From: Bryoerythrophyllum caledonicum
Taxonomy: Eukaryota > Streptophyta > Bryopsida > Pottiales > Pottiaceae
Direction: 5' to 3'
DNA: 64,000 nt
Assembly (NCBI GenBank): GCA_963971425.1
Contig: OZ020514.1
Coordinates: forward strand, 20,867,406 to 20,931,405
Positions 1-64,000 of this stretch are shown here, piece after piece. How positions within the stretch are numbered: the first letter of the stretch is position 1; the number at the start of each line of letters is the position of its first letter. The notes beneath the pieces are model-generated. The model made no database searches, was not told the origin of the DNA, and was given only the letters and a program-made list of their open reading frames with translations. Both the position numbers and the translations under genes were made by a program.

Positions 1-93
1 ACGACGCTGACCCAAATCGGAGTTCGACCTGCAGTAATCCTGGATGCTGAATCTGGACTCCAATAGTCCTTGAAGCCAGGGAATCAGCATACT

Positions 94-660
94 CTAAAGA
101 TACGTCTGTCCACCAGGTAGTGTGTGTTCCGGGGGAGAATATGTGAATATTGAAGGATGCACTCCATTAAAAGGATCATTTAGGATATTACGGAGGGGGT
201 AATGATCAATCAGAAGTGTGTTCCATTCATTCGCGTCTGGCCCAATAAGATAGCGTCTATCTTGAAAAAGACAAGCAAGCCGCTTCAGCAGCATGTCGTA
301 CTTCATTGTTTTGGGATTCGTCTAGGGAGATATATCACAAAACCCGTTGGTCATCTCTCGGACGTCCTTATGTAGGTCAGGGTACACCTCATGCAAATAA
401 CCCATGTGTATGATCATGGGTTGATATTTCTCGGTGGACTAGAATGCCAATCCGAAGTTGGACTGGCAGAACGTCAGGAACCCAAGAAGACCCGGCCTAG
501 GTTTTTGATGAAAATAGGGCTTCGTATCTCTTCCCCGGTAACCATATCGTTCAGCCATTAGAAGCCCTCTAACTTCTAGGACGAGGTTGTATCTTGAAGG
601 ACCCACCTGAATGTTCCTCAGAACAACTTCGGAGCTCACGTTGGCAGCCGGGTATGGGGT
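94..660 (-). other. FCP1-like HAD module 1 of gene A, decayed
   Basis: The minus strand reads YNLVLEVRGLLM, KPRPGLLGFLTFC, then NFGLAF-TAG-S, and ends with RLACLFQDRRYL and LLIDHYPLRNILNDPF. The TAG at 441-439 occupies the Trp of the xWS motif that every sister module keeps. A second in-frame TAG lies near 328. The end matches module C1 of gene C (LKNILNDPF). The signature Asp is replaced (EVRG). The unit-1 palindrome 671-687 lies immediately upstream. Confidence 0.65.
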
Positions 661-1329
661 AGATGTAGCTGTCGGCGGCCCGCCGACTACTCCGACCGCC
701 CCAAGCAAGCTCCGTCAGAGGCGAAGGCTTGGCTGTCATCTCCTCGATGATACCGTGGTCCGCAACGGATTCGATCGAAACACGGTGGACACATTCGGGC
801 CCCACCTCCTCTAGCAGTGATGGTGCAAAGTCTCGATCGTCAGCTTCCATACAGAAGTAGTGGGAAGGACGAATGTCGGGGAGGGAAGCCGTTGACTACG
901 AGCCGTCGATCGAGTGACGACTCGGTCTCTCCGGTGAGTTGTCATCGAGTATTATGATAATCGGGTTTTTTGAAATCGGAACAAGCTCCTCAATTTCCTT
1001 GACAGGACAGTCCACCTGAACGAAAAAGTCGATTCAAATGCATACAAGAAGTGATGAGCCATGTGCAAGGGAGACTGTGATTATTGTGAGGAATTTTATT
1101 TCAAAGAAAAATTGTGTTATAGACATGAATGTCAAAGCCTGGAAACATTAGGCGATTTTGGCGTCGGCTGCCCGTCAACGCTGAATTACTATGCAACGGT
1201 ACGAGGGGGACGCCTATAGCTCGGGTAGGCCAGAACAAAGTCCTCCCATTGTGGATCACCGGGGGAGAGTCAAGGGCATCTAGAGCCAGGATTCCTCCGA
1301 ATATATTCGGGTACAGGCAAGCCTCACTC

Positions 1330-1850
1330 TAACAAAGCGGAAAGGTACTTAACGATCCCGGGAAGAACGGCGTTCTTCTCTGACTCCATTGACTCTGGGG
1401 TGAATGTCATCGGATGCATTACATTCAAAGGACTATTCCTGACATTCATGTAAGGACAGTCGTCATCTGACTATTCGCGCCAGATCCTAACATTGCCTTT
1501 CGCTTCAAAAACAATGTAGAGAGTCTCATGAGGAATACGTTCCGAGTTCCTACCAATTTCTTAGCTACATCACAATAGGAATTATTGTATACGTGTTTGA
1601 CTAATTTAAGAACCGGGCAGTGACCTCTGAGGGCTACCAATTGGGCAGCGAGCTTAGGCTGACTTTTGCTAATCCAAAGCACAACTGTGAAGTTATCCAC
1701 GCGGAAGTTGATAAACTTAGCCGACGTCGGCCTGAATTTCGTATGCCACTTTCTGTACTTGCTTATATTCTATGCGATCAACATACCGTTTACACCTAGG
1801 ACAAGGAAGTAGTGATTGACCTTCACAGTTGGCAGCTCAAGATCCTTCTG
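1330..1850 (-). other. FCP1-like HAD module 2 of gene A, decayed
   Basis: The minus strand reads HYFLVLGVNGMLIA, then a TAG, then RPTSAKFINFRVDNF, VVLWISKS, VYNNSYCDVAKKL and VFLMRLSTLFLKRK. After a frameshift near 1450 it reads MNVRNSPLNVMHP. The same landmarks occur in module 3 in the same order, so this is a tandem duplicate. The first Asp of the phosphatase signature is Gly (GVNG). The degenerate palindrome at 1162-1180 lies between it and module 1. Confidence 0.65.
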
Positions 1851-2194
1851 AATGGATTCTCCCCCCGCTTGAGACCGAGCGACAATTAGGGGCACTTGGA
1901 GGCAAAAGTCGATGACATAGATATAATAAGTATCAAACATCAGCACCAGACACTATGATTGTTATGACGACATAAATTTGGAGTATGAACCTCAGAAAGT
2001 TGGAGACAGTCTTTAATTATGTAGATTTATACAGACGAGAATTACAACACGGGATTTGCAAGCGTCGGCTGCCCGCCGACGGCAAGTTCTAAGTAGTACT
2101 TGGACGTGGACGCCTATTGCTTGGGTACGACCATATGTACTGTTCCCATTCAGGGTCACCTGGTTGGAGACGACGGATCCAAGGGACGACGACC

Positions 2195-2854
2195 CTAGCA
2201 CTGGAGGTTTTCTATTTTTCTACCAGGCGAAGGGCTGCCATTCTTGGACTTTCGAAAGGCACAACCGATTCCTTCACCAAGGAAAGGCAATCGGCAACCA
2301 CGGTATGCGAAGGGTACAGGCATGCCCGACTCTTTCATGGCTTCAAGGAACTTTGAGACCTTGAAGGGAATAGAGGACTCATTTGTAGAAATCTCAATAG
2401 AATCCATGGTGAAGGGAACCGGATGGATGGCATTATATGGACTGTTCTTGACGTTTGAAAAAGGCGATACGTCAATCATCAGGGTGTTGCCGCTATTCGC
2501 TGTTCCTTTTAGCGCCGAGGGACTCAAGAAAAGAGTAGACAACCTCTTTAAGTAGAGTTTCTGCCCCCCAATACCAAACCTCGCCACGTCGCAATACGAC
2601 TGATCAAAAATATAACGAAGCCTTCTAATGTTGGGACATGCATCTCTAAGGGTTTTCATTTCATGGGCATGCCTATCTGGATTCTTCAAACTCCAGATCA
2701 CAATACTGCAGTTCGTAACGCAGTAGTTAAGAAACTCAACCATGCGTGGCCGGATCTTGCTATACAACGACCCGTCCTTGTCATTATCCAGGGCGAGTAA
2801 CAGACCGTCTACTTGGAGGACAAGGAAATAGTTATTGAGTGGTTGTCTGCCCAC
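2195..2854 (-). other. FCP1-like HAD module 3 of gene A
   Basis: An uninterrupted 219-codon stretch. It has the strand-1 motif FLVLQVDGLLL, RPRMVEFLNYC, VIWSL, YFDQSYCDVA-type spacing (seen as IFDQSYCDVA), LYLKRLSTLF and LMIDVSPFSNVKNSPYNAIHP. This is the FCP1/NLI-interacting-factor pattern. The nucleophile position of the DxDx(T/V) signature is Gln here (QVDG), so catalysis is doubtful. The module is bounded by unit-1 palindromes at 2989-3005 and 2063-2081. It is the best preserved of the three modules of gene A. Confidence 0.75.
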
Positions 2855-4183
2855 CTGAATGAAGTGCTCAAGTGCCTCCGTTTCCCAATCCGCTCCATCT
2901 TTGTCAATTGCTGGAGTTGAAACGGCAACAGTAGGAATACTCTGATAAACTGCTGATTGATAGAAATATGGAAGCTATTAGATATATAGTCGACGGGCAG
3001 CCGACAGAGAAGTGGAACATAAAAATACATTCTACTAACAGACTGCAAACTCAGAAGAACAACCATGGAAAATGAGCTTTGTGTTCACGTGATAAAGTAC
3101 ATGTATTAGAAAGGTAGTGTCCTAAACTGCAAGAAAACCTCCTAGCTGCACTATCTCGTGACTAACCTCTAGATGTATTGCTTGTATCCTGTCTTACAGA
3201 AGGAGCAGTAGGCGAAAGCTCTGTGTTGGGATGATCAGCAGAGTCAGGGGACATTGAAAGTTCTCTTGGGGTGGAACCAGCACTACCCGCTCTCTTTGAC
3301 TTCCGCACTCCGTTTTTCGGAGGCGGAGGTGGCCGCTTCCTTGACCGCCCTTCCTTGCTGATCTTCAAAGTGGTCTTTGGTGACGGCACTCCCGAGGAAA
3401 TGCCACCTTCTTCCGACGGTGCCTTGCTCTTCAGCGAATGGCTCTGTTGTCTTTTTTGTATGGCTCGGTGGGGGCGGAACTCAGGGGAGTCTGTCCTCCA
3501 CTGATTCCGGGAGCCGCAAAATGAGTAGCAAGTTTGGAGGAATAATCCTCACATTCGGTTTCATCTTCTTGCCCACCACTTCTGGCACCGGTGCATGATG
3601 CTGAACATCGCCGAATTTCGGAGTAGCGGACGCGCTTGGCTGTGATGAACTCGAAGGATTCTCACGCGATACAGGCCCATTAGATACAGCCGGGCTTGGT
3701 GCAGGCGGCGTCGGCGGGCCGCCGACGACTCGGCTGATTGGGGTCACTACTCGGGGAGGGACGAAGGGACCTTGTGAGCGCACGACGGTTTCATCCGTAG
3801 GCTGTGCGAACAGGGGGACGATACTCGCGCTGCGGCTCCACCTCTAGTCGCACCACAGCTGGTGCCTTTTCTTCCTTCTGAGGCCTTATCAGGTGTGCTT
3901 CATCTAGACGAATATCTAAGTCGGTTGTTGTGAGCAGTCCATCGTTGTCATGGAAAAAGGCTGTTGTTGATCGCATCCTCGCCCATCTCGGTCCCATGGT
4001 CTGAATCCTGGTTGGTTTCAGTCAATGTGACCACCTCATTGGGTCCTACAACGGGCTCGACTGTAAGCGTTAGCGCAAGCGGCTGAGCTCTGCCCGGTAG
4101 GAAGGACATTGCCTGCACTCGCTCCATCGCGACAGCAACCTCCGCCTCCTCGCAAACAAACTTGATCATTGTCGCCTTGTGTC

Positions 4184-4304
4184 GCTGTTGGGCAATTAGT
4201 ATCGGTCAATAATCAAAATGAAAACAGTCTCATCGGCGGGCCGCCGACGAATACGAGAAGGTGATGGAAAGACGAAATGATTGGATGAAAGAGAGGTGAC
4301 TTAC
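4184..4304 (-). other. Gene A intron before the Pro-rich linker, with palindrome
   Basis: Donor GTAAGT begins at 4304 and acceptor CCAACAG ends at 4184 (121 bp). It holds the unit-1 palindrome 4232-4248. Gene C also has a palindrome-bearing intron just before its Ser/Pro-rich linker (54327-54105). Confidence 0.55.
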
Positions 4305-5595
4305 CAAGGCTAATGCAGTCAGGTTGCCTCCACCCTAAGTGTTAAAGACGGTCAGACTTGAGTCGCCCTTCACCAGTGTGGGTTGCAAAATTGATGAGAG
4401 CAACCCTAAGCTTGGATGGCATTCATCTCAAGGCCAACTCTCAGCCGAGGGCGAGGCAGCGTTGTCGTAGAGTGGACTGAGAGGCTTCGTCAGTCCAGTT
4501 ACCTTCTGAAACTGGTGCAGGTGGTCCTGTGGAGCTCTAGGGTGGTTGAAGAGGATGCCGACATGCACGATGGGTCTCTCGTCCATGGCGGAAGGAGGGA
4601 ATCTACCGCTGGAGTCTGGAAGGTAGCGGATGGTGTGGACTGCGCAATCTAGCTTCTTCGAACGACATTCAGTCTCAATCACAAAATTGGACTCGTCGTC
4701 AGTGATGAAGACTGAAGGGGCGTAGAGTTCCCTGTCATCCCCATCACCCCGAAGGACCCTCTCTGCAACAGCCTTGAGCCCGTCCTTCTTGCAGTAGATC
4801 AAATCCCCGCCCTTATCGAAGCCGAACACGATGAACATCTCGCACGCCGCCTTCTCGAGATTGAAGAGTCCATGTTCATCGATCAAGCTCACGACGTCCT
4901 CAAGCTTCTGCGCAACCCGAACTTTGTGACGGGCACTATACTCATCAACAACATCGTTGCAGTTGAGGGCATACTTCCGTAACGCCGCATGGAACTCCCC
5001 AAGAGCTCGGGTGGTACTTGGTGTAATTCCGTTGTACCTCCCTTTGAGGTAGGCCTTCCTCGGATCCTAAGCTCCAGCTCGCGTATGATGTTCATGATGG
5101 TTTCGTCGCTGATGCTCTTCTCGTCCGCCAGCTCCATGTATTCTTCAACCGGCCAAGGTGAGTAGGTGTTATCGCAAGCCTTCTTCAATGGACACTTCTG
5201 TTACATCAGCATGAGTTCATTCTTGATGATGTATTCCATCTTCTTATCCTGACACCAGGATTTGAGCGACACTCCTTCTGCATCCTTGTCGCACCCCCCG
5301 TTACCTTCAAGTATACCTTCTTCTCAAGGATTTCATGAGCAAGCTTCATGGATTCCTCGTCCCGGAGGGCGAGAATGTGTTGAAGGTCGTGGAGGGTGAG
5401 GTCCCGCTGAGGAATTTTCAGGATGTTTTGAGGCTTCTTCCTATCCTCACCAATCAGGGTGCCCCGATCCCATGAGTCGAAGACTTCCTACCACTTGTTG
5501 TAAAGATTGTGTGGTGCAAAGACAAGCGGCAACTCCAACGTGTCCGTCTTGGAGTCCTTCCCCAACAGTGTTTCAAGGTATTCTTTGCAGAACTC

Positions 5596-5744
5596 CTGTA
5601 AAATGATGAAGATGACATATACATGAGCTCAGTCACAATGTTGTCGGCTGCCCGCCGACGAAACATAATCAATGATTTAATCCACCATGCTCATGAGATT
5701 GTCAAAAATGGAGAGCGAAATTGATGAGTGAAGTGACACATTAC
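5596..5744 (-). other. Gene A intron after the DGQHR exon, with palindrome
   Basis: The donor (5744, GTAATG) follows codons reading NYKKWK in phase 0, and the acceptor TTTTACAG ends at 5596. The 149-bp intron contains one unit-1 palindrome (5643-5659). Genes B (50676-50818) and C (56007-56130) have an intron at the same place and phase, each with its own palindrome type. Confidence 0.7.
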
Positions 5745-7989
5745 CTTCCATTTCTTGTAGTTGGTCCTCCTGTCGAGCCGACCATGGTCGATCCACTTAT
5801 CCCTCATCTTCCGGAGCTGCGACACGAAGGTCTCCTCCGCTTTCTTGTCCTTGATTTCGATGTTCAAGAGGTTGGAGATCTTCACAAGGTTTTCCAGATC
5901 CCCCGACCACAATGGGATAATATCGTGATCGAGGAAGTAATTCACCCTGTCCGAATCCACAGGCTCCAACTTGCCGAGTGCTTTGCATGCCAGGTACGTG
6001 TGTTGGCCACCAATGATGTACCAGTGGCATGTTGAAGAATTCCACCACTTGTAGTGTACTCCGTCAAGCACAACTTTGACGTCCATGGATGCGTGAATCC
6101 TTGGCAGCACAAGCTCAATGCCGTGCAGCGCCCTCCCATTCTCTTTTGTTCTCGGAGGACCCCGCAGAGGAACAGAGTACAGAGGCCGCTTTGCCCGCCA
6201 TGGTCCCAATCCTCTATAGAATAGCACGAGTTGTTTTGTGCGCATCGCGATGATGGGTCTGTACTTCATCGAGTCGGGAGCAACATGAATTTTTGCGGAG
6301 GAAGTCTTCGCTGGGAGCGTATTCTGCCCGAATGGATAACAGGCGCTAAGACCATCCTCTAACGCCTTGTACATGATGTCCAGCTCCTGACCACTCGTCT
6401 TGACTGAGAGGTGGTTGGCAAATAAAAGCGCATCAGCGACGGACTTCACCTTTGGCTCCTTCTTTGACGCCCTCTTCTTGACCACCTGCATACTCGACTC
6501 TCCGGTGTTGGAAGTTCCAGCAACTTCAGTCCGAGCGTCGCTAGCTGCTTTCCTGGAGTTCTTGGGCTTCCTCACGGTCTTCGACTTTGAGGCCGTCATT
6601 ATCCCCGCCCTGATTATCCCGGCCCTGGAGTTCTCCGCGTCCCTGAGGTCACTATAAGAAACCCGTGTTTTTTGTAACACGGTGAAAAACATGCCTGAAT
6701 GTCAAAAGTAACATGTTGTTGCGTCAATGTTGATGTCACCTAAAATCCATCAAGATGAACAGGCCAAAAATGTCAAAATATTTGCCCTAACATGGTTGTT
6801 AACGTCTTGACATCCAACTAGACGTGGCCTGAAATGTGTGGGAAAGGGCTCCACGTGGAGGGGGGCCCATGTCCACATCAGCTATGTTTTCCTTTGGGCG
6901 GCGTCACGCGGGATTTTTTTCATCCAACTCCATTTTGAGCGGGCAGTGACGTGGAATTTAAGACTTGCTAACTTGGGCCCCAAGAATTATGACGTGGACA
7001 ACCCACGTCAGCTGACGTCATGCTTTTAGAGCATTTTTCGTCCCCACAAGGCTATTAGTTTTGACATTTGTTTTGACATGCTCGTATTGCTCATGACATC
7101 AATCCTGATGTTGGCGCATTCTGCCTCTATGTTGTCATTGACCTTTTTCATGCTGGAGATCATGTTCACTTCAACATCTAGCGTGTTCTTCTGGACGTTT
7201 TTCTAAACATGTTTCTAAAAAACTGCTATTCTACGCGATGTGCTCTATAACGTAGGATGAACGTGTGACAATGTTAGTGAAGACGTCAAGCATTTGTCAG
7301 CCGTGACATGAGGATGAACATGCCATCAACGTGGCTTTCTCATTTCAAGTAACATAGACGGTGGTCAAGCATGGAACACCGTTGCTACATTTGTTGCCTG
7401 CAGCAACACAAAGCATCCTATATTCTCAAACAATCTTACTTGCCTAGTGATAGCCAAATTTTGTACTATTTCTTCAACCAAATTTTAGTGCTATTTTTTC
7501 AGCCAAACTAACTTATTTCAAGTCCAACTTCCAAGACAAGAAACCATGAGATAAGATGCGAGGAGCAATACGTACCAAGGCACCTTGAACAAGCTCATAG
7601 GCCTGCAGAGACATCCACCTGACAGAATCCTCAGTCAAAGACACATCGGTGTCGTTCAGATACTCTAATAATTAGTAACTTGTAAGGCAAAGATACCTAG
7701 AATTTTACCCTCTTTGATATTTCAAATAAGTAATATCAGCCCTAAATCATTTTAAATATCTAATCAGCTCTCCTAAGATCCACAGGTCAACATGACCTCT
7801 CTCAAAGGGGCTAAGTTCTTACTTGAGTTTAGAAACCATCAAGCTCGTCCATTCCAGTTGAAAGACCACCAACCTCTTCTTTTGATCTAATAGCTATCAA
7901 GCCTGTACAAATAGTAGCATTGTAAACTTGGTATAATCACACACATACTTGCTCATACATCAATGTGTGTGTCACAAGGAGAGCATCAC

Positions 7990-8950
7990 AATTCTTCAAC
8001 TCACTAGTGCCTTGTTTGACTTATCCGCCGATGGAGCTCTGGTGGCAAGCGGCCTCTCCTCCGTCAACGTCGGCGGCACTGACATGCTTCCCCTCCTGAG
8101 AAGCCCTCCCGTCTCGGGTGACGACCATGCACAGCCAAGGAACTCACTCTACCAAATGCTTGACCCAATCAGCACCAACCATCGACAACCATCTCCCACA
8201 CCCAAACATTGCGATTCCATCTCTCCCTCAATTGACCAAGTGGGCAATGTGAAGTCTCACCTCATGGCGGGCGCGCAATAGGAAGGCGTCGCTGAAGCGC
8301 GCGGAGAAAGACGCGACGTGCGACGAGGTGCGCGCGTTCATAAGCATCATCGCCTTGGCCATGGCGGCGCAAGCGTGATGGGTGAAATGCAAACAGGCAG
8401 TCAGGCAAGAGGATGTGACGAGGGGACGAGAAACCTCATCAGCTACCTTACCTCAGAGGAAATACGGGATGCGAATTCAAAGGCGGTGCCTTGGGGCTGC
8501 GACGAAGGTGGTGGTTGGCGATGGTGCCTGGATTGAGGACTCCACTGCGCCCCGCTGCTAGTGTCTGACCACTCACTGCCGGCTCGTCCCAAGGCCCCAG
8601 AGCCGGATTCAATGGGAACAACCACCACAACGACAATAATTTCGGCGGTACGGAATGAAAGTGCAATGTTGTGCACAGGGTAGGCGGCGCCGATCAATTC
8701 CGACACGGGCTTGACGAATGATGGGCGCGGCGTTGCACATTGGCTAGGCAGCTGGCTGGTTCTGGTGGCGTGGGTTTATCATCTTCCTCGCGTAGGGTGC
8801 GTGGCTGTGTGTGGCCTGGGTCGCCATTCATTCCTCCGCGCTCGGCCCTCCGCTCCCCCTCGATTTTATCACCCCCTCCGGATGCGCGATCAGTGACCAT
8901 TTCACTTTCTCAACGTCCTCCAACGTCGTCACTACTAACCAACGTTTTAT
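7990..8950. other. GC-rich island inside the AT-rich insert
   Basis: A sharp rise in GC within an otherwise AT-rich 6-kb stretch. Several short overlapping open frames exist on both strands, and none matches a family I recognise. One plus-strand frame (8265-8376) gives a natural-looking peptide containing SLKRAEKDATCDEVRAF. This could be a captured fragment of a host gene, but no splice-consistent model can be built from it. Confidence 0.3.
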
Positions 8951-9450
8951 GAAAAAATTTATTCATTTTTGGACACGTCAAGTTTGTTCTACTTGACCTA
9001 AGTTTGTTCTACTTGACACCCAAGTTTATTCTACCAGAAAATGTAGATGCAAAAAAACACCTCAGATGCCCAATTCAGACGAATTATGGGTAAGAATGGC
9101 CATTCAAAATTTATGGTTGAGTTGAAGAAGAAAATCAGTGGGAAAATTAAAGAGAGAATGCAAGAGTAAGTTCGGAGTGAAAATAGAGTTGGGAATGAGA
9201 AGAAGTCAACAAGGAAAATAATTGCATGACGGTTGGGAGGGAATGTGAAGAAGTCAAGGGAATGTGATTAATTGGAGGTATCGTAAAGACATTGGCGGCT
9301 AACACAAATTTTTGTGCTATTTTTAAAGTCCAAAATTTATGGTCTTAGTAGGACCTCTTCATTTTGTGCATTGCTTGACATAGATATAAACTTTGGAAAT
9401 TTCTCTTTTGAGCTAAAATGTAAAATTTTACAAAACATCAAAGAACTTAA

Positions 9451-10395
9451 CCCCTACAGGACCAAGTGTCCAAAAAGGGCTTTTTGAAATTTTGGTCAGG
9501 TTTCTTTGGTGTCAATTTCCAACATTATTCTTTGAAATCTTTACTATAGAAAGACATTATCAAGACCTTAGTGGGAAAACAATTTTTTCCTAAATTGGAC
9601 ATTTGATGAAAAAGTTATAGGGTTTTGAATTTTAAATGGGGAGGGTGGGCACCTCGGGCAGCTCCTAAAACTTTTGATAGGACACTCTATTGAAAGTGAG
9701 ATTTTCAGTACTCGCAAGTAATATTATTTCCCTACATATTGTCAAAAAAAAGTTCTTGTCTTTAGTGAAAAATAGCATACCAACCCAAGTCAAACATTTT
9801 CACACATTGTCACTCATTGTCGAGCAAGGTACCAAAAAAACTTCTTCTTTTCCACATAAAACCTAGAGATCTTCATATTTTTCACTTTTTATTTTTTCCA
9901 CAACAACATGTAATGTAAACCTTCTTATTAACCATTCGGAATATCAATCAAAAACATATTAAGTTCAAAAAAAATTAAAGTGTGAATTAACAAATTTTGA
10001 GCCTCCACTCCTTGCACACTTGTTTTGAATATGCTACACCCCGTCTCTACCTCTAAAAATTGGTGTGTAAGGAGCTAACATCATGCTTAACAAGATGGTA
10101 ATAGATTTAGACCTTGTGTAGTGAAATTTTTTGACACCAACTGAAGTCAAAGTCTGCTGATCCACTAAACGCAGGGAAGAAAATGAACCATTTGCTTGAC
10201 TTCAAACACTATAATCTTTCAATCCGTGCGGTCAAAGTTTATTAAATTTTGTACATGTATTACATAATAATCCTTTATTGAGATCCTACGATCAGAACTA
10301 AAAATCAAAGTTTTTGTTACCTTCTTTATTCATTGCACTAGAATCCATCAATTTTGAAGTGTTTTTGGTGTAAAACTGTCACGGTACCTTAGGGG
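9451..10395. mobile_element. piggyBac-like non-autonomous element (MITE)
   Basis: TTAA at 9447-9450 is followed by CCCCTACAGGACC, and GGTACCTTAGGGG ends at 10395 before TTAA at 10396-10399. TTAA flanks plus imperfect CCCCTA-type inverted ends fit the piggyBac superfamily. The 945-bp interior is AT-rich with no long frame. The part from about 10060 to 10400 is related to 43950-44640. Confidence 0.5.
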
Positions 10396-10399
10396 TTAA

Positions 10400-12800
10400 G
10401 TCATATTATTGTATAAAATATTTTATACTCAATAGAGAGATATACGTAATTGCCTAATATTCAAAATAATTGTTTTATGCAATATGATTTTTTTCAAAAT
10501 ATTTGACGTAAATATGAAATTTTTGCCTAAAAGGCTTGTAAAGTTCCTCATCTTTCAAAAATATTTCAAAAAATTATACTTCAAATTGATCTTATACAAG
10601 CCTATACAAATTGTCGAAAGTCTTTCTTATTCCACAACATTTTTATTGATGGTTTTGTTGATTCTAAACTAGCTATGGTGCCATTTGGGCTTCTATATTA
10701 AGTGTGTGTAGTGAGCAAAAATCATGGCTACCATATTATTGTGTAACTAATGCCAAATTTGTAGATAACATATGGCATGTTTGACAATACTTATTTGTAT
10801 TATTTATTCAAAGGAATAGATTTCATTTCATTATTGATAGTCTTTTAACCATGTATCATCGTTTGGATTGTCAAAGATTTGTCATACGTTTGGATTGTCA
10901 AAGATTTGCTTAATTAATGGAAATTAGTTGCTATTAAATGATTTAAATGTAGCATAAATTAACTATGGAATTAAATACTAAAAAGTGTCAAAAGCACTTG
11001 ATGGCATGGCCACATTACACATTCCCTATAGTCTTTGTCATGTCTTTAATCCTTTATGTAGAACATCATCTATTACTCTCATAGATTCTGCATCATCCGT
11101 AGCCATCTCGGCGTTAATGGATTAAAGGTTTGTTTGGCCTATCTTGTTACCACATCATGGACTTAGATGTATATAGTAGTTGCAACAACATTACAATATC
11201 AATCATCATTGATTACATATGTATTGTGATCTTAGTTGCTTGCCGAGGCTTCAACGTAGTTAATTAGGTCTTTAAAATGTCTATATTATGCACTTGAACT
11301 ATTGTGTATGAAAAGCTTTCTTTATACAACAAAATTGAATTCACATAGATGTGATTATATTATGCATATCTATACTTGTGCTTCTGCAAAAAAACCAATT
11401 GTAATTCATCGTAATATGAAAAATGCATGTACATAAAGTCTATTTCTTCTATCTTATAGATTTTACTTTTATGATTACTTATTATATCTATAATTTAAAA
11501 AAATTGTATCTTTTCTTTAATGCATAAGGCTCTTTGATATATAGAAGAAAAAGTTTGTTTTATACAAATTTAAAAGCAATTTCTTGATTCTACTTAAACT
11601 ATATTGAAGATGAATTCAATTTGAGAAGAATTGTGCATCATGTCACATATTAATTCATTAAAACATTAAATGATAAAGATTGAGGACAACAAGAATAAGA
11701 TTATAATAGATGATTTCACACTTGGTACGATTTTGGTTTTTTGGTTTTTGAATTTTCAATTAAAATGAATAATTTCATTTCTTTGAGAGCTAAAACTTAT
11801 TATATAATTGTACTTATATAGGGCCGACATGCCAACCATGCCTTGCATTATAGACTATAAATTAAAAAGGTCAAAAGAATAAAATCCATGTAGAATCAAT
11901 GAGAATATCTTGAGGATGGAATGAAATGATGGTCTTATTTGTATTTGATTTTTGAATTTTCAAGTCTCCATACATGGGAAGTGTAGTTCAACGTTTCCCA
12001 ATTATTTCTTCGCTCGGTTTCAATTTTAAAACACCCACTAAGCACTCACACTTTTGATTTTTTGTACAGTGTCTCAAATGTTTGAAAGAATTGAAGTGCT
12101 TTTCAACTATTTCTTATGCTACTTATTTAATCTTTTCATTTTTGCCAAAACCAAACACCACTTAGTCATTCTTCATTTCTTTTCTTTCCCTCTTGCAATT
12201 TTCAAAGAAGCTAGCCTAAGACCAATTCATCCATTTCATTCTCGTTATTTTTTGAGGGCACCATGCTGTCATTCACATTTGTCATGAAATTCTTAAAACA
12301 ATCCATCAACTTTAAACCTTTTTTTTTTATTCACTCTTTTCAATTTTCTTCAACCAACCAGAAGGCCACTTTCACCTTCCCTTTTTTTTAATATGGCTTC
12401 TAATTTTTAGAACAACCTTACGGTGTGCTCGTCCAGCCATGATTTTTGTTAACCACTCTTACGAGTTTGAAACACCCAAAGCCACCCACACGTTTTTGTT
12501 TTTTTTTGTTTTTCCACTTTTGCAAGTTTTAAACAATCGCTAAAACCTTTGCTAGTAAAAAAGTTGATGTAAACAATGAATTAATGGAATTGCTTATTAA
12601 CAAGCATGTTGAATGATATAATTCAAATTATTGAGGAAATAATCCCATATATATGTAATCAACTTCAAAATATTATGTATACAAAATATATGTAACATGT
12701 GCATTTAAGTTGAGCCATTAACATATTTTTAGTTTCATGTGTTCCTCAAAGTCCATTAAATAATTTATTCACTATAAAGAAAGCCAAAGTTTCCACACAA
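10400..12800. other. AT-rich DNA without recognisable genes
   Basis: Low-GC sequence with homopolymer runs and only short chance frames. I see no domain, tRNA or repeat boundary here. Confidence 0.6.
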
Positions 12801-13635
12801 ACAAGTTTGGCCTATCTATGTAGACGAGCTGCCCGTTTTCTCAGTTTTTGGCTTTTGGGCACCGGACTGCAGTCATTCTATAGTGATAATAAACCCAGTG
12901 GCAGACGTAGACATCCCGCGTTTTCTATAACGTTGCATTCTGACGTGGCCATGATCTTTTTGACGTCATCCAAAACGAGTCTGTCAACAATGACATCAAC
13001 GCGTTTTGTCTTTAACATGGACGCGTTTTATGGAACGTCAAACTAAATTTGAGGTACTGCAGGATTTTCTTACTAATGCCTAATGTCACAGAAGACGCGA
13101 GACGTAACAGCCTTGACGACACCAAAAACATGGTGGACTTGTTAGAGGCTAATTTAGAATCCATATATCTGATTATGCACAAATCTGTTATCATTGATCC
13201 AGCATGGGTCCTTTTTTATCTCACTCCTTCATCTGAATATGCTTGGTTATTCACTGTCTCGTATTGGGCAGTTTTATTATTTTAGATGGCTCATTTGAAA
13301 TAAAGGACTACTAACTTAGTTCCCACCAAATATTTTTTTCTTGTTCCAAAGTCCGTCGGCGGATGATAATATCCGCTCGGTGGATGTCTGTCACATCCTT
13401 CACATGGTAGACTCTATTTGTAACATTCAGCCGTCGGCGGGCAGCCGACGGCATAGTTTACAAGACAGATTTCCCAGCGACTCTGAAGCTAATTTAGGGA
13501 TTTGTGTGGTTGTTGATCAGGTTCATCGTCTTTGAGACTTCAGAGCCACCCTCGTTGGCGGGTGGCCGACGAAATCATTGTTGCTGCCATTACCTCATCC
13601 ATTGTCTTCAGTGATTTCATATCACTAACGTTAGC

Positions 13636-16060
13636 ATGGATCCCGAACCCATGCTGTCGTTCATGAGGAACGGAAAGTCTGGACGATGGAAGCCCCGTAG
13701 AGGTCTCACCCATTCTGGCCTCTACATTGCTGGTAGGGCGATTGTCGAGAGGGTCGTTCTCAGGGACGCATGGATTATACGTATGAAGGTTATTGAAGTG
13801 TCCGATGCACTGGAGATGCCTGTTCCATTTTGTGTAGATGGCGTTTCCGTGTTGCGGGACTGCAAAGGTCGGTTGATCAACTGAGAAGCCGCTGATGTTA
13901 GGCCTTATGCTGACATCGATGAACTTTCAAAGGAGCTTGCGGAGAATTCTACTCTCTTAGTTCATGACTTGAAGCCCATCCAAGAGTTTATGGACCTTCG
14001 CAACGGCATAGAGGTGGTCTTACTTGCTGGCAGCGGCGATTAGAGACGTTGTGCAGGAGTTGAAGTCATCGACGAATGCTCACCGAAGGGTACGTGGGAG
14101 GGATTTCTCATTCCTCACAGCTTCTTTCTGCTTGTCAGAGTTCAATCTGTCGATCCCAAATACGTCGATCATCCCGCACATTGCGAGATTCCCTCTATTG
14201 GCGCTCTCGGCGATTCTGTGGGCTACCTAGTCCTATGGAGTGGCTATCAGGTTCGTCCCTTTTCACTTGATGTCCGCTCCGATGATGCCCTGGGGATTAC
14301 TCTTCATTGATCGATACTGACATTGAAGCATTGGACGACGACAACCGTTCCAATAGGGTATATGAGGACAATAATAATCATGGTACCCATAGTTATTTGG
14401 AGGGATCCGAATCGAAGACTGAAATGGCAGATGGAAGTAACGATGATATCTCATCGGCGGGTCGCCGACAACATAATTATCACTCTTTTGAGAATCCATC
14501 CGCTACCCTCGACGGTGTATCTCTTTCGAATTCGTTCCTAGACCGACCACAATGGCGGAACAAGTACTGCCACCTCCTAGATGACAACTTCGCTTCTATC
14601 AGGCGTGCCATGATCCAAGTGTGCTTGCCACATGAGGCATGCGATTCAAAGATTTTAGGAGACACTGATGTTGGGGTCCTTTTAGTCTCAGAGGACGAGG
14701 ATCTTCAGATGACAACAATGCGCTGGCGATTAACTCACACGCGCCTTGAAGGTGGTCCACTTCTTTCTGAGTGCCTTACATTCTGCTCAATGCATAGTCA
14801 AGCTGCATGCGCGGATAACGGGCTTGAGGGTGTGCCTGAGGATCCTTAGAGGGGCGTTTGTCGGAAGCTTTTGCCGAAGGACAATGTGTCGGTCTCCAAG
14901 TTCCGGCGCCTTCAGAGCCCTAATGAGTGCCGCCTTGTTAGCGCAAAAAGGTGTTGTAAGAAACGATGTTGCCAGTTATTTCGTTGGGAAGACAGCCGCA
15001 AGATTTGAAGGAAGTACTACGCGTCAAGCTTCAAACAACGACGCAAAATGGCCTATGCTATTGCGGATCAGCTTCACCAAATTCCTGGATTCCAAAAATT
15101 ATACATCACCCTTATGGGTGTCAATGTTTGTGAAGTCGCTTGGTTTAACATTCACGGCGTGTCGAAGTCCGCATACTACAACTACAAATATGATTCAAAG
15201 ATCGGTCGCGTAAATGGCAACCACGGTAACGCAGGCACTTTGCGGCCCAGGCCTCACACCGTTCAGGCTCGTGGGATCATATCCAACATTATCAACGACA
15301 GTGCGGACCAGATGCCAAATGACTCCATGTCATCGGAAACAAGAGGGTCGCCGCCTTGAAGGTCCTTCCCGCGGCCATGAATTGGAATCACTTACGTGAC
15401 ATGGCCAACTTTGTAAGTATTGTCACTACTTTCCCCTATCTTTGTATTTAGCATGGTCTGTCTTCTTTGTCGCTTCAACGAGAGACGTCGGCAGCCCGCT
15501 GACGGAACTCACCCATTGCCTACTGGGCATACCCACGACACCATCGTCTTTCTGTATTACTCATATCCTTTAAAATGTCTTATCCAGGTAAACGTTGAAT
15601 GCAATGCTAAGCTGATTTCGCAATCTGTGGTGAGTAACATGAAGAAGAAGTTCAGAAATCTAGAAGTAAAGTCTGTGGGCAGCAACTTCTCTAGATGCAC
15701 GGAGTGCGACTTCCTCGTCGAGTTTATCGCAAAATATCCTCGCGGGTCAGATGAGTGGCAAGGACTCATAGATGACCGAAACATGCACCTAAACTACCAA
15801 AGGGCATGCAAAAATGTTTATTCCGGCTGGTCGGCTCAATCTATTCAGTACCCGTCTGAATTCCTTTGCATAATTCATGACAAGATGGATACCTCCAAGA
15901 CGGCCATTCCTAGAATGCACAGGATTACCAATGCCACCGCCGGGCTTGGTCAGATTCTGATTTCATGTACCGGCATGCTCACACATGGACACGACGACGG
16001 TGCCTACGCTCATTACTCGATGTCGTTGTGGCCGAGGGACTCGAATTTCACCATCTCTTC
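13636..16060 (+). pseudogene. Gene D: transposase-like (DUF7869-type) protein, unit 1, degenerate and truncated
   Basis: The start is ATG 13636, shortly after palindromes at 13431 and 13553. An N-terminal domain (SPKGTWEGF, ALGDSVGYLVLW) corresponds to those of E and F. A Cys-rich segment (SAKRCCKKRCCQLF) follows, then a helix-turn-helix-like stretch (GVNVCEVAWFNIHGVSKSAY) and, after the intron, CIIHDKMDTSKTAIP, TGMLTHGH and YAHYSMSLWPRDSN. Gene E has the same series, including HDKMDHSKT. Homology ends abruptly near 16060. Interruptions: TGA 13882, TAG 14039, frameshift near 14290, TAG 14847, TGA 15006, frameshift near 15340. The family resemblance to DUF7869/DDE-like transposases is by pattern. 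The Asp residues of HDKMD are candidate catalytic positions. Confidence 0.7.
15413..15587 (+). other. Gene D intron with unit-1 palindrome
   Basis: Exon ends at ...DMANF, donor GTAAGT begins at 15413, acceptor TTATCCAG ends at 15587. It is placed exactly where gene E continues without interruption (QWSGVLPKVNEV). The palindrome is at 15486-15504. The palindrome is thus carried in a sequence removed from the mRNA. Confidence 0.7.
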
Positions 16061-16254
16061 TCTCTGCCGTCAGGGTTGTTCGGCCGTCCGACCATCCGGT
16101 AGTGTCCGTCTGTCCGGTTGTCTGTCCGGTAGAGGCTGCTGTTCGTCCGATAAGGGTCAACCCTAGTTTGACCATGACTCGAGGTAAATCAATGTACCCA
16201 CTGCCACAAAGGCGACTACCTAGTTGACACGTCGTCAACAGGGTCGCGCATGTG

Positions 16255-16615
16255 CAGACAGGGGGGCGGGCGCGTATGGAGATGGGCCGGGCGCATACTG
16301 AAGGGGCCGGGCGCATACTAAAGGGGCCGGGCGCATACAGAGGAGGACCGAGCGCGTATCGTTTGGGGCCGGGCGCATATAGGGGTGGACCGGACGCGTA
16401 CCGTGAGGGGCCGGGCGCGTGCAAGGAGGATCGCGCGGTGAAGGGCCGGGCGAATACTTGGAGGGGCTGACGCGTCCGACCAAGGTCGCGCGCGTTTGTG
16501 GAGGGGCTGCGCGCGTTTGTGGGGGAGGGCTGGGCGCGTTCGTGGAGGGGGCTGGGCCGGGCGCGTGGCCTTTGGGGTCGCGCGCGTACGGGTATTGAAT
16601 TCAGTGGTCGCGCGC
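16255..16615 (+). repeat. GC-rich 21-bp minisatellite, left array
   Basis: About 15 imperfect units with the core GGGCCGGGCGCGTAC (variants GCGCATAC), roughly 21 bp apart, ending in GGTCGCGCGCG motifs. It lies downstream of the kinase pseudogene and is the inverted counterpart of the array at 18590-19190. Confidence 0.8.
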
Positions 16616-16787
16616 GCTCTCTCACTTCTTAATATGCATAAACTTCATGACCCAATGTGTATGAAAAATGTTAATATTTTATTTATCACGAGATGGGCAA
16701 AAAGCACCGTTACATCACAATGTTATTACATATTGCAAAATGATCAACAATTGAAACCTTCACAATCAATATGCTAAGTCAAAATTT

Positions 16788-18373
16788 CTATATCTCATAG
16801 CGGAAGCAAGCGTCCGGAACTTCAAAGTTGAATGGTTTGGCCATTAGCTCGTCAACCACTTTGCAGAGTGTTGGACGTTTGAGGGGATCTCGCTCCAGTA
16901 ATTTCTCGATCTTCACTTGAAAAGTTGCATAGTTGACGGTTGATTTGAAGAATGTTGAGTCAGATTCTTTCTCCCAAATCGCTTTAGCCATCCACCCAAC
17001 GGAGTACGAATCGGCGAGGTGGGTGTATTGGTGTCGCCGCTGCATCACATCCAATGCCGTTTCCAAAACTTGTGGGCCGAATTTGTAAAACAACTCTGGA
17101 GCTACCCAATGTCATCTACGGCGTTGATTGTCAAGCTCCATGTCCGTCCGAAATCCATATTTTGATGGCTCTTCGTGTGATACTCGGCTCGCAATTCCCC
17201 AATCACAAATGCCAATGAAGACGGACCCTAGTTTCTCTGGAGGAAAGTGGAGAAGCACGTTTGTGGGAGCGATGTCATTGTGAATGACATTTGCCTTGTG
17301 GACTTGGGCCATCGTGCACATCAAAGCCTAGGCAAGTCTTGCTCTATTTTCCAGAAGGCTAAGATTTGTGTTGTATCCTCCGCCGAAATATATGGAGTTG
17401 AAAGGATTGAGTTGCTCGAAGCCGCCGGATTTGCCTTTGAATCAACGGTTTTAAAATGGGCCCAACTACCACCATTCCACCACAATGTGTACGCCTCCAT
17501 ATTCTTCGTATTCACCGCCCAAAACTTTATAACTCCTGGGTGTGCAACATGACATATCATGGCCTCGTGAGACCGTTGTCTAAATTTCTCCTTCGGATGA
17601 GACGCCGTTGGCATTTTTCCGGCAAACTCCATGTATGCCGAAATGGCTCGCACACCTACGATGCGGACCTTCCGAACCTTTCCGTATCCACCAACGGCGT
17701 CATATCCGGAAAGTCCATAAACTTCGATATCTTTTGGCAGAAATTGCACGCTGTGCAACATATGCGCATCCATGGCTGACTTCATCGCTTGTTCATTCCA
17801 AGGCATATCTCTCGTACGAGAGCTTGAAAACCTGCCGATGGTGGTCTTCACACCTTCGAGGAACTTGCGAAGTTCCAAGTCTCGAGGCTGATGCTGGCCC
17901 CCGCGAGGTTTTTCCACCTCACAATCGAATACATGGGATGCATTACTTGTGCATTGAGTGATTACTCTCTCCATGAATGAGGCATAGTGATATATGCCAT
18001 ATGCATCCTTGAACGATTCAAAACTCTCCAGAGCACGCTCGAATTTTGACTGGAGGACGGCCTGTAGGCACATGATTCTTGGCTCTTCCTTCTCCAAATA
18101 AACTTGACGGAATTGCACCACGTTAGTTTCACATCATCGACGGTAGTGTTGTATTGCCACACCTTGAAGAAATGCGGTATACTCCTTTGGTGGATAACCG
18201 ACATCCTTCTCGTGCGCAGACATTTTTTGCTTCGCCCTCTTCGACGGTGCCTTCGGTGCATCGGAAGGATTGCGGCTCCACTCTACAACGCTAGTAGGTG
18301 GAAGCTCAGATGCATCTGGAGCATCTAAATCAACATGTGCGGGCCGCTTTCCAGTATTACGATCACTGGCCAT
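16788..18373 (-). pseudogene. Protein kinase-like gene, degenerate
   Basis: Start ATG 18373 (MASDRNTGKRP), about 525 codons. Kinase landmarks in order: a Gly-rich loop VGGYGKVRKV, a candidate VAIK Lys in FAGKMP, LWWNGGSW, catalytic loop IHNDIAPTNVLL (HND in place of HRD), CDWGIA (for DFG), WVAPEL (for APE) and LLERDPLKRPT. All core motifs are present, so the ancestor was probably active. Damage: TGA 18136-18134 (CGA-type), a frameshift near 17440, TAG near 17333 in RLA-stop-ALM, TGA 17114-17112. The end TAG is followed two codons later by TGA. It is divergent from the RING-type gene and flanked by inverted minisatellites. Confidence 0.8.
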
Positions 18374-18589
18374 TGCAATAATCACAACCCTATACAAACT
18401 AGAATTTTATTAAAAAAAACAAAACCTCCCCCGGACCCAATGTGTGGTGGCCCCCCTCTTAGTTCCTAGCAAAGTACGAATAGTACTAGGACAAGGAGCC
18501 ACTTGAGAGGAGCCTATGTGATTGATATTAGAATCTGTTCCATTGATAGTGAAATGGAAAACCTTGACCTCGCATGCGCATCCGCATGC

Positions 18590-19190
18590 GCCTGACCAAG
18601 ACACCAAGCTCTCGGCCCTCCAGCGTACGTGCGCGGCCCTACAGCGTACGTGCCCGACCCTCCAACAAGCGCGCCTGGCCCTCCTGCAAACGCGCTCGGC
18701 CCCCCAACAAACGCGCCCGGTCCTCTATCGTACACGCCCGGCCCTCCAGCGTACGCGCCCGGCCCTCCAGAGAACGCGCTCGGCCTGTTCCCGCAGGCGC
18801 CTGGCCTCCAACCGAACGCGCCCAACCTATTCCCGCAAGCGCCTGGCTTGTTCCCACAGGAATAGAGCCTGTTCCCGCACGCGCCTGACCGTTCCCGCTC
18901 GCGCCTAGCCTGTTCTCCCACGCGCCCAGTCTGTTCCCTCACGCCCCTAGTCCGTTCCCGTTCGCGCCCGACCTGTTACCGTACGCGCCCAATCCGTTCC
19001 TGCACTCGTCTGACCCTAGTGTCCATGCGCCGGACCGTGGATCCTACGCGAGAGGCCCCAAATCCTACGCCCGAAACCCCGAATTGTACGCTCGAGACCC
19101 AACGTATGCGCCTGGTCCCCATACGGCATGCGTGCGTTTCCCATGCCACGTGCGCGCCCGGCCCACTAGTATAAATGGTCGCGCGCGCCC
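18590..19190 (-). repeat. GC-rich 21-bp minisatellite, right array
   Basis: About 28 imperfect units with the core GTACGCGCCCGGCCC on the plus strand, the reverse complement of the core in the left array. It fills the spacer between the divergent kinase and RING-type genes. It gives long Pro/Arg-rich frames in several phases, which are repeat artefacts. Confidence 0.85.
19170..19176 (+). promoter_or_regulatory. Possible TATA box of the RING-type gene
   Basis: TATAAAT about 280 bp before ATG 19457, at the edge of the minisatellite. Support is positional only. Confidence 0.3.
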
Positions 19191-19456
19191 AGCCCATCTC
19201 ACAAGCTCCAATTGGAAATCGTGGCCTTCAACCATCTTTTTAAGGTGGCTCATTGCGTGATCTTTGATTGGGGCTCCAGATTTGCACACATCCATAGGAC
19301 ATATTGCATCACCCCATCGATCACCGTTCGAATTAATTGACATCGATACCTTGGACTATTTTGAAATCCAAAGTGGTAATTTTCGTTAGTTTTTTTTTAG
19401 ATAGAGCTTAGCCTAGTTAACGAACATTTTGGTAGATTTTTTTACAGTGTTCGGCT

Positions 19457-21574
19457 ATGGAGAGTGAGAGTGAGCCGGATGCCAAACAACAGCCACCAAT
19501 GTCCACCGCGCAAAGGAAGAGGGAGAAAGACAGAGATAGGGCGAGGCACAAGAAGCTCTAGAAGAAGCGGATGCACGTGTTCAACAGTCCAGCGAAGATT
19601 GCATTCGTGGGTTGGCAAGATGAGCCATGGCCATGGTTGTCTGTCACTTGCGAGGATTACATTGAGTGGTGCCATCTATCAAAGATGTTTCCTCCACATT
19701 GCCATTTAATAAATCGTCTTGCAAACAAGACAAATTTGAAGTATTGCATCAATGAGGCGTTTCGAGCTCGTGCCGTCCAAGTTCACCAATACTTATACGA
19801 GCTCGAATTCATGCCCCGCAATGATTATCCTCTCTATCTCGCTCGCATGGTATATGCGGAGGTCGTTCTCAATAAGCGAGTGGATTGGAGGACTGTGCGG
19901 AAAACTCCAAAAATGCCGAGGGTGTGGATGCATGCCGATGTGCCTAGGGAGCATCATCCTATGTTTCATTTTGCGGCACTAGGGCCACAGAAAACGGATG
20001 GCCCAGAAGAAGTAGCTCCAGTAGAGTCGGATTCATCACCGGATTCGGACTCAGATGGACGTGTAGATTGGCGTTCATCGACTTCTCTAGTGGCGCATGC
20101 GTCACGAAAAAAGCGCCAACAAGTGAAGCTCCATGAAGCAGGACGTCTACTGGTTCAAGGAGGTGGCCAGGTAGATTTACCAATCGTAAATCTTGTTGGC
20201 GATGATGAACCCGCCGCGAGGCTTGAAGGTGTTGGAGATGAAGAACCCATCCATGTTGTGGATGAAATGCCAATGATGGATGTCGTAGTCACCACTTCCA
20301 ACACCAGGCATGTAGCATCAGGGTCCGGAAGTACGACCGTCGATGCTCACTAGGAGTTATTGGACACTATCAGCTTGAAGGATGAGATGATTCAACGTCT
20401 CCAAGAAGAGATTGAAAACCTCAAGCTGCAATCCAGTGAAAAATGTGATATTATCACCAAGCAAGCAGCCGATATTGAAGAGTTGCATCGAGAACGTCTT
20501 GCCAGCGAGGCTGATATTGGAAGAGTTGCTCAAGGTGTGGACGAGACAATGATCAACAATGTTATTGCCTCTGTTACTAGCTGCTTGCTAGAGACCCCGA
20601 CAAGACCACCGCGTCACCGCTTTGCTAGTCCTTCGTTGGTTTTTCTACCACCGCCGACTATAGCAGCGCAGCCATTCGTAGATTCCATCGGCACCGAGGA
20701 TTCTCTGTCATTTTCCCCAGCTAATCCAAGCACGGAACTTGTTCAGCTTTGCACTCCAAACGACATCCTTTGAAAAAGGATTAGATCGGTGAGCGAGTAG
20801 TCTATCAATGGAAAGTGGCATGCATTTTGAATGTTGACCGTGCGAGGCAAATGGCAATAGAGGTCGAGAAGATTGACAACGAATATTTGACAAATAATAC
20901 GCGCCGTGACTTTGGACTCACATCTTGGGCTCACATCGACTAGATGTTTCCAACTGAATTGCCTCTGTTGCTAGATGGTAAATCTATTGACTGGGCAAAG
21001 TTGGAGTGGGACCACGCAGAGGCTATGTCTTCTCATGCCCTTCAACCAAGCACAAACGTGGCACCACGCAAATTATGGCCAACACCAGCAAGCTTCACGC
21101 AAAATGAAGATGCTTGCCCGATTTGTTCAAATCCTTTCGAGCCTGAAGGTGCATATGCTCTTGGCACGTGTCGGTGTTTATACCATCTGATGTGTCTGCT
21201 AGGTGGTATCTTGACACGTAGGTTTTGCGCAAAGTGTAGAGCACCATTTCATAAGCGCTTGTATGAAGTGTTTGGCCTCACCGCCTACATGCCACCTAGT
21301 TGGGAGCTGAATCCGGAGAATGCGCCTGGGGATGCCTATGCTCAAAAGTGGGGAGAAGATTTGGTGTGGAATTGGCGTGCGCAGTGCCACCAACTACATA
21401 GGTCCAGTGTAAGCACGCAATTTGGTTGGAAAAATGACCTCGAAGAAATTGTACGAGTGGTCAAGAAGCTCATATCGGGAACCACCGCAGACCATGTTGG
21501 TAAACAAAACTTCTTCTATCAAGTCATGGGCGGATATTGGGATGCTAGGCGGAAGCTATTTCAATTCGGGCGAC
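19457..21574 (+). pseudogene. RING-type zinc-finger protein gene, interrupted by an LTR element
   Basis: Start ATG 19457 (MESESEPDAKQQ). A basic coiled N-terminus is followed by a conserved-looking domain (FVGWQDEPWPWLSV), an acidic Ser/Asp region, a coiled coil (MIQRLQEEIENLKLQ) and a C-terminal RING-like finger: CPIC, then TCRCLYHLMC, then RRFCAKC. In-frame TAGs at 19559, 20351, 20782 and 20941, plus one frame change near 20770, break it. All four TAGs sit where Gln would fit (for example KKL-stop-KKR, AHID-stop-MFP). The LTR element entered after 21574; the frame resumes at 36702 and stops at 36745. Its end overlaps tail-to-tail with gene E. The putative role is a ubiquitin ligase-like protein; the substrate is unknown. 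Confidence 0.75.
21570..21574. repeat. Target-site duplication GCGAC (partner at 36697-36701)
   Basis: The five bases GCGAC directly precede the 5' LTR and directly follow the 3' LTR. This marks a genuine integration event into the RING-type gene. Confidence 0.95.
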
Positions 21575-22460
21575 TGTTAACCGGAGATTCAGGCTTATTA
21601 TAAGGTCCCGGTAGTAATTTTTTGAAGTTACTAAGTAATTATGGTTAAAAGGTAAACCAGTGGATGAAACTGTCATGAATGACAATGGATGAAACTATTC
21701 TGAATCATAGTGGATGAACTGTCTCTACTTTGGATGAAACTGTTCGGACCTGGATGTCATCCATCCGGACATCTTTCATCCATTAGGGCAGATTAGAGTT
21801 TGGAGGGGGTAGAAAGCCGCCCTCTTGGATTTGGAGGCTCATTCTCTTCTCTTCTCTGGGTATGTGTGTGTGGAGCTCAAGGGGTGTTAGAGCTAGAGTG
21901 TAGAAGTGTGGTTAGGAAGTTAGGATCTGAAGCTAATGTGCGGATTTGTAGTTGTAGTGAGTACGGGAGAGGTTTGTGAAGGCTTGAGGAAGAAAAACAT
22001 GAATTGGATACTACTTCTTGTGTGTTTGTGTTAGTGTTGTGAATGTGTGAGTAGATCTTGTTGTTAGAAGAGTATTTGGATGCAACTTGGTTGTGGGTAT
22101 TGTAGATCTGGCCAAAATACACTCTATCTGGAATAGATCTAGCTTGATCTACAAAACCCTGACCAAATCTAATGTGTTAGAGTTAGAAACAAGTCCGGAT
22201 TTGTTGTGGGTATGTTTTGATTTGCTGTAATTGAGTGCGGAAACTTGAGATCTGTGTGTTAAACGTAAGAAAAACCAGAGAAACAAAGTCCCAACGAACC
22301 CTGAATTCAGATTTAGATTCAGATCTAGGTCGATTCTAAGGTTCAGGACTCAGTAAAAGTCATATTCCAGACTTTTGTCTACTGTCGTGAAACGTCAGTT
22401 TGATGGAGCGTAGAAAAGATTGTCTTTCACCTAATTTTTGGGTGAAATCCCCCTTTAACA
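21575..22460 (+). repeat. 5' LTR
   Basis: Starts TGTTAACCGGAG and ends CCCTTTAACA. It is 25 bp longer than the 3' LTR because of an extra GGATGAAACT-type repeat near its start. Confidence 0.95.
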
Positions 22461-22461
22461 T

Positions 22462-22479
22462 TGGCGACCATGCATAAGT
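22462..22479 (+). other. Primer-binding site of the LTR element
   Basis: TGGCGACCATGCATAAGT begins two bases after the 5' LTR. TGG at the start fits a tRNA 3' CCA end. The primer tRNA was not identified. Confidence 0.6.
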
Positions 22480-22569
22480 TCGAATCAGGTGGCTCTTGTG
22501 ATCCGCAGCGCAAGATCGCAGCCTTCTAGAGGAAAGCAGGTGGTGGGTGATTAAGCGGCTGCAACATCA

Positions 22570-23282
22570 TACAGACAGCTGCGGACGAGCCAGACAGACA
22601 GACAGACAAACAGATGGACAGACAGTGAGACAGACATACAGCCACAGACAGACGTCGACTGGCAGATATCCATGCGCTACCTTGCTCAAGTGACACCTAG
22701 CTGCGACCAAGCGATATCTTACTGCCATCCAACTTGAAGAGATCCTCAGGATACCCTGCAGCAATGAAGATCACCAGAGATCCGAACGATATCTTGTAGC
22801 AGTGAAGATCCACCAAAATCCTGAAGATACCCTGTAGCAGAAGATCACAGAGACCCTCGTGAGACCCTGCTGCAAAAGACCAGCCAAGATCCGGTGATAC
22901 CTTGCAGCAGTGAAGATCCACCGAAATCCTGAAGATACCCTGCAGCAGAAGACCAAAGAGACCTTGGTGAGACCCTGCAGCAGAAGACTAGCCAAGATCC
23001 GGTGATACCTTGCAGCAGCGAAGATCCACCGAAATCCTGAAGATACCCTGCAGCAGAAGACTACAGAGACCCTGGTGAGACCCTACAGCAGAAGACTAGC
23101 CAAGATCCGGTGATACCGTGCAGCAGAAGACCACAGAGACCCTGGTGAGACCCTGCAGCAGAAGACCAGCCAAGATCCGGTGATACCCTACAGCAGTGAA
23201 GATCACCAGGGATCTGGACGATACCTTGCAGCAGTGAAGATCCACCGAAATCCTGGAGAAACCCTGCTCAAGTAACGTCCGG
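22570..23282 (+). repeat. Leader tandem repeats of the LTR element
   Basis: A short CAGA-rich microsatellite (22570-22655) is followed by repeated blocks containing CCTGCAGCAGAAGA, AGCCAAGATCCGGTGATACC and AGTGAAGATCCACCGAAATC (22726-23282). They lie in the untranslated leader upstream of gag. Confidence 0.8.
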
Positions 23283-23385
23283 CGGATACCCTGACGAGAT
23301 CCTACAGTACGGTCCAGTCCAGAAATCGACAGCGTTTTTCCAACATTGGTGACGTCTCTGCAGTATCTGTAGCAGCCCCACAAGA

Positions 23386-26300
23386 TTGACCAAGTCTAGG
23401 TGGATGGGGTCAAGGACAAAAACAACATTCAAGAGTGAGGTGCAGCTCCCATTGGAACGATCCATTGCAAACTTTGACCATTACGTGGGCAACCGCAGCT
23501 ACCAGGGCTTTGAGGAGGAGGAAGCCTTCTACATAGCCCCAAACAGCCCTTCCAACTGTGACCATCTCACACTTGAAGAATTTCAGCGAGGCATCCTACG
23601 ACATCTGGAGTGTCCAGACTCATATCATCCTAATCAAAGTCTTCCCCGACCTCCTCCAAGGTATCGGGAGACGTCTAGGATTACGGTCCAAGAACTCGAG
23701 TTGTACAACTCCCAAAGACTACATTTGGACTCTCCACCGGCAGATTCGGTGTCTGCATCTACACCTCAGTAGCAAAACCGTAGTGCCCCCAACACCACTG
23801 CCTATGACACCCGGACTCCTGTAGTGACTCGGGTACTGGCATTGGAACCTTGGAGCAGTGGTCTAGGCGATGATACTCTGGAGGCGCCAAAGTGCAGCCA
23901 ACACATGACTAGCTCTGAATCAGAGGACTGATCCCACGATAAAAGGGGGATAGTCCAGTGTTACTGAGGTAAGTTCCAAATCCAAAAATTCTGCAGTTGG
24001 GTTGAATGGAATGGAAATGTTGTTTGGATGAATGTCATCTATGGATGTTAAACAAATACAAGTAACTGAACGTAGACAATAACTGGACGTTAACAAAAAA
24101 TTTGGACAATTACTGGATATACCAGTAAAAACCCAAACAAAACTAAAACATGACCTGAATATGATCCTAGATATGTATCAGACATCAGATATTCACAAAA
24201 ATTAATATAAAAACATAAAAACCATAAATAGGGAAGAACAAACCACAAAAAAATGAATGTGTATGGTGGGAAGAAAAACAAGAGACGAAAACCTAAATCA
24301 TTTGAGAACAGTTAGGGCAGAATTGGGACCTAAGACTCAAACTTGAAGTTAGGTAAAAAGAAAGGATGTAGCTGGAAATCAGAATCCGGACATCCAGTGG
24401 GAAATGAACAAAAGAGGAAGTAGTGTCTGGACCAGTGTTATCCCAGGAAGAATGTTGGCAAAGAATATTTGAAGGCGAAACAAATGATCTAGAACCAAGA
24501 AAGGACCTAACCTGAATGACGTGCATGTACTACTGACTACTGGTATGAGTGGAGTGACCTGGGTGTAGAAACAGGACAGAGGCAAAGACGAGACCAAGTG
24601 TAGGTGACGAAGGCAGTACCGGAAGAGGTAACTGACTGGGGGACCACACATTGGAGTAATGGAGAAGCACACTACTGGAGTGATACAACAGAGAAGTCAT
24701 ACATACAGTGGCAGAACCTGCTACAGGATGGAGGGAGGCCATGAAGGTTTGGACATGGAGCTTGCAGCAAGATTCCAAGCACAGCAAGAGAGGAGACAAA
24801 TTCTACTGAGGATTCAAGAGCAAAAAGGAGAGGCAGAGGACACTATAGGGTACCGGAACCCAAACTCAGAGGAGAGTACGGCAAACCGGTGACATCCAGT
24901 AGACATGGAGGTGATTGGCGAGAATTCATCATAGGGGGCATATGAATTGCCCCCAAGAAGACCAGACGGACTCGGAGATCCAGGAGAGCTCTCGATCCGG
25001 ACAAGGCAAGACAATAGAGAAGCAGAGGGAGCACCAGAGATGAACTGGAGGGAGTTTGCAGTCCATGAAGGCATACTCCACCACCAATGGGAGCCGGTTC
25101 AGACGAATGTCAGCATGTTGGTCAATGATCCAAACCCAGAGGAGAGGATGGATCCCCGGACATGGGAAAGACCGCCAACCCCAAGGTATGAAGCTCAAAC
25201 TCCTGACAATCTCCGTGCTAGTTTGGATGAGATGAGCGAGAGGTTGGGACAGGGATACCTTCAGAGATATGGTCCAGAGATGGGACGTCCAGGACCAGAC
25301 CAGTACAGGGGCAATCAAGGATTACCACCAGTACGAAGGACACCAACAGTCCACTTCAAGGAGGAGGAGGACTTCGACCATGATCCAGAGTTCATTTCTG
25401 AACAAAGGCGCATGCTAGATGAGTTTAAGGCTCTACAGAGAGCGGAGAAGGAGGCAAGACGCCAAAGGACACAAGAAGGCCCAATACAACCGCATCGAAC
25501 AGAGTGGGGCTACCAGACAAGAGCTGGACCTGAACTTTCGGAAGCCATGAGGTTACTACAAGAGCGGACCCAACGGCAAGAGGCAGAGAAGACATGGTAG
25601 GATGAGCAACGACGCTTGGAGGACCAGAGGGCTGCAGACATTCAAAGGCGGAAGGACGAGGCCCGACAACAGACTTTCTAGTGGTGGGAAGCGTGGCAGA
25701 GTGCAGCGGAGCCATCAACGGCAGCACCACAACCGGACCCGTTGGGAAGATGGAGACATTTCCCAGAGACCAGCCCTACAGAGGGGTGGGAGACTCATCC
25801 CGACAACCAGGCCCGGAGGAATGGGGATACATGGAATGGCGGCCTTCTAGGACAATGGGAGCCACGCCAACGCCCAGACCCGACGGCAGGGGAGCAGGTC
25901 CAGGAGGTCCAGTCCATCCAACCGGAACATTACCAAGGGCACCAGAACCGGTGCATTACATCGAGCAGCCGTATGTGGGTCCGTATCCTACGGACTACCC
26001 ACCTCAGGTCACTACACCAGGGCCTAGATCAAGGGCTTCGGAGTTTGTACGTATAGGCCCACCTCCGGGTTTGGCTCCGAAACCAAGCTCTAGTTATCCA
26101 CCAGTGGTAGAGGACAGACTGCTGCCGCCTGGAGAGACCACCTACAAAAGACCCATCCGGACGTATCCTCCACCAGATTACTCAGTTGGACCCCAGCAAC
26201 AGCTCCCGTTTGGCAAACCGCAGCACCCCCGGCGGTAGTACCGAACAGAAAACCCCTAATGTAAACCAAGAACAAGGAGGGGAGTAATCTAGACGCTCAC

Positions 26301-27140
26301 ATACTCCAGTTCGAGAAGACATTGTGGCATAATGGAGAAACCGATGAACAAGTGATCATCAACTTGTTTGGGACCACGTTGGGAGACAAAGTTGGAGCCT
26401 GGTATGAGACATATCTAGAGAATCAATTGTACTGCTCATGGGCTGACATCAAGGGGGCATTCCGAAAACGCTACCGGAGCAAGACTACTGATGAAGCCGT
26501 GTATCGGGAACTGAAGTCCTTCGCACAGCAGGTGGGAGAAAAAGTCCAGGATTATTATGACCGGTTCATGACATTGATGAAATGTCTGCAGTGGGATCCA
26601 GGAGAGGGCTTCCGGATCACTACCTTCAGAGCGGGACTCTTGGAGTACATCAAGTTTACTACCAGCATTGCTCCAACCCGGACTTTGACAAAGTTGTTGG
26701 ATGCAGCACTTCGATGCGAGGAGAACTGTTTGGACCTGAATGGTAAAACAACAGGCATCAAGATCCAAAGAAACGACTCTAGTGTCAAGGGTGGATGCAC
26801 CACGAGCAAGGCAGCCACTCCAGAAGCGCCCAAGAAATTTTGCACCCGCTGCAAACGTGCAGGACATCTGGAGCCCAATTGCTGGTTCAATCCAGATAAT
26901 CCAAAGGACTGTCTCAAAAAAACACGGAGGGAGCATCAGTGAATGTAAATGAAGTCCGGATCTAGCCTCAATCGAACCAAGGCACACAACAAAATTCTTC
27001 CGGAAGCTACTCAAGACTGGTGTATTCGCTAGCTGGAGGTGGAGACTCCAATTATAATCGACCGGAGGTGTGCCACTTATGCGGTCAACCGGGACACCGG
27101 AGATACAATTGTCCGTGCAAGGAGTGGAAAGAGTTTCTAG
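23386..27140 (+). pseudogene. gag region of the LTR element
   Basis: The gag core lies around 26290-26700 (GDKVGAWYETYLENQ, SFAQQVGEKVQDYYDRF). Two CCHC zinc knuckles follow: FCTRCKRAGHLEPNC (about 26840) and CHLCGQPGHRRYNC (about 27070). The preceding part is Pro/Gln/Arg-rich. It would form the nucleocapsid-type protein. This copy is broken. Confidence 0.85.
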
Positions 27141-27779
27141 CCACGACAGCTAAGAGCAAGGCTCATCCTGCGCACTACGTGAGCAACGTGGAGATCCAAT
27201 TACTGGAGGAAGAAGATCCAGTTGCAGTAGCCAACTTTACGAGAGCTCAGCGTCTCAAGGCGGGGGTAGCAGCACCAGACAAGGAGGACCAAGCACCTGA
27301 ACCTCAGAGCGCGTGGACTCAGGCATATTGGAAAGAAGAAGAAATATTGAGAAATGCGATGATGGATACCATCAAGGAAATGCAAGAGGAGGAGCAGGCG
27401 GATCAAGGCACAACTTCTACTCAGCCTATTCTAGACCCAGACAAGGAAGTTGTACCTTCCTCTTCTGAAGACTGGTTGGATTTTCCAGACTCTGATGTCC
27501 TGGAAGGTCCAGTCCACCCCAAGGAGGCCACACGGAGCGAACCACCTAAGTCAGGAGGCCCATCAAATGTCATTCTAGGAGTTGGGCGGAAGATATTACG
27601 GAGTCCAGTGACGGTGACTCTCGGACAGCTACTACACATGGCCTCCAACCTCAATGAATTTATGAGGACTCACTTGTTCCCCTCTCCAGAACCACGGGCA
27701 ACTCCAGAGAAGAGTACCACGCCGACCATCGACCCCAATACCTCCAAGGTACCGAGTCGAGTCTCCAGTGATGCGGTAG

Positions 27780-28258
27780 ATGTAGACCGGAATTTACCGG
27801 TACTACGCGTACAAATTGGTACTGGCACTCTGGAAAATGTTCTGTTGGATGGAGGCTCTGGAGTTAATCTCATTACAGAAGAGGAGCGGAAGCGTTTGGG
27901 TCTCAGAGACCCACAATCTGCACCGTACAGATTATGTATGGCAGACCAAACGGTTGTGGAACCAGTGGGCCTTATACGGAATGTCAAGATTCACATTCAT
28001 GGTATTCCATACATGATTAGTCTTACGGTCATCAAGAACGAGGAGGTTAACGAAACTTACAGTATGTTGCTGGGAAGACCGTGGCTGATTGATGCCAAAG
28101 TCCAGCATGATTGGGGCAACAACCTTGTAACCATTCGTGGAGGTGGCACAGTAAAGACCTTTCCAGTCAACCAGCACACAGGCCCCAGACCTAAGCTGCC
28201 AGAGGTCATAGTCGCCTACAGCTTTGAAGTTGGGCTGACAGAAGAAGAGGAGACTTGA
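27780..28258 (+). pseudogene. Aspartic protease region of the LTR element
   Basis: LLDGGSGVNLI is the plant-type retropepsin active site, followed by LGRPWLIDAKVQHDWGN. It belongs to the gag-pol polyprotein. Confidence 0.85.
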
Positions 28259-28504
28259 TGGCTGGATACAGAACGAGATGTCTTGGTTGTTGGAACCATA
28301 ACCTTACCTAGTTTTGGTGTAGGTCCAGATTCGGACCCCGTACCAGATACTCCGCTAGTAGAAGAATCAGCGCCAGACGCACAGACTTCTGCAGAGGACT
28401 AGAAGAGTCCACATGCCACGTACCCGGAGCACTTCTATACATTCACGGAAAGTGACATCGATGTAGACAAAACTCCCGTGCAAATCAAGGTCCAAGACAT
28501 GTAG

Positions 28505-30010
28505 GTGGCGGCGTGGACACTTCCTAAGTCAGAACAACTGCGGAAGGTCAATGTGGGGACAAAAGAGGAACCACAGTATTTGCGGATAAATGCTGATCTG
28601 GACCCGCAATTGGCCGCACAAGCAGAGACACTACTTCGGGAGTATAAGGATGTCTTTGCATGGACATACAAGGATTTGAAGGGGATCCCTCCTTCAATCG
28701 CCCAACATCGGATTGAGTTGGAGAAAGACATACCTCCAGCCCATCAAGCCAGATACAGGATGAATCCAAACTACGCCAGCATTGCCAAGCGTGATCTGGA
28801 CAAGTTGCTCCAGGCTGGATTCATCGCACTAGTAGAGGATGCTACATGGCTATCACCCATAGTCATTGTGCCCAAGAAGAATGGGAAGTTACGCATATGC
28901 ATAGACTTCCGGAAGCTGAATGCAGCAACCAAAAAAGATCCGTATCCATCACATTTTACAGAGGAAGTTCTGGATACTATGGCGGGTCATGAGATGTACT
29001 CGTTTCTGGACGGATACTTTGGATATCATCAGATCCAAATTGCCCCGAAGGATCGATATAAGACAACCTTTGTTACAGACTCGGGAGCTTTCGTCTGGAT
29101 AGTCATGCCATTTGGACTCAAGAACGCTCCGCCTACATACCAGAGGGCAGTGAACAAAGCATTTCGGGAGTATATTGATGACTTCATGAAGCTGTTTCTA
29201 GACAACTTCAGCGTCTACAGTGATATATTCACTCATCTGAAGAAGCTTTGGTTGTGCTTCATCAAGTGTCGGGAGTACGGCATTAGTCTGAACCCGGAGA
29301 AATGTGCACTCCTGGTGTACTCTGGAATTATATTAGGCCACGTCGTGTCAAGAGAAGGCAAATTTCCAGATCCGAAGAAGATTGAGGTCATTGCCAACAT
29401 GTCAAGACCGACAAAACCTAGAGACGTCCAGGTGTTTAACGGCTTTGCCCAGTTCAATAGGTGCTATATCCGGTCCTATGCACACATCATGGAACCCAGT
29501 ACCAAGCTTGTGCGCCAAACTGAAGAGTTCATTTGAATTTATCAATGCGAGAAGGCTTGGCTGGACATTAAGGAGAGGTACCAGAATGCCCCGATTCTCA
29601 TTGTACCACATTGGGATCTGGAGTTCCACATACATACAGATGCCTCCAACATTGCCGTGGGTGTCATGCTGGCCTAGAATCCTACTAGGAAATGTGACCA
29701 GCCAATCTCCTATGCTTCTCGACTATTGAATTCAGCTGAGAAGAACTACACCACAACCGAACGGGAAGCACTGGCGATGGTGTATGCTCTCAGTAAGTAC
29801 CGACACTACTTATTGGGCAACAAAATTGTTTTTTATGTTGACCACATGGCTTTAGTGTACCTGGTCAATAAACCACAGGTGTCCGAGCGAATCGCACGGT
29901 GGCTCTTACTTTTCCAGGAGTACAATTTCACTGTGGTTTATAAACCAGGCAAGACCCATGGGATCGCGGATGCGTTGTCTAGATTACCCAATGGTGAACC
30001 TCCAACCGGA
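28505..30010 (+). pseudogene. Reverse transcriptase and RNase H of the LTR element
   Basis: RT landmarks: SPIVIVPKKNGKLRICIDFR, MPFGLKNAPPTYQR and FLDNFSVYSD at the catalytic box. RNase H: HTDASNIAVGVMLA, TEREALAMVYALSKYRHYL and YKPGKTHGIADALSR. The frames are interrupted in this copy. Confidence 0.9.
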
Positions 30011-30239
30011 GTGGAAGATCAAACTGGAGATGCGGGTCTGTTCTATGTAAACCCAAAGTGGTTACAAGATGTGACAGCCTACCTCCGCACTGGACATTTG
30101 CGACCCGAATTGATTAAAGACGAACAATGGAAGCTCATCCTCAAATCCCTTCCCTTCATGCTCATCTCTGGAGTGTTGCACAACAGGGGGCAGGATCTGG
30201 TTATCCGTCGGGTACTCGACCCTCGTCAAGCCGAACTGG

Positions 30240-31320
30240 TGATGCGGGAATTACACATGGGGATTGGAGGCCGCCATTTTTCGCAAGACATTATAGCACG
30301 AAAAATTCTGGATGCTGGATACTGGTGGCCAGCCATACACAGAGACGTATTGGAGTATCATCGGGCCTGTGACAAATGTCAACGGGTGCAAGGGATGACC
30401 ACCACGGGACTTGCTCAACTTGTTACAAGCATGCCCGCAGAACCCTTCATAAAGTGGGGACTGGACTTTATTGGGCCAATTAAACCCATGGCGTCCAGAT
30501 CAGGGTGCCAATACATTCTGGTGGCAACCGATTACGCTACCAAGTAGGTCGAGGCTCGGGCCTTGAAAACGAATTCTACTACTGTCACTGCAAGATTTCT
30601 GTATGAACAGATATTGATCAGGTACGGGTGTCCTTTGACATTTGTCAACGACCAAGGCTCCCACTTTATCAATGAAGCAATCAAGTATCTGGTGGACCAT
30701 TTTCTACTCCAGCACCGAACTTCTACAACATACTATCCACAAGGAAATGGTCAAGCGGAATCTACCAACAAGGTGATTGGCCATCTCCTCACAAAGTTGG
30801 TGAATGAGAAGCGCACGGACTGGGATGAACATCTCCATACCGTGTTGTTTTCCTACAGAACAGCATACAAAGTGTCAACTGGACATACACCATTCTAGTT
30901 GGTATATGGCTTACATCCAATGATGCCCACAGAGTACATGATCCTGACCCGGACATCGGAAGGATCTCTGGACTATACAGCTATACGGGTTTTGGCAGCT
31001 CGGATCGCCGATCTAGAACAGGTGGACACTTACCGAACGGTGGCCCAGGAGCAGGTTGGCAAACAGCAGTGGGACCGAGCGCTTTGGAGTCAGCAACATT
31101 ACAAGCAGAAGGACTCCAGATTGAAAATCACGTTTTATGGTACCCAAAGGACCATAAGGAGCACACCGATAAATTCAAGAGCCAGTGATTTGGACCTTAC
31201 CGGATCCAATACAGGTTACCGAACAACACAACTCTTCTAGTGAAGGTGGACAACTTTGAGCCAAATCCAATTTTGGTCAACATCAACAAGCTCAAGCCCT
31301 ATCGGTTCTATGAGACCAAC
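30240..31320 (+). pseudogene. Integrase region of the LTR element
   Basis: An HHCC finger (HLGIG-like HMGIGGRHF, then CDKCQR) is followed by a DDE core: WGLDFIGPIKP, FVNDQGSHFINEA and YPQGNGQAEST. A C-terminal part ends near NINKLKPYRFYE. No chromodomain was recognised. Confidence 0.85.
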
Positions 31321-31459
31321 TAGGCGCTTCCAGTCATTTTAGATGAGTCAATCAAGGGATGGATTGAGCAGCAAAAGGGGGATAGTGGTCCTAAAGACCA
31401 AGTTCAAAAGACTCCGACTTCCCAAGGAAGTCCAGATACTACGAGAGTTACAACAAACC

Positions 31460-34400
31460 AGATGGTGCGAATAGCTCAGACAGTCCAAACGGAGTGGCTT
31501 GGAAGGGGTGGTTCAGATGATCTAATGTCATCAGGTCAAAGGGGTTCAGACAATTGGGAGTTGCCTGAAAATAGTTGTTCAGAGAAGGCAAAATTGTCTG
31601 AACAGGGTGGTGGAAACGATAAGATGAACCAGGAGGGACTAGGATGTCTGGAGTTTGCGGAAGCAGAGTCTGAAGAGGACTTGGGAAACACAGGAAACCC
31701 GGGCGAGTACCAAAAAGTGGTACTAAGGAATCACGGCAATTGGAAAAGTCCAGTGTTTACTTCAACACTGACAAAAAACAATCAGCAGGGTACTAGTCAA
31801 CTGGAGTTGGAGAACCCTAAATTAGGGAGTTACGTGGGAGAAGAGTGCAAGTCCAGCCACAACCAGAAGTAGCAAGAGGAGAAAGAATGGAGAGGAGAAG
31901 TGGAGGAGAAAGGTTGGGGATTAATATTGGGCTGCAACACGATGGAAGTGGTGGAGAAAGAGGATGGACAGGGAAGCAAAAAAAGGTCCTGACCGAACAG
32001 AAACATAACTACTAAGGTACAATCCCTTTGTATGATGAATTGTTCACCCCAATTAGTTGAAGATAGTAGAGAAACGCAAGTTCCATCGATAGTGGAGGAA
32101 ATGTGCTCACAAGACCAGAAGATGTCCAGATCGGATGAACACTGGAGGATGATAGAAAGTTCATCCCCATTGGATGAAGAATTTTTGTTCCCACTAAATA
32201 TACCTAACATGGAAGAAGACGAGGAACAGAAGCTAATTTCATCCGAAAGGGATGGAAATTGGTGGACAATACCAGTCACTGGAAATGGTGAGTCCGTACA
32301 AAAAACATCCAAAACAAATGATGACTGGAGGACAAAGCATGCGTTTTCTGAAGCGGAAAAAATTTTATGGGTGGAACAATTTTCATCCATCCAGGATGAA
32401 GACCCGACGCAGTACTGCGGATTAAGGACACAGAGAGTAGAACGGGCGCACAAGGAAAGGGCCCAAGTGCTGGGAATAAGATGGATTGGCGAGAAGGGAG
32501 AACACATTGAGGGAACGGCGGGAGCTACTAGGGTTTTAGCGGCAGAAGAGGTTCCAAGGACCCTAGCGACTACAACAGCGGAAAGGGTTACACGAAAGCG
32601 CGCAACGGAAGGGTCACAGGAGAGCACAACTAAGCAAATTTTGCAAGAGAGAGCAGCAATAGGAGATACACGGGAGCGAGCAGCTGCAGTTTGGCAAAGA
32701 GGAGCACCGTCCAGATCTCTGGAACCCGGACAACCCATTCTAGTAACCATACCTCTAGAGACCAACCCCGACATACTCACGCGTGATCCAGGATGTTCAA
32801 CGCCATATCGAGTCCAGCCTACAGAGTCTGCGACATTTCTGATGACTCCTCCGAGGAGAGGAGCACCTCCCGAACTAACTGTACTTCCAGGAGAAGATCC
32901 AGAGCATCAGGTACTTTCGTTACCAACCGGACCCCCTGATGAGATACCTCGAGCTGTAGGGATGTCCAGCCTTGTTGCGTTACAAGAAAACTTGGCATCT
33001 AGGAGCACGGGACCTCGGGAAAGTATTCTTAGAGTATCAAACACTGGAGACCAAGTTCCAGTCCAGCGAAAAGTCACTCAGCAGGATGCCTGAGTCCCCA
33101 GACGGATGCATATCCCTCGACAGGTAAACCGCAGATTGAACCTCCAGTTTTTACCTTTACGATTCTGGAAGAATTGGTAGGATATTGAGGATGATGCTTG
33201 GGCTGGATCGGTGGGACTTGGTGCGTTCTATGAGTACACATGGTCTCCACCTCGGGAGGAGTTGGTGCGGGATTGTGTGGAAGGCTTCATCAACGAGAGA
33301 CCCGAGATACTAACTCCACAGTCACCAATACGGGCAGTGGTCAGGGGCATCCCAGTCAACATTACTTATCAAGTGGTTCAGGAGGCCCTGGGTTTGGAAG
33401 GCACTCAGACATTAATTGTTTCCAGGAGCGCCAAGGATACACACCGACTGTATCAGAAACGTTTCATGCTCACATCCAAGCATTTTTCTACTGATGGTGT
33501 CCTTATAGCAGGATTTTCAGAGTTATACTAGACTTGCATCCAAGCCTTGGTGGAGGTACTGTGTGTGAAGAAACGGTCTTCACACACCAGTAATGACCTC
33601 ATGGCTCATCTGTACACTACGGTGGAGTCTAAGGGTGGTAACCACGGCTGGACACCACTAGTGATCTCTGGACTACGGCGGATGTTAACCCGAGTATATC
33701 TCGGGGGGATGTTTGAGATTCCAAGTGCGGCGTTGATCAACGCTTTACTCAGGGACTGGTTCCCACATGACGAGGAGTACAGTGACGCAGATGTCCAGGT
33801 TGGCCACGAGAACCCATTACCTGGCGCACCCTTGGATTTGCATAAGAGTGATGGCTCTCGAGGACGCACCGTGGGAAACCCAATTCCTCTCACACCATCT
33901 CCAGAAGGACCACCTCCTCCAACGACTACACCTCCAGGCAGAAGGTCTTTCAGGAACCAATCCAGGAAGAGGAGTCCCCCACGGAACCCCATCCAAACTG
34001 GAAAGAAGACCAGACATGTTGAGCCTATAGGGACCCCCGAGACACTTGCAGACAATACGGCAGAGGAACTGGATTCTTAAAACTTCAACAGATAGAGCAA
34101 GGTGTAGTCACCTCCAGTCAGAGACAACCTTCACCAGCAGCTCCCACGATGGGAGTGGAATTTTCCAACCCATTACCCAGAGTACCGAAGAGGTTGAAGA
34201 GACTAGTCCAGACCCATCTAGAAACAGACGAGGAGTCTCCACCACAATGCACACCGGGCACTTTTGAGGTTCCACAACAGCAACCACGTATCGTACCAAA
34301 GAAGGCAATTCTTGAGGAGTTACCCTCCGTTCAGGACCCCCAGTCAACGAGCCAATCCTCCGAGGTTCTTCCCACAACTATGGCGTTGGAACAGACGATT

Positions 34401-35800
34401 ACCTAGGTCCAACAGCAGTCACGAGAAGTTGCAACAGGATTTCAAGAGGTACTACGGTATTTGGACCTTAGTACCAAGACGCTATCCAGAACACAGGAAC
34501 TCCACGGCTAGTTGGAACGAACGCAGCGAACTCGAATCCAACTACTCGAGGATCAGGCTTAACTCCAGGGAACAATTCAAGCACTCCAGATTCAACTGCA
34601 GATCACTTCTCAGACCTTGGTGGACAAAGGAAAGGAGCTCGACACCGCGAGATTGGAGATGTCCAGATTTGACCCCGCAATTGTTGCAGCAGATCATGTC
34701 AAGAGGGTGGAACTGGAGACTCAAATGAGTGCTCGACTTCGAGCATTTGACCAGTTGGTGGTGGATAACCATCAACTTCTTCGTTGACTGGAGTTAGTGG
34801 AGGGGCGTCAGACGATCTCGAGCCGTGGGATAACCAAGCCTCTCCTTGCTGCTTCACGACGACAATTGCTCGGTGAGGTGGGTGCTTACCAGGCAGATCT
34901 AGATCGTTTGAACAAGTATCTCCTCAAGTTTGTGGATGCTTACCCGGAGTTTGTTTACTACTCTGATGAGGAGTTGGACGACCCTCCAGAGAAGGAGACC
35001 AATCCAACTCCAGAGGGTGGTACATCTGGAAGTGTTCAAGACACTTCGGCACTTGCCTCCGACACTGAGACTGGATGGCAGGCAACTCCCCAATCCAAGG
35101 CACCTGCTGCCAGGACGGTGACCCTTCCTTGGGACCGGACGATTCCTCCCCCAACTCCAGATTTTCAGCCTCAGACTACTCCATTCTAAGGAGCAGCTTA
35201 TCCTTTCCAGGGTGGCTCTAGTTCAGGACCCATACAGGGTCAGGCGGGGATTTTTTCACGATCTCCAGACGTTCAAGGCGGTAGAGGACCACCAGGGTTC
35301 CACATGGCTACTATGGAGCATTACGCTCGAGCAGAAGGCTATGGAGGTCCATACCCTTATCCACCTCCGGGGCACTATCCGTTTAGTGGAGTATCTGGAC
35401 AGTATGGTATGGGTTCTATTACAGGCGGACATGCACCGCAGTATGAGCAATATTATCCGATGGCTCCTCCAGTCACTTTCCCAGGGCCAATCCAGACGCC
35501 TATTTCACCTCCAAGAGTGGAATTGACGAAGACACTCGACCCAAAGACAGTTTCAGGACCCGAGGGCCGAATCAATCAAGCTGAAGGCGACGGTATCCAG
35601 TTCTGGACATGATTTGCAAGCAGTGACAAGTTCAGAGCCAGGAGTCCATTTGTCAAGCACTGAAGATCTTTCCCGTGAGGTAGTTCTTCCTTCAAGTGGC
35701 TAGAGATGTCCACTAGAGCTTTAGAGGTGACTTTATACTCTGGATGTTAGTACCAATATTTTTGTGTCTAGAGTTACGTTTCTCTCCAGCAGCACATGAA
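31460..35800 (+). pseudogene. Additional 3' coding-like region of the LTR element
   Basis: About 4.3 kb of plus-strand frames follow integrase. One stretch (33190-33760) resembles a plant-mobile-domain/aminotransferase-like segment (LVRDCVEGFINERPEIL, VRGIPVNITYQVV, GGMFEIPSAALINALL). It is flanked by Glu/Arg- and Pro-rich sequence. No envelope-type signal peptide or membrane anchor was recognised. The function is unknown. Confidence 0.6.
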
Positions 35801-35820
35801 CATCTGAGGGCAGATGTTGT

Positions 35821-35835
35821 TCAAAAGGGGGATAA
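35821..35835 (+). other. Polypurine tract of the LTR element
   Basis: TCAAAAGGGGGATAA immediately upstream of the 3' LTR, the expected plus-strand primer position. Confidence 0.8.
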
Positions 35836-36696
35836 TGTTAACCGGAGATTAAGGCTTATTATAAGGTCCCGGTAGTAAGTTTTTGAAGTTACTAAGTAGT
35901 TATGGTTAAAAAGTAAACCAGTGGATGAAACTGTCATGAATGATAGTGGATGAACTGTCTATACTTTGGATGAAACTGTCCGGACTTGGATGTCATCCAT
36001 CCGGACATCTTTCATCCATTAGGGTAGATTAGGGTTTGGAGGGGGTAGAGAGCCGCCCTCTTGGATTTGGAGGCTCATTCTCTTCTCTTCTCTGGGTATG
36101 TGTGTGTGGAGCTCAAGGGGTGTTAGAGCTAGAGTATAGAAGTGTGGTTAGGGAGTTAGGATCTGAAGCTAATGTGCGGATTTGTAGTTGTAGTGAGTAC
36201 GGGAGAGGTTTGTGAAGGCTTGAGGAAGAAAAACATGAATTGGATACTACTTCTTATGTGTTTGTGTTAGTGTTGTGAATGTGTGAGTAGATCTTTTTGT
36301 TAGAAGAGTATTTGGATGCAACTTGGTTGTGGGTATTGTAGATCTGGCCAAAATACACTAGATCTGGTATGGATCTAGCTCGATCTACAAAACCCTGACC
36401 AAATCTAATGTGTTAGAGTTAGAAACAAGTCTGGATTTGTTGTGGGTATGTTTTGATTTGCTGTAATTGAGTGCGGAAACTTCAGATCTGTGTGTTAAAC
36501 GTAAGAAAAACCACAGAAACAAAGTCCCAACGAACCCTGAATTCAGATTTAGATTCAGATCTAGGTCGATTCTAAGGTTTAAGACTCAGTAAAAGTCCTA
36601 TTTCAGACTTTTGTCTACTGTCCTGAAATGTCAGTTTGATGGAGCGTAGAAAAGATTGTCTTTCACCTAATCTTTGGATGAAATCCCCCTTTAACA
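35836..36696 (+). repeat. 3' LTR
   Basis: Same termini as the 5' LTR, preceded by the purine tract and followed by the second GCGAC. Confidence 0.95.
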
Positions 36697-36726
36697 GCGA
36701 CATCCAAATGGGAAACTGTGGAATCA

Positions 36727-38570
36727 TCAGGGACGTGTGGTGTGAGAATTGGGAGAGGCCACTGATCTTGACCTTCGCAATGCGTTGCAATCGGAAGAAT
36801 TCTTCGAAGGGAGCTGGATTCCTCCATCATCCTTATCTGTACAAAGAATTTTGTACTGCATCTTTGGCAATCCATCTGAGCCCTTGTAGAACTTGAATTG
36901 CTGACCCTTTGTGTGACCCGTAAGGGCCTCTTTGCCAATGCACAAATATCCTTCTAAAAAGCCCTTGAAATCGGGCACCTCTTCAATGAGGTGTGGAATA
37001 ACTGGCATTTTCTCAGCATCCATGAATGATTTCATCAAGAGTGGGATCGTTGGATAGCTATTTGACTTGAGTTTGGAACTCCATCTCCCGGTGGACTCTC
37101 TAAGTCCCGAAGTAACTTCGCAATGGATCCAACAGTGTGGTTCGAGTCGGTGGGGAAGATGTCAAGACTATAATGGGCATAACGAACATCTCCATGTCCA
37201 TGCGCAATCATTCCAGTTACGGCCACAGGGAGTTTCATGAAGGACTCCGTTGCTTTATTCTTGTGTGAAAAATGAAGAGATGCGGTTTTGCTATGATCCA
37301 TTTTATCATGGATGATGCACACAACCTCATTAGGTTTTTCTTCCGAGTTCTTGCTGTTCCCATATTATAAAATACAATGAGTCTGTTGAGAGGCCTGATG
37401 TAACTGCAATTTGACTTCCCACATTTTGTATGAGGAGGACCCCCGTGTACAAGCCTTCTTTAATTGCTTGAGTTGGTCGCATCTTTCGCAGCGAGCAAAG
37501 TTGTCACTAGGCTTCTTCGTAGAGTATTGTTCAAATTCGGAGCTCCGAATTTGACTAAGACTTGACAAAGATATTGGTTTGAGGCCAAATCTTGAATTCA
37601 CCTCATTCACTTTGGGCAACACTCCACTCCATTGAAAAGAGGCAGGAAGGTGCTTGGAGACAACCTTCTCTCCAATGCCAAGTATAGTAGTCTTATTAGG
37701 ACTGTCATCGGCAGCATCATCAAGTATATCATGCAGAGTAGCAATTGCCTGAAGGATATGAGTCCGAGGCTTCTTTGAACCAATATTGTCGTGTGCCCCT
37801 GCCTGCATCCCATCCTTTGCCTCTCGTTTGTACCGGTAGAATGTGGCTCGGCTAACCCCCATTATAGTACACCATGCATTTTGGCATACATCAATTCCAT
37901 CAAGCGTCATCACATGGTTCCCATTGGAATCCATGTGAATCTGCCTCTGTACATGAAGCCAAACATGTTTTTGAAAGAAAACACCTCCAATGTCATGGTA
38001 AACTTGGGAGCGAAGTACAGAAATTGAACACCGTGGAAATCGTTGAGTACAATTTCTTGGACAACAGACGGTACTCGCAACGGAGTTGATCGATTGTGAA
38101 CAAAGAAGTACTACCTTCTTTGGTGGGGAAGGACCCTCTACCCTCTGACGAGTGGTTTCATATTGTCGAACGCCTACTCTAGGTCCACGACGAAATACTT
38201 TAAGAGCTGCATTGAAAATGCTAGTTTGCTCTTGGTCATACAAACTCACATTACAAAGAAAGACCTATCGAGTTGGCCAAGCTCGGAGGGCAAATATCCA
38301 ATTCAATGGAATTTCATTCTAGTCTAAGCATTCATCGATTAGAATCGCTACATGATCATCTCCAAGTGGCCGACCACCAGTTTCAGGAACAAATCCAGAA
38401 TCAACACTCTGGCAAAGTCCAATTGCAACATCAGCCCCAGATGTGTTTCGAAGGATGACGCGCTTTGAGAACCACGATGCGCGAGGAATACCCTGACATG
38501 CAGCAACCCCTGGAGGTAAGGTAGGTGGAACTCGGACTATACCATCATATGAGCATTCTTCCATCTTCAA
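36727..38570 (-). pseudogene. Gene E: transposase-like (DUF7869-type) protein, unit 2, degenerate
   Basis: Start ATG 38564 (MEECSYDG). N-terminal domain: GIPRASWFSKRVIL, RPLGDDHVAILID. Cys-rich part: VCCPRNCTQRFP. Helix-turn-helix-like part: GIDVCQNAWCTIMGVSRATF. Second Cys pair: FARCERCDQLKQLKKAC. Then CIIHDKMDHSKTA, VTGMIAHGHGDVRYAHY, HTVGSIAKLLRDLE, IEEVPDFKGFLEGYL and MQYKILCTDKDDGGI. It is co-linear with D but has no intron where D has one. Interruptions: TAG 38321 and TAG near 38250, TAA 37367, a frameshift near 37080; terminal TGA 36727. It is divergent from gene B and tail-to-tail with the RING-type gene. The DUF7869 assignment is by pattern. Confidence 0.75.
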
Positions 38571-39707
38571 GATATCACAATGAAAAGGACATTGGATTAA
38601 TTATCCAAAAAAAATCGACAAATAAGTAAAGGACGGCTCTAATGAGAGGAGATAGACATAAATAAGATATAGCTATCCTCGACACGAGGATAATTCCAGA
38701 TATTGAATGTATGAACACTAAATTAGGGGAATTATCGATAATACCACACTCGGGAATAACAACACACTGTTGATTTTAACTCGGAGAAAACACACCAAAT
38801 ACGCACTACACTTCGAACGAAGATCAGCGTTCAAAAATAAGTTATCACCATTCGGATTGGATAAATTATCTAAATTATTGCAAAATTGCATCGATCCAAT
38901 TTCTTGTTAAATTATCATGACAGACACCACTAAGCCTCACCGTGACATCCTCGACCCGAGGATAATACTGCGAATGATTACTGTAAAACAGAAGTGTTAG
39001 AATGACATAGGCATTTCCCACCTCACTGTCTACACTAAACATTACTCTAAGATGATATTGAACTCGAAGTAAGTTATCCTCGACTCGAGAATAACCATCA
39101 TAAATTTAGTGGTCCATTATTTGAATATCACAGTTTTGATATCCTCGATTCGAGGATAACACACATGAAGGATTTTCCACACATTATGGGCAAAGACTGA
39201 CGTGACCCAAACCATGATTCAGCTGATGAATTCATGATTTAGTCATTTTGGTTTCATCGATTTCCTTCAAATCAACATCGATTATTCTCGAGTCGAGGTT
39301 AATTGTTTTTTCAATTTTAGTCGCCAATTCTTACAGTACTTTACACTTTGAAGATTTAATAGTATTATTCTCGAGTCGAGGATAAACCTCATAGGTAATG
39401 TCTCATATGTAATGAATTTGATTCGATTATGTGAGTTCAAGTTATCCTCAACCCGAGGATAACAGTGCTACAGTGTATCCATAATATGCGGAGTGTCACA
39501 AATAGAGATTTAGTTTAGAGACGAACAAGAACCGCTGAAGAGGTCAATATCACTGAATAACGTGTGATGGGGAGACTTGTACTCTTGCTCAGAAAGTAGA
39601 GGAGAAAACCTTGAAATGTCCTATGCGACACAGGCAAATAGAAAATGAAAATGATTTCAACCAACCAGCAAGTAAAACAACCACATAAGAAGTACAGCCA
39701 CACTTAC
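38571..39707 (-). promoter_or_regulatory. Probable leader intron of gene E carrying seven palindromes
   Basis: On the minus strand a CT-rich leader (about 39880-39780) is followed by donor GTAAGT at 39707 and an AG just before ATG 38564. All seven unit-2 palindromes between 38674 and 39462 would fall in this intron. The splice sites are inferred by eye. Confidence 0.4.
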
Positions 39708-39989
39708 ACTCCTGCCCTAAAAAACAAACCAAAACATTCGTGTCCCCAAAAATGACCTGGAAAAATAATAACCAGTTCAGTATCTTATTGAGGAGAGGCA
39801 AGAGCTGAAGCACAGAAGTGGAAGTAGAGGCGAGGCACAGAGAGCTTCAGAGAGGGAAGAGTTGGAAATGAGTATTTCCAGGGGTAAGTCAGAATGTTGT
39901 GATGGACTTCGGTGCACAAGAAATGGAGGTGGGCGGGAAACTTGAAAGACTTTTTCTAATGGTTGCATTTTTGGGCGGGAAAACAAAGT

Positions 39990-41880
39990 ATTTTTGTCAC
40001 ATCTTTTATGGTGACCTTTTTAAGTTGTCGAGTCACTTCAATTTAGGGTTTCAACCAACCCGAATAAGACAAAATGAGATTCGTTTTGACAAAATCGGAT
40101 GTTAAAATGAATGAAAAACTGTAAGTCATATTCGGTTTCCTATGTTAAAAAGTAATAAAAAATAACAAATATCTGCTAAATTAGTTTTTTAAAAATTGTT
40201 TTAAAAAAAAAACTTTATTAAATCAAAATCGATTTAAAGAAAATAACTCTTTGAATATTACAAGTTTTAACCTATATAATTTGTTTTAGTATTGTTTTCA
40301 AATAAGAAAATTGGAAAATTTAATTTTGTCTAAAAAAAATTGTATATTCATTAAAGCTTTCTTCGTTTCATTGATAAAAATTTGATTTTTTTATCAACTT
40401 CTGATTATATTTAAGTAAGTTGATAAATGTTTTTGGTCACACACAAGAAGAAGAAGAACTCTAGTTCGAAGGGCGGCGTGAATAAAGTGTTTTTTTGATC
40501 CACCGCTAAGTCCATGTCCACCAGACTTATGTCACATACATATTTGTTCTTCAAAGTTGACGAGGAAGGGGAAAAAATATTAAAATTTGTTCACAATCTT
40601 TAAAAATAAGTCGAACCTATTTTAAACTAATTCATGCAATTGGATGACTTTCTAATTAAAGGTTATCCTTGATTCGAGGATAAGTTTTCCAATTATAATT
40701 AGTAGTGAATTGCAAAGTATAGAAAATTAGAAAATGGTATAAAATTATTATTTAAATCACCAAACTGTATAGTGAAATATGAGGGGAATTCGAAAACTAT
40801 TCATGGCACTGTCTGTAATTCTTTATGTCTTTTTATCTTCTAACTTAAGTCTTATTGTTTTTCTTATAATTTCTTATAAAAAACTATTATTAGTAAATCA
40901 AATACATGTAGTTTTCTTTAAGAACGATTGAAATGAAATTCATTGGTTTCGTATGTTTGTATCGTGGATTGTAAGTTGTAAGAAATTGTTAATTGACAAT
41001 TGCAACTTTAAATTTGAAAAGCAATTTGTGGACCACTTTGAAAAATCAAATGCAATGTCAACTTAAAAAAAAAGGATTTGACGTATAATATGTACATTTC
41101 TTTTAAATTGTATAAGTTAAGTATATTATAATTCAATTTATCAAGTCATATTACATGAGGTTTTTAAGTAGGATGATAAATGTTTTATGTCACACACAAG
41201 AAAAAGAAGAACTCTTGTTCGAAGGGCCGGTGTGAATAAAGTGTTTGTTTGATCCACCACTAAGTCCATGTCCACTGGACTTATGTCACACACATATTTG
41301 TTCTTCAAAGTTGATGAAGAAGAGGAAAAATGATTAATTTTGTTCACAAACTTTGAAAATAAGTCGTACCTTAAATTAGGTTGTAAGGAAAGTTATAAAT
41401 AATATTTATTTATTTTTAAACAAAAAAAATCTTGAATACAACTTAAAATATTTTTTAAACGTTCAAGGTTGAAATTGCTCTAGAATCTAAACCAAGCAGT
41501 CTCTACAATATATCTTCAGAAGAATAGTACGAAAGAACACCAAACAATTCTATAAATCAAATTATCAATCAATGGAAAAATTAAATGTAAGACAAAGAGA
41601 AATTATATAGAATCAAAATATCACATGCAAATTTTTAAAACAAATAAAGTTATGACAAATACAAACTTACATTGTACTCTTTTCTGTACCATTGGAAGAA
41701 AGAAAACTATAAAATGATATCAATAATCCTAAATGTCATATTGTTATAAACTTGATTTTAAACACAACCAATTGTTGTTAACTCATTCCAATTTTAAAAA
41801 AATACATACTCCATAATACTTTTATAAAAACTATAATGAAATGTTTTTATAAAATATTAGATGAAATTACTATTATAATT
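39990..41880. repeat. AT-rich spacer with old direct duplications
   Basis: 40418-40620 is repeated at 41150-41370 (shared TCACACACAAGAA and AAGTCCATGTCCAC). 40780-41055 is repeated at 45027-45296 (shared AATACATGTAGTTTTCTTTA). No coding potential. Confidence 0.7.
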
Positions 41881-41892
41881 TTTAATCTTAGT

Positions 41893-43727
41893 GGTTAATG
41901 ATAGGGAAAACCTCTTCCCAAGAGGTGTACCTCTTGGATGTTGAGTAGAATGACTAGCTTGAATTTGTAGCATTCTTGGCCATTACCATAGCAATTCCTT
42001 GCCAGAGGAAGATTGGAGTGAGCCCTAGCTTTACGTGAAAGTTGATGACTTTTAATGTTGTAAGAGTATTTATTAATATATATAAATTATTGAATTTGCA
42101 TATGTAGAGTCTTTTGTGTGACTTGAGTCATATGTATAATTACAATAATATGTGATCTTAATTGAATAAATTTGACATTGTGTTTTCTAAATGCAAGTGC
42201 ATGCATTAGGTATTAATTGTGGATAAAATTCCTATGCATGAATGCATTGTATATTTATTCTTCATGGAATAAGTTAAGGAAATACCCAAACTACTAAGGT
42301 GGTGTCTGTAACCTTATGTGTCTTGGAGCATTAATCATAAGTGTGAAGATTAATGGAGATGATACGAAATTAAGTAACTTAATGCATGTGGAGTGTGGGG
42401 CATAAGTACATAATAGGATCTCAAGTGTGAGTTAGCATAACTTGAGTATCTTAAGAATATGAGTGGTCCATATTTTTTAAATTGAGACATTTCAATAAGC
42501 TTGAGACTTCGATTCCTACTGCTATCAACTTCAAAGTCACTCATTTGAGACTCTAAAATGTATCAATTTAATGAATAAGAACTCCAGGAGTTCTTATTCA
42601 TGTTGATGCAATTTATGCAATAAACATCAAGAGTGGCATACCTTGATGCATGGCAAAGAATGTCATATGCATACATAAATGTAGCATTAAGTCTAGCCTT
42701 AACGGGAGGGATTCTTTAAGGTAGGTTAAGTTGTGAGTATTTAAAATAATCTATCATAAGAGAGTAGGTAAGGAACAAATCCTAAAGGAAGACTTAAGAA
42801 AGAGCTTGGAAACTTAAGAATCTTAAGTCCTAGTTTGGATAACATAAGCTTATGAAGATGAAGACCTTAATAAGTACAAAGTGACCCTTAAGGGCTAGGA
42901 CTTAAAGGTTGTATGGGCGACAACATGGGATATCATTTGCATTCAGTGAGATGCACTCCCTGCTAAAATGGTAGTCTTAAGTCTGAAACTTAAGAACACA
43001 GTTTAAAGGTTGATTTGGTCTAAACTGATCGGGTTCTTAAGGGATCAGTCATAAGTAAGAGTGTAAAGTGTTTAAGAACCAAAAGACGAAAGGATGTGTC
43101 TTTAAGAACATGGAGTCGACCATGAGTGAGGTCTTCAGTAATAGTCAGATATCTTAAAGACTAAGTGGTACAAGAAATTATAGAATACTGTACTCTTAAA
43201 GGGTTAATTGTGGATGAGTGGACTTAAGTAGAGACTTAAGAGGTGGATTTGTTAAGACTTAAGTTAACTTGTATGTGGATTCCTTAAGACCAACCCTTGT
43301 ATTAAGAACATGATCACGTGGATTGAGTGGACTGACGCGAAAAGTGAAACGATTTTCCTGAGATAAGACTTTGAATTATTAAAAGCCTTCAATTACGAAC
43401 CAATGCAATGAGATTTAATGGGATCTTCCATTAGCCTAGTGTGGTATATGTTCAAGAGTTAGTGGCATAAACACCAACTGAAAAGGACTAATGTTTCTTT
43501 TTAAGGCACGAGAGATCCTTTGGGGTTATACTTTGTGGGTGGATCCCTTAATAGTGCTGCTAACAGCCCTAATTACCTAAAATATAGATAGATAACCTTA
43601 AGAATTAACCAAAATGATAGCTTTAAGTACACAACTAAGCTTTAATTACTTAAAAATAGGCGTAAGATTATCCCCTTAACGAATCCTATGAGGTGTGCGT
43701 ATACCTGGGTGTTTTCTTAGTGGTGAA
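41893..43727 (+). repeat. CTTAAG-rich repeat, copy 1
   Basis: Starts near GGTTAATGATAGGGAAAACC and ends near GGTGTTTTCTTAGTGG. The middle is packed with CTTAAG hexamers. It is a direct copy of 47323-48764. No TG/CA ends or inverted termini were recognised, so the class is unknown. Confidence 0.7.
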
Positions 43728-43949
43728 AAATCACTCTAGAAGGGGATTTCTTGAGTTTGGAAAATTTCTTATGATTCAAAAAAACTATTTTTTTCTTAAA
43801 CTTTTATACTCTGTTTTCCTTAGTCACAGGTTTGTTGAGGTGTTTTTATTATGTTTCTTGGATTTGTGGTTCAAAAGTGAAAAATATAGACTCCGCGCAG
43901 CTCCAAATTCTTCATAGAACTTTCTGTTGACATTTAGATTATTCACACA

Positions 43950-44640
43950 TAATAAGGAACTAGAATCATGCTTAACATGATGGTAATGCATTTAGAATCC
44001 CATTAATAGTGCAAGTATTTAACAACAGAAGTCAAAGAACTTTGTTGATCCACTGAATCAGCCTTTTTTTTTGGCGTAAAATAACCAATAGGGGGAAAAA
44101 AATTCTTAAAATGAAATATTCCGAAGAAAAATGAAAAATTTGAGATTACACATCGCCAAAATTCCATCAATGGTCGTTGCCATGTTGCCATATTGCCACT
44201 AATGAACAACGGGGACTCCATCTTTTCGCCAAAAAGGATGTACAAATCTATGTTGATAGAGATGAAATCTCCGAAATGAATATTTCTGGCAAAAATTTAG
44301 TTTTGTTTGGATTGAGGAGAAAGCCAGAAGTGCTTCAGCTCCCTGGCCTCTACAGCCACTGTGGAGATCCCACTCAAACTAAAAAAAAAATACTGCACAA
44401 AATGCAGAGAAGAAATCTTTCAATCCATGCGGTCAATGTCAATGAAGTTTTGTAAGTTCAGTATTTGGTAATGATTTATTAAAATCATACAGTAAAATTA
44501 GGAAATACAAGTATTTGTTTCCTTCATTACTCATTGCACTATAATCAACAGTTTAGAAGGGATTTTGGTGTGAAATTGACGAGGAATTTTTATAACTCTT
44601 TAGTAATATTGAAGTATTTTGAAAACGTTAAGTGGTTCTA
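43950..44640. repeat. Relative of the piggyBac-like MITE
   Basis: Shares AATCATGCTTAACATGATGG-type sequence and CTTTCAATCCATGCGGTCAA with 10060-10400, but contains an extra stretch of about 330 bp (44055-44400). It shows that the spacers of units 1 and 2 were invaded by the same repeat family. Confidence 0.55.
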
Positions 44641-45896
44641 CAAAGGTAGATAAGCCAGGAGATAGTTGACATTAAAACTTACTTGAAGTAAATTAGAGTC
44701 ATCAAAGTACAAATGCTAAATGCTTAATCAATCTCAAACAACGGAGACACTGCAAAATCGTAACAAGTTTGCGTTAAATAACAATTTTTGAAGAAACTAT
44801 ATGAAAATTATGTCGAAGTCTTCAAACTTAATTTATAATTCTTTAACTTTCCATTCATTTTGACTTTAATACAGAGAATATTCATCTCAAAGAGGCTTAA
44901 AATAGAAAAAATTAATGGGAATGTAAACCTCTTCTACAATATATAACTCAAACAAACTTCACCAAGATTAAATAGATTAGACTTAAATAAATATTCATAA
45001 GTTTTAAATATGATGTGCATTTGAAAACTATTCACGGATCATGGTGTCTGTACTTCTTTATGTCTTTTTGTCTTGTGACTCAAGTCTTATTGTGTTTCTT
45101 AGGATTGCTTATATAAAACTATAGTAAATCAAATACATGTAGTTTTCTTTAAGAACGACTAAAATAAAATTTAATTGGTTCGGTATGTTTGTATTGTATA
45201 TTATAGGTTCTAAGAAATTGTTAATTGACAATTGCAACTTTAAATTTGAAAAGGAACTTGTGGACGACTTTGAAAAATCTAGTGCAATGTCTTTATAATC
45301 ATAACTGATTACAAACATACAATTTACATCATGAAATTGACACATATCAAAACATAAAAAGACATATTAATGTAGTTTTATCTAGATCCACTCAAAGAGT
45401 CCTAATTTGATGAACAATGACTATAAAAAATGTTTACAAAGTTTCCATTTAAAAAATATTTGGCTTTGAAATTTACAATACAATAGTAATGAAAAATTAA
45501 TATTATTAACAATGTTTTAAAAAATTAAATTTTTTAAAATACGTTTATGTCAAGTAAAATTTTTATGAACTTCCCAAGAAACTAATTTAGAAAACTTTTT
45601 CATCATGCAAGAGTATGCCAAAGTTGGTAGTTTTAAAATCATTCTAAGTACAATCAAATTGACGGATGAAAACGTCCCATATTCATTCCAATTCACGAAC
45701 ATCCATCAACCAAAAAGTAAATTGAAGCATCGCGTTATTTCGGTATAGTTTCTAAATTAAACATAATTGGACATTCATTTACCGCGACGCTTTAAATTTT
45801 GGTTTGGTTTGGTCTCGTAAGTAGGTGAGAAAGTTGAAGAGCCGCCAATTCGTTCACTATTTCAAGAGCGAATTAGGACGTGACACCTCTCACTCA

Positions 45897-45901
<5 letters not shown>

Positions 45902-45945
<44 letters not shown>
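45902..45945 (+). repeat. (TC)n microsatellite
   Basis: Uninterrupted TC repeat of 44 bp followed by a CT-rich stretch. Typical of plant core promoters or leaders, here upstream of gene B. Confidence 0.95.
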
Positions 45946-45948
<3 letters not shown>

Positions 45949-46007
45949 CTTTTCCAACACAGTTTTCCTCTCTTCTCTCCCTCTCTCTTTGCTGGGCTTC
46001 CCCTGCT

Positions 46008-46380
46008 TGTAAGCGTGTGCGTGAGCGTGTGAGGGTTTGTGCGTGAGCGTGTGAGCGTGTGTGCGTGAGGTTGTATAAGCGCGTGAGTGTGTTTTTGTAG
46101 TTTATTGTGTAAGCGCGAGAGTGTTATGTTGTGTGAGCGCGTGAGGGTTTTGAGGTTGTGTGAGCGCTTAGTAGTTGTGAGTGCAAGGTTGTTTGTGCAC
46201 TGTGTTAGAGTGTGTGTTGATTGCCTGCGAGTGGGTGCGAGTGTGTGTGACGTCTGTGGGTGTGAGGTGTGTGGCCATGTGGTGAGGAGAGGTGTGTGTG
46301 AGTGTGAATCTTTGTGTGTGAGGTGATGTGTGTGATTGTGAGCACGTGTTTGCGTGAGGAGTGTGTGTGTGAGGGTTTGG
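46008..46380 (+). repeat. GTGTGAGCG-rich low-complexity tract
   Basis: Purine/GT-rich simple sequence (GTGTGAGCGTGTG-type). The frames across it encode only repetitive Arg/Val/Cys and are not genes. Confidence 0.8.
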
Positions 46381-46631
46381 TAGTGATTTGCAAAGATTTG
46401 TGATTGGTAGTGATTCGCTTAGATTTTCAATTGTAAAGGTTTTGGAGGTTTAGACTGTCTCAGCTAGGGTTTGTGTCTCAGTAAGGGTTTCGATTGACAT
46501 TGAGCGAGGGTTTTCTGAGGCTTTGCTGTGAAAGAAACCCTAATTTATTTCAGCTTTTTCACACATCGATTGTGCACGTCAACTTCATTCAGATTCAGAG
46601 CTTACCTTGGTTGTATTTGCAGACAGTCGAA
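46381..46631 (+). promoter_or_regulatory. Putative leader exon of gene B with telo-box
   Basis: Contains AAACCCTAA (46535-46543, plant telo-box) and ends at a donor GTAAGT (46632). Together with the preceding TC tract it looks like the start region of gene B transcription. Confidence 0.45.
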
Positions 46632-49295
46632 GTAAGTAAATGCTACCTTTCTCAATTCTGCATTCCGCGATTTAAGCTGCATTTGATTTTGTGTTTATAA
46701 CATTGTATATATGCGTGAGTGGAGAATTGACTGACACCATCGTTTGTAAGTATATTGCTAATATGTATGTTTGTTTACTTGTTTGTCCGCATTAACATTG
46801 CAATGAACTGTAGTTGGTAAAATCGCAGCCATAATTGGGAACCGTTTATCCTCGATCCGAGGATAAACTTGTTGTCATGGTTCACTGGTAAAATAAAAGA
46901 CGTCTAAAAAAATACTGTTTATCATTGAATGTAATAACCTTATCATCGACCCGAGAATAAATACAAGAAAATAAGATGACAAGAGTAAAGTATTCTCGAG
47001 CCGAGGATAAACTGATTGAAATTCAATGATAAATAGTACCTAAAATCTTCCATAATGTTTAGCAGTCAAGGAAATTGTATGTGTGTAGAGCCAAAATGAC
47101 AAAAATAGTTTTTTTCCGAAAATTAAGTGTAAAAAGGGTTGTAGATATATGAAGAATTAAAAAAATAATGATTAAGTCTACACTTAGTAGTTAATTAAGT
47201 GGAAAATACCTATTCATATCCAAGAAATAGGAAATAATGGGAAAAGGGTTGAACTTGCACCCTTTGGGAAGGGTGTGCCCTTTCATATCTAGATATGAAT
47301 AGATGTGAGGATTTAGTGGAATTAATCTCAATGGTTAATTATAGGCAAAACCTCTTTCCAAGAGTTGTACCTCTTGGATGTTGAGTAGAATGACTAGCTT
47401 GAATTTTTAGCATTCTTGGCCATTACCTCGAGTGAAGACGGAGTGAGCCCTAGCTTGTGAATGGAAGCTAGTATGAGAGATCTTATGGTTGTAAGACTCT
47501 TTTTTATTAACCAAGTATTGTTAATTACTTGTGTTGTGTTGAATTGTGATTATAATTATGTGTGATTGCATCATAATAAGTCTTGATTGTGAGTCAAGTA
47601 CTATGCATAAATGCAATACATTTGAACTTCATATAATAGATTAGAACAATACTCTAATCATTGTTAATTGATTATGTGACATATTGTACTTTATAATTAA
47701 AGCATAATTAAATATGTGGAATTAATGTATCATTGAATTGTACAATGTGATTGAATGAACCATGCATAAATACCTTTAAGTTGATGTGATAGTAATTAGA
47801 GGTATGCATGGAAATGATGGAGGATCATCATGAGAATTAGAATGTTATTTAACCGTTGGACGGGAAATAATAAGTTGGAGTCTTAAGACAGGAAGTGTTG
47901 ATTTAGTCTAAAATGCACGGATTAGATAAATCTTTATAAAAGCGTGAGTTTAGCATGTATTGCTACGGTCTTAAGGAATTGGACATTTTAAGTGATGTAG
48001 ATCTTAAGTCTTTAAGCATTCCTTAAGCGGACGCAGATACAATCAGTATTCTTAAGACAAAGTGTGAATCTTCAAGAGAGGATTTCTTAAGGAATTGATA
48101 CCTTTAAGGAGCGTCCTTAAGTATTTAGAGTCTATAGAGATAGGACAATCCAGTGGTAGTCAGTTTTCTTACAGCTGAGTGTTAAATCTTAAGGAAGACG
48201 AGCATGAGTGTAAATGTCGTCTTAAGACCTTAAGAAATAAGAGGTAGTTCTTAAGAATAGAGCGCGGGAAGTGCCTGTCTTAAGATTACTCGTAACTTGT
48301 GTGTGTTTTGTGAAACTAACACTTGTTTTAAGAACGTATCCGCACGGGCCGAGTGGACGGACGTGTAAAGAGGAGCGTTTATTGCATGAGGTAATAATTG
48401 GTTTATAAAAGAACTTAATTAAGGAACCAATGCATTGAGTTTAATGGAATCTTCCATTAGCCCAGCGTGGCATAGCTCTAGGAGTTGGGACACAAGCACA
48501 ATCTTAAAAGGACTAATGTACCTTCATTAGGCACGAGAGATCCTTGGGTTTTAACTTTATATACCCCATAAGAGTGATGCTAACAACCCTACTTCCCTTA
48601 AAAATGACATTTAAACCTTAAATGTTCAATTAAAAGACAACTTAACCAAATATTTAGAGTCATATTACTTAAAACTAGGCGTATGATCATCCCCTAGAGC
48701 GAATCCTAATGACATTTGTGTGTAAGTGTGTAAGCTTGGGTGTTTTCTTGAAGTGGTAAATTTCCGCGTTACAATGTGATAGGAAAAGACGTCTGATTCA
48801 GTACAAATTGATTGAATTTCAACCAATTTATCATCGACCCGAGAATAAATACATTGAAATACCAAGACAAGATGTAACGTATCCTTGAGCCGAGGATAAA
48901 CTGGTTGAAATTCAACGATAAATTGTACCGAAAATCATGGCATCGATAGAAACCAGTGAATGAAGGTGTATGAAATTAATGTATGTGCCCGTTAAACCTC
49001 AATACCTAGCATCACAAACTCTACCATTCTGATTCAATATATATCCTCGAGTCGAGGATAACTAGCCTCTATATCACTATACAATCAACAGGAGTCGAAT
49101 AATGTATCATCGACTCCAGGATAACAAAATTCAGAAACCCTGAATTCCAACAGTTTTTATTTGATGTTATCCTCGACTCGAGGAAACAAGGACTTAGAAC
49201 CAAATGTCATATGTCAGAAAGACGAATACTTATCCTCGACACGAGGATAAGCCCCAAAATGATATCTAATATCCCAGTGGTCATGCATTCTGCAG
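46632..49295 (+). other. Leader intron of gene B carrying nine unit-2 palindromes
   Basis: Donor GTAAGT at 46632 and acceptor TTCTGCAG ending at 49295, directly before ATG 49296. The intron holds nine palindromes (46846 to 49230) and CTTAAG repeat copy 2. The acceptor abutting the start codon is clear; the donor choice is inferred. Confidence 0.5.
47323..48764 (+). repeat. CTTAAG-rich repeat, copy 2, inside the gene B leader intron
   Basis: Shares CTCTTGGATGTTGAGTAGAA and GGCACGAGAGATCCTT with copy 1, in the same order and orientation, shorter by about 400 bp. It splits the palindrome cluster of gene B and is flanked by near-duplicate palindrome-bearing sequence (46905-47060 and 48780-48960). 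Confidence 0.7.
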
Positions 49296-50874
49296 ATGGC
49301 CAGTGACCCAATGGACATTGTCGACGACTATGATTATTCAGCGGAGGAGTACTTTATTGAGAGGTTCAAAAATCCTTTTGATCCGTCCCCCTTCATCGAC
49401 GACGTGGTGGAAAACTATGGCACACTATGGGCGTTTCAGGATGTAGTGCATGCATGGTCGTTCTCCAAATCCGGGAAGTTTGTACAGATTACGATCAAAG
49501 TCAATGACAGTACCCCGTATGTGCTTCTGAACCACAAGGAGAGAGTGACCTTTGTCGAGCACCAACAAACCGAGTATATTGTGCTCGGAGTTTAGGCATT
49601 TGATGATGCCGGGGTTGATCTTCCCCACTGCCATTCCATTGTCGTCAAAGTGGGTTTAGATTACGGGCAATTTGACTTCTCGGAGTTGCTCGAATGCGTT
49701 GTTCGAAACGGGCAAGGATCGCTAAAGGAGGCGTTCGAAAAGTACTTGCCCTGGACGAACGATGATGTTGTGAAGGTCAATAGGCGATTAGTTCGAATCC
49801 ATCAACTCCTTTCGGCATTCAAAACTCGGTGAGTTCCTGTCGGAGCCACTGCACGTCGTCGACCTCGCGCACTTGGTGCTGATCCTACCAATCTATCGGG
49901 ATCATCTGCACCTCAAACATCCAGCCGTGCTCCGCCAAGAAGACCGTCGACAACGACTGCAACGGTTGGAGAGCCATCCTCAAAGAAAAGGAAGTCAACG
50001 GCTGGTGGAAGCTCCACCTCGACCATTACGCGGGCTGCGACTCCGAACAAAGCACGAAACGATCCGCATGTGGATTTTGAGGCGGTCATCGAGTCGCAGT
50101 GTTTGTTCTGGGAGGAGTGCAAGGGATGCTTCCCATTTGACAGTTCTACTTATGGGGTGCGAATCGAGCAGTGCGTAGTTGCAAAAGCCCAGTACGTCAT
50201 TCGGGGAATGGAGGAGGGCATCGTGTTAAGCACCATGGACTTCCTTGTGCAACTTGGAGAAATAGGTCAACGCCAGAAAATTTGTGTGTGCCCAGTCGAT
50301 GAGGATGGTGAGCCTCTTCAGCGGAAGCCTACGTCATGGGACGATATCAAAAAGGGCAAGTTCATATTGATCAATGGACAACATAGCGTGGAGGCCTCCA
50401 GGCGTCTGCAAAACGTTGAGAAGTGCAGTGAAAATCAAAAGAATGTTTTGCAGCGATGGGATGCGTATGTAGTTTGGTCGACAAATCCTCTGAAGTTGCA
50501 GAGGATATCCAAATTCTACAACGACACGAACTATCTGGACCAGGCTCAGCCGACATGGGGAAATCAGATCTTGAGTTGCAGAAGAATTTGGCTCAACTTA
50601 GGACGACCAAGCTACTAGCAAGAAGAGGGCGCAACTCGCGGCAATGCCACAGTTTTCGACCAGGAGAAGTATTCGGTAAGCTATCATCTCTGAAAGTATC
50701 CTCGAGTCGAGGATAATTATCGATACTTAAGAACTTGTATATTCTTTCTCCTGCACGTTGTCTTCTTTTTTATTGATTATGTTTAGTAACTGACATATGT
50801 GGGTTCCCTGATATGCAGTTATTCTGCCAACTTATCGTGAACCGCTTCCAAAACATCCACCCCACGAAGGAAGG
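49296..50874 (+). pseudogene. Gene B: DGQHR/ParB-like protein, unit 2, truncated
   Basis: Start ATG 49296 (MASDPMDIVDDYDYSAEEY), right after a splice acceptor. One frame runs to 50675: an N-terminal domain shared with gene C, a basic Ser/Thr/Pro linker (PSSKKRKSTAGGSS), the DGQHR-like motif FILINGQHSVEASRR, VWSTN, and WGNQILSCRRIWLNLGRP, which aligns with C (EQL-stop-TCRVKWFEFGKP). Stops at TAG 49593, TGA 49830 and TAG 50616 lie inside this frame. After the intron 50676-50818 a short exon (LFCQLIVNRFQNIHPTKE) matches the following exons of A and C, then homology ends near 50874. The middle region and the FCP1-like modules are missing. Confidence 0.75.
50676..50818 (+). other. Gene B intron after the DGQHR exon, with palindrome
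   Basis: Donor GTAAGC at 50676 follows DQEKYS in phase 0; acceptor GATATGCAG ends at 50818. The 143-bp intron holds the unit-2 palindrome 50697-50715. It corresponds to introns 5596-5744 (A) and 56007-56130 (C). Confidence 0.75.
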
Positions 50875-50875
50875 T

Positions 50876-50914
50876 GTGAGCCGCAAAAACGGCTCACGGT
50901 GACGAATGGGTCAC
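50876..50914. repeat. Double hairpin at the break of gene B
   Basis: GTGAGCCG, a 6-base loop, and CGGCTCAC (50876-50897) are followed by GTGAC-GAATGG-GTCAC (about 50898-50914). They begin exactly where gene B homology stops, so they may be the end of an inserted element (perhaps an LTR starting TGTGAG). No far end was found up to 51.3 kb. Confidence 0.5.
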
Positions 50915-51330
50915 ACAACGTATGCATTGTGGTTAGAAGGAAGTAGAAGTGGGTTATCCAATTGGATTAGCTCATAATTTTTGACCAAAATGGCTAAATG
51001 GCCTTTCCATTCACTAATTCCTTAAATAGGAGCCACTTTATGGCAACCACGGATTTTATTAAGTTAACCAAAAAATAATTAGGAAGGAAAAAATGAAGAG
51101 AAGATTAGGAAAAATGCCCAATTCAACTATTTCTGGACTATGAGGTGAATTCTGGACTAAGGACTAAAAGAAAGATCCTGAGATGTTCCTCATAAAAGAG
51201 AGTGAAGTGTAAAAGCCGAGGAGTTTCGAGTACTTTTCAAGCATTAAATGCATCACCAATGACACTTATGAAGGAAGAAATGGCTAGAGCGACCAAATTT
51301 GAATTTAGACAATACGTGAGTCCGGAACAT
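50915..51330. other. Gene-free stretch between units 2 and 3
   Basis: AT-rich sequence without recognised domain or repeat. It separates the broken end of gene B from the first unit-3 palindrome at 51335. Confidence 0.5.
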
Positions 51331-51639
51331 GCAGCCGGATATCTCCGGGTGAATATGAAAGTGGAAACCAGAAGAAGAACCGAGTCCTGAAAACAGAAAT
51401 TAATGGACATACTGTACATCACAAATGTGTGGTTGGGAAACATGTGGTAGGGAAAAATGGGACAGAGATGCGGACAGAAATTACTCGCAATTGATAGAAC
51501 ACGCAACCGGATATCTCCGGATGAAATCAGAGTAAGAGTCCAGTACTAAACTGTTTCATTATAAGAAAGTGTCATACAATATATCAAGGGTAGCCGTTGA
51601 TAAGAGGCGCGTGTAATCTACGGAGAATCGAATCAACTA

Positions 51640-52115
51640 TTCTAATTTTAGTGCTTTACAGATGCCCTCTACCCGTCCTGTATGGTATCTCCCATATGTT
51701 AGATAATGAACTATAGCTTTTCTAGGATTCTTGAATGGATCTAGATCTGCAACAACAACAAATTTAGGCCACAAATAATGCCTTGTTCTAGGATTAAATG
51801 AGGCCTTCTTAAAGATGTGGAGAAACCTAACATAGCTGGGCCTTCGAGTCTGTTTGCTGGCATAGCAAAAAAGAATATTTGATAAGATGTCTAGGGGCAA
51901 TAACACTTGGGCCGCCTCCATGAACCTATCTGGACGCATAGGAGACCAGATCCCGACATTGAAATACCGCAGTAGTATTCGAATAACATCTGCCGTGTCA
52001 TCAAAGGAAGGCGGCTGCGCGGATCGGGACTCGGCTGAGTCAAGGACCTCGTCCGAGCAGAGAGGACCACGGAGAGATATGATTATGACCTGCGAGATAG
52101 ATGGCACGACCATAG
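51640..52115 (-). other. FCP1-like HAD module C2 of gene C
   Basis: Reads VIIISLRGPLC, VIRILLRYFNVGIWSPMRPD, LFCYASKQ and VVVADLDPFKNPRKAIVHY. It follows module C1, with palindrome 52181-52194 between them. The signature Asp is missing (SLRG), so it is probably non-catalytic. Confidence 0.65.
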
Positions 52116-52441
52116 AATTAGAAATTGAACATTGAAAAGAAGAGAAAATATGGTAGGAGGAACTCAAGTCACATCCTAGATCGGAGATCTCCGGGTGCCC
52201 CTCCCAGACCAACGTTCTGCAGTGGAAATGGTCAGGAGAATACTCAATAGAGTTCACAGATATTAAGAGTGAAGTTTGGGGGCGAGACACCAACAATAAC
52301 AAATAAAATGAAGGACCTCAACAAATAACGTTACTAACAAGAACATTTGTCTTCAAAATTGAAAGGTCAAAATCCGACAGACATTCATGACGAAACATTT
52401 ACAAAGCATAGAGTTAATACTATCCAGTATATTTCATTGTT

Positions 52442-53045
52442 CTAAGGCGCCGAAATTATGCCCTTCACCACGGAGCGAGCCTGAGTAGAATTTTTGTCTA
52501 CTAAATCACTGGCAAACTTCAATTGATTCCGTCTAACAAAGTCGGGAACATCCTCATTTGACGCTAGCAGTCCCGAGAGCCATGGGAGAAACATGGTGGT
52601 CAACCAGGCTTCACCCAAATTCCCAGTCCATGATGGCGGATGAACTGCGCTGAAGGGATCGTTAAGGATGTTCTTTAGTGGAGTATCGTCCATAAGCAAG
52701 ACATCCTTAGGAGATGTGGGCGACGCTTTGCTATTATAATTGTCAGGTCCTTTAGGAAAATTGGCTTCTTTGGATGAGATGGAAGCATATATGATGTTTT
52801 TGTGCAATCGGCCTGTGTCAGGATTCTGGCGCCTTCCGGAATGGTAGCACCTTTCTTGTGCAACTCCTTGATGATATCCACAATATTCTTTTCCAATACA
52901 CTGCTCCAGAATGAGACAGTAGCCTTCTCTCCCACGAAGTTCAGGATTTCAGTGGAACCAGGCCTTACTTTGATGTCTCTCGGTTGTCCCTGTTTAAATT
53001 CCCCCCTGTGCACAAGAACTCCATTTAAGTCAAACACGACATGAT
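52442..53045 (-). other. FCP1-like HAD module C1 of gene C
   Basis: Reads YHVVFDLNGVLVHRG, KVRPGSTEILNFVG, VSFWSSVLEKN, KPIFLKDL, and after one frame change VLLMDDTPLKNILNDPF. The nucleophile Asp is kept (DLNG), the second Asp is Asn. This is the only module in the window with the first Asp and the DD of the last motif, so it is the most likely to have had phosphatase-like chemistry. Confidence 0.75.
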
Positions 53046-54104
53046 AAATCCGTTGTTGTGTTACCTGATCCTCGATTGGAGGCTCTCGGACGATCGTCGT
53101 AAACTTCTTCAGACCTGAACCCAAAATACGAGTACGTCGGCTGAGATGAGGAACTTGTACAGCTTAGAGAAATTGCAAAGATACATATAAAAGTGTTCCG
53201 CACTCAGAACCTAGAAATGCTGGATGAAAGAATGAACACTATATAGATGATGGCACGTAAGTATGAATGTCCATATTAGGCACCTGGGACAGTAGGTGTA
53301 GTATCCCTAGAAGTCTGAGCTACACCAGCGACTTCAGCAGTCTGTGCGAGGTTTCTGCCACCGACATCCTTCGACTGTGTTGATCCGGCCGACACCTGAA
53401 TACCAGTAATGTAGTGGTAAGAACACGGTCTGCAGAGAGTGCACTGTCTTGAGAACAATCAAGAAGGTTTGATGGACAAGTAACTGTTCACCTTATCTTT
53501 CTGGGCCCTTGTCCGAACTGTAGGCGGAGGAGGAGGAACTTTAGGCACAGGATTCTTCGCGATTGCCTTCTTCTTCTCTTTTTGAGCTAGCTGCCCGTGG
53601 CTCCGTGGAGGGCTGCGCGGAGGGCTCATAACCTGTAATTCACGCAATGTTTGTTGCGCCGATGCCTCATCGATCGTGTGATCAGTGTCACGCAAAGTCC
53701 TCGGCAGTCTTGGACACAACCTCTACTTCAGGACGCGTCGTGAAAGGGTTGTCCAGCGGGAGATCTCCGGGTGCTCTGTGGGTGTGGTCGAACTCCAGGC
53801 GATCGGACATTGCCGTGTCATCGTCCAGATCTGGCGGAGGAGAACGTTGCCTATCGGAATGCGAACTGGTTTCCATTTGAGAGGGACGCCGTCTACCGTC
53901 CAGAGTAGAGTCGCTTGTTGAACTAGGCGAGGCACGCCTGACAGCAAGATGTGGTTCATCATCGTTTACCTGCAATGGGTCGATTGGGGTGCCCGCACCG
54001 ATGATCCGAGCGGCTGTAGCCAAGGACTCGAGTCTAAAATTGGGAACCGCTGATGAACTTGGTTCATTCCGCACATCAACATCAAGCATCGTGGCATCAG
54101 TCGT

Positions 54105-54327
54105 CTGCGTCACATTGACGAAGTCAGTGTGGAATACATTAAGACGCAATACGAAATAAAACGGTATCATACACCCGGAGATCTCCGGTTCAAAGTTGTC
54201 CGAGTCTACCGGGGGAACTAAAAATAAACATGGCAATGATAAAGACGAGTCCTAAAGAATGGAGGGCATCCGAATGGAATAAACATCCGGAGATCTCCGG
54301 GTCAGGTAGTATCCGTAGGCGTTATAC
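54105..54327 (-). other. Gene C intron 4 with two palindromes
   Basis: Donor GTATAA at 54327, acceptor GACGCAG ending at 54105. Palindromes 54287-54300 and 54175-54188 lie inside. The acceptor was chosen because exon 5 (54104-53970) then gives an open 45-codon exon before donor GTAAAC. Confidence 0.5.
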
Positions 54328-56006
54328 CTCGCCGGTATAATTCATCCTCGACATAGCCCGTGTTTGAACCCCAGCGCCTTGGGTCGACTTAGTGATGTCA
54401 GTCTCCACTAACTCCTCAGGATTGGGGTCGGTAACGTCAGCTAAGATATTCAAGTGGAATTTGAATATTTGTTCTGCGTAGGATTCGGCATTTACTTTGG
54501 CATCTTCGCTGTTCACAACCTCGAGGACCCGCGCGTCGTGAGTCTGCAAACCAAAAAAAAATTAGGACGGCGATATCCAATTCATATAACTGTATGCGGA
54601 CCGGAAATCTTAGACATTGGATTGCTTGGGAAGGATGTCTTGCTTACCAAGCCGAGGTATGTAATATGTGGTCCTCCATGAACATTGACGACCACCATAC
54701 CCTCTCTGATGTATCCCGTGAACAGCGAATCGAGGACCGAGATCCTCAGCTGTGGGACACCGGTTTGCTTCCAACGCTGGATGGTTTCTTTATGTTGAGC
54801 GGTTGAAAAGAAGGCCGACATTTTTTCGGGGTGGCCTTTGAAGAGCCTCTTGAATGACTGAGCAGGCGTCTCGCTTGAATCGTATTCATACAGGAATACG
54901 CAGTATACTGTCTCCTCGACCCCAATTACTAGAACCGGAAATCCATCACCAGGGTGGGGGAAGTAGTAGACGACATGCGTTGCCCACAATTTTACCTTGC
55001 CTCTGGACTCTCTCTGCTGAAGACTGATGTACCTCTTTAATTCAACAAATCCTGCGACGTCAGTGATAAGAACCGACGGTGATCTGACCCTCGTCCGCCC
55101 GTCCTTCGTGTCCACTTCGAGATGGTCGAAAATCGTTCTGAAGTCAAACACATCTAGCACCTGTGCACGGCATATGTCGTCTTTAACGCGGTAAAGGAAA
55201 AAGAAGTAAAAGTGAGGGTCAGTGACGTTACGCCACTGCTGAATGTCCGGCATGATAAGTACTTCGGCGATCTCGCCTCCTCTGTCAGGCATAACCCTGC
55301 AGGTGTATTTGGAGTCGAACAGGGACGTATCATCCGTGGGTGTGGCCTCGGCAGCATCTTCAATGATGTGTTGACTCCAAATGGACACGAGGAAGTCTGG
55401 AGTGGGGTCGGTATCCTTGTTTACCGCCTTCAGTCGACCCTCAAGCCAAGCTTTACCCTTGGCAGAGTGATTAGCGGTGTCGACCCAGGACTCGAGCTGG
55501 ACCCTTCCAATATTCCTCTCTTCGGCAAATGCGTCCCACTGCTCCTTCGTATATGGGACGAAGTCAGCAGACTTCGAGGGAAGGGGGTGCGACTTGTATT
55601 TAAGCATCAGTTCATTCTTCATTGCACGGACTCTCTTCTCTCTGTTCGCCGCGTTTTCGAGAGTCTCCGCGTGCCCTTTCATAGTACCTTGGTTTGCCGC
55701 TTTGGAGGACTTCACACAGACCTTCTTCTCGAGCACTAATTCAGCGAGGTAGTCTAGGTCTTCAGCGCGCATTTTATAAAGAGGCTTGAAGTCGTTCTGC
55801 ACCAGAGGTTTCCGCTTCAGCTTAGCTGGGTCCCCCGTCTTCCCGTTGGAGTCTGGTAAGACTCCAGCGACGAACAGCCTGTCGATTCGGATCCACTTCT
55901 GGACCTCCGCATCATCCATCTCAAATAGAGGTGGGACCTTCGCGTCTTTGGGGTCTGTTTTACCGAGGTGTGTAAAAACCGTTGGCACCACTTGCCGTTG
56001 GAACGT

Positions 56007-56130
56007 CTGCAATGAAAAAAATTACAGGGTGTAAGCAGCCGGAGATCTCCGGATGATTGGTTTGGTTGCTGTGAGGATAGAGCACATCCACGGAATGAAA
56101 AATATTTTCAGGTTGAGAATGTATATTTAC
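56007..56130 (-). other. Gene C intron 2 (after the DGQHR exon) with palindrome
   Basis: Donor GTAAAT at 56130 in phase 0 after QSDAFS, acceptor CATTGCAG ending at 56007. The 124-bp intron carries palindrome 56039-56052, close to the 3' splice site. Confidence 0.75.
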
Positions 56131-57457
56131 CGAGAATGCGTCAGATTGAGGACGACCATACAGTTGGGGGGCTGGTTTACCGAACTCAAACCACTTTACT
56201 CTGCACGTCTACAGCTGCTCAGTGAAACTCTGCTCCTTCCGCAAACCCGTCAGATCTTGGTTAAGAGCGCGCGAGAGCTCTAGCAGGGTCATGTCTCTGG
56301 GGTCCGGTTTTGTCCAAACCGGGATGATAGAGAAGTGGGAGATCTCTTCGAGCGTCCACGTTGCTGGCAATTCGTGTGACAGAACCTTGTGCGCCGCCAC
56401 AGTATGCTGACCTCCGATAATGTAAAAGTGTGTCGAGTCCCTCAAGCAGTCCTCCTTCGTCGGCTTGGTCGCGAAAAACTCTACCTTACTTCCTTCAGGA
56501 TTCTTCTTCAGTGGCAGGACTCGAATGTGAATCTCAGGTGCCGTGGCCTTCGAAGACGCGCGAACTGCGTTGATAATTCCTTCAAGCCGCTCTTTCTGGA
56601 TGCCCCTGTATACTAATCCTCCAGGGGGGGCCCGGTGCAGCTTATCAAAATGAACGAGCTTCACGACATCCTTCTTCGTGTCAGGGTCTTCTACTGTCAA
56701 AGGCTTATTATTGTGTATGTAAACGTTTTTGAACGCGTCGTCGAGTACCTTACCAATTGCTTCCACTTCAGTCCGCTTCATTTTGGTGAGGTCAGCCTGT
56801 GTGAAGTTCGGGCACCTTTCGATCGCGAGGCCAGGCTCATCGGCCTTCGCTTTCTTCCCCTTTTCCGCCCGCGATGAAGAACCTGGGGTCGAAGTCTTCA
56901 AGGTGGTCTTGCGTTTTCTTGCGAAGGTCGATGCTGGTGTCAGAGACAGATTGGGAGTTGCGTCTGGAACGGGCATTCGGGACTTCTCTTGTGCTTCAGC
57001 CATCCACTTCCACTGCTCATTCACGTACTCCGGATACCACGTATCACCCGTTGGAGGGGCAAATAAAAAGTTCTCACTCTGGCAGGTCTCCACCATCTCA
57101 TCCGAAATCTTAGATGATTCTAGGATCAAGCCGTATATATGTGGCTCGGTGGAGGAGTCCACGTTCTCCTGGACGATAACGAGACTGACCTCGTCATCAA
57201 GACCCTACAACTCGAGAACCTGGAGACCAATGTCGGGGTGACCCCGTTTGCCAATCCGAAGCTGAGGGACGAATTCCCAGGCATCGTCAGGGGTTTTAAT
57301 GAGCTTGACGCTCCACTGGGTTATGCTCTTTCGGCAATTGTATACGTAGCCGACATTGTGTATCCCTCTGAAGACAAACTCAGGGAGCCAATACTCTACA
57401 AATGCCCCAAGTTTCCCGGGTCGACATTCAGTCGGAAGTGTGGTTGTCCACGAATCC

Positions 57458-58449
57458 CTGCAAGATGATTTTGAAAGAACAAGCACGCAGTTTAGAATCG
57501 ATGCAATTGTCTGGTCAATAACAAGAATCCGAAACAAAATCACCTGACAAGTTCCTAGATGTTGAAACCATGAATCATGCTTCCAAATCTGTATCACAGT
57601 GCCAGCAGGGGACAATACCCGGAGATCTCCGGCTAATTTGGGGAAGTCGAGTGCATTCGACAAGGAACGAATCCTGGCTTCTCTGACGGGTCTATTTCTG
57701 ACCTGAACCGGAGATCTCCGGTTAATGACCCCTCAACGCGAATTTCCACTGTTTCGATACGTCCGGAGATCTCCGGCTGCTTTCGAGAATAACTAACGCC
57801 TGTATAGGGTTTACATATTCATCTGATCGCTACATCATCCGGAAATCTCCGGCTGATTACTGGAACTCCGTATTTTCAGCCGGAGATCTCCGGCAGAAGC
57901 ACGTACGGCACTTCGAAGCACTAATCGGATCATATCAGGACTCGAATATTTACATTCATTTACAGAGAGGTTTGACGTGTAACTCTTTAAGTTTGACATA
58001 CTTAAATAACAAGTTACATAATTGAGAACATAAATATATGTATCAAATGAGCTCACACAATTATGTTATAACTCAACCTTACACACTAGAAGAAGAATCC
58101 GCTAATGTTTCGATGGAACGCCAAATTTGACGACTCTACATATACACATTGAATCGAACCAGACTCGACAGACTCAGTGAGGAAAAACACATTCAAACAT
58201 TCCTGGAATTCCAAAATCATTCGCATATTCATGAATAGATATACAAATATGTTCACGGGACAACAAAAAACCAATCGACTATAGCCAAACAGACATCTGA
58301 ATTCTAGTACGCAATTTTTGAGGTTTTTCAAAATCATTCAAGTGTTCGTCCACTCCGAAATAATAGAACTAATTCAGAACTCACTCAAAAAAAGGAACCC
58401 CACCTGGTCGCCCGGACTGAGCATAAACAGTTCAACTGTGTATACTTAC
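57458..58449 (-). other. Gene C intron 1 with five unit-3 palindromes
   Basis: Donor GTAAGT at 58449, acceptor TCTTGCAG ending at 57458; the frame is kept across it. Palindromes at 57619, 57708, 57763, 57839 and 57880 all fall inside. The placement at the 5' end of the gene matches the clusters upstream of B and E. Confidence 0.7.
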
Positions 58450-58716
58450 CGGTTTCCATCCCACGCAGTCTCATTCCACGTCCCTGCTGTAGTCGCCATT
58501 TTGCAATCTCCTCCAGTAACTGCTCTGGATTAAAGCGTATACACAACTCTGCAGTACATAAGCATTCAACAACTCAGAACGACAAACTATACAATCTCTC
58601 AAATGCCCTAGAATGTATGGTCCAGTTCTGACATACATGAATTCGGTGGAATAAATTTCAACACTACATAAATTGCTCAATTACGGCCCTTCGAAACTGA
58701 ATGCACAGAACACTAG

Positions 58717-58737
58717 AACCCTAAACCCTAAACCCTT
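58717..58737 (-). promoter_or_regulatory. Telo-box cluster upstream of gene C
   Basis: AACCCTAAACCCTAAACCC lies about 220 bp upstream of the gene C start codon. Short telo-boxes are common in plant promoters and leaders, and gene B has one in its putative leader (46535). Confidence 0.45.
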
Positions 58738-59544
58738 ATATTTCGCTCAAACGATTATCAACATCAGTACTATTCGACTCTCTCGAACCCTAATGAAGCT
58801 TACCGAACCCTACACCTGCTCCAGTGACGATTCTATGAAGTCCTGTGCAAATTCAACTGAAATTTCACTGAAAGCCATTTTTGAGACTTAACATACCTCT
58901 TCACTTGCCGAATCGGCGCACCCGTACGTCGTGGTCGTTCGTGTTGACGCCACCCTCAACCGCAACGTCGTTCACTCTTGGCTGCTGAACCTAGGCGCTC
59001 TTCAAATCTCTTCCTAACACATTCGCTCTCTTTCAGTCCTACTCTCTGACCTTCAGTCCATATCCAGTTAACAACCTCTCCACGGCACGCTCAATGTCCC
59101 TCACATAAATCAACACTCACCTCGCACACCAACGGCCTCTCACAGCGCATACGAAACTAACCTAATGCGTCGACGCCGACTCCGCAAACCAAGAAAGAAA
59201 ACCCCTTCCACCACTTCCGCTCACTACCTTCGACATTACGAAGACAAAAGCCAAAAAAATCAAGAAATGGTTCATTCTTGGAGTTCCCAAAACGCAAAGA
59301 GGACAAGCTGGACGGCTCAAGGGTGTGACGGCTCATGATGACAGTGGGTGAAGTCAAAAATCAGCTGAAATGACGTACATGTACAACGTGTCCATTTCAC
59401 AATCATAACATTGTCAATGTCGTGAGCATGCGTGAGAAGACGTATTGATACCCGGTTTCATGGGTATTAGATATGACTATAATAGATACTCGGGTTCACC
59501 GGGTATTAGAGTAATAATTATACTTGAATTTAAAACGACATTAG

Positions 59545-61235
59545 TGGAAAAGCTGAATCTCCCTTTCCGTTACTCTCCCTCCCTTCTTTCCCTCACTTGT
59601 TTTTCTTATTTTTGTTCTACTCTCCCCTCCTTCTCCATCTCCATCTCTTTTTTAATCTTGATTCTAATATTTTTTAGACTCCCCGTGATTTCAATAATTA
59701 CACATTCTTAAATTAACTTACTACTCTAAAAAAATCCCTTACTCTCCCTCTCTTACTCTTCCTCTCTCTTACTCTCCCTCCCCATCTCTTTTTTACATTT
59801 GATTTTATTTTTAGATTCTCCTTATTACATATTCTAAAAATATAAACCACTCTAAAAGTAAATCTCTCAAGTCTCTCTCTCTCTTACTCTCCCTCCCTTA
59901 CTCTCCCTCCTACATGTTTATTTATTTATTTTAATTTTACTCTCCCCTCCTTCTCAATCTCCATCCTTAGTTAATAATATTGAACTATTGTAATAGTATT
60001 TTTTAACTATCCTATTCTTTCCCTCACTTGTTTTTCTTATTTTTGTTTTACTCTCTCCCCCTTCTCCATCTCCATCTCTTTTTTAATCTTGATTCTAATA
60101 TTTTTTAGACTCCTCGTGATTTCAATACTTACACATTCTATAATTAACTTACTACTCTAAAAGAATCCCTTACTCTCCCTATTTTACTCTTCCTCGCCCT
60201 TACTCTCCCTCCCCATCTCTTTTTTACATTTGATTTTCTTTTTAGATTCCCCTTATTACATATTCTAAAAATATAAACTACTCTAAAAATAAATCCCTCA
60301 AGTCTCTCTCTCTCTTACTCTCCTTTATGTCCCTTCTTTACTCTCCCTCCTACTTGTTTTTTACTTATTTTAGTTTTACTCTCCCCTCCTTCTCCATCTC
60401 CATCTCTATTTTACTTTTGAATTTTTAAATTTTTGGATTTCTCCTTATTTCAATAAATTCACATTCTAAAAATAATGAACTACTCTTTAAAACAATCCCG
60501 CACTCTTCCTCGCCTACTCTCCCTAGTATCCCTTACTTTCCCTACCCCTTACTCTCCCTCCCTTACTCTCCCTATCCCTTACTCTCCCTCTCCATCTCTT
60601 TTTTACATTTTATTTTATTTTTAGATTCCTCTTATTACATATTCTAAAAATATAAACTACTCTAAAAGTAAATCCCTCAAGTCTCTCTCTCTTTTACTCT
60701 CCCTCCTACATGTTTATTTATTCATTTTAGTTTTACTCTCCCCTCCTTCTCAATCTCCATCCTTAGTTAATAATATTGAACTATTGTAATAGTATTTTTT
60801 TACTATCCTATTCTTTCCCTCACTTGTTTTTCTTATTTTTGTTTTACTCTCCCCTCCTTCTCCATCTCCATCTCTTTTTTAATCTTGATTCTAATATTTT
60901 TTAGACTCCTTGTGATTTCAATACTTACACATTCTATAATTAACTTTCTACTCTAAAAGAATCCCTTACTCTCCCTATTTTACTCTTCCTCTCCCTTACT
61001 CTCCCTCCCCATCTCTTTTTTACATTTGATTTTTTTTTTAGATTCCCCTTATTACATATTCTAAAAATATAAACTACTCTAAAAATAAATCCCTCAAGTC
61101 TCTCCCTCCCTCCCTAACTCTCCTTCATACTTGTTTATTTATTTATTTTAGTTTTACTCTCCCTATTTTATCTCAATCTCCATCCTTAGTTAATAATATT
61201 GAACTATTGTAATAGTATTTTTTTTTCTATCCCAT
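59545..61235. repeat. Pyrimidine-rich tandem array
   Basis: Blocks with TTACTCTCCCTCC, CTCCATCTCCATCTC and TACATATTCTAAAAATATAA recur. The CTCCATCTC...GACTCC block lies at about 59635, 60064 and 60860, and the TAGTTAATAATATTGAACTA block at about 59968, 60764 and 61188, giving spacings of about 430 and 800 bp. No coding potential. Confidence 0.85.
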
Positions 61236-61845
61236 TCTATTACATTATTCAAATTAATGCATAGGTTTCAAAGATATATTCATATTTTATATAGATTGTT
61301 GTTACCTTTTTTCTTAAATACTTTGTGATATAAAAACTACATGAAAATGGTTGATTTAATGTGTTGCAAACCAAGCGCCAACTCCTAGTCATGCTACTAA
61401 AATCATAATTTGCGCAGTAAACCACGGAGTGAACTATCACGTAGTCAACCATGCAGTGAACTACAAAAACGCTACAATCAACTGCGTTGTCAACAATATA
61501 GTGAACCATTCCACCTTTTACTTTTTAATACTTTTTAATATTATAAATACATAAAAATGGTTGGGCTAATGCATTGCAAAGCAAGCGCCAACAGCTAGTC
61601 TACTCTAAAATTAAATCCATTACCCTCCTTCTCTTCTTTATTCTCTCTCTAACTAAATTATAATGTATCAAAATAAATAGTTATTGTTCAATTCTCGCTA
61701 AATTTCCTTACACTCAATAGTATCCAGGTTTTTTTTAAAAGTTATGGTTATCGATAAACTTAAGGTTATAGTTCATAGTTATAAAATATTTTTAATTTAT
61801 ACATTTATAGGTGATATAAGCCCTCAACCTTCATGAACTCAGACC
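61236..61845. other. AT-rich spacer with a short duplication
   Basis: AAATGGTTG...GCAAGCGCCAAC-type sequence occurs twice (about 61345-61390 and 61555-61605). No gene seen. Confidence 0.5.
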
Positions 61846-61849
61846 CCTC

Positions 61850-62089
61850 CACGGTGAACCGTGAACCCTGAATCCTTAACTCTAAACCCTTAAACCGTGA
61901 ACTAGAAACCATGAACTCTAAACCCTACACCGTGAAAACCATGAACCCTAAAACCTAAACCCTAAAACCCTAAATCCTAAACCCTAAACCGGACACATTA
62001 AACCCTAAACCCTAAACCCTAAACCCTAAAACCCTAAACCCTAAAACCCTAAAACCCTAAAATCCTAAACCCTAAACCCTAAAACCCTG
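61850..62089. repeat. Interstitial plant-type telomere repeat tract
   Basis: Degenerate AACCGTGAACCCT units grade into AAACCCTAAACCCT/AAAACCCT repeats ending abruptly at 62089. Degenerate start and sharp end suggest an old internal tract, not a chromosome end. Confidence 0.9.
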
Positions 62090-63140
62090 ATGCACAGTCC
62101 AGCCTGAATACGGAAGCTGTACCCGAATTCAAAGGACCGGGTTGCTGTACTTCTAAAAGCATCTGCTCAGTTATTTGTGCACGTTTCTTCTCAAGCATCC
62201 ATATAACTTCTGTCGAACTAGGAAATATTGGAGATTATTCTAATTGGTAACGAACGCCGATGTTCTACTTGAGTCTTGTATTGCCTGATGAACAATACTA
62301 GTTGGCAGCAGAGGGCCGTCTCCTTTCCTTATGTAGGGTATAATTTAATTAACAAAGGTGAGTACGAGAAGTCCTGTACGATTACATTTTACTCTGATTT
62401 AGTCTAAGACGTGATACGGCCCTAGTATATTCAAAGATACATCATGGGGCATACTTCATCATCCGTTTTCAAATTTGCAGCACTCTAGGAACTAGATGAT
62501 ATCCTCACAATACGGTCATCCCATGAGTACGAGCCTTTCATTATCATGAGTGGAATGTGGCCTCGGTCGTGGGCACGTCGAAGAATGCGCACAATCATGA
62601 TGGTGTACAGCAGTTAGTTTGAAGGAGCATGCATGCCCAAGATTCGTTTCAAATTTGAGCGCATGAATTTTCCCTCCACGAGGTGATGGAAAGGTGGATA
62701 AGAGTATCCTTCAACTCAGCTCTCATCCTTTTTTGCTCTGGATGTTTGAGATACTATGGGAGCTGAGCGAGTCAGTGACAGTGTTCGCTTGCGCGACATC
62801 GTGCTAGATAACTGTAGGGAAACGAATCGACATTATTCCAGGAATGTTAAGTATGTTCCCTCGTATAATTCCGTATTCGCTGTCTGTCTGTGAGGATTGG
62901 TGAAGATTGTGTTGCATTCTGTCCTCTGAGTCGATCGGGAGCTCTCGTGTAGAGATTTTTAAACTAATTTGTCTCCGAAGATACAGTCATAGCCCTGAAG
63001 CAGTAAATTTATTCGACTCGAGTATATAGATGACGTAATTGCTTGGCATGTGAATCCGAACTGTTAACCGGGTTTTGCAACTGTATCACACCGCCATACC
63101 CGCGAATATTCCGTACGGCTGTTGATTCGATCAAGGCCAA
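62090..63140. other. Gene-free stretch upstream of gene F
   Basis: Mixed-composition sequence with no convincing frame. It may hold the promoter and leader of gene F. Confidence 0.4.
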
Positions 63141-63430
63141 AAAACTCAACCGGAGATCTCCGGCTGTTCATGCCGTGCTATTCTGGATTCTGCCAATCTC
63201 GCCCGGTAACCACGGTTTCACCCCTTGATTCCAGTGGCTGTCAGAATCATCGAAAGCAGGATTCCCGGAGATCTCCGGCTACTTCTGTTTTGTTCTCTCA
63301 CTTAATCAAACAAAAAGTTGTCGTTGTTGATCATTCTCCACTCTGCCGGAGATCTCCGGCTATCCCTGCCGACGATATTGAGGATGGTCATCCAAATCGA
63401 CTCTACATACACACAATTTCTCATTCAGGA
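63141..63430 (+). promoter_or_regulatory. Probable leader intron of gene F with three palindromes
   Basis: Palindromes at 63150, 63265 and 63346 precede an acceptor-like TTCTCATTCAG (ends 63430), 28 bases before ATG 63458. The layout mirrors the leader introns of B and E. No donor was fixed. Confidence 0.4.
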
Positions 63431-63457
63431 CATCAGCCACCAACCGAGAATCCACCG

Positions 63458-64000
63458 ATGCAGCACGGGACTATGTCTGACTCAGATTGGTGGGAGAGTG
63501 ACTCGGAAGACCTTGCCATGGTCGCAGCTCAGTGCTCAGATTCTGGACATGTGAATTTCACGGAAGAAGATGATCCATCCCAGGAGTCTATTGGAAGATC
63601 GGAGGTCCTGTGGTCAGGAATGTCCGTGAACCTTATGAGGCCAGGTTCAGGCGAAATTGGAGAAGCGTCCATTGTTGAGGTTCACCCCATGGGTCAATGG
63701 CTTGGAGTTGACATACCAGTCGGATCTAGTGAGTTCGTATTACTTAGACCAACGGCCATATGCCCCGCGGCGGAAGAATTACCACTCATTCCTTTGCAAC
63801 GCGGATACGATTCACTTATTCACACACTCCGGCGGACCGTTTTATGGAGAAGGGCGGATGTCATGATTCCAACCGGAGATCTCCGGTCCGACGAGTCCCC
63901 ATTCGTACCACGAGAGCGATGGGTTGGACTTGAAGTGCAGCGGTTGGACGGAGATGGGTTGGTGCTCTGCTCTGGGAGAATCATGGCCGCTTTCCCAGCA
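63458..64000 (+). CDS. Gene F: N-terminal part of the unit-3 transposase-like protein, open to the window end
   Basis: From ATG 63458 (MQHGTMSDSDWWESDSEDL) the frame stays open for 181 codons and leaves the window, so it is partial. An acidic N-terminus is followed by RSEVLWSGMSVNL, AEELPLIPLQRGYDSLIH and PRERWVGLEVQRLDGDGLVL. The last segment aligns in position and pattern with gene E (IPRASWFSKRVIL...VAIGLC) and gene D (SPKGTWEGF). It is divergent from gene C with a palindrome-bearing leader, as E is from B. A palindrome (63873) lies in frame, giving IPTGDLRSD. No stop or frameshift is seen. The identification rests on a short N-terminal match plus synteny; the diagnostic HDKMD part lies outside the window. 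Confidence 0.55.
   Translation, partial: MQHGTMSDSDWWESDSEDLAMVAAQCSDSGHVNFTEEDDPSQESIGRSEVLWSGMSVNLMRPGSGEIGEASIVEVHPMGQWLGVDIPVGSSEFVLLRPTAICPAAEELPLIPLQRGYDSLIHTLRRTVLWRRADVMIPTGDLRSDESPFVPRERWVGLEVQRLDGDGLVLCSGRIMAAFPA

Follow-up and report, generated by a model that had tools for sequence, protein, structure and literature searches.

The window, a 64,000-nucleotide stretch of moss DNA, carries three units, A, B and C. These units are DNA transposons with terminal inverted repeats (TIRs) that encode a DUF7869-type transposase, FCP1-like proteins and a protein with a ParB/sulfiredoxin (Srx)-like fold, called 'DGQHR-like' in the first-pass annotation. The ParB-fold and FCP1-like frames, which we treat as separate genes based on their reading frames, lie on one strand and the transposase on the other. 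Short palindromes of three sequences, P1, P2 and P3, accompany them.

97..2974 (matches 97-321, 1327-1769, 2198-2974), minus strand: unit A FCP1/NIF-like frames; HMM, Pfam NIF E 7.9e-10 for 2198-2974
671..15503, no strand: P1 palindromes, GTCGGCGGGCMGCCGAC; mismatch scan, starts 671, 1163, 2064, 2989, 3710, 4232, 5643, 13433, 13554, 14453, 15487
4431..5066, minus strand: likely second exon of the unit A ParB-fold gene; open frame resembling by eye the frame after the unit C ParB-fold exon
5694..6701, minus strand: unit A ParB/Srx-fold protein, motif IIGGQHT; alignment
6647..13141, no strand: unit A stretch without homology to an uninterrupted copy and free of P1-P4 sites; copy comparison
15009..16163 (matches 15009-15356, 15417-16163), plus strand: unit A transposase pieces, broken frame; HMM, DUF7869 E 0.0016, below cut-off
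36730..38264 (36730-37161, 37038-37364, 37368-38264), minus strand: unit B transposase pieces; HMM, DUF7869 E 3.3e-5, below cut-off
38674..40682, no strand: P2 palindromes, TATCCTCGANTCGAGGATA, upstream of the unit B transposase; mismatch scan, starts 38674, 38946, 39075, 39140, 39283, 39366, 39443, 40664
46847..50715, no strand: P2 palindromes around the unit B ParB-fold gene; mismatch scan, starts 46847, 46941, 46991, 48829, 48880, 49042, 49105, 49168, 49231, 50697
49263..50615 (49263-49592, 49596-49829, 49833-50615), plus strand: unit B ParB/Srx-fold protein exon, with in-frame stops in this copy; HMM, motif LINGQHSVEA
51333..57895, no strand: P3 palindromes, AGCCGGAGATCTCCGGCT; mismatch scan, starts 51333, 51505, 53755, 54173, 54285, 56037, 57617, 57706, 57761, 57837, 57878
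52445..53163, minus strand: unit C FCP1/NIF-like frames, with DLNGVL replacing DxDxT; Pfam NIF E 6.3e-8 for 52678-53163, by eye for 52445-52677
54585..56021, minus strand: likely second exon of the unit C ParB-fold gene; open frames
56212..57732 (56212-57204, 57208-57732), minus strand: unit C ParB/Srx-fold exon 1, motif IIGGQHTV; HMM, alignment
63068..64000, plus strand: unit C open frame running into the transposase, which is recognisable past the window end at about 64290-66449
63148..63888, no strand: P3 palindromes ahead of the unit C transposase; mismatch scan, starts 63148, 63263, 63344, 63871

The first-pass annotation described three divergent pairs with the same protein types, each with a transposase-like gene. 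The divergent layout held, and the 'DGQHR-like' proteins of the three units align, with A and B 21-23% identical to C. FCP1/NIF-like frames were present in units A and C, and no FCP1-like gene was found for unit B within the window. The transposase of unit C is a strong DUF7869 match (153 bits). The window pieces of units A and B score 18.5 and 24 bits against a Pfam cut-off of 26, and their DUF7869 identity rests also on the related copies L009 (155 bits) and L006, whose transposase is 54% identical to that of unit C. No Mutator family was found in the Pfam search of the transposases, which returned DUF7869 instead (E 2.2e-45 and 7.6e-45, the latter for L039, of the unit C type). Homology of the unit A ParB-fold gene to other copies stops near 6646, and copy comparison marks 6647-13141 as a later insert, accompanied perhaps by a deletion; positions 13142-16070 align to the transposase region of copy L027 with 91% DNA identity. 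The 590-aa open frame of the unit C ParB-fold exon 1 is intact in many other copies, and in L034 a frame resembling by eye that at 54585-56021 comes after the ParB-fold exon.

A predicted model of the 'DGQHR-like' protein domain has the ParB/sulfiredoxin (ParB-CTPase) fold. Neither Pfam nor NCBIfam gave a family name for this protein. The protein has the GQH core in common with the DGQHR motif; no DGQHR family match was obtained in Pfam or NCBIfam, from which such a model is possibly absent. A PDB sequence search with one protein, also run as a profile, and a Foldseek search with the first full-length model gave no useful match. The arginine of the P motif GxxR is missing, as the aligned copies carry GGQHT, NGQHS or similar, and no Pfam helix-turn-helix (HTH) scored above cut-off in exon 1 or the later pieces, the second exon lying outside the model. 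Active FCP1/SCP phosphatases are characterized by a DxDx(T/V) motif. The FCP1-like frames do not carry it, including unit A frame 2198-2974: 17 frames of the P1 family have QVDGLLL, GVNGLLI and EVRGLLM types, and unit C has FDLNGVL.

The annotation counted 45 palindromes of three unrelated sequences that never mix between units and are absent from later inserts, and our recount agrees closely. With up to three mismatches, the window holds 11 P1, 18 P2 and 15 P3 sites (44 in total) in separate zones (671-15487, 38674-50697 and 51333-63871) without overlapping positions. Shuffles gave expectations of 0.04, 0.01 and 0.04 matches, respectively, which rules out a chance origin. At the same threshold, no P1-P3 sites occur at 6.65-13.4 kb, at 15.6-38.6 kb (the LTR element and the kinase/RING segment), at 40.7-46.8 kb or at 57.9-63.1 kb. 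The single copy measured end to end, of family 1, is 15.6 kb long. At least 23 palindromes lie in this fully bounded copy, mostly outside coding matches and some near the terminal repeats. It sits inside a family-2 element, and the palindrome type switches at its terminal repeats. The TIR of the P1 family is AACGGATATTTAACTAAATGTGGA; a search of L031 for the right end of one P1 copy did not find it.

The annotation also proposed counting the palindromes across the genome. In the 437-Mb genome, P1, P2 and P3 have 2371, 4604 and 3128 occurrences with up to two mismatches, against control counts of 26/16, 3 and 5, respectively. In 25 element stretches (omitting L012, L014 and L020, which are partial or overlapping copies), 291 own-type sites were found vs 1 weak foreign match. 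Few palindromes lie inside coding matches (6 of 148 for P2, 1 of 91 for P1, 0 of 28 for P3 and 0 of 24 for P4), which cover 14%, 28%, 40% and 30% of the length of the respective stretches. P4 comes from an out-of-sample test, in which a fourth protein clade was reached via a distant homologue and a blind search there returned a fourth palindrome. Among 20 stretches of contigs from other assemblies one relative was found, and this contig, which encodes a clade-B protein, contains the clade-B palindrome. Seven IMG/VR stretches contained no relative, and no fifth clade emerged from another search, with P0002, in which 91 of 1406 candidates were scored. The four palindromes are unrelated in sequence and each is tied to one protein clade. 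Two site-protein pairs comprise more than 100 scored gene copies each (121 and 146). The results support one palindrome per protein clade, both across the genome and in the contig of the other assembly. For clades B and C and for the fourth clade the test started from the protein, for clade A from the palindrome only. Neither scatter without a link to these gene families nor several palindrome types within a unit appeared.

We consider it about an even chance that the palindromes are lineage-specific cognate sites for a regulator that the element itself encodes, most probably its ParB-fold protein, and that they serve self-specific activation or anti-silencing. The regulator would load at the many palindromes along its own element, and once loaded it would activate the entire element or release it from silencing, in its own family only. 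A new family would emerge through a joint change of site and reader, and each family would thereby be isolated from regulation by its relatives. A more specific reading, which we hold only tentatively, is a parS/ParB-like eukaryotic system in DNA transposons, in which the ParB-fold protein would load at its own palindromes, spread and prevent silent chromatin. With at least four exclusive site-reader lineages in one assembly, this would be a convergent counterpart of VANC, based on an unrelated protein.

Since the genes of an element are linked, the association with clades cannot separate which element protein would read the palindrome. The sites could be internal transposase sites, either for assembling the transposition complex or for repressing it. 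CACTA/EnSpm elements are likewise large TIR transposons with repeated sites for an element protein, the subterminal repeats bound by TNPA; the TIR of the P1 family, however, does not start with CACTA, and the sites here also occur away from the ends. In line with transposase sites, the distance between a TIR and a P1 site, start to start, is 165-285 bp on the left in three copies and 56 bp on the right in one, and the transposase has weak HTH-like stretches. However, the sites are spread over the entire element, and the A- and C-type transposases are 54% identical, yet P1 and P3 are unrelated. We find this reading unlikely. That the FCP1-like protein is the reader, alone or jointly with another element protein, while the ParB-fold protein does another task, seems highly unlikely to us. 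P1 elements do have three consecutive FCP1-like frames, with a P1 site 30-440 bp ahead of each in L025, and the missing catalytic motif means that a role other than the textbook reaction may apply. However, we know of no DNA reading by this phosphatase fold, and unit B lacks a detected FCP1-like gene in the window.

The ParB-fold protein might also act as a partition system or clamp, loading at parS-like palindromes and from there sliding or bridging, so that copies are held together or tethered, with no anti-silencing. The predicted fold and the numerous palindromes per element would fit, but the missing arginine, the unrecognised HTH and the integration of the elements in chromosomes make this decidedly improbable. 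Finally, the palindromes could be passive repeats copied along with the element, or host-factor sites. Close copies inherit sites by descent, and copies more than 90% identical show no excess palindrome conservation. In diverged copies, however, the palindromes are kept better than other noncoding DNA, and on this ground we rejected passive repeats; the palindrome found in another assembly also argues against them. A single host factor would not yield four unrelated palindromes each tied to one clade, and was rejected as well. We regard both versions as barely plausible.

The preferred reading, a self-specific regulator, has a precedent. The annotation knew of no described eukaryotic element with this design, which was not borne out: the VANDAL transposons of Arabidopsis encode VANC proteins, and the noncoding motifs that these target vary from one element family to another, as described in the available portions of PMC5735166. 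There too, short family-specific motifs are repeated in noncoding parts, including upstream regions and introns (PMC5735166, PMC10398659, available portions), and the motif varies between families along with the protein clade. The motifs of VANC21 (YAGTATTAY) and VANC6, as given there, are shorter and in tandem repeats, whereas here they are 16-19-bp palindromes, single and in arrays. The VANDAL transposase is of the Mutator type and not of the DUF7869 type; our protein, in its predicted model, resembles the ParB/Srx fold; and anti-silencing, demonstrated for VANC in those sources, is here proposed by analogy. The bacterial ParB-parS and Noc-NBS systems share the fold of the predicted domain, palindromic sites of about 16 bp in several copies and related proteins with differing site preference (PMC7383237, as far as the available text goes). 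They differ in that here the HTH is not recognised, the GxxR arginine is absent and the setting is a eukaryotic transposon. VirB of Shigella, a ParB-superfamily member that counters transcriptional silencing from specific sites (PMC10676424, in the part available), may serve as a precedent for a ParB-fold anti-silencer by analogy only, as it is a regulator on a bacterial plasmid.

The families each seem to label their own DNA for their own protein, as some Arabidopsis transposons do with other proteins. If the proposal is true, the VANC design would have arisen independently a second time. Such a case would also extend the ParB fold to eukaryotic transposons, vs mainly sulfiredoxin in a recent survey of the ParB-CTPase fold (PNAS 2025; PMC12704722): the survey text at hand reports the fold as frequent on mobile elements and sulfiredoxin as its commonest eukaryotic representative, and 'transpos' and 'plant' are absent from its main text. 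Orthogonal palindrome readers would, if real, be useful tools. The four natural, non-mixing site-protein pairs offer a view of how the regulator specificity of a selfish element is kept while both partners change, which is testable in one binding matrix.

The three units of the window are transposons. An alignment of two unit A copies shows 97% identity across 12.8 kb, the length fetched, and copies carrying P1, the palindrome of unit A, terminate in the inverted repeats AACGGATATTTAACTAAATGTGGA. One P1 copy of 15,584 bp (C1:41319476-41335059, C1 being one contig of the assembly) is bounded at both ends, with a 4-bp duplication, ACAT, on its flanks, read in this single copy. Frames for the ParB-fold protein and FCP1-like frames lie on one strand and the transposase on the opposite strand. 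The Pfam family matched by the transposase is DUF7869 (E 2.2e-45 for a copy with P2, the unit B palindrome, and 7.6e-45 for unit C). The FCP1-like frames match NIF (window 97-2974 and 52678-53163; fetched stretches L021-L026), and the DxDx(T/V) catalytic Asp motif is missing from the 17 such frames printed and from unit C. P1 elements have these frames as a row of three. Other features of the window are as follows.

18.59-18.81 kb: 21-bp tandem repeats giving Pro/Arg-rich frames
21.7-36.2 kb: Ty3-type element; its direct repeats, at 21683 and 35919, agree at 96% over 300 bases
59.4-62.1 kb: tandem repeats, C-rich and strongly skewed
61.8-62.1 kb: AAACCCT-like repeats

Sequence resembling the C-rich repeats was also seen beyond the P2 transposase in another fetched stretch, L009. 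The AAACCCT-type repeats, together with Ty3 ORFs of plant-like character, suggest a plant source, perhaps a bryophyte.

With as many as 3 mismatches allowed, 11 P1, 18 P2, and 15 P3 sites (P3 belonging to unit C) lie in the window, in three zones apart from one another, where shuffled sequence predicts at most 0.04 matches for each. As the first-pass annotation had stated, the inserts it named are free of all three (0 sites at the same threshold). The genome-wide count that it called for, made at up to 2 mismatches over the 437-Mb assembly of 894 contigs, gave thousands of sites for each, far above reversed-pattern controls: 2371 for P1 (controls 26 and 16), 4604 for P2 (control 3), and 3128 for P3 (control 5).

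That palindromes do not mix between units was borne out beyond the window. Among twenty 10-kb stretches selected by palindrome (13 via P2 and 7 via P1, a few of them overlapping), none contained a second type of P1 to P3 at up to 2 mismatches. Clade-B protein was seen in 9 of the 13 P2-picked stretches and clade-A protein in 6 of the 7 P1-picked ones, the remainder showing only a transposase or FCP1-like part. A set of 25 stretches, comprising the three window units and 22 loci (17 palindrome-picked and 5 protein-picked), had 291 own-type sites and 1 foreign site, a 3-mismatch match in L016 to P4, the palindrome of a fourth protein clade. The bounded P1 element (L030, L025, and L032) is nested in a P2 element, and the switch from P2 to P1 coincides with its terminal inverted repeats: there are 23 P1 and 0 P2 sites inside (counted over all but 200 bases) versus 7 P2 and 0 P1 in the fetched flanks. 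It sits within the P2 element's palindrome array, the nearest P2 site being 8 bp away, and in the window, likewise, three such units stand side by side; these elements may insert preferentially into the promoter arrays of one another.

Protein-first searches for clades B and C agreed with the proposal that protein clade predicts palindrome. Blind palindrome searches of protein-only picks returned P3 for two clade-C stretches (L036 and L037) and P2 for a clade-B stretch (L038, 69%). The scored clade-C copies (121 of 892 candidates) have at least 84% identity, and many of them, at 96 to 98%, keep an open frame of 590 aa; the scored clade-B copies (146 of 1731) have at least 67%. The expected clustering near genes of the matching clade was found on C1, using exact listed sites only and excluding window copies. 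Exact P2 lay within 10 kb of 12 of 14 clade-B matches in the covered range, and exact P1 and P3 were near 0 of 43 and 0 of 71, respectively. Exact P3 was near 7 of 38 clade-C matches, a count that misses most P3 sites because only exact sites were used and P3 ends are variable; exact P1 and P2 were near 0 of 25 and 0 of 9. Over 10,000 circular shifts the means were 0.26 to 0.92. The maximum was 10 for clade B paired with P2; for clade C paired with P3 it was 7, which means that the observed 7 was matched by one shift or more.

Palindrome sites avoid coding matches, and they are conserved between diverged copies. The excess is somewhat inflated because a palindrome column was a site of up to 3 mismatches in either copy, so that double-lost sites are missed.

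Identity (%) of palindrome columns versus other noncoding columns, by alignment identity
P2 family, 60-70%: 90.8 versus 71.8
P2 family, 70-80%: 91.5 versus 77.7
P2 family, 80-90%: 94.0 versus 87.4
P2 family, above 90%: 95.5 versus 95.2 (no excess)
P1 copies, 80-90%: 94.0 versus 89.7 (small excess)
P1 copies, 90-97%: 95.1 versus 95.7 (no excess)
P1 copies, above 97%: 93.7 versus 97.0 (order reversed)

Either the ParB-fold protein or the transposase might read the palindromes. A-type and C-type transposases share 54% identity over 375 residues even though P1 shows no relation to P3, and the ParB-fold domains of the two types can be matched across 90 residues only, at 37%. This comparison suggests the ParB-fold protein, not the transposase, as the candidate reader, and is not proof because all element genes travel together. 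VANC is a precedent for the logic of an element's own motif and protein (PMC5735166), and VirB of Shigella is one for a ParB-superfamily anti-silencer (PMC10676424). The words "transpos" and "plant" are absent from the main text of a PNAS 2025 survey of the ParB-CTPase fold (PMC12704722). Among the open-access papers listed on ParB-like, DGQHR, and DUF7869 proteins, palindromes, and transposons, the titles and abstract openings yielded no element of this kind.

A scan of prokaryote genomes returned one relative, a 4235-bp contig (L033, CADCWO010000074.1) from a cyanobacterial metagenome bin. It encodes a clade-B protein 63 to 73% identical to pieces in the studied genome and carries five P2 sites with 0 to 1 mismatch and no P1, P3, or P4; within the first 1.99 kb of the contig, alignment is limited to short pieces. 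The contig is almost certainly not cyanobacterial. A plant-type transposon contig sits inside a deposited cyanobacterial genome bin, probably misbinned.

The prediction also held for the fourth protein clade, which brought its own palindrome, P4. This clade was reached through a distant homologue (P0004) and lies on seven contigs. Blind searches of stretches from two of them gave TCGTGAGATCTCACGA and a one-base variant, in 12 and 13 copies, with no P1 to P3 sites. P4 was counted by exact sites only, because the control at 2 mismatches is high (346 against 93). Genome-wide there are 41 exact sites, none on long contigs. They are spread over 15 contigs, every one with a number of at least 200, and these include 7 of 7 contigs bearing the fourth-clade protein. 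Two measured P4-bearing contigs are 23 and 101 kb (L034 and L035 are among the P4 contigs), and these contigs may be a contaminant or an unassembled genome part. Among the clades compared here the fourth is nearest to clade C, at 37% identity, and P4 and P3 have GAGATCTC in common.
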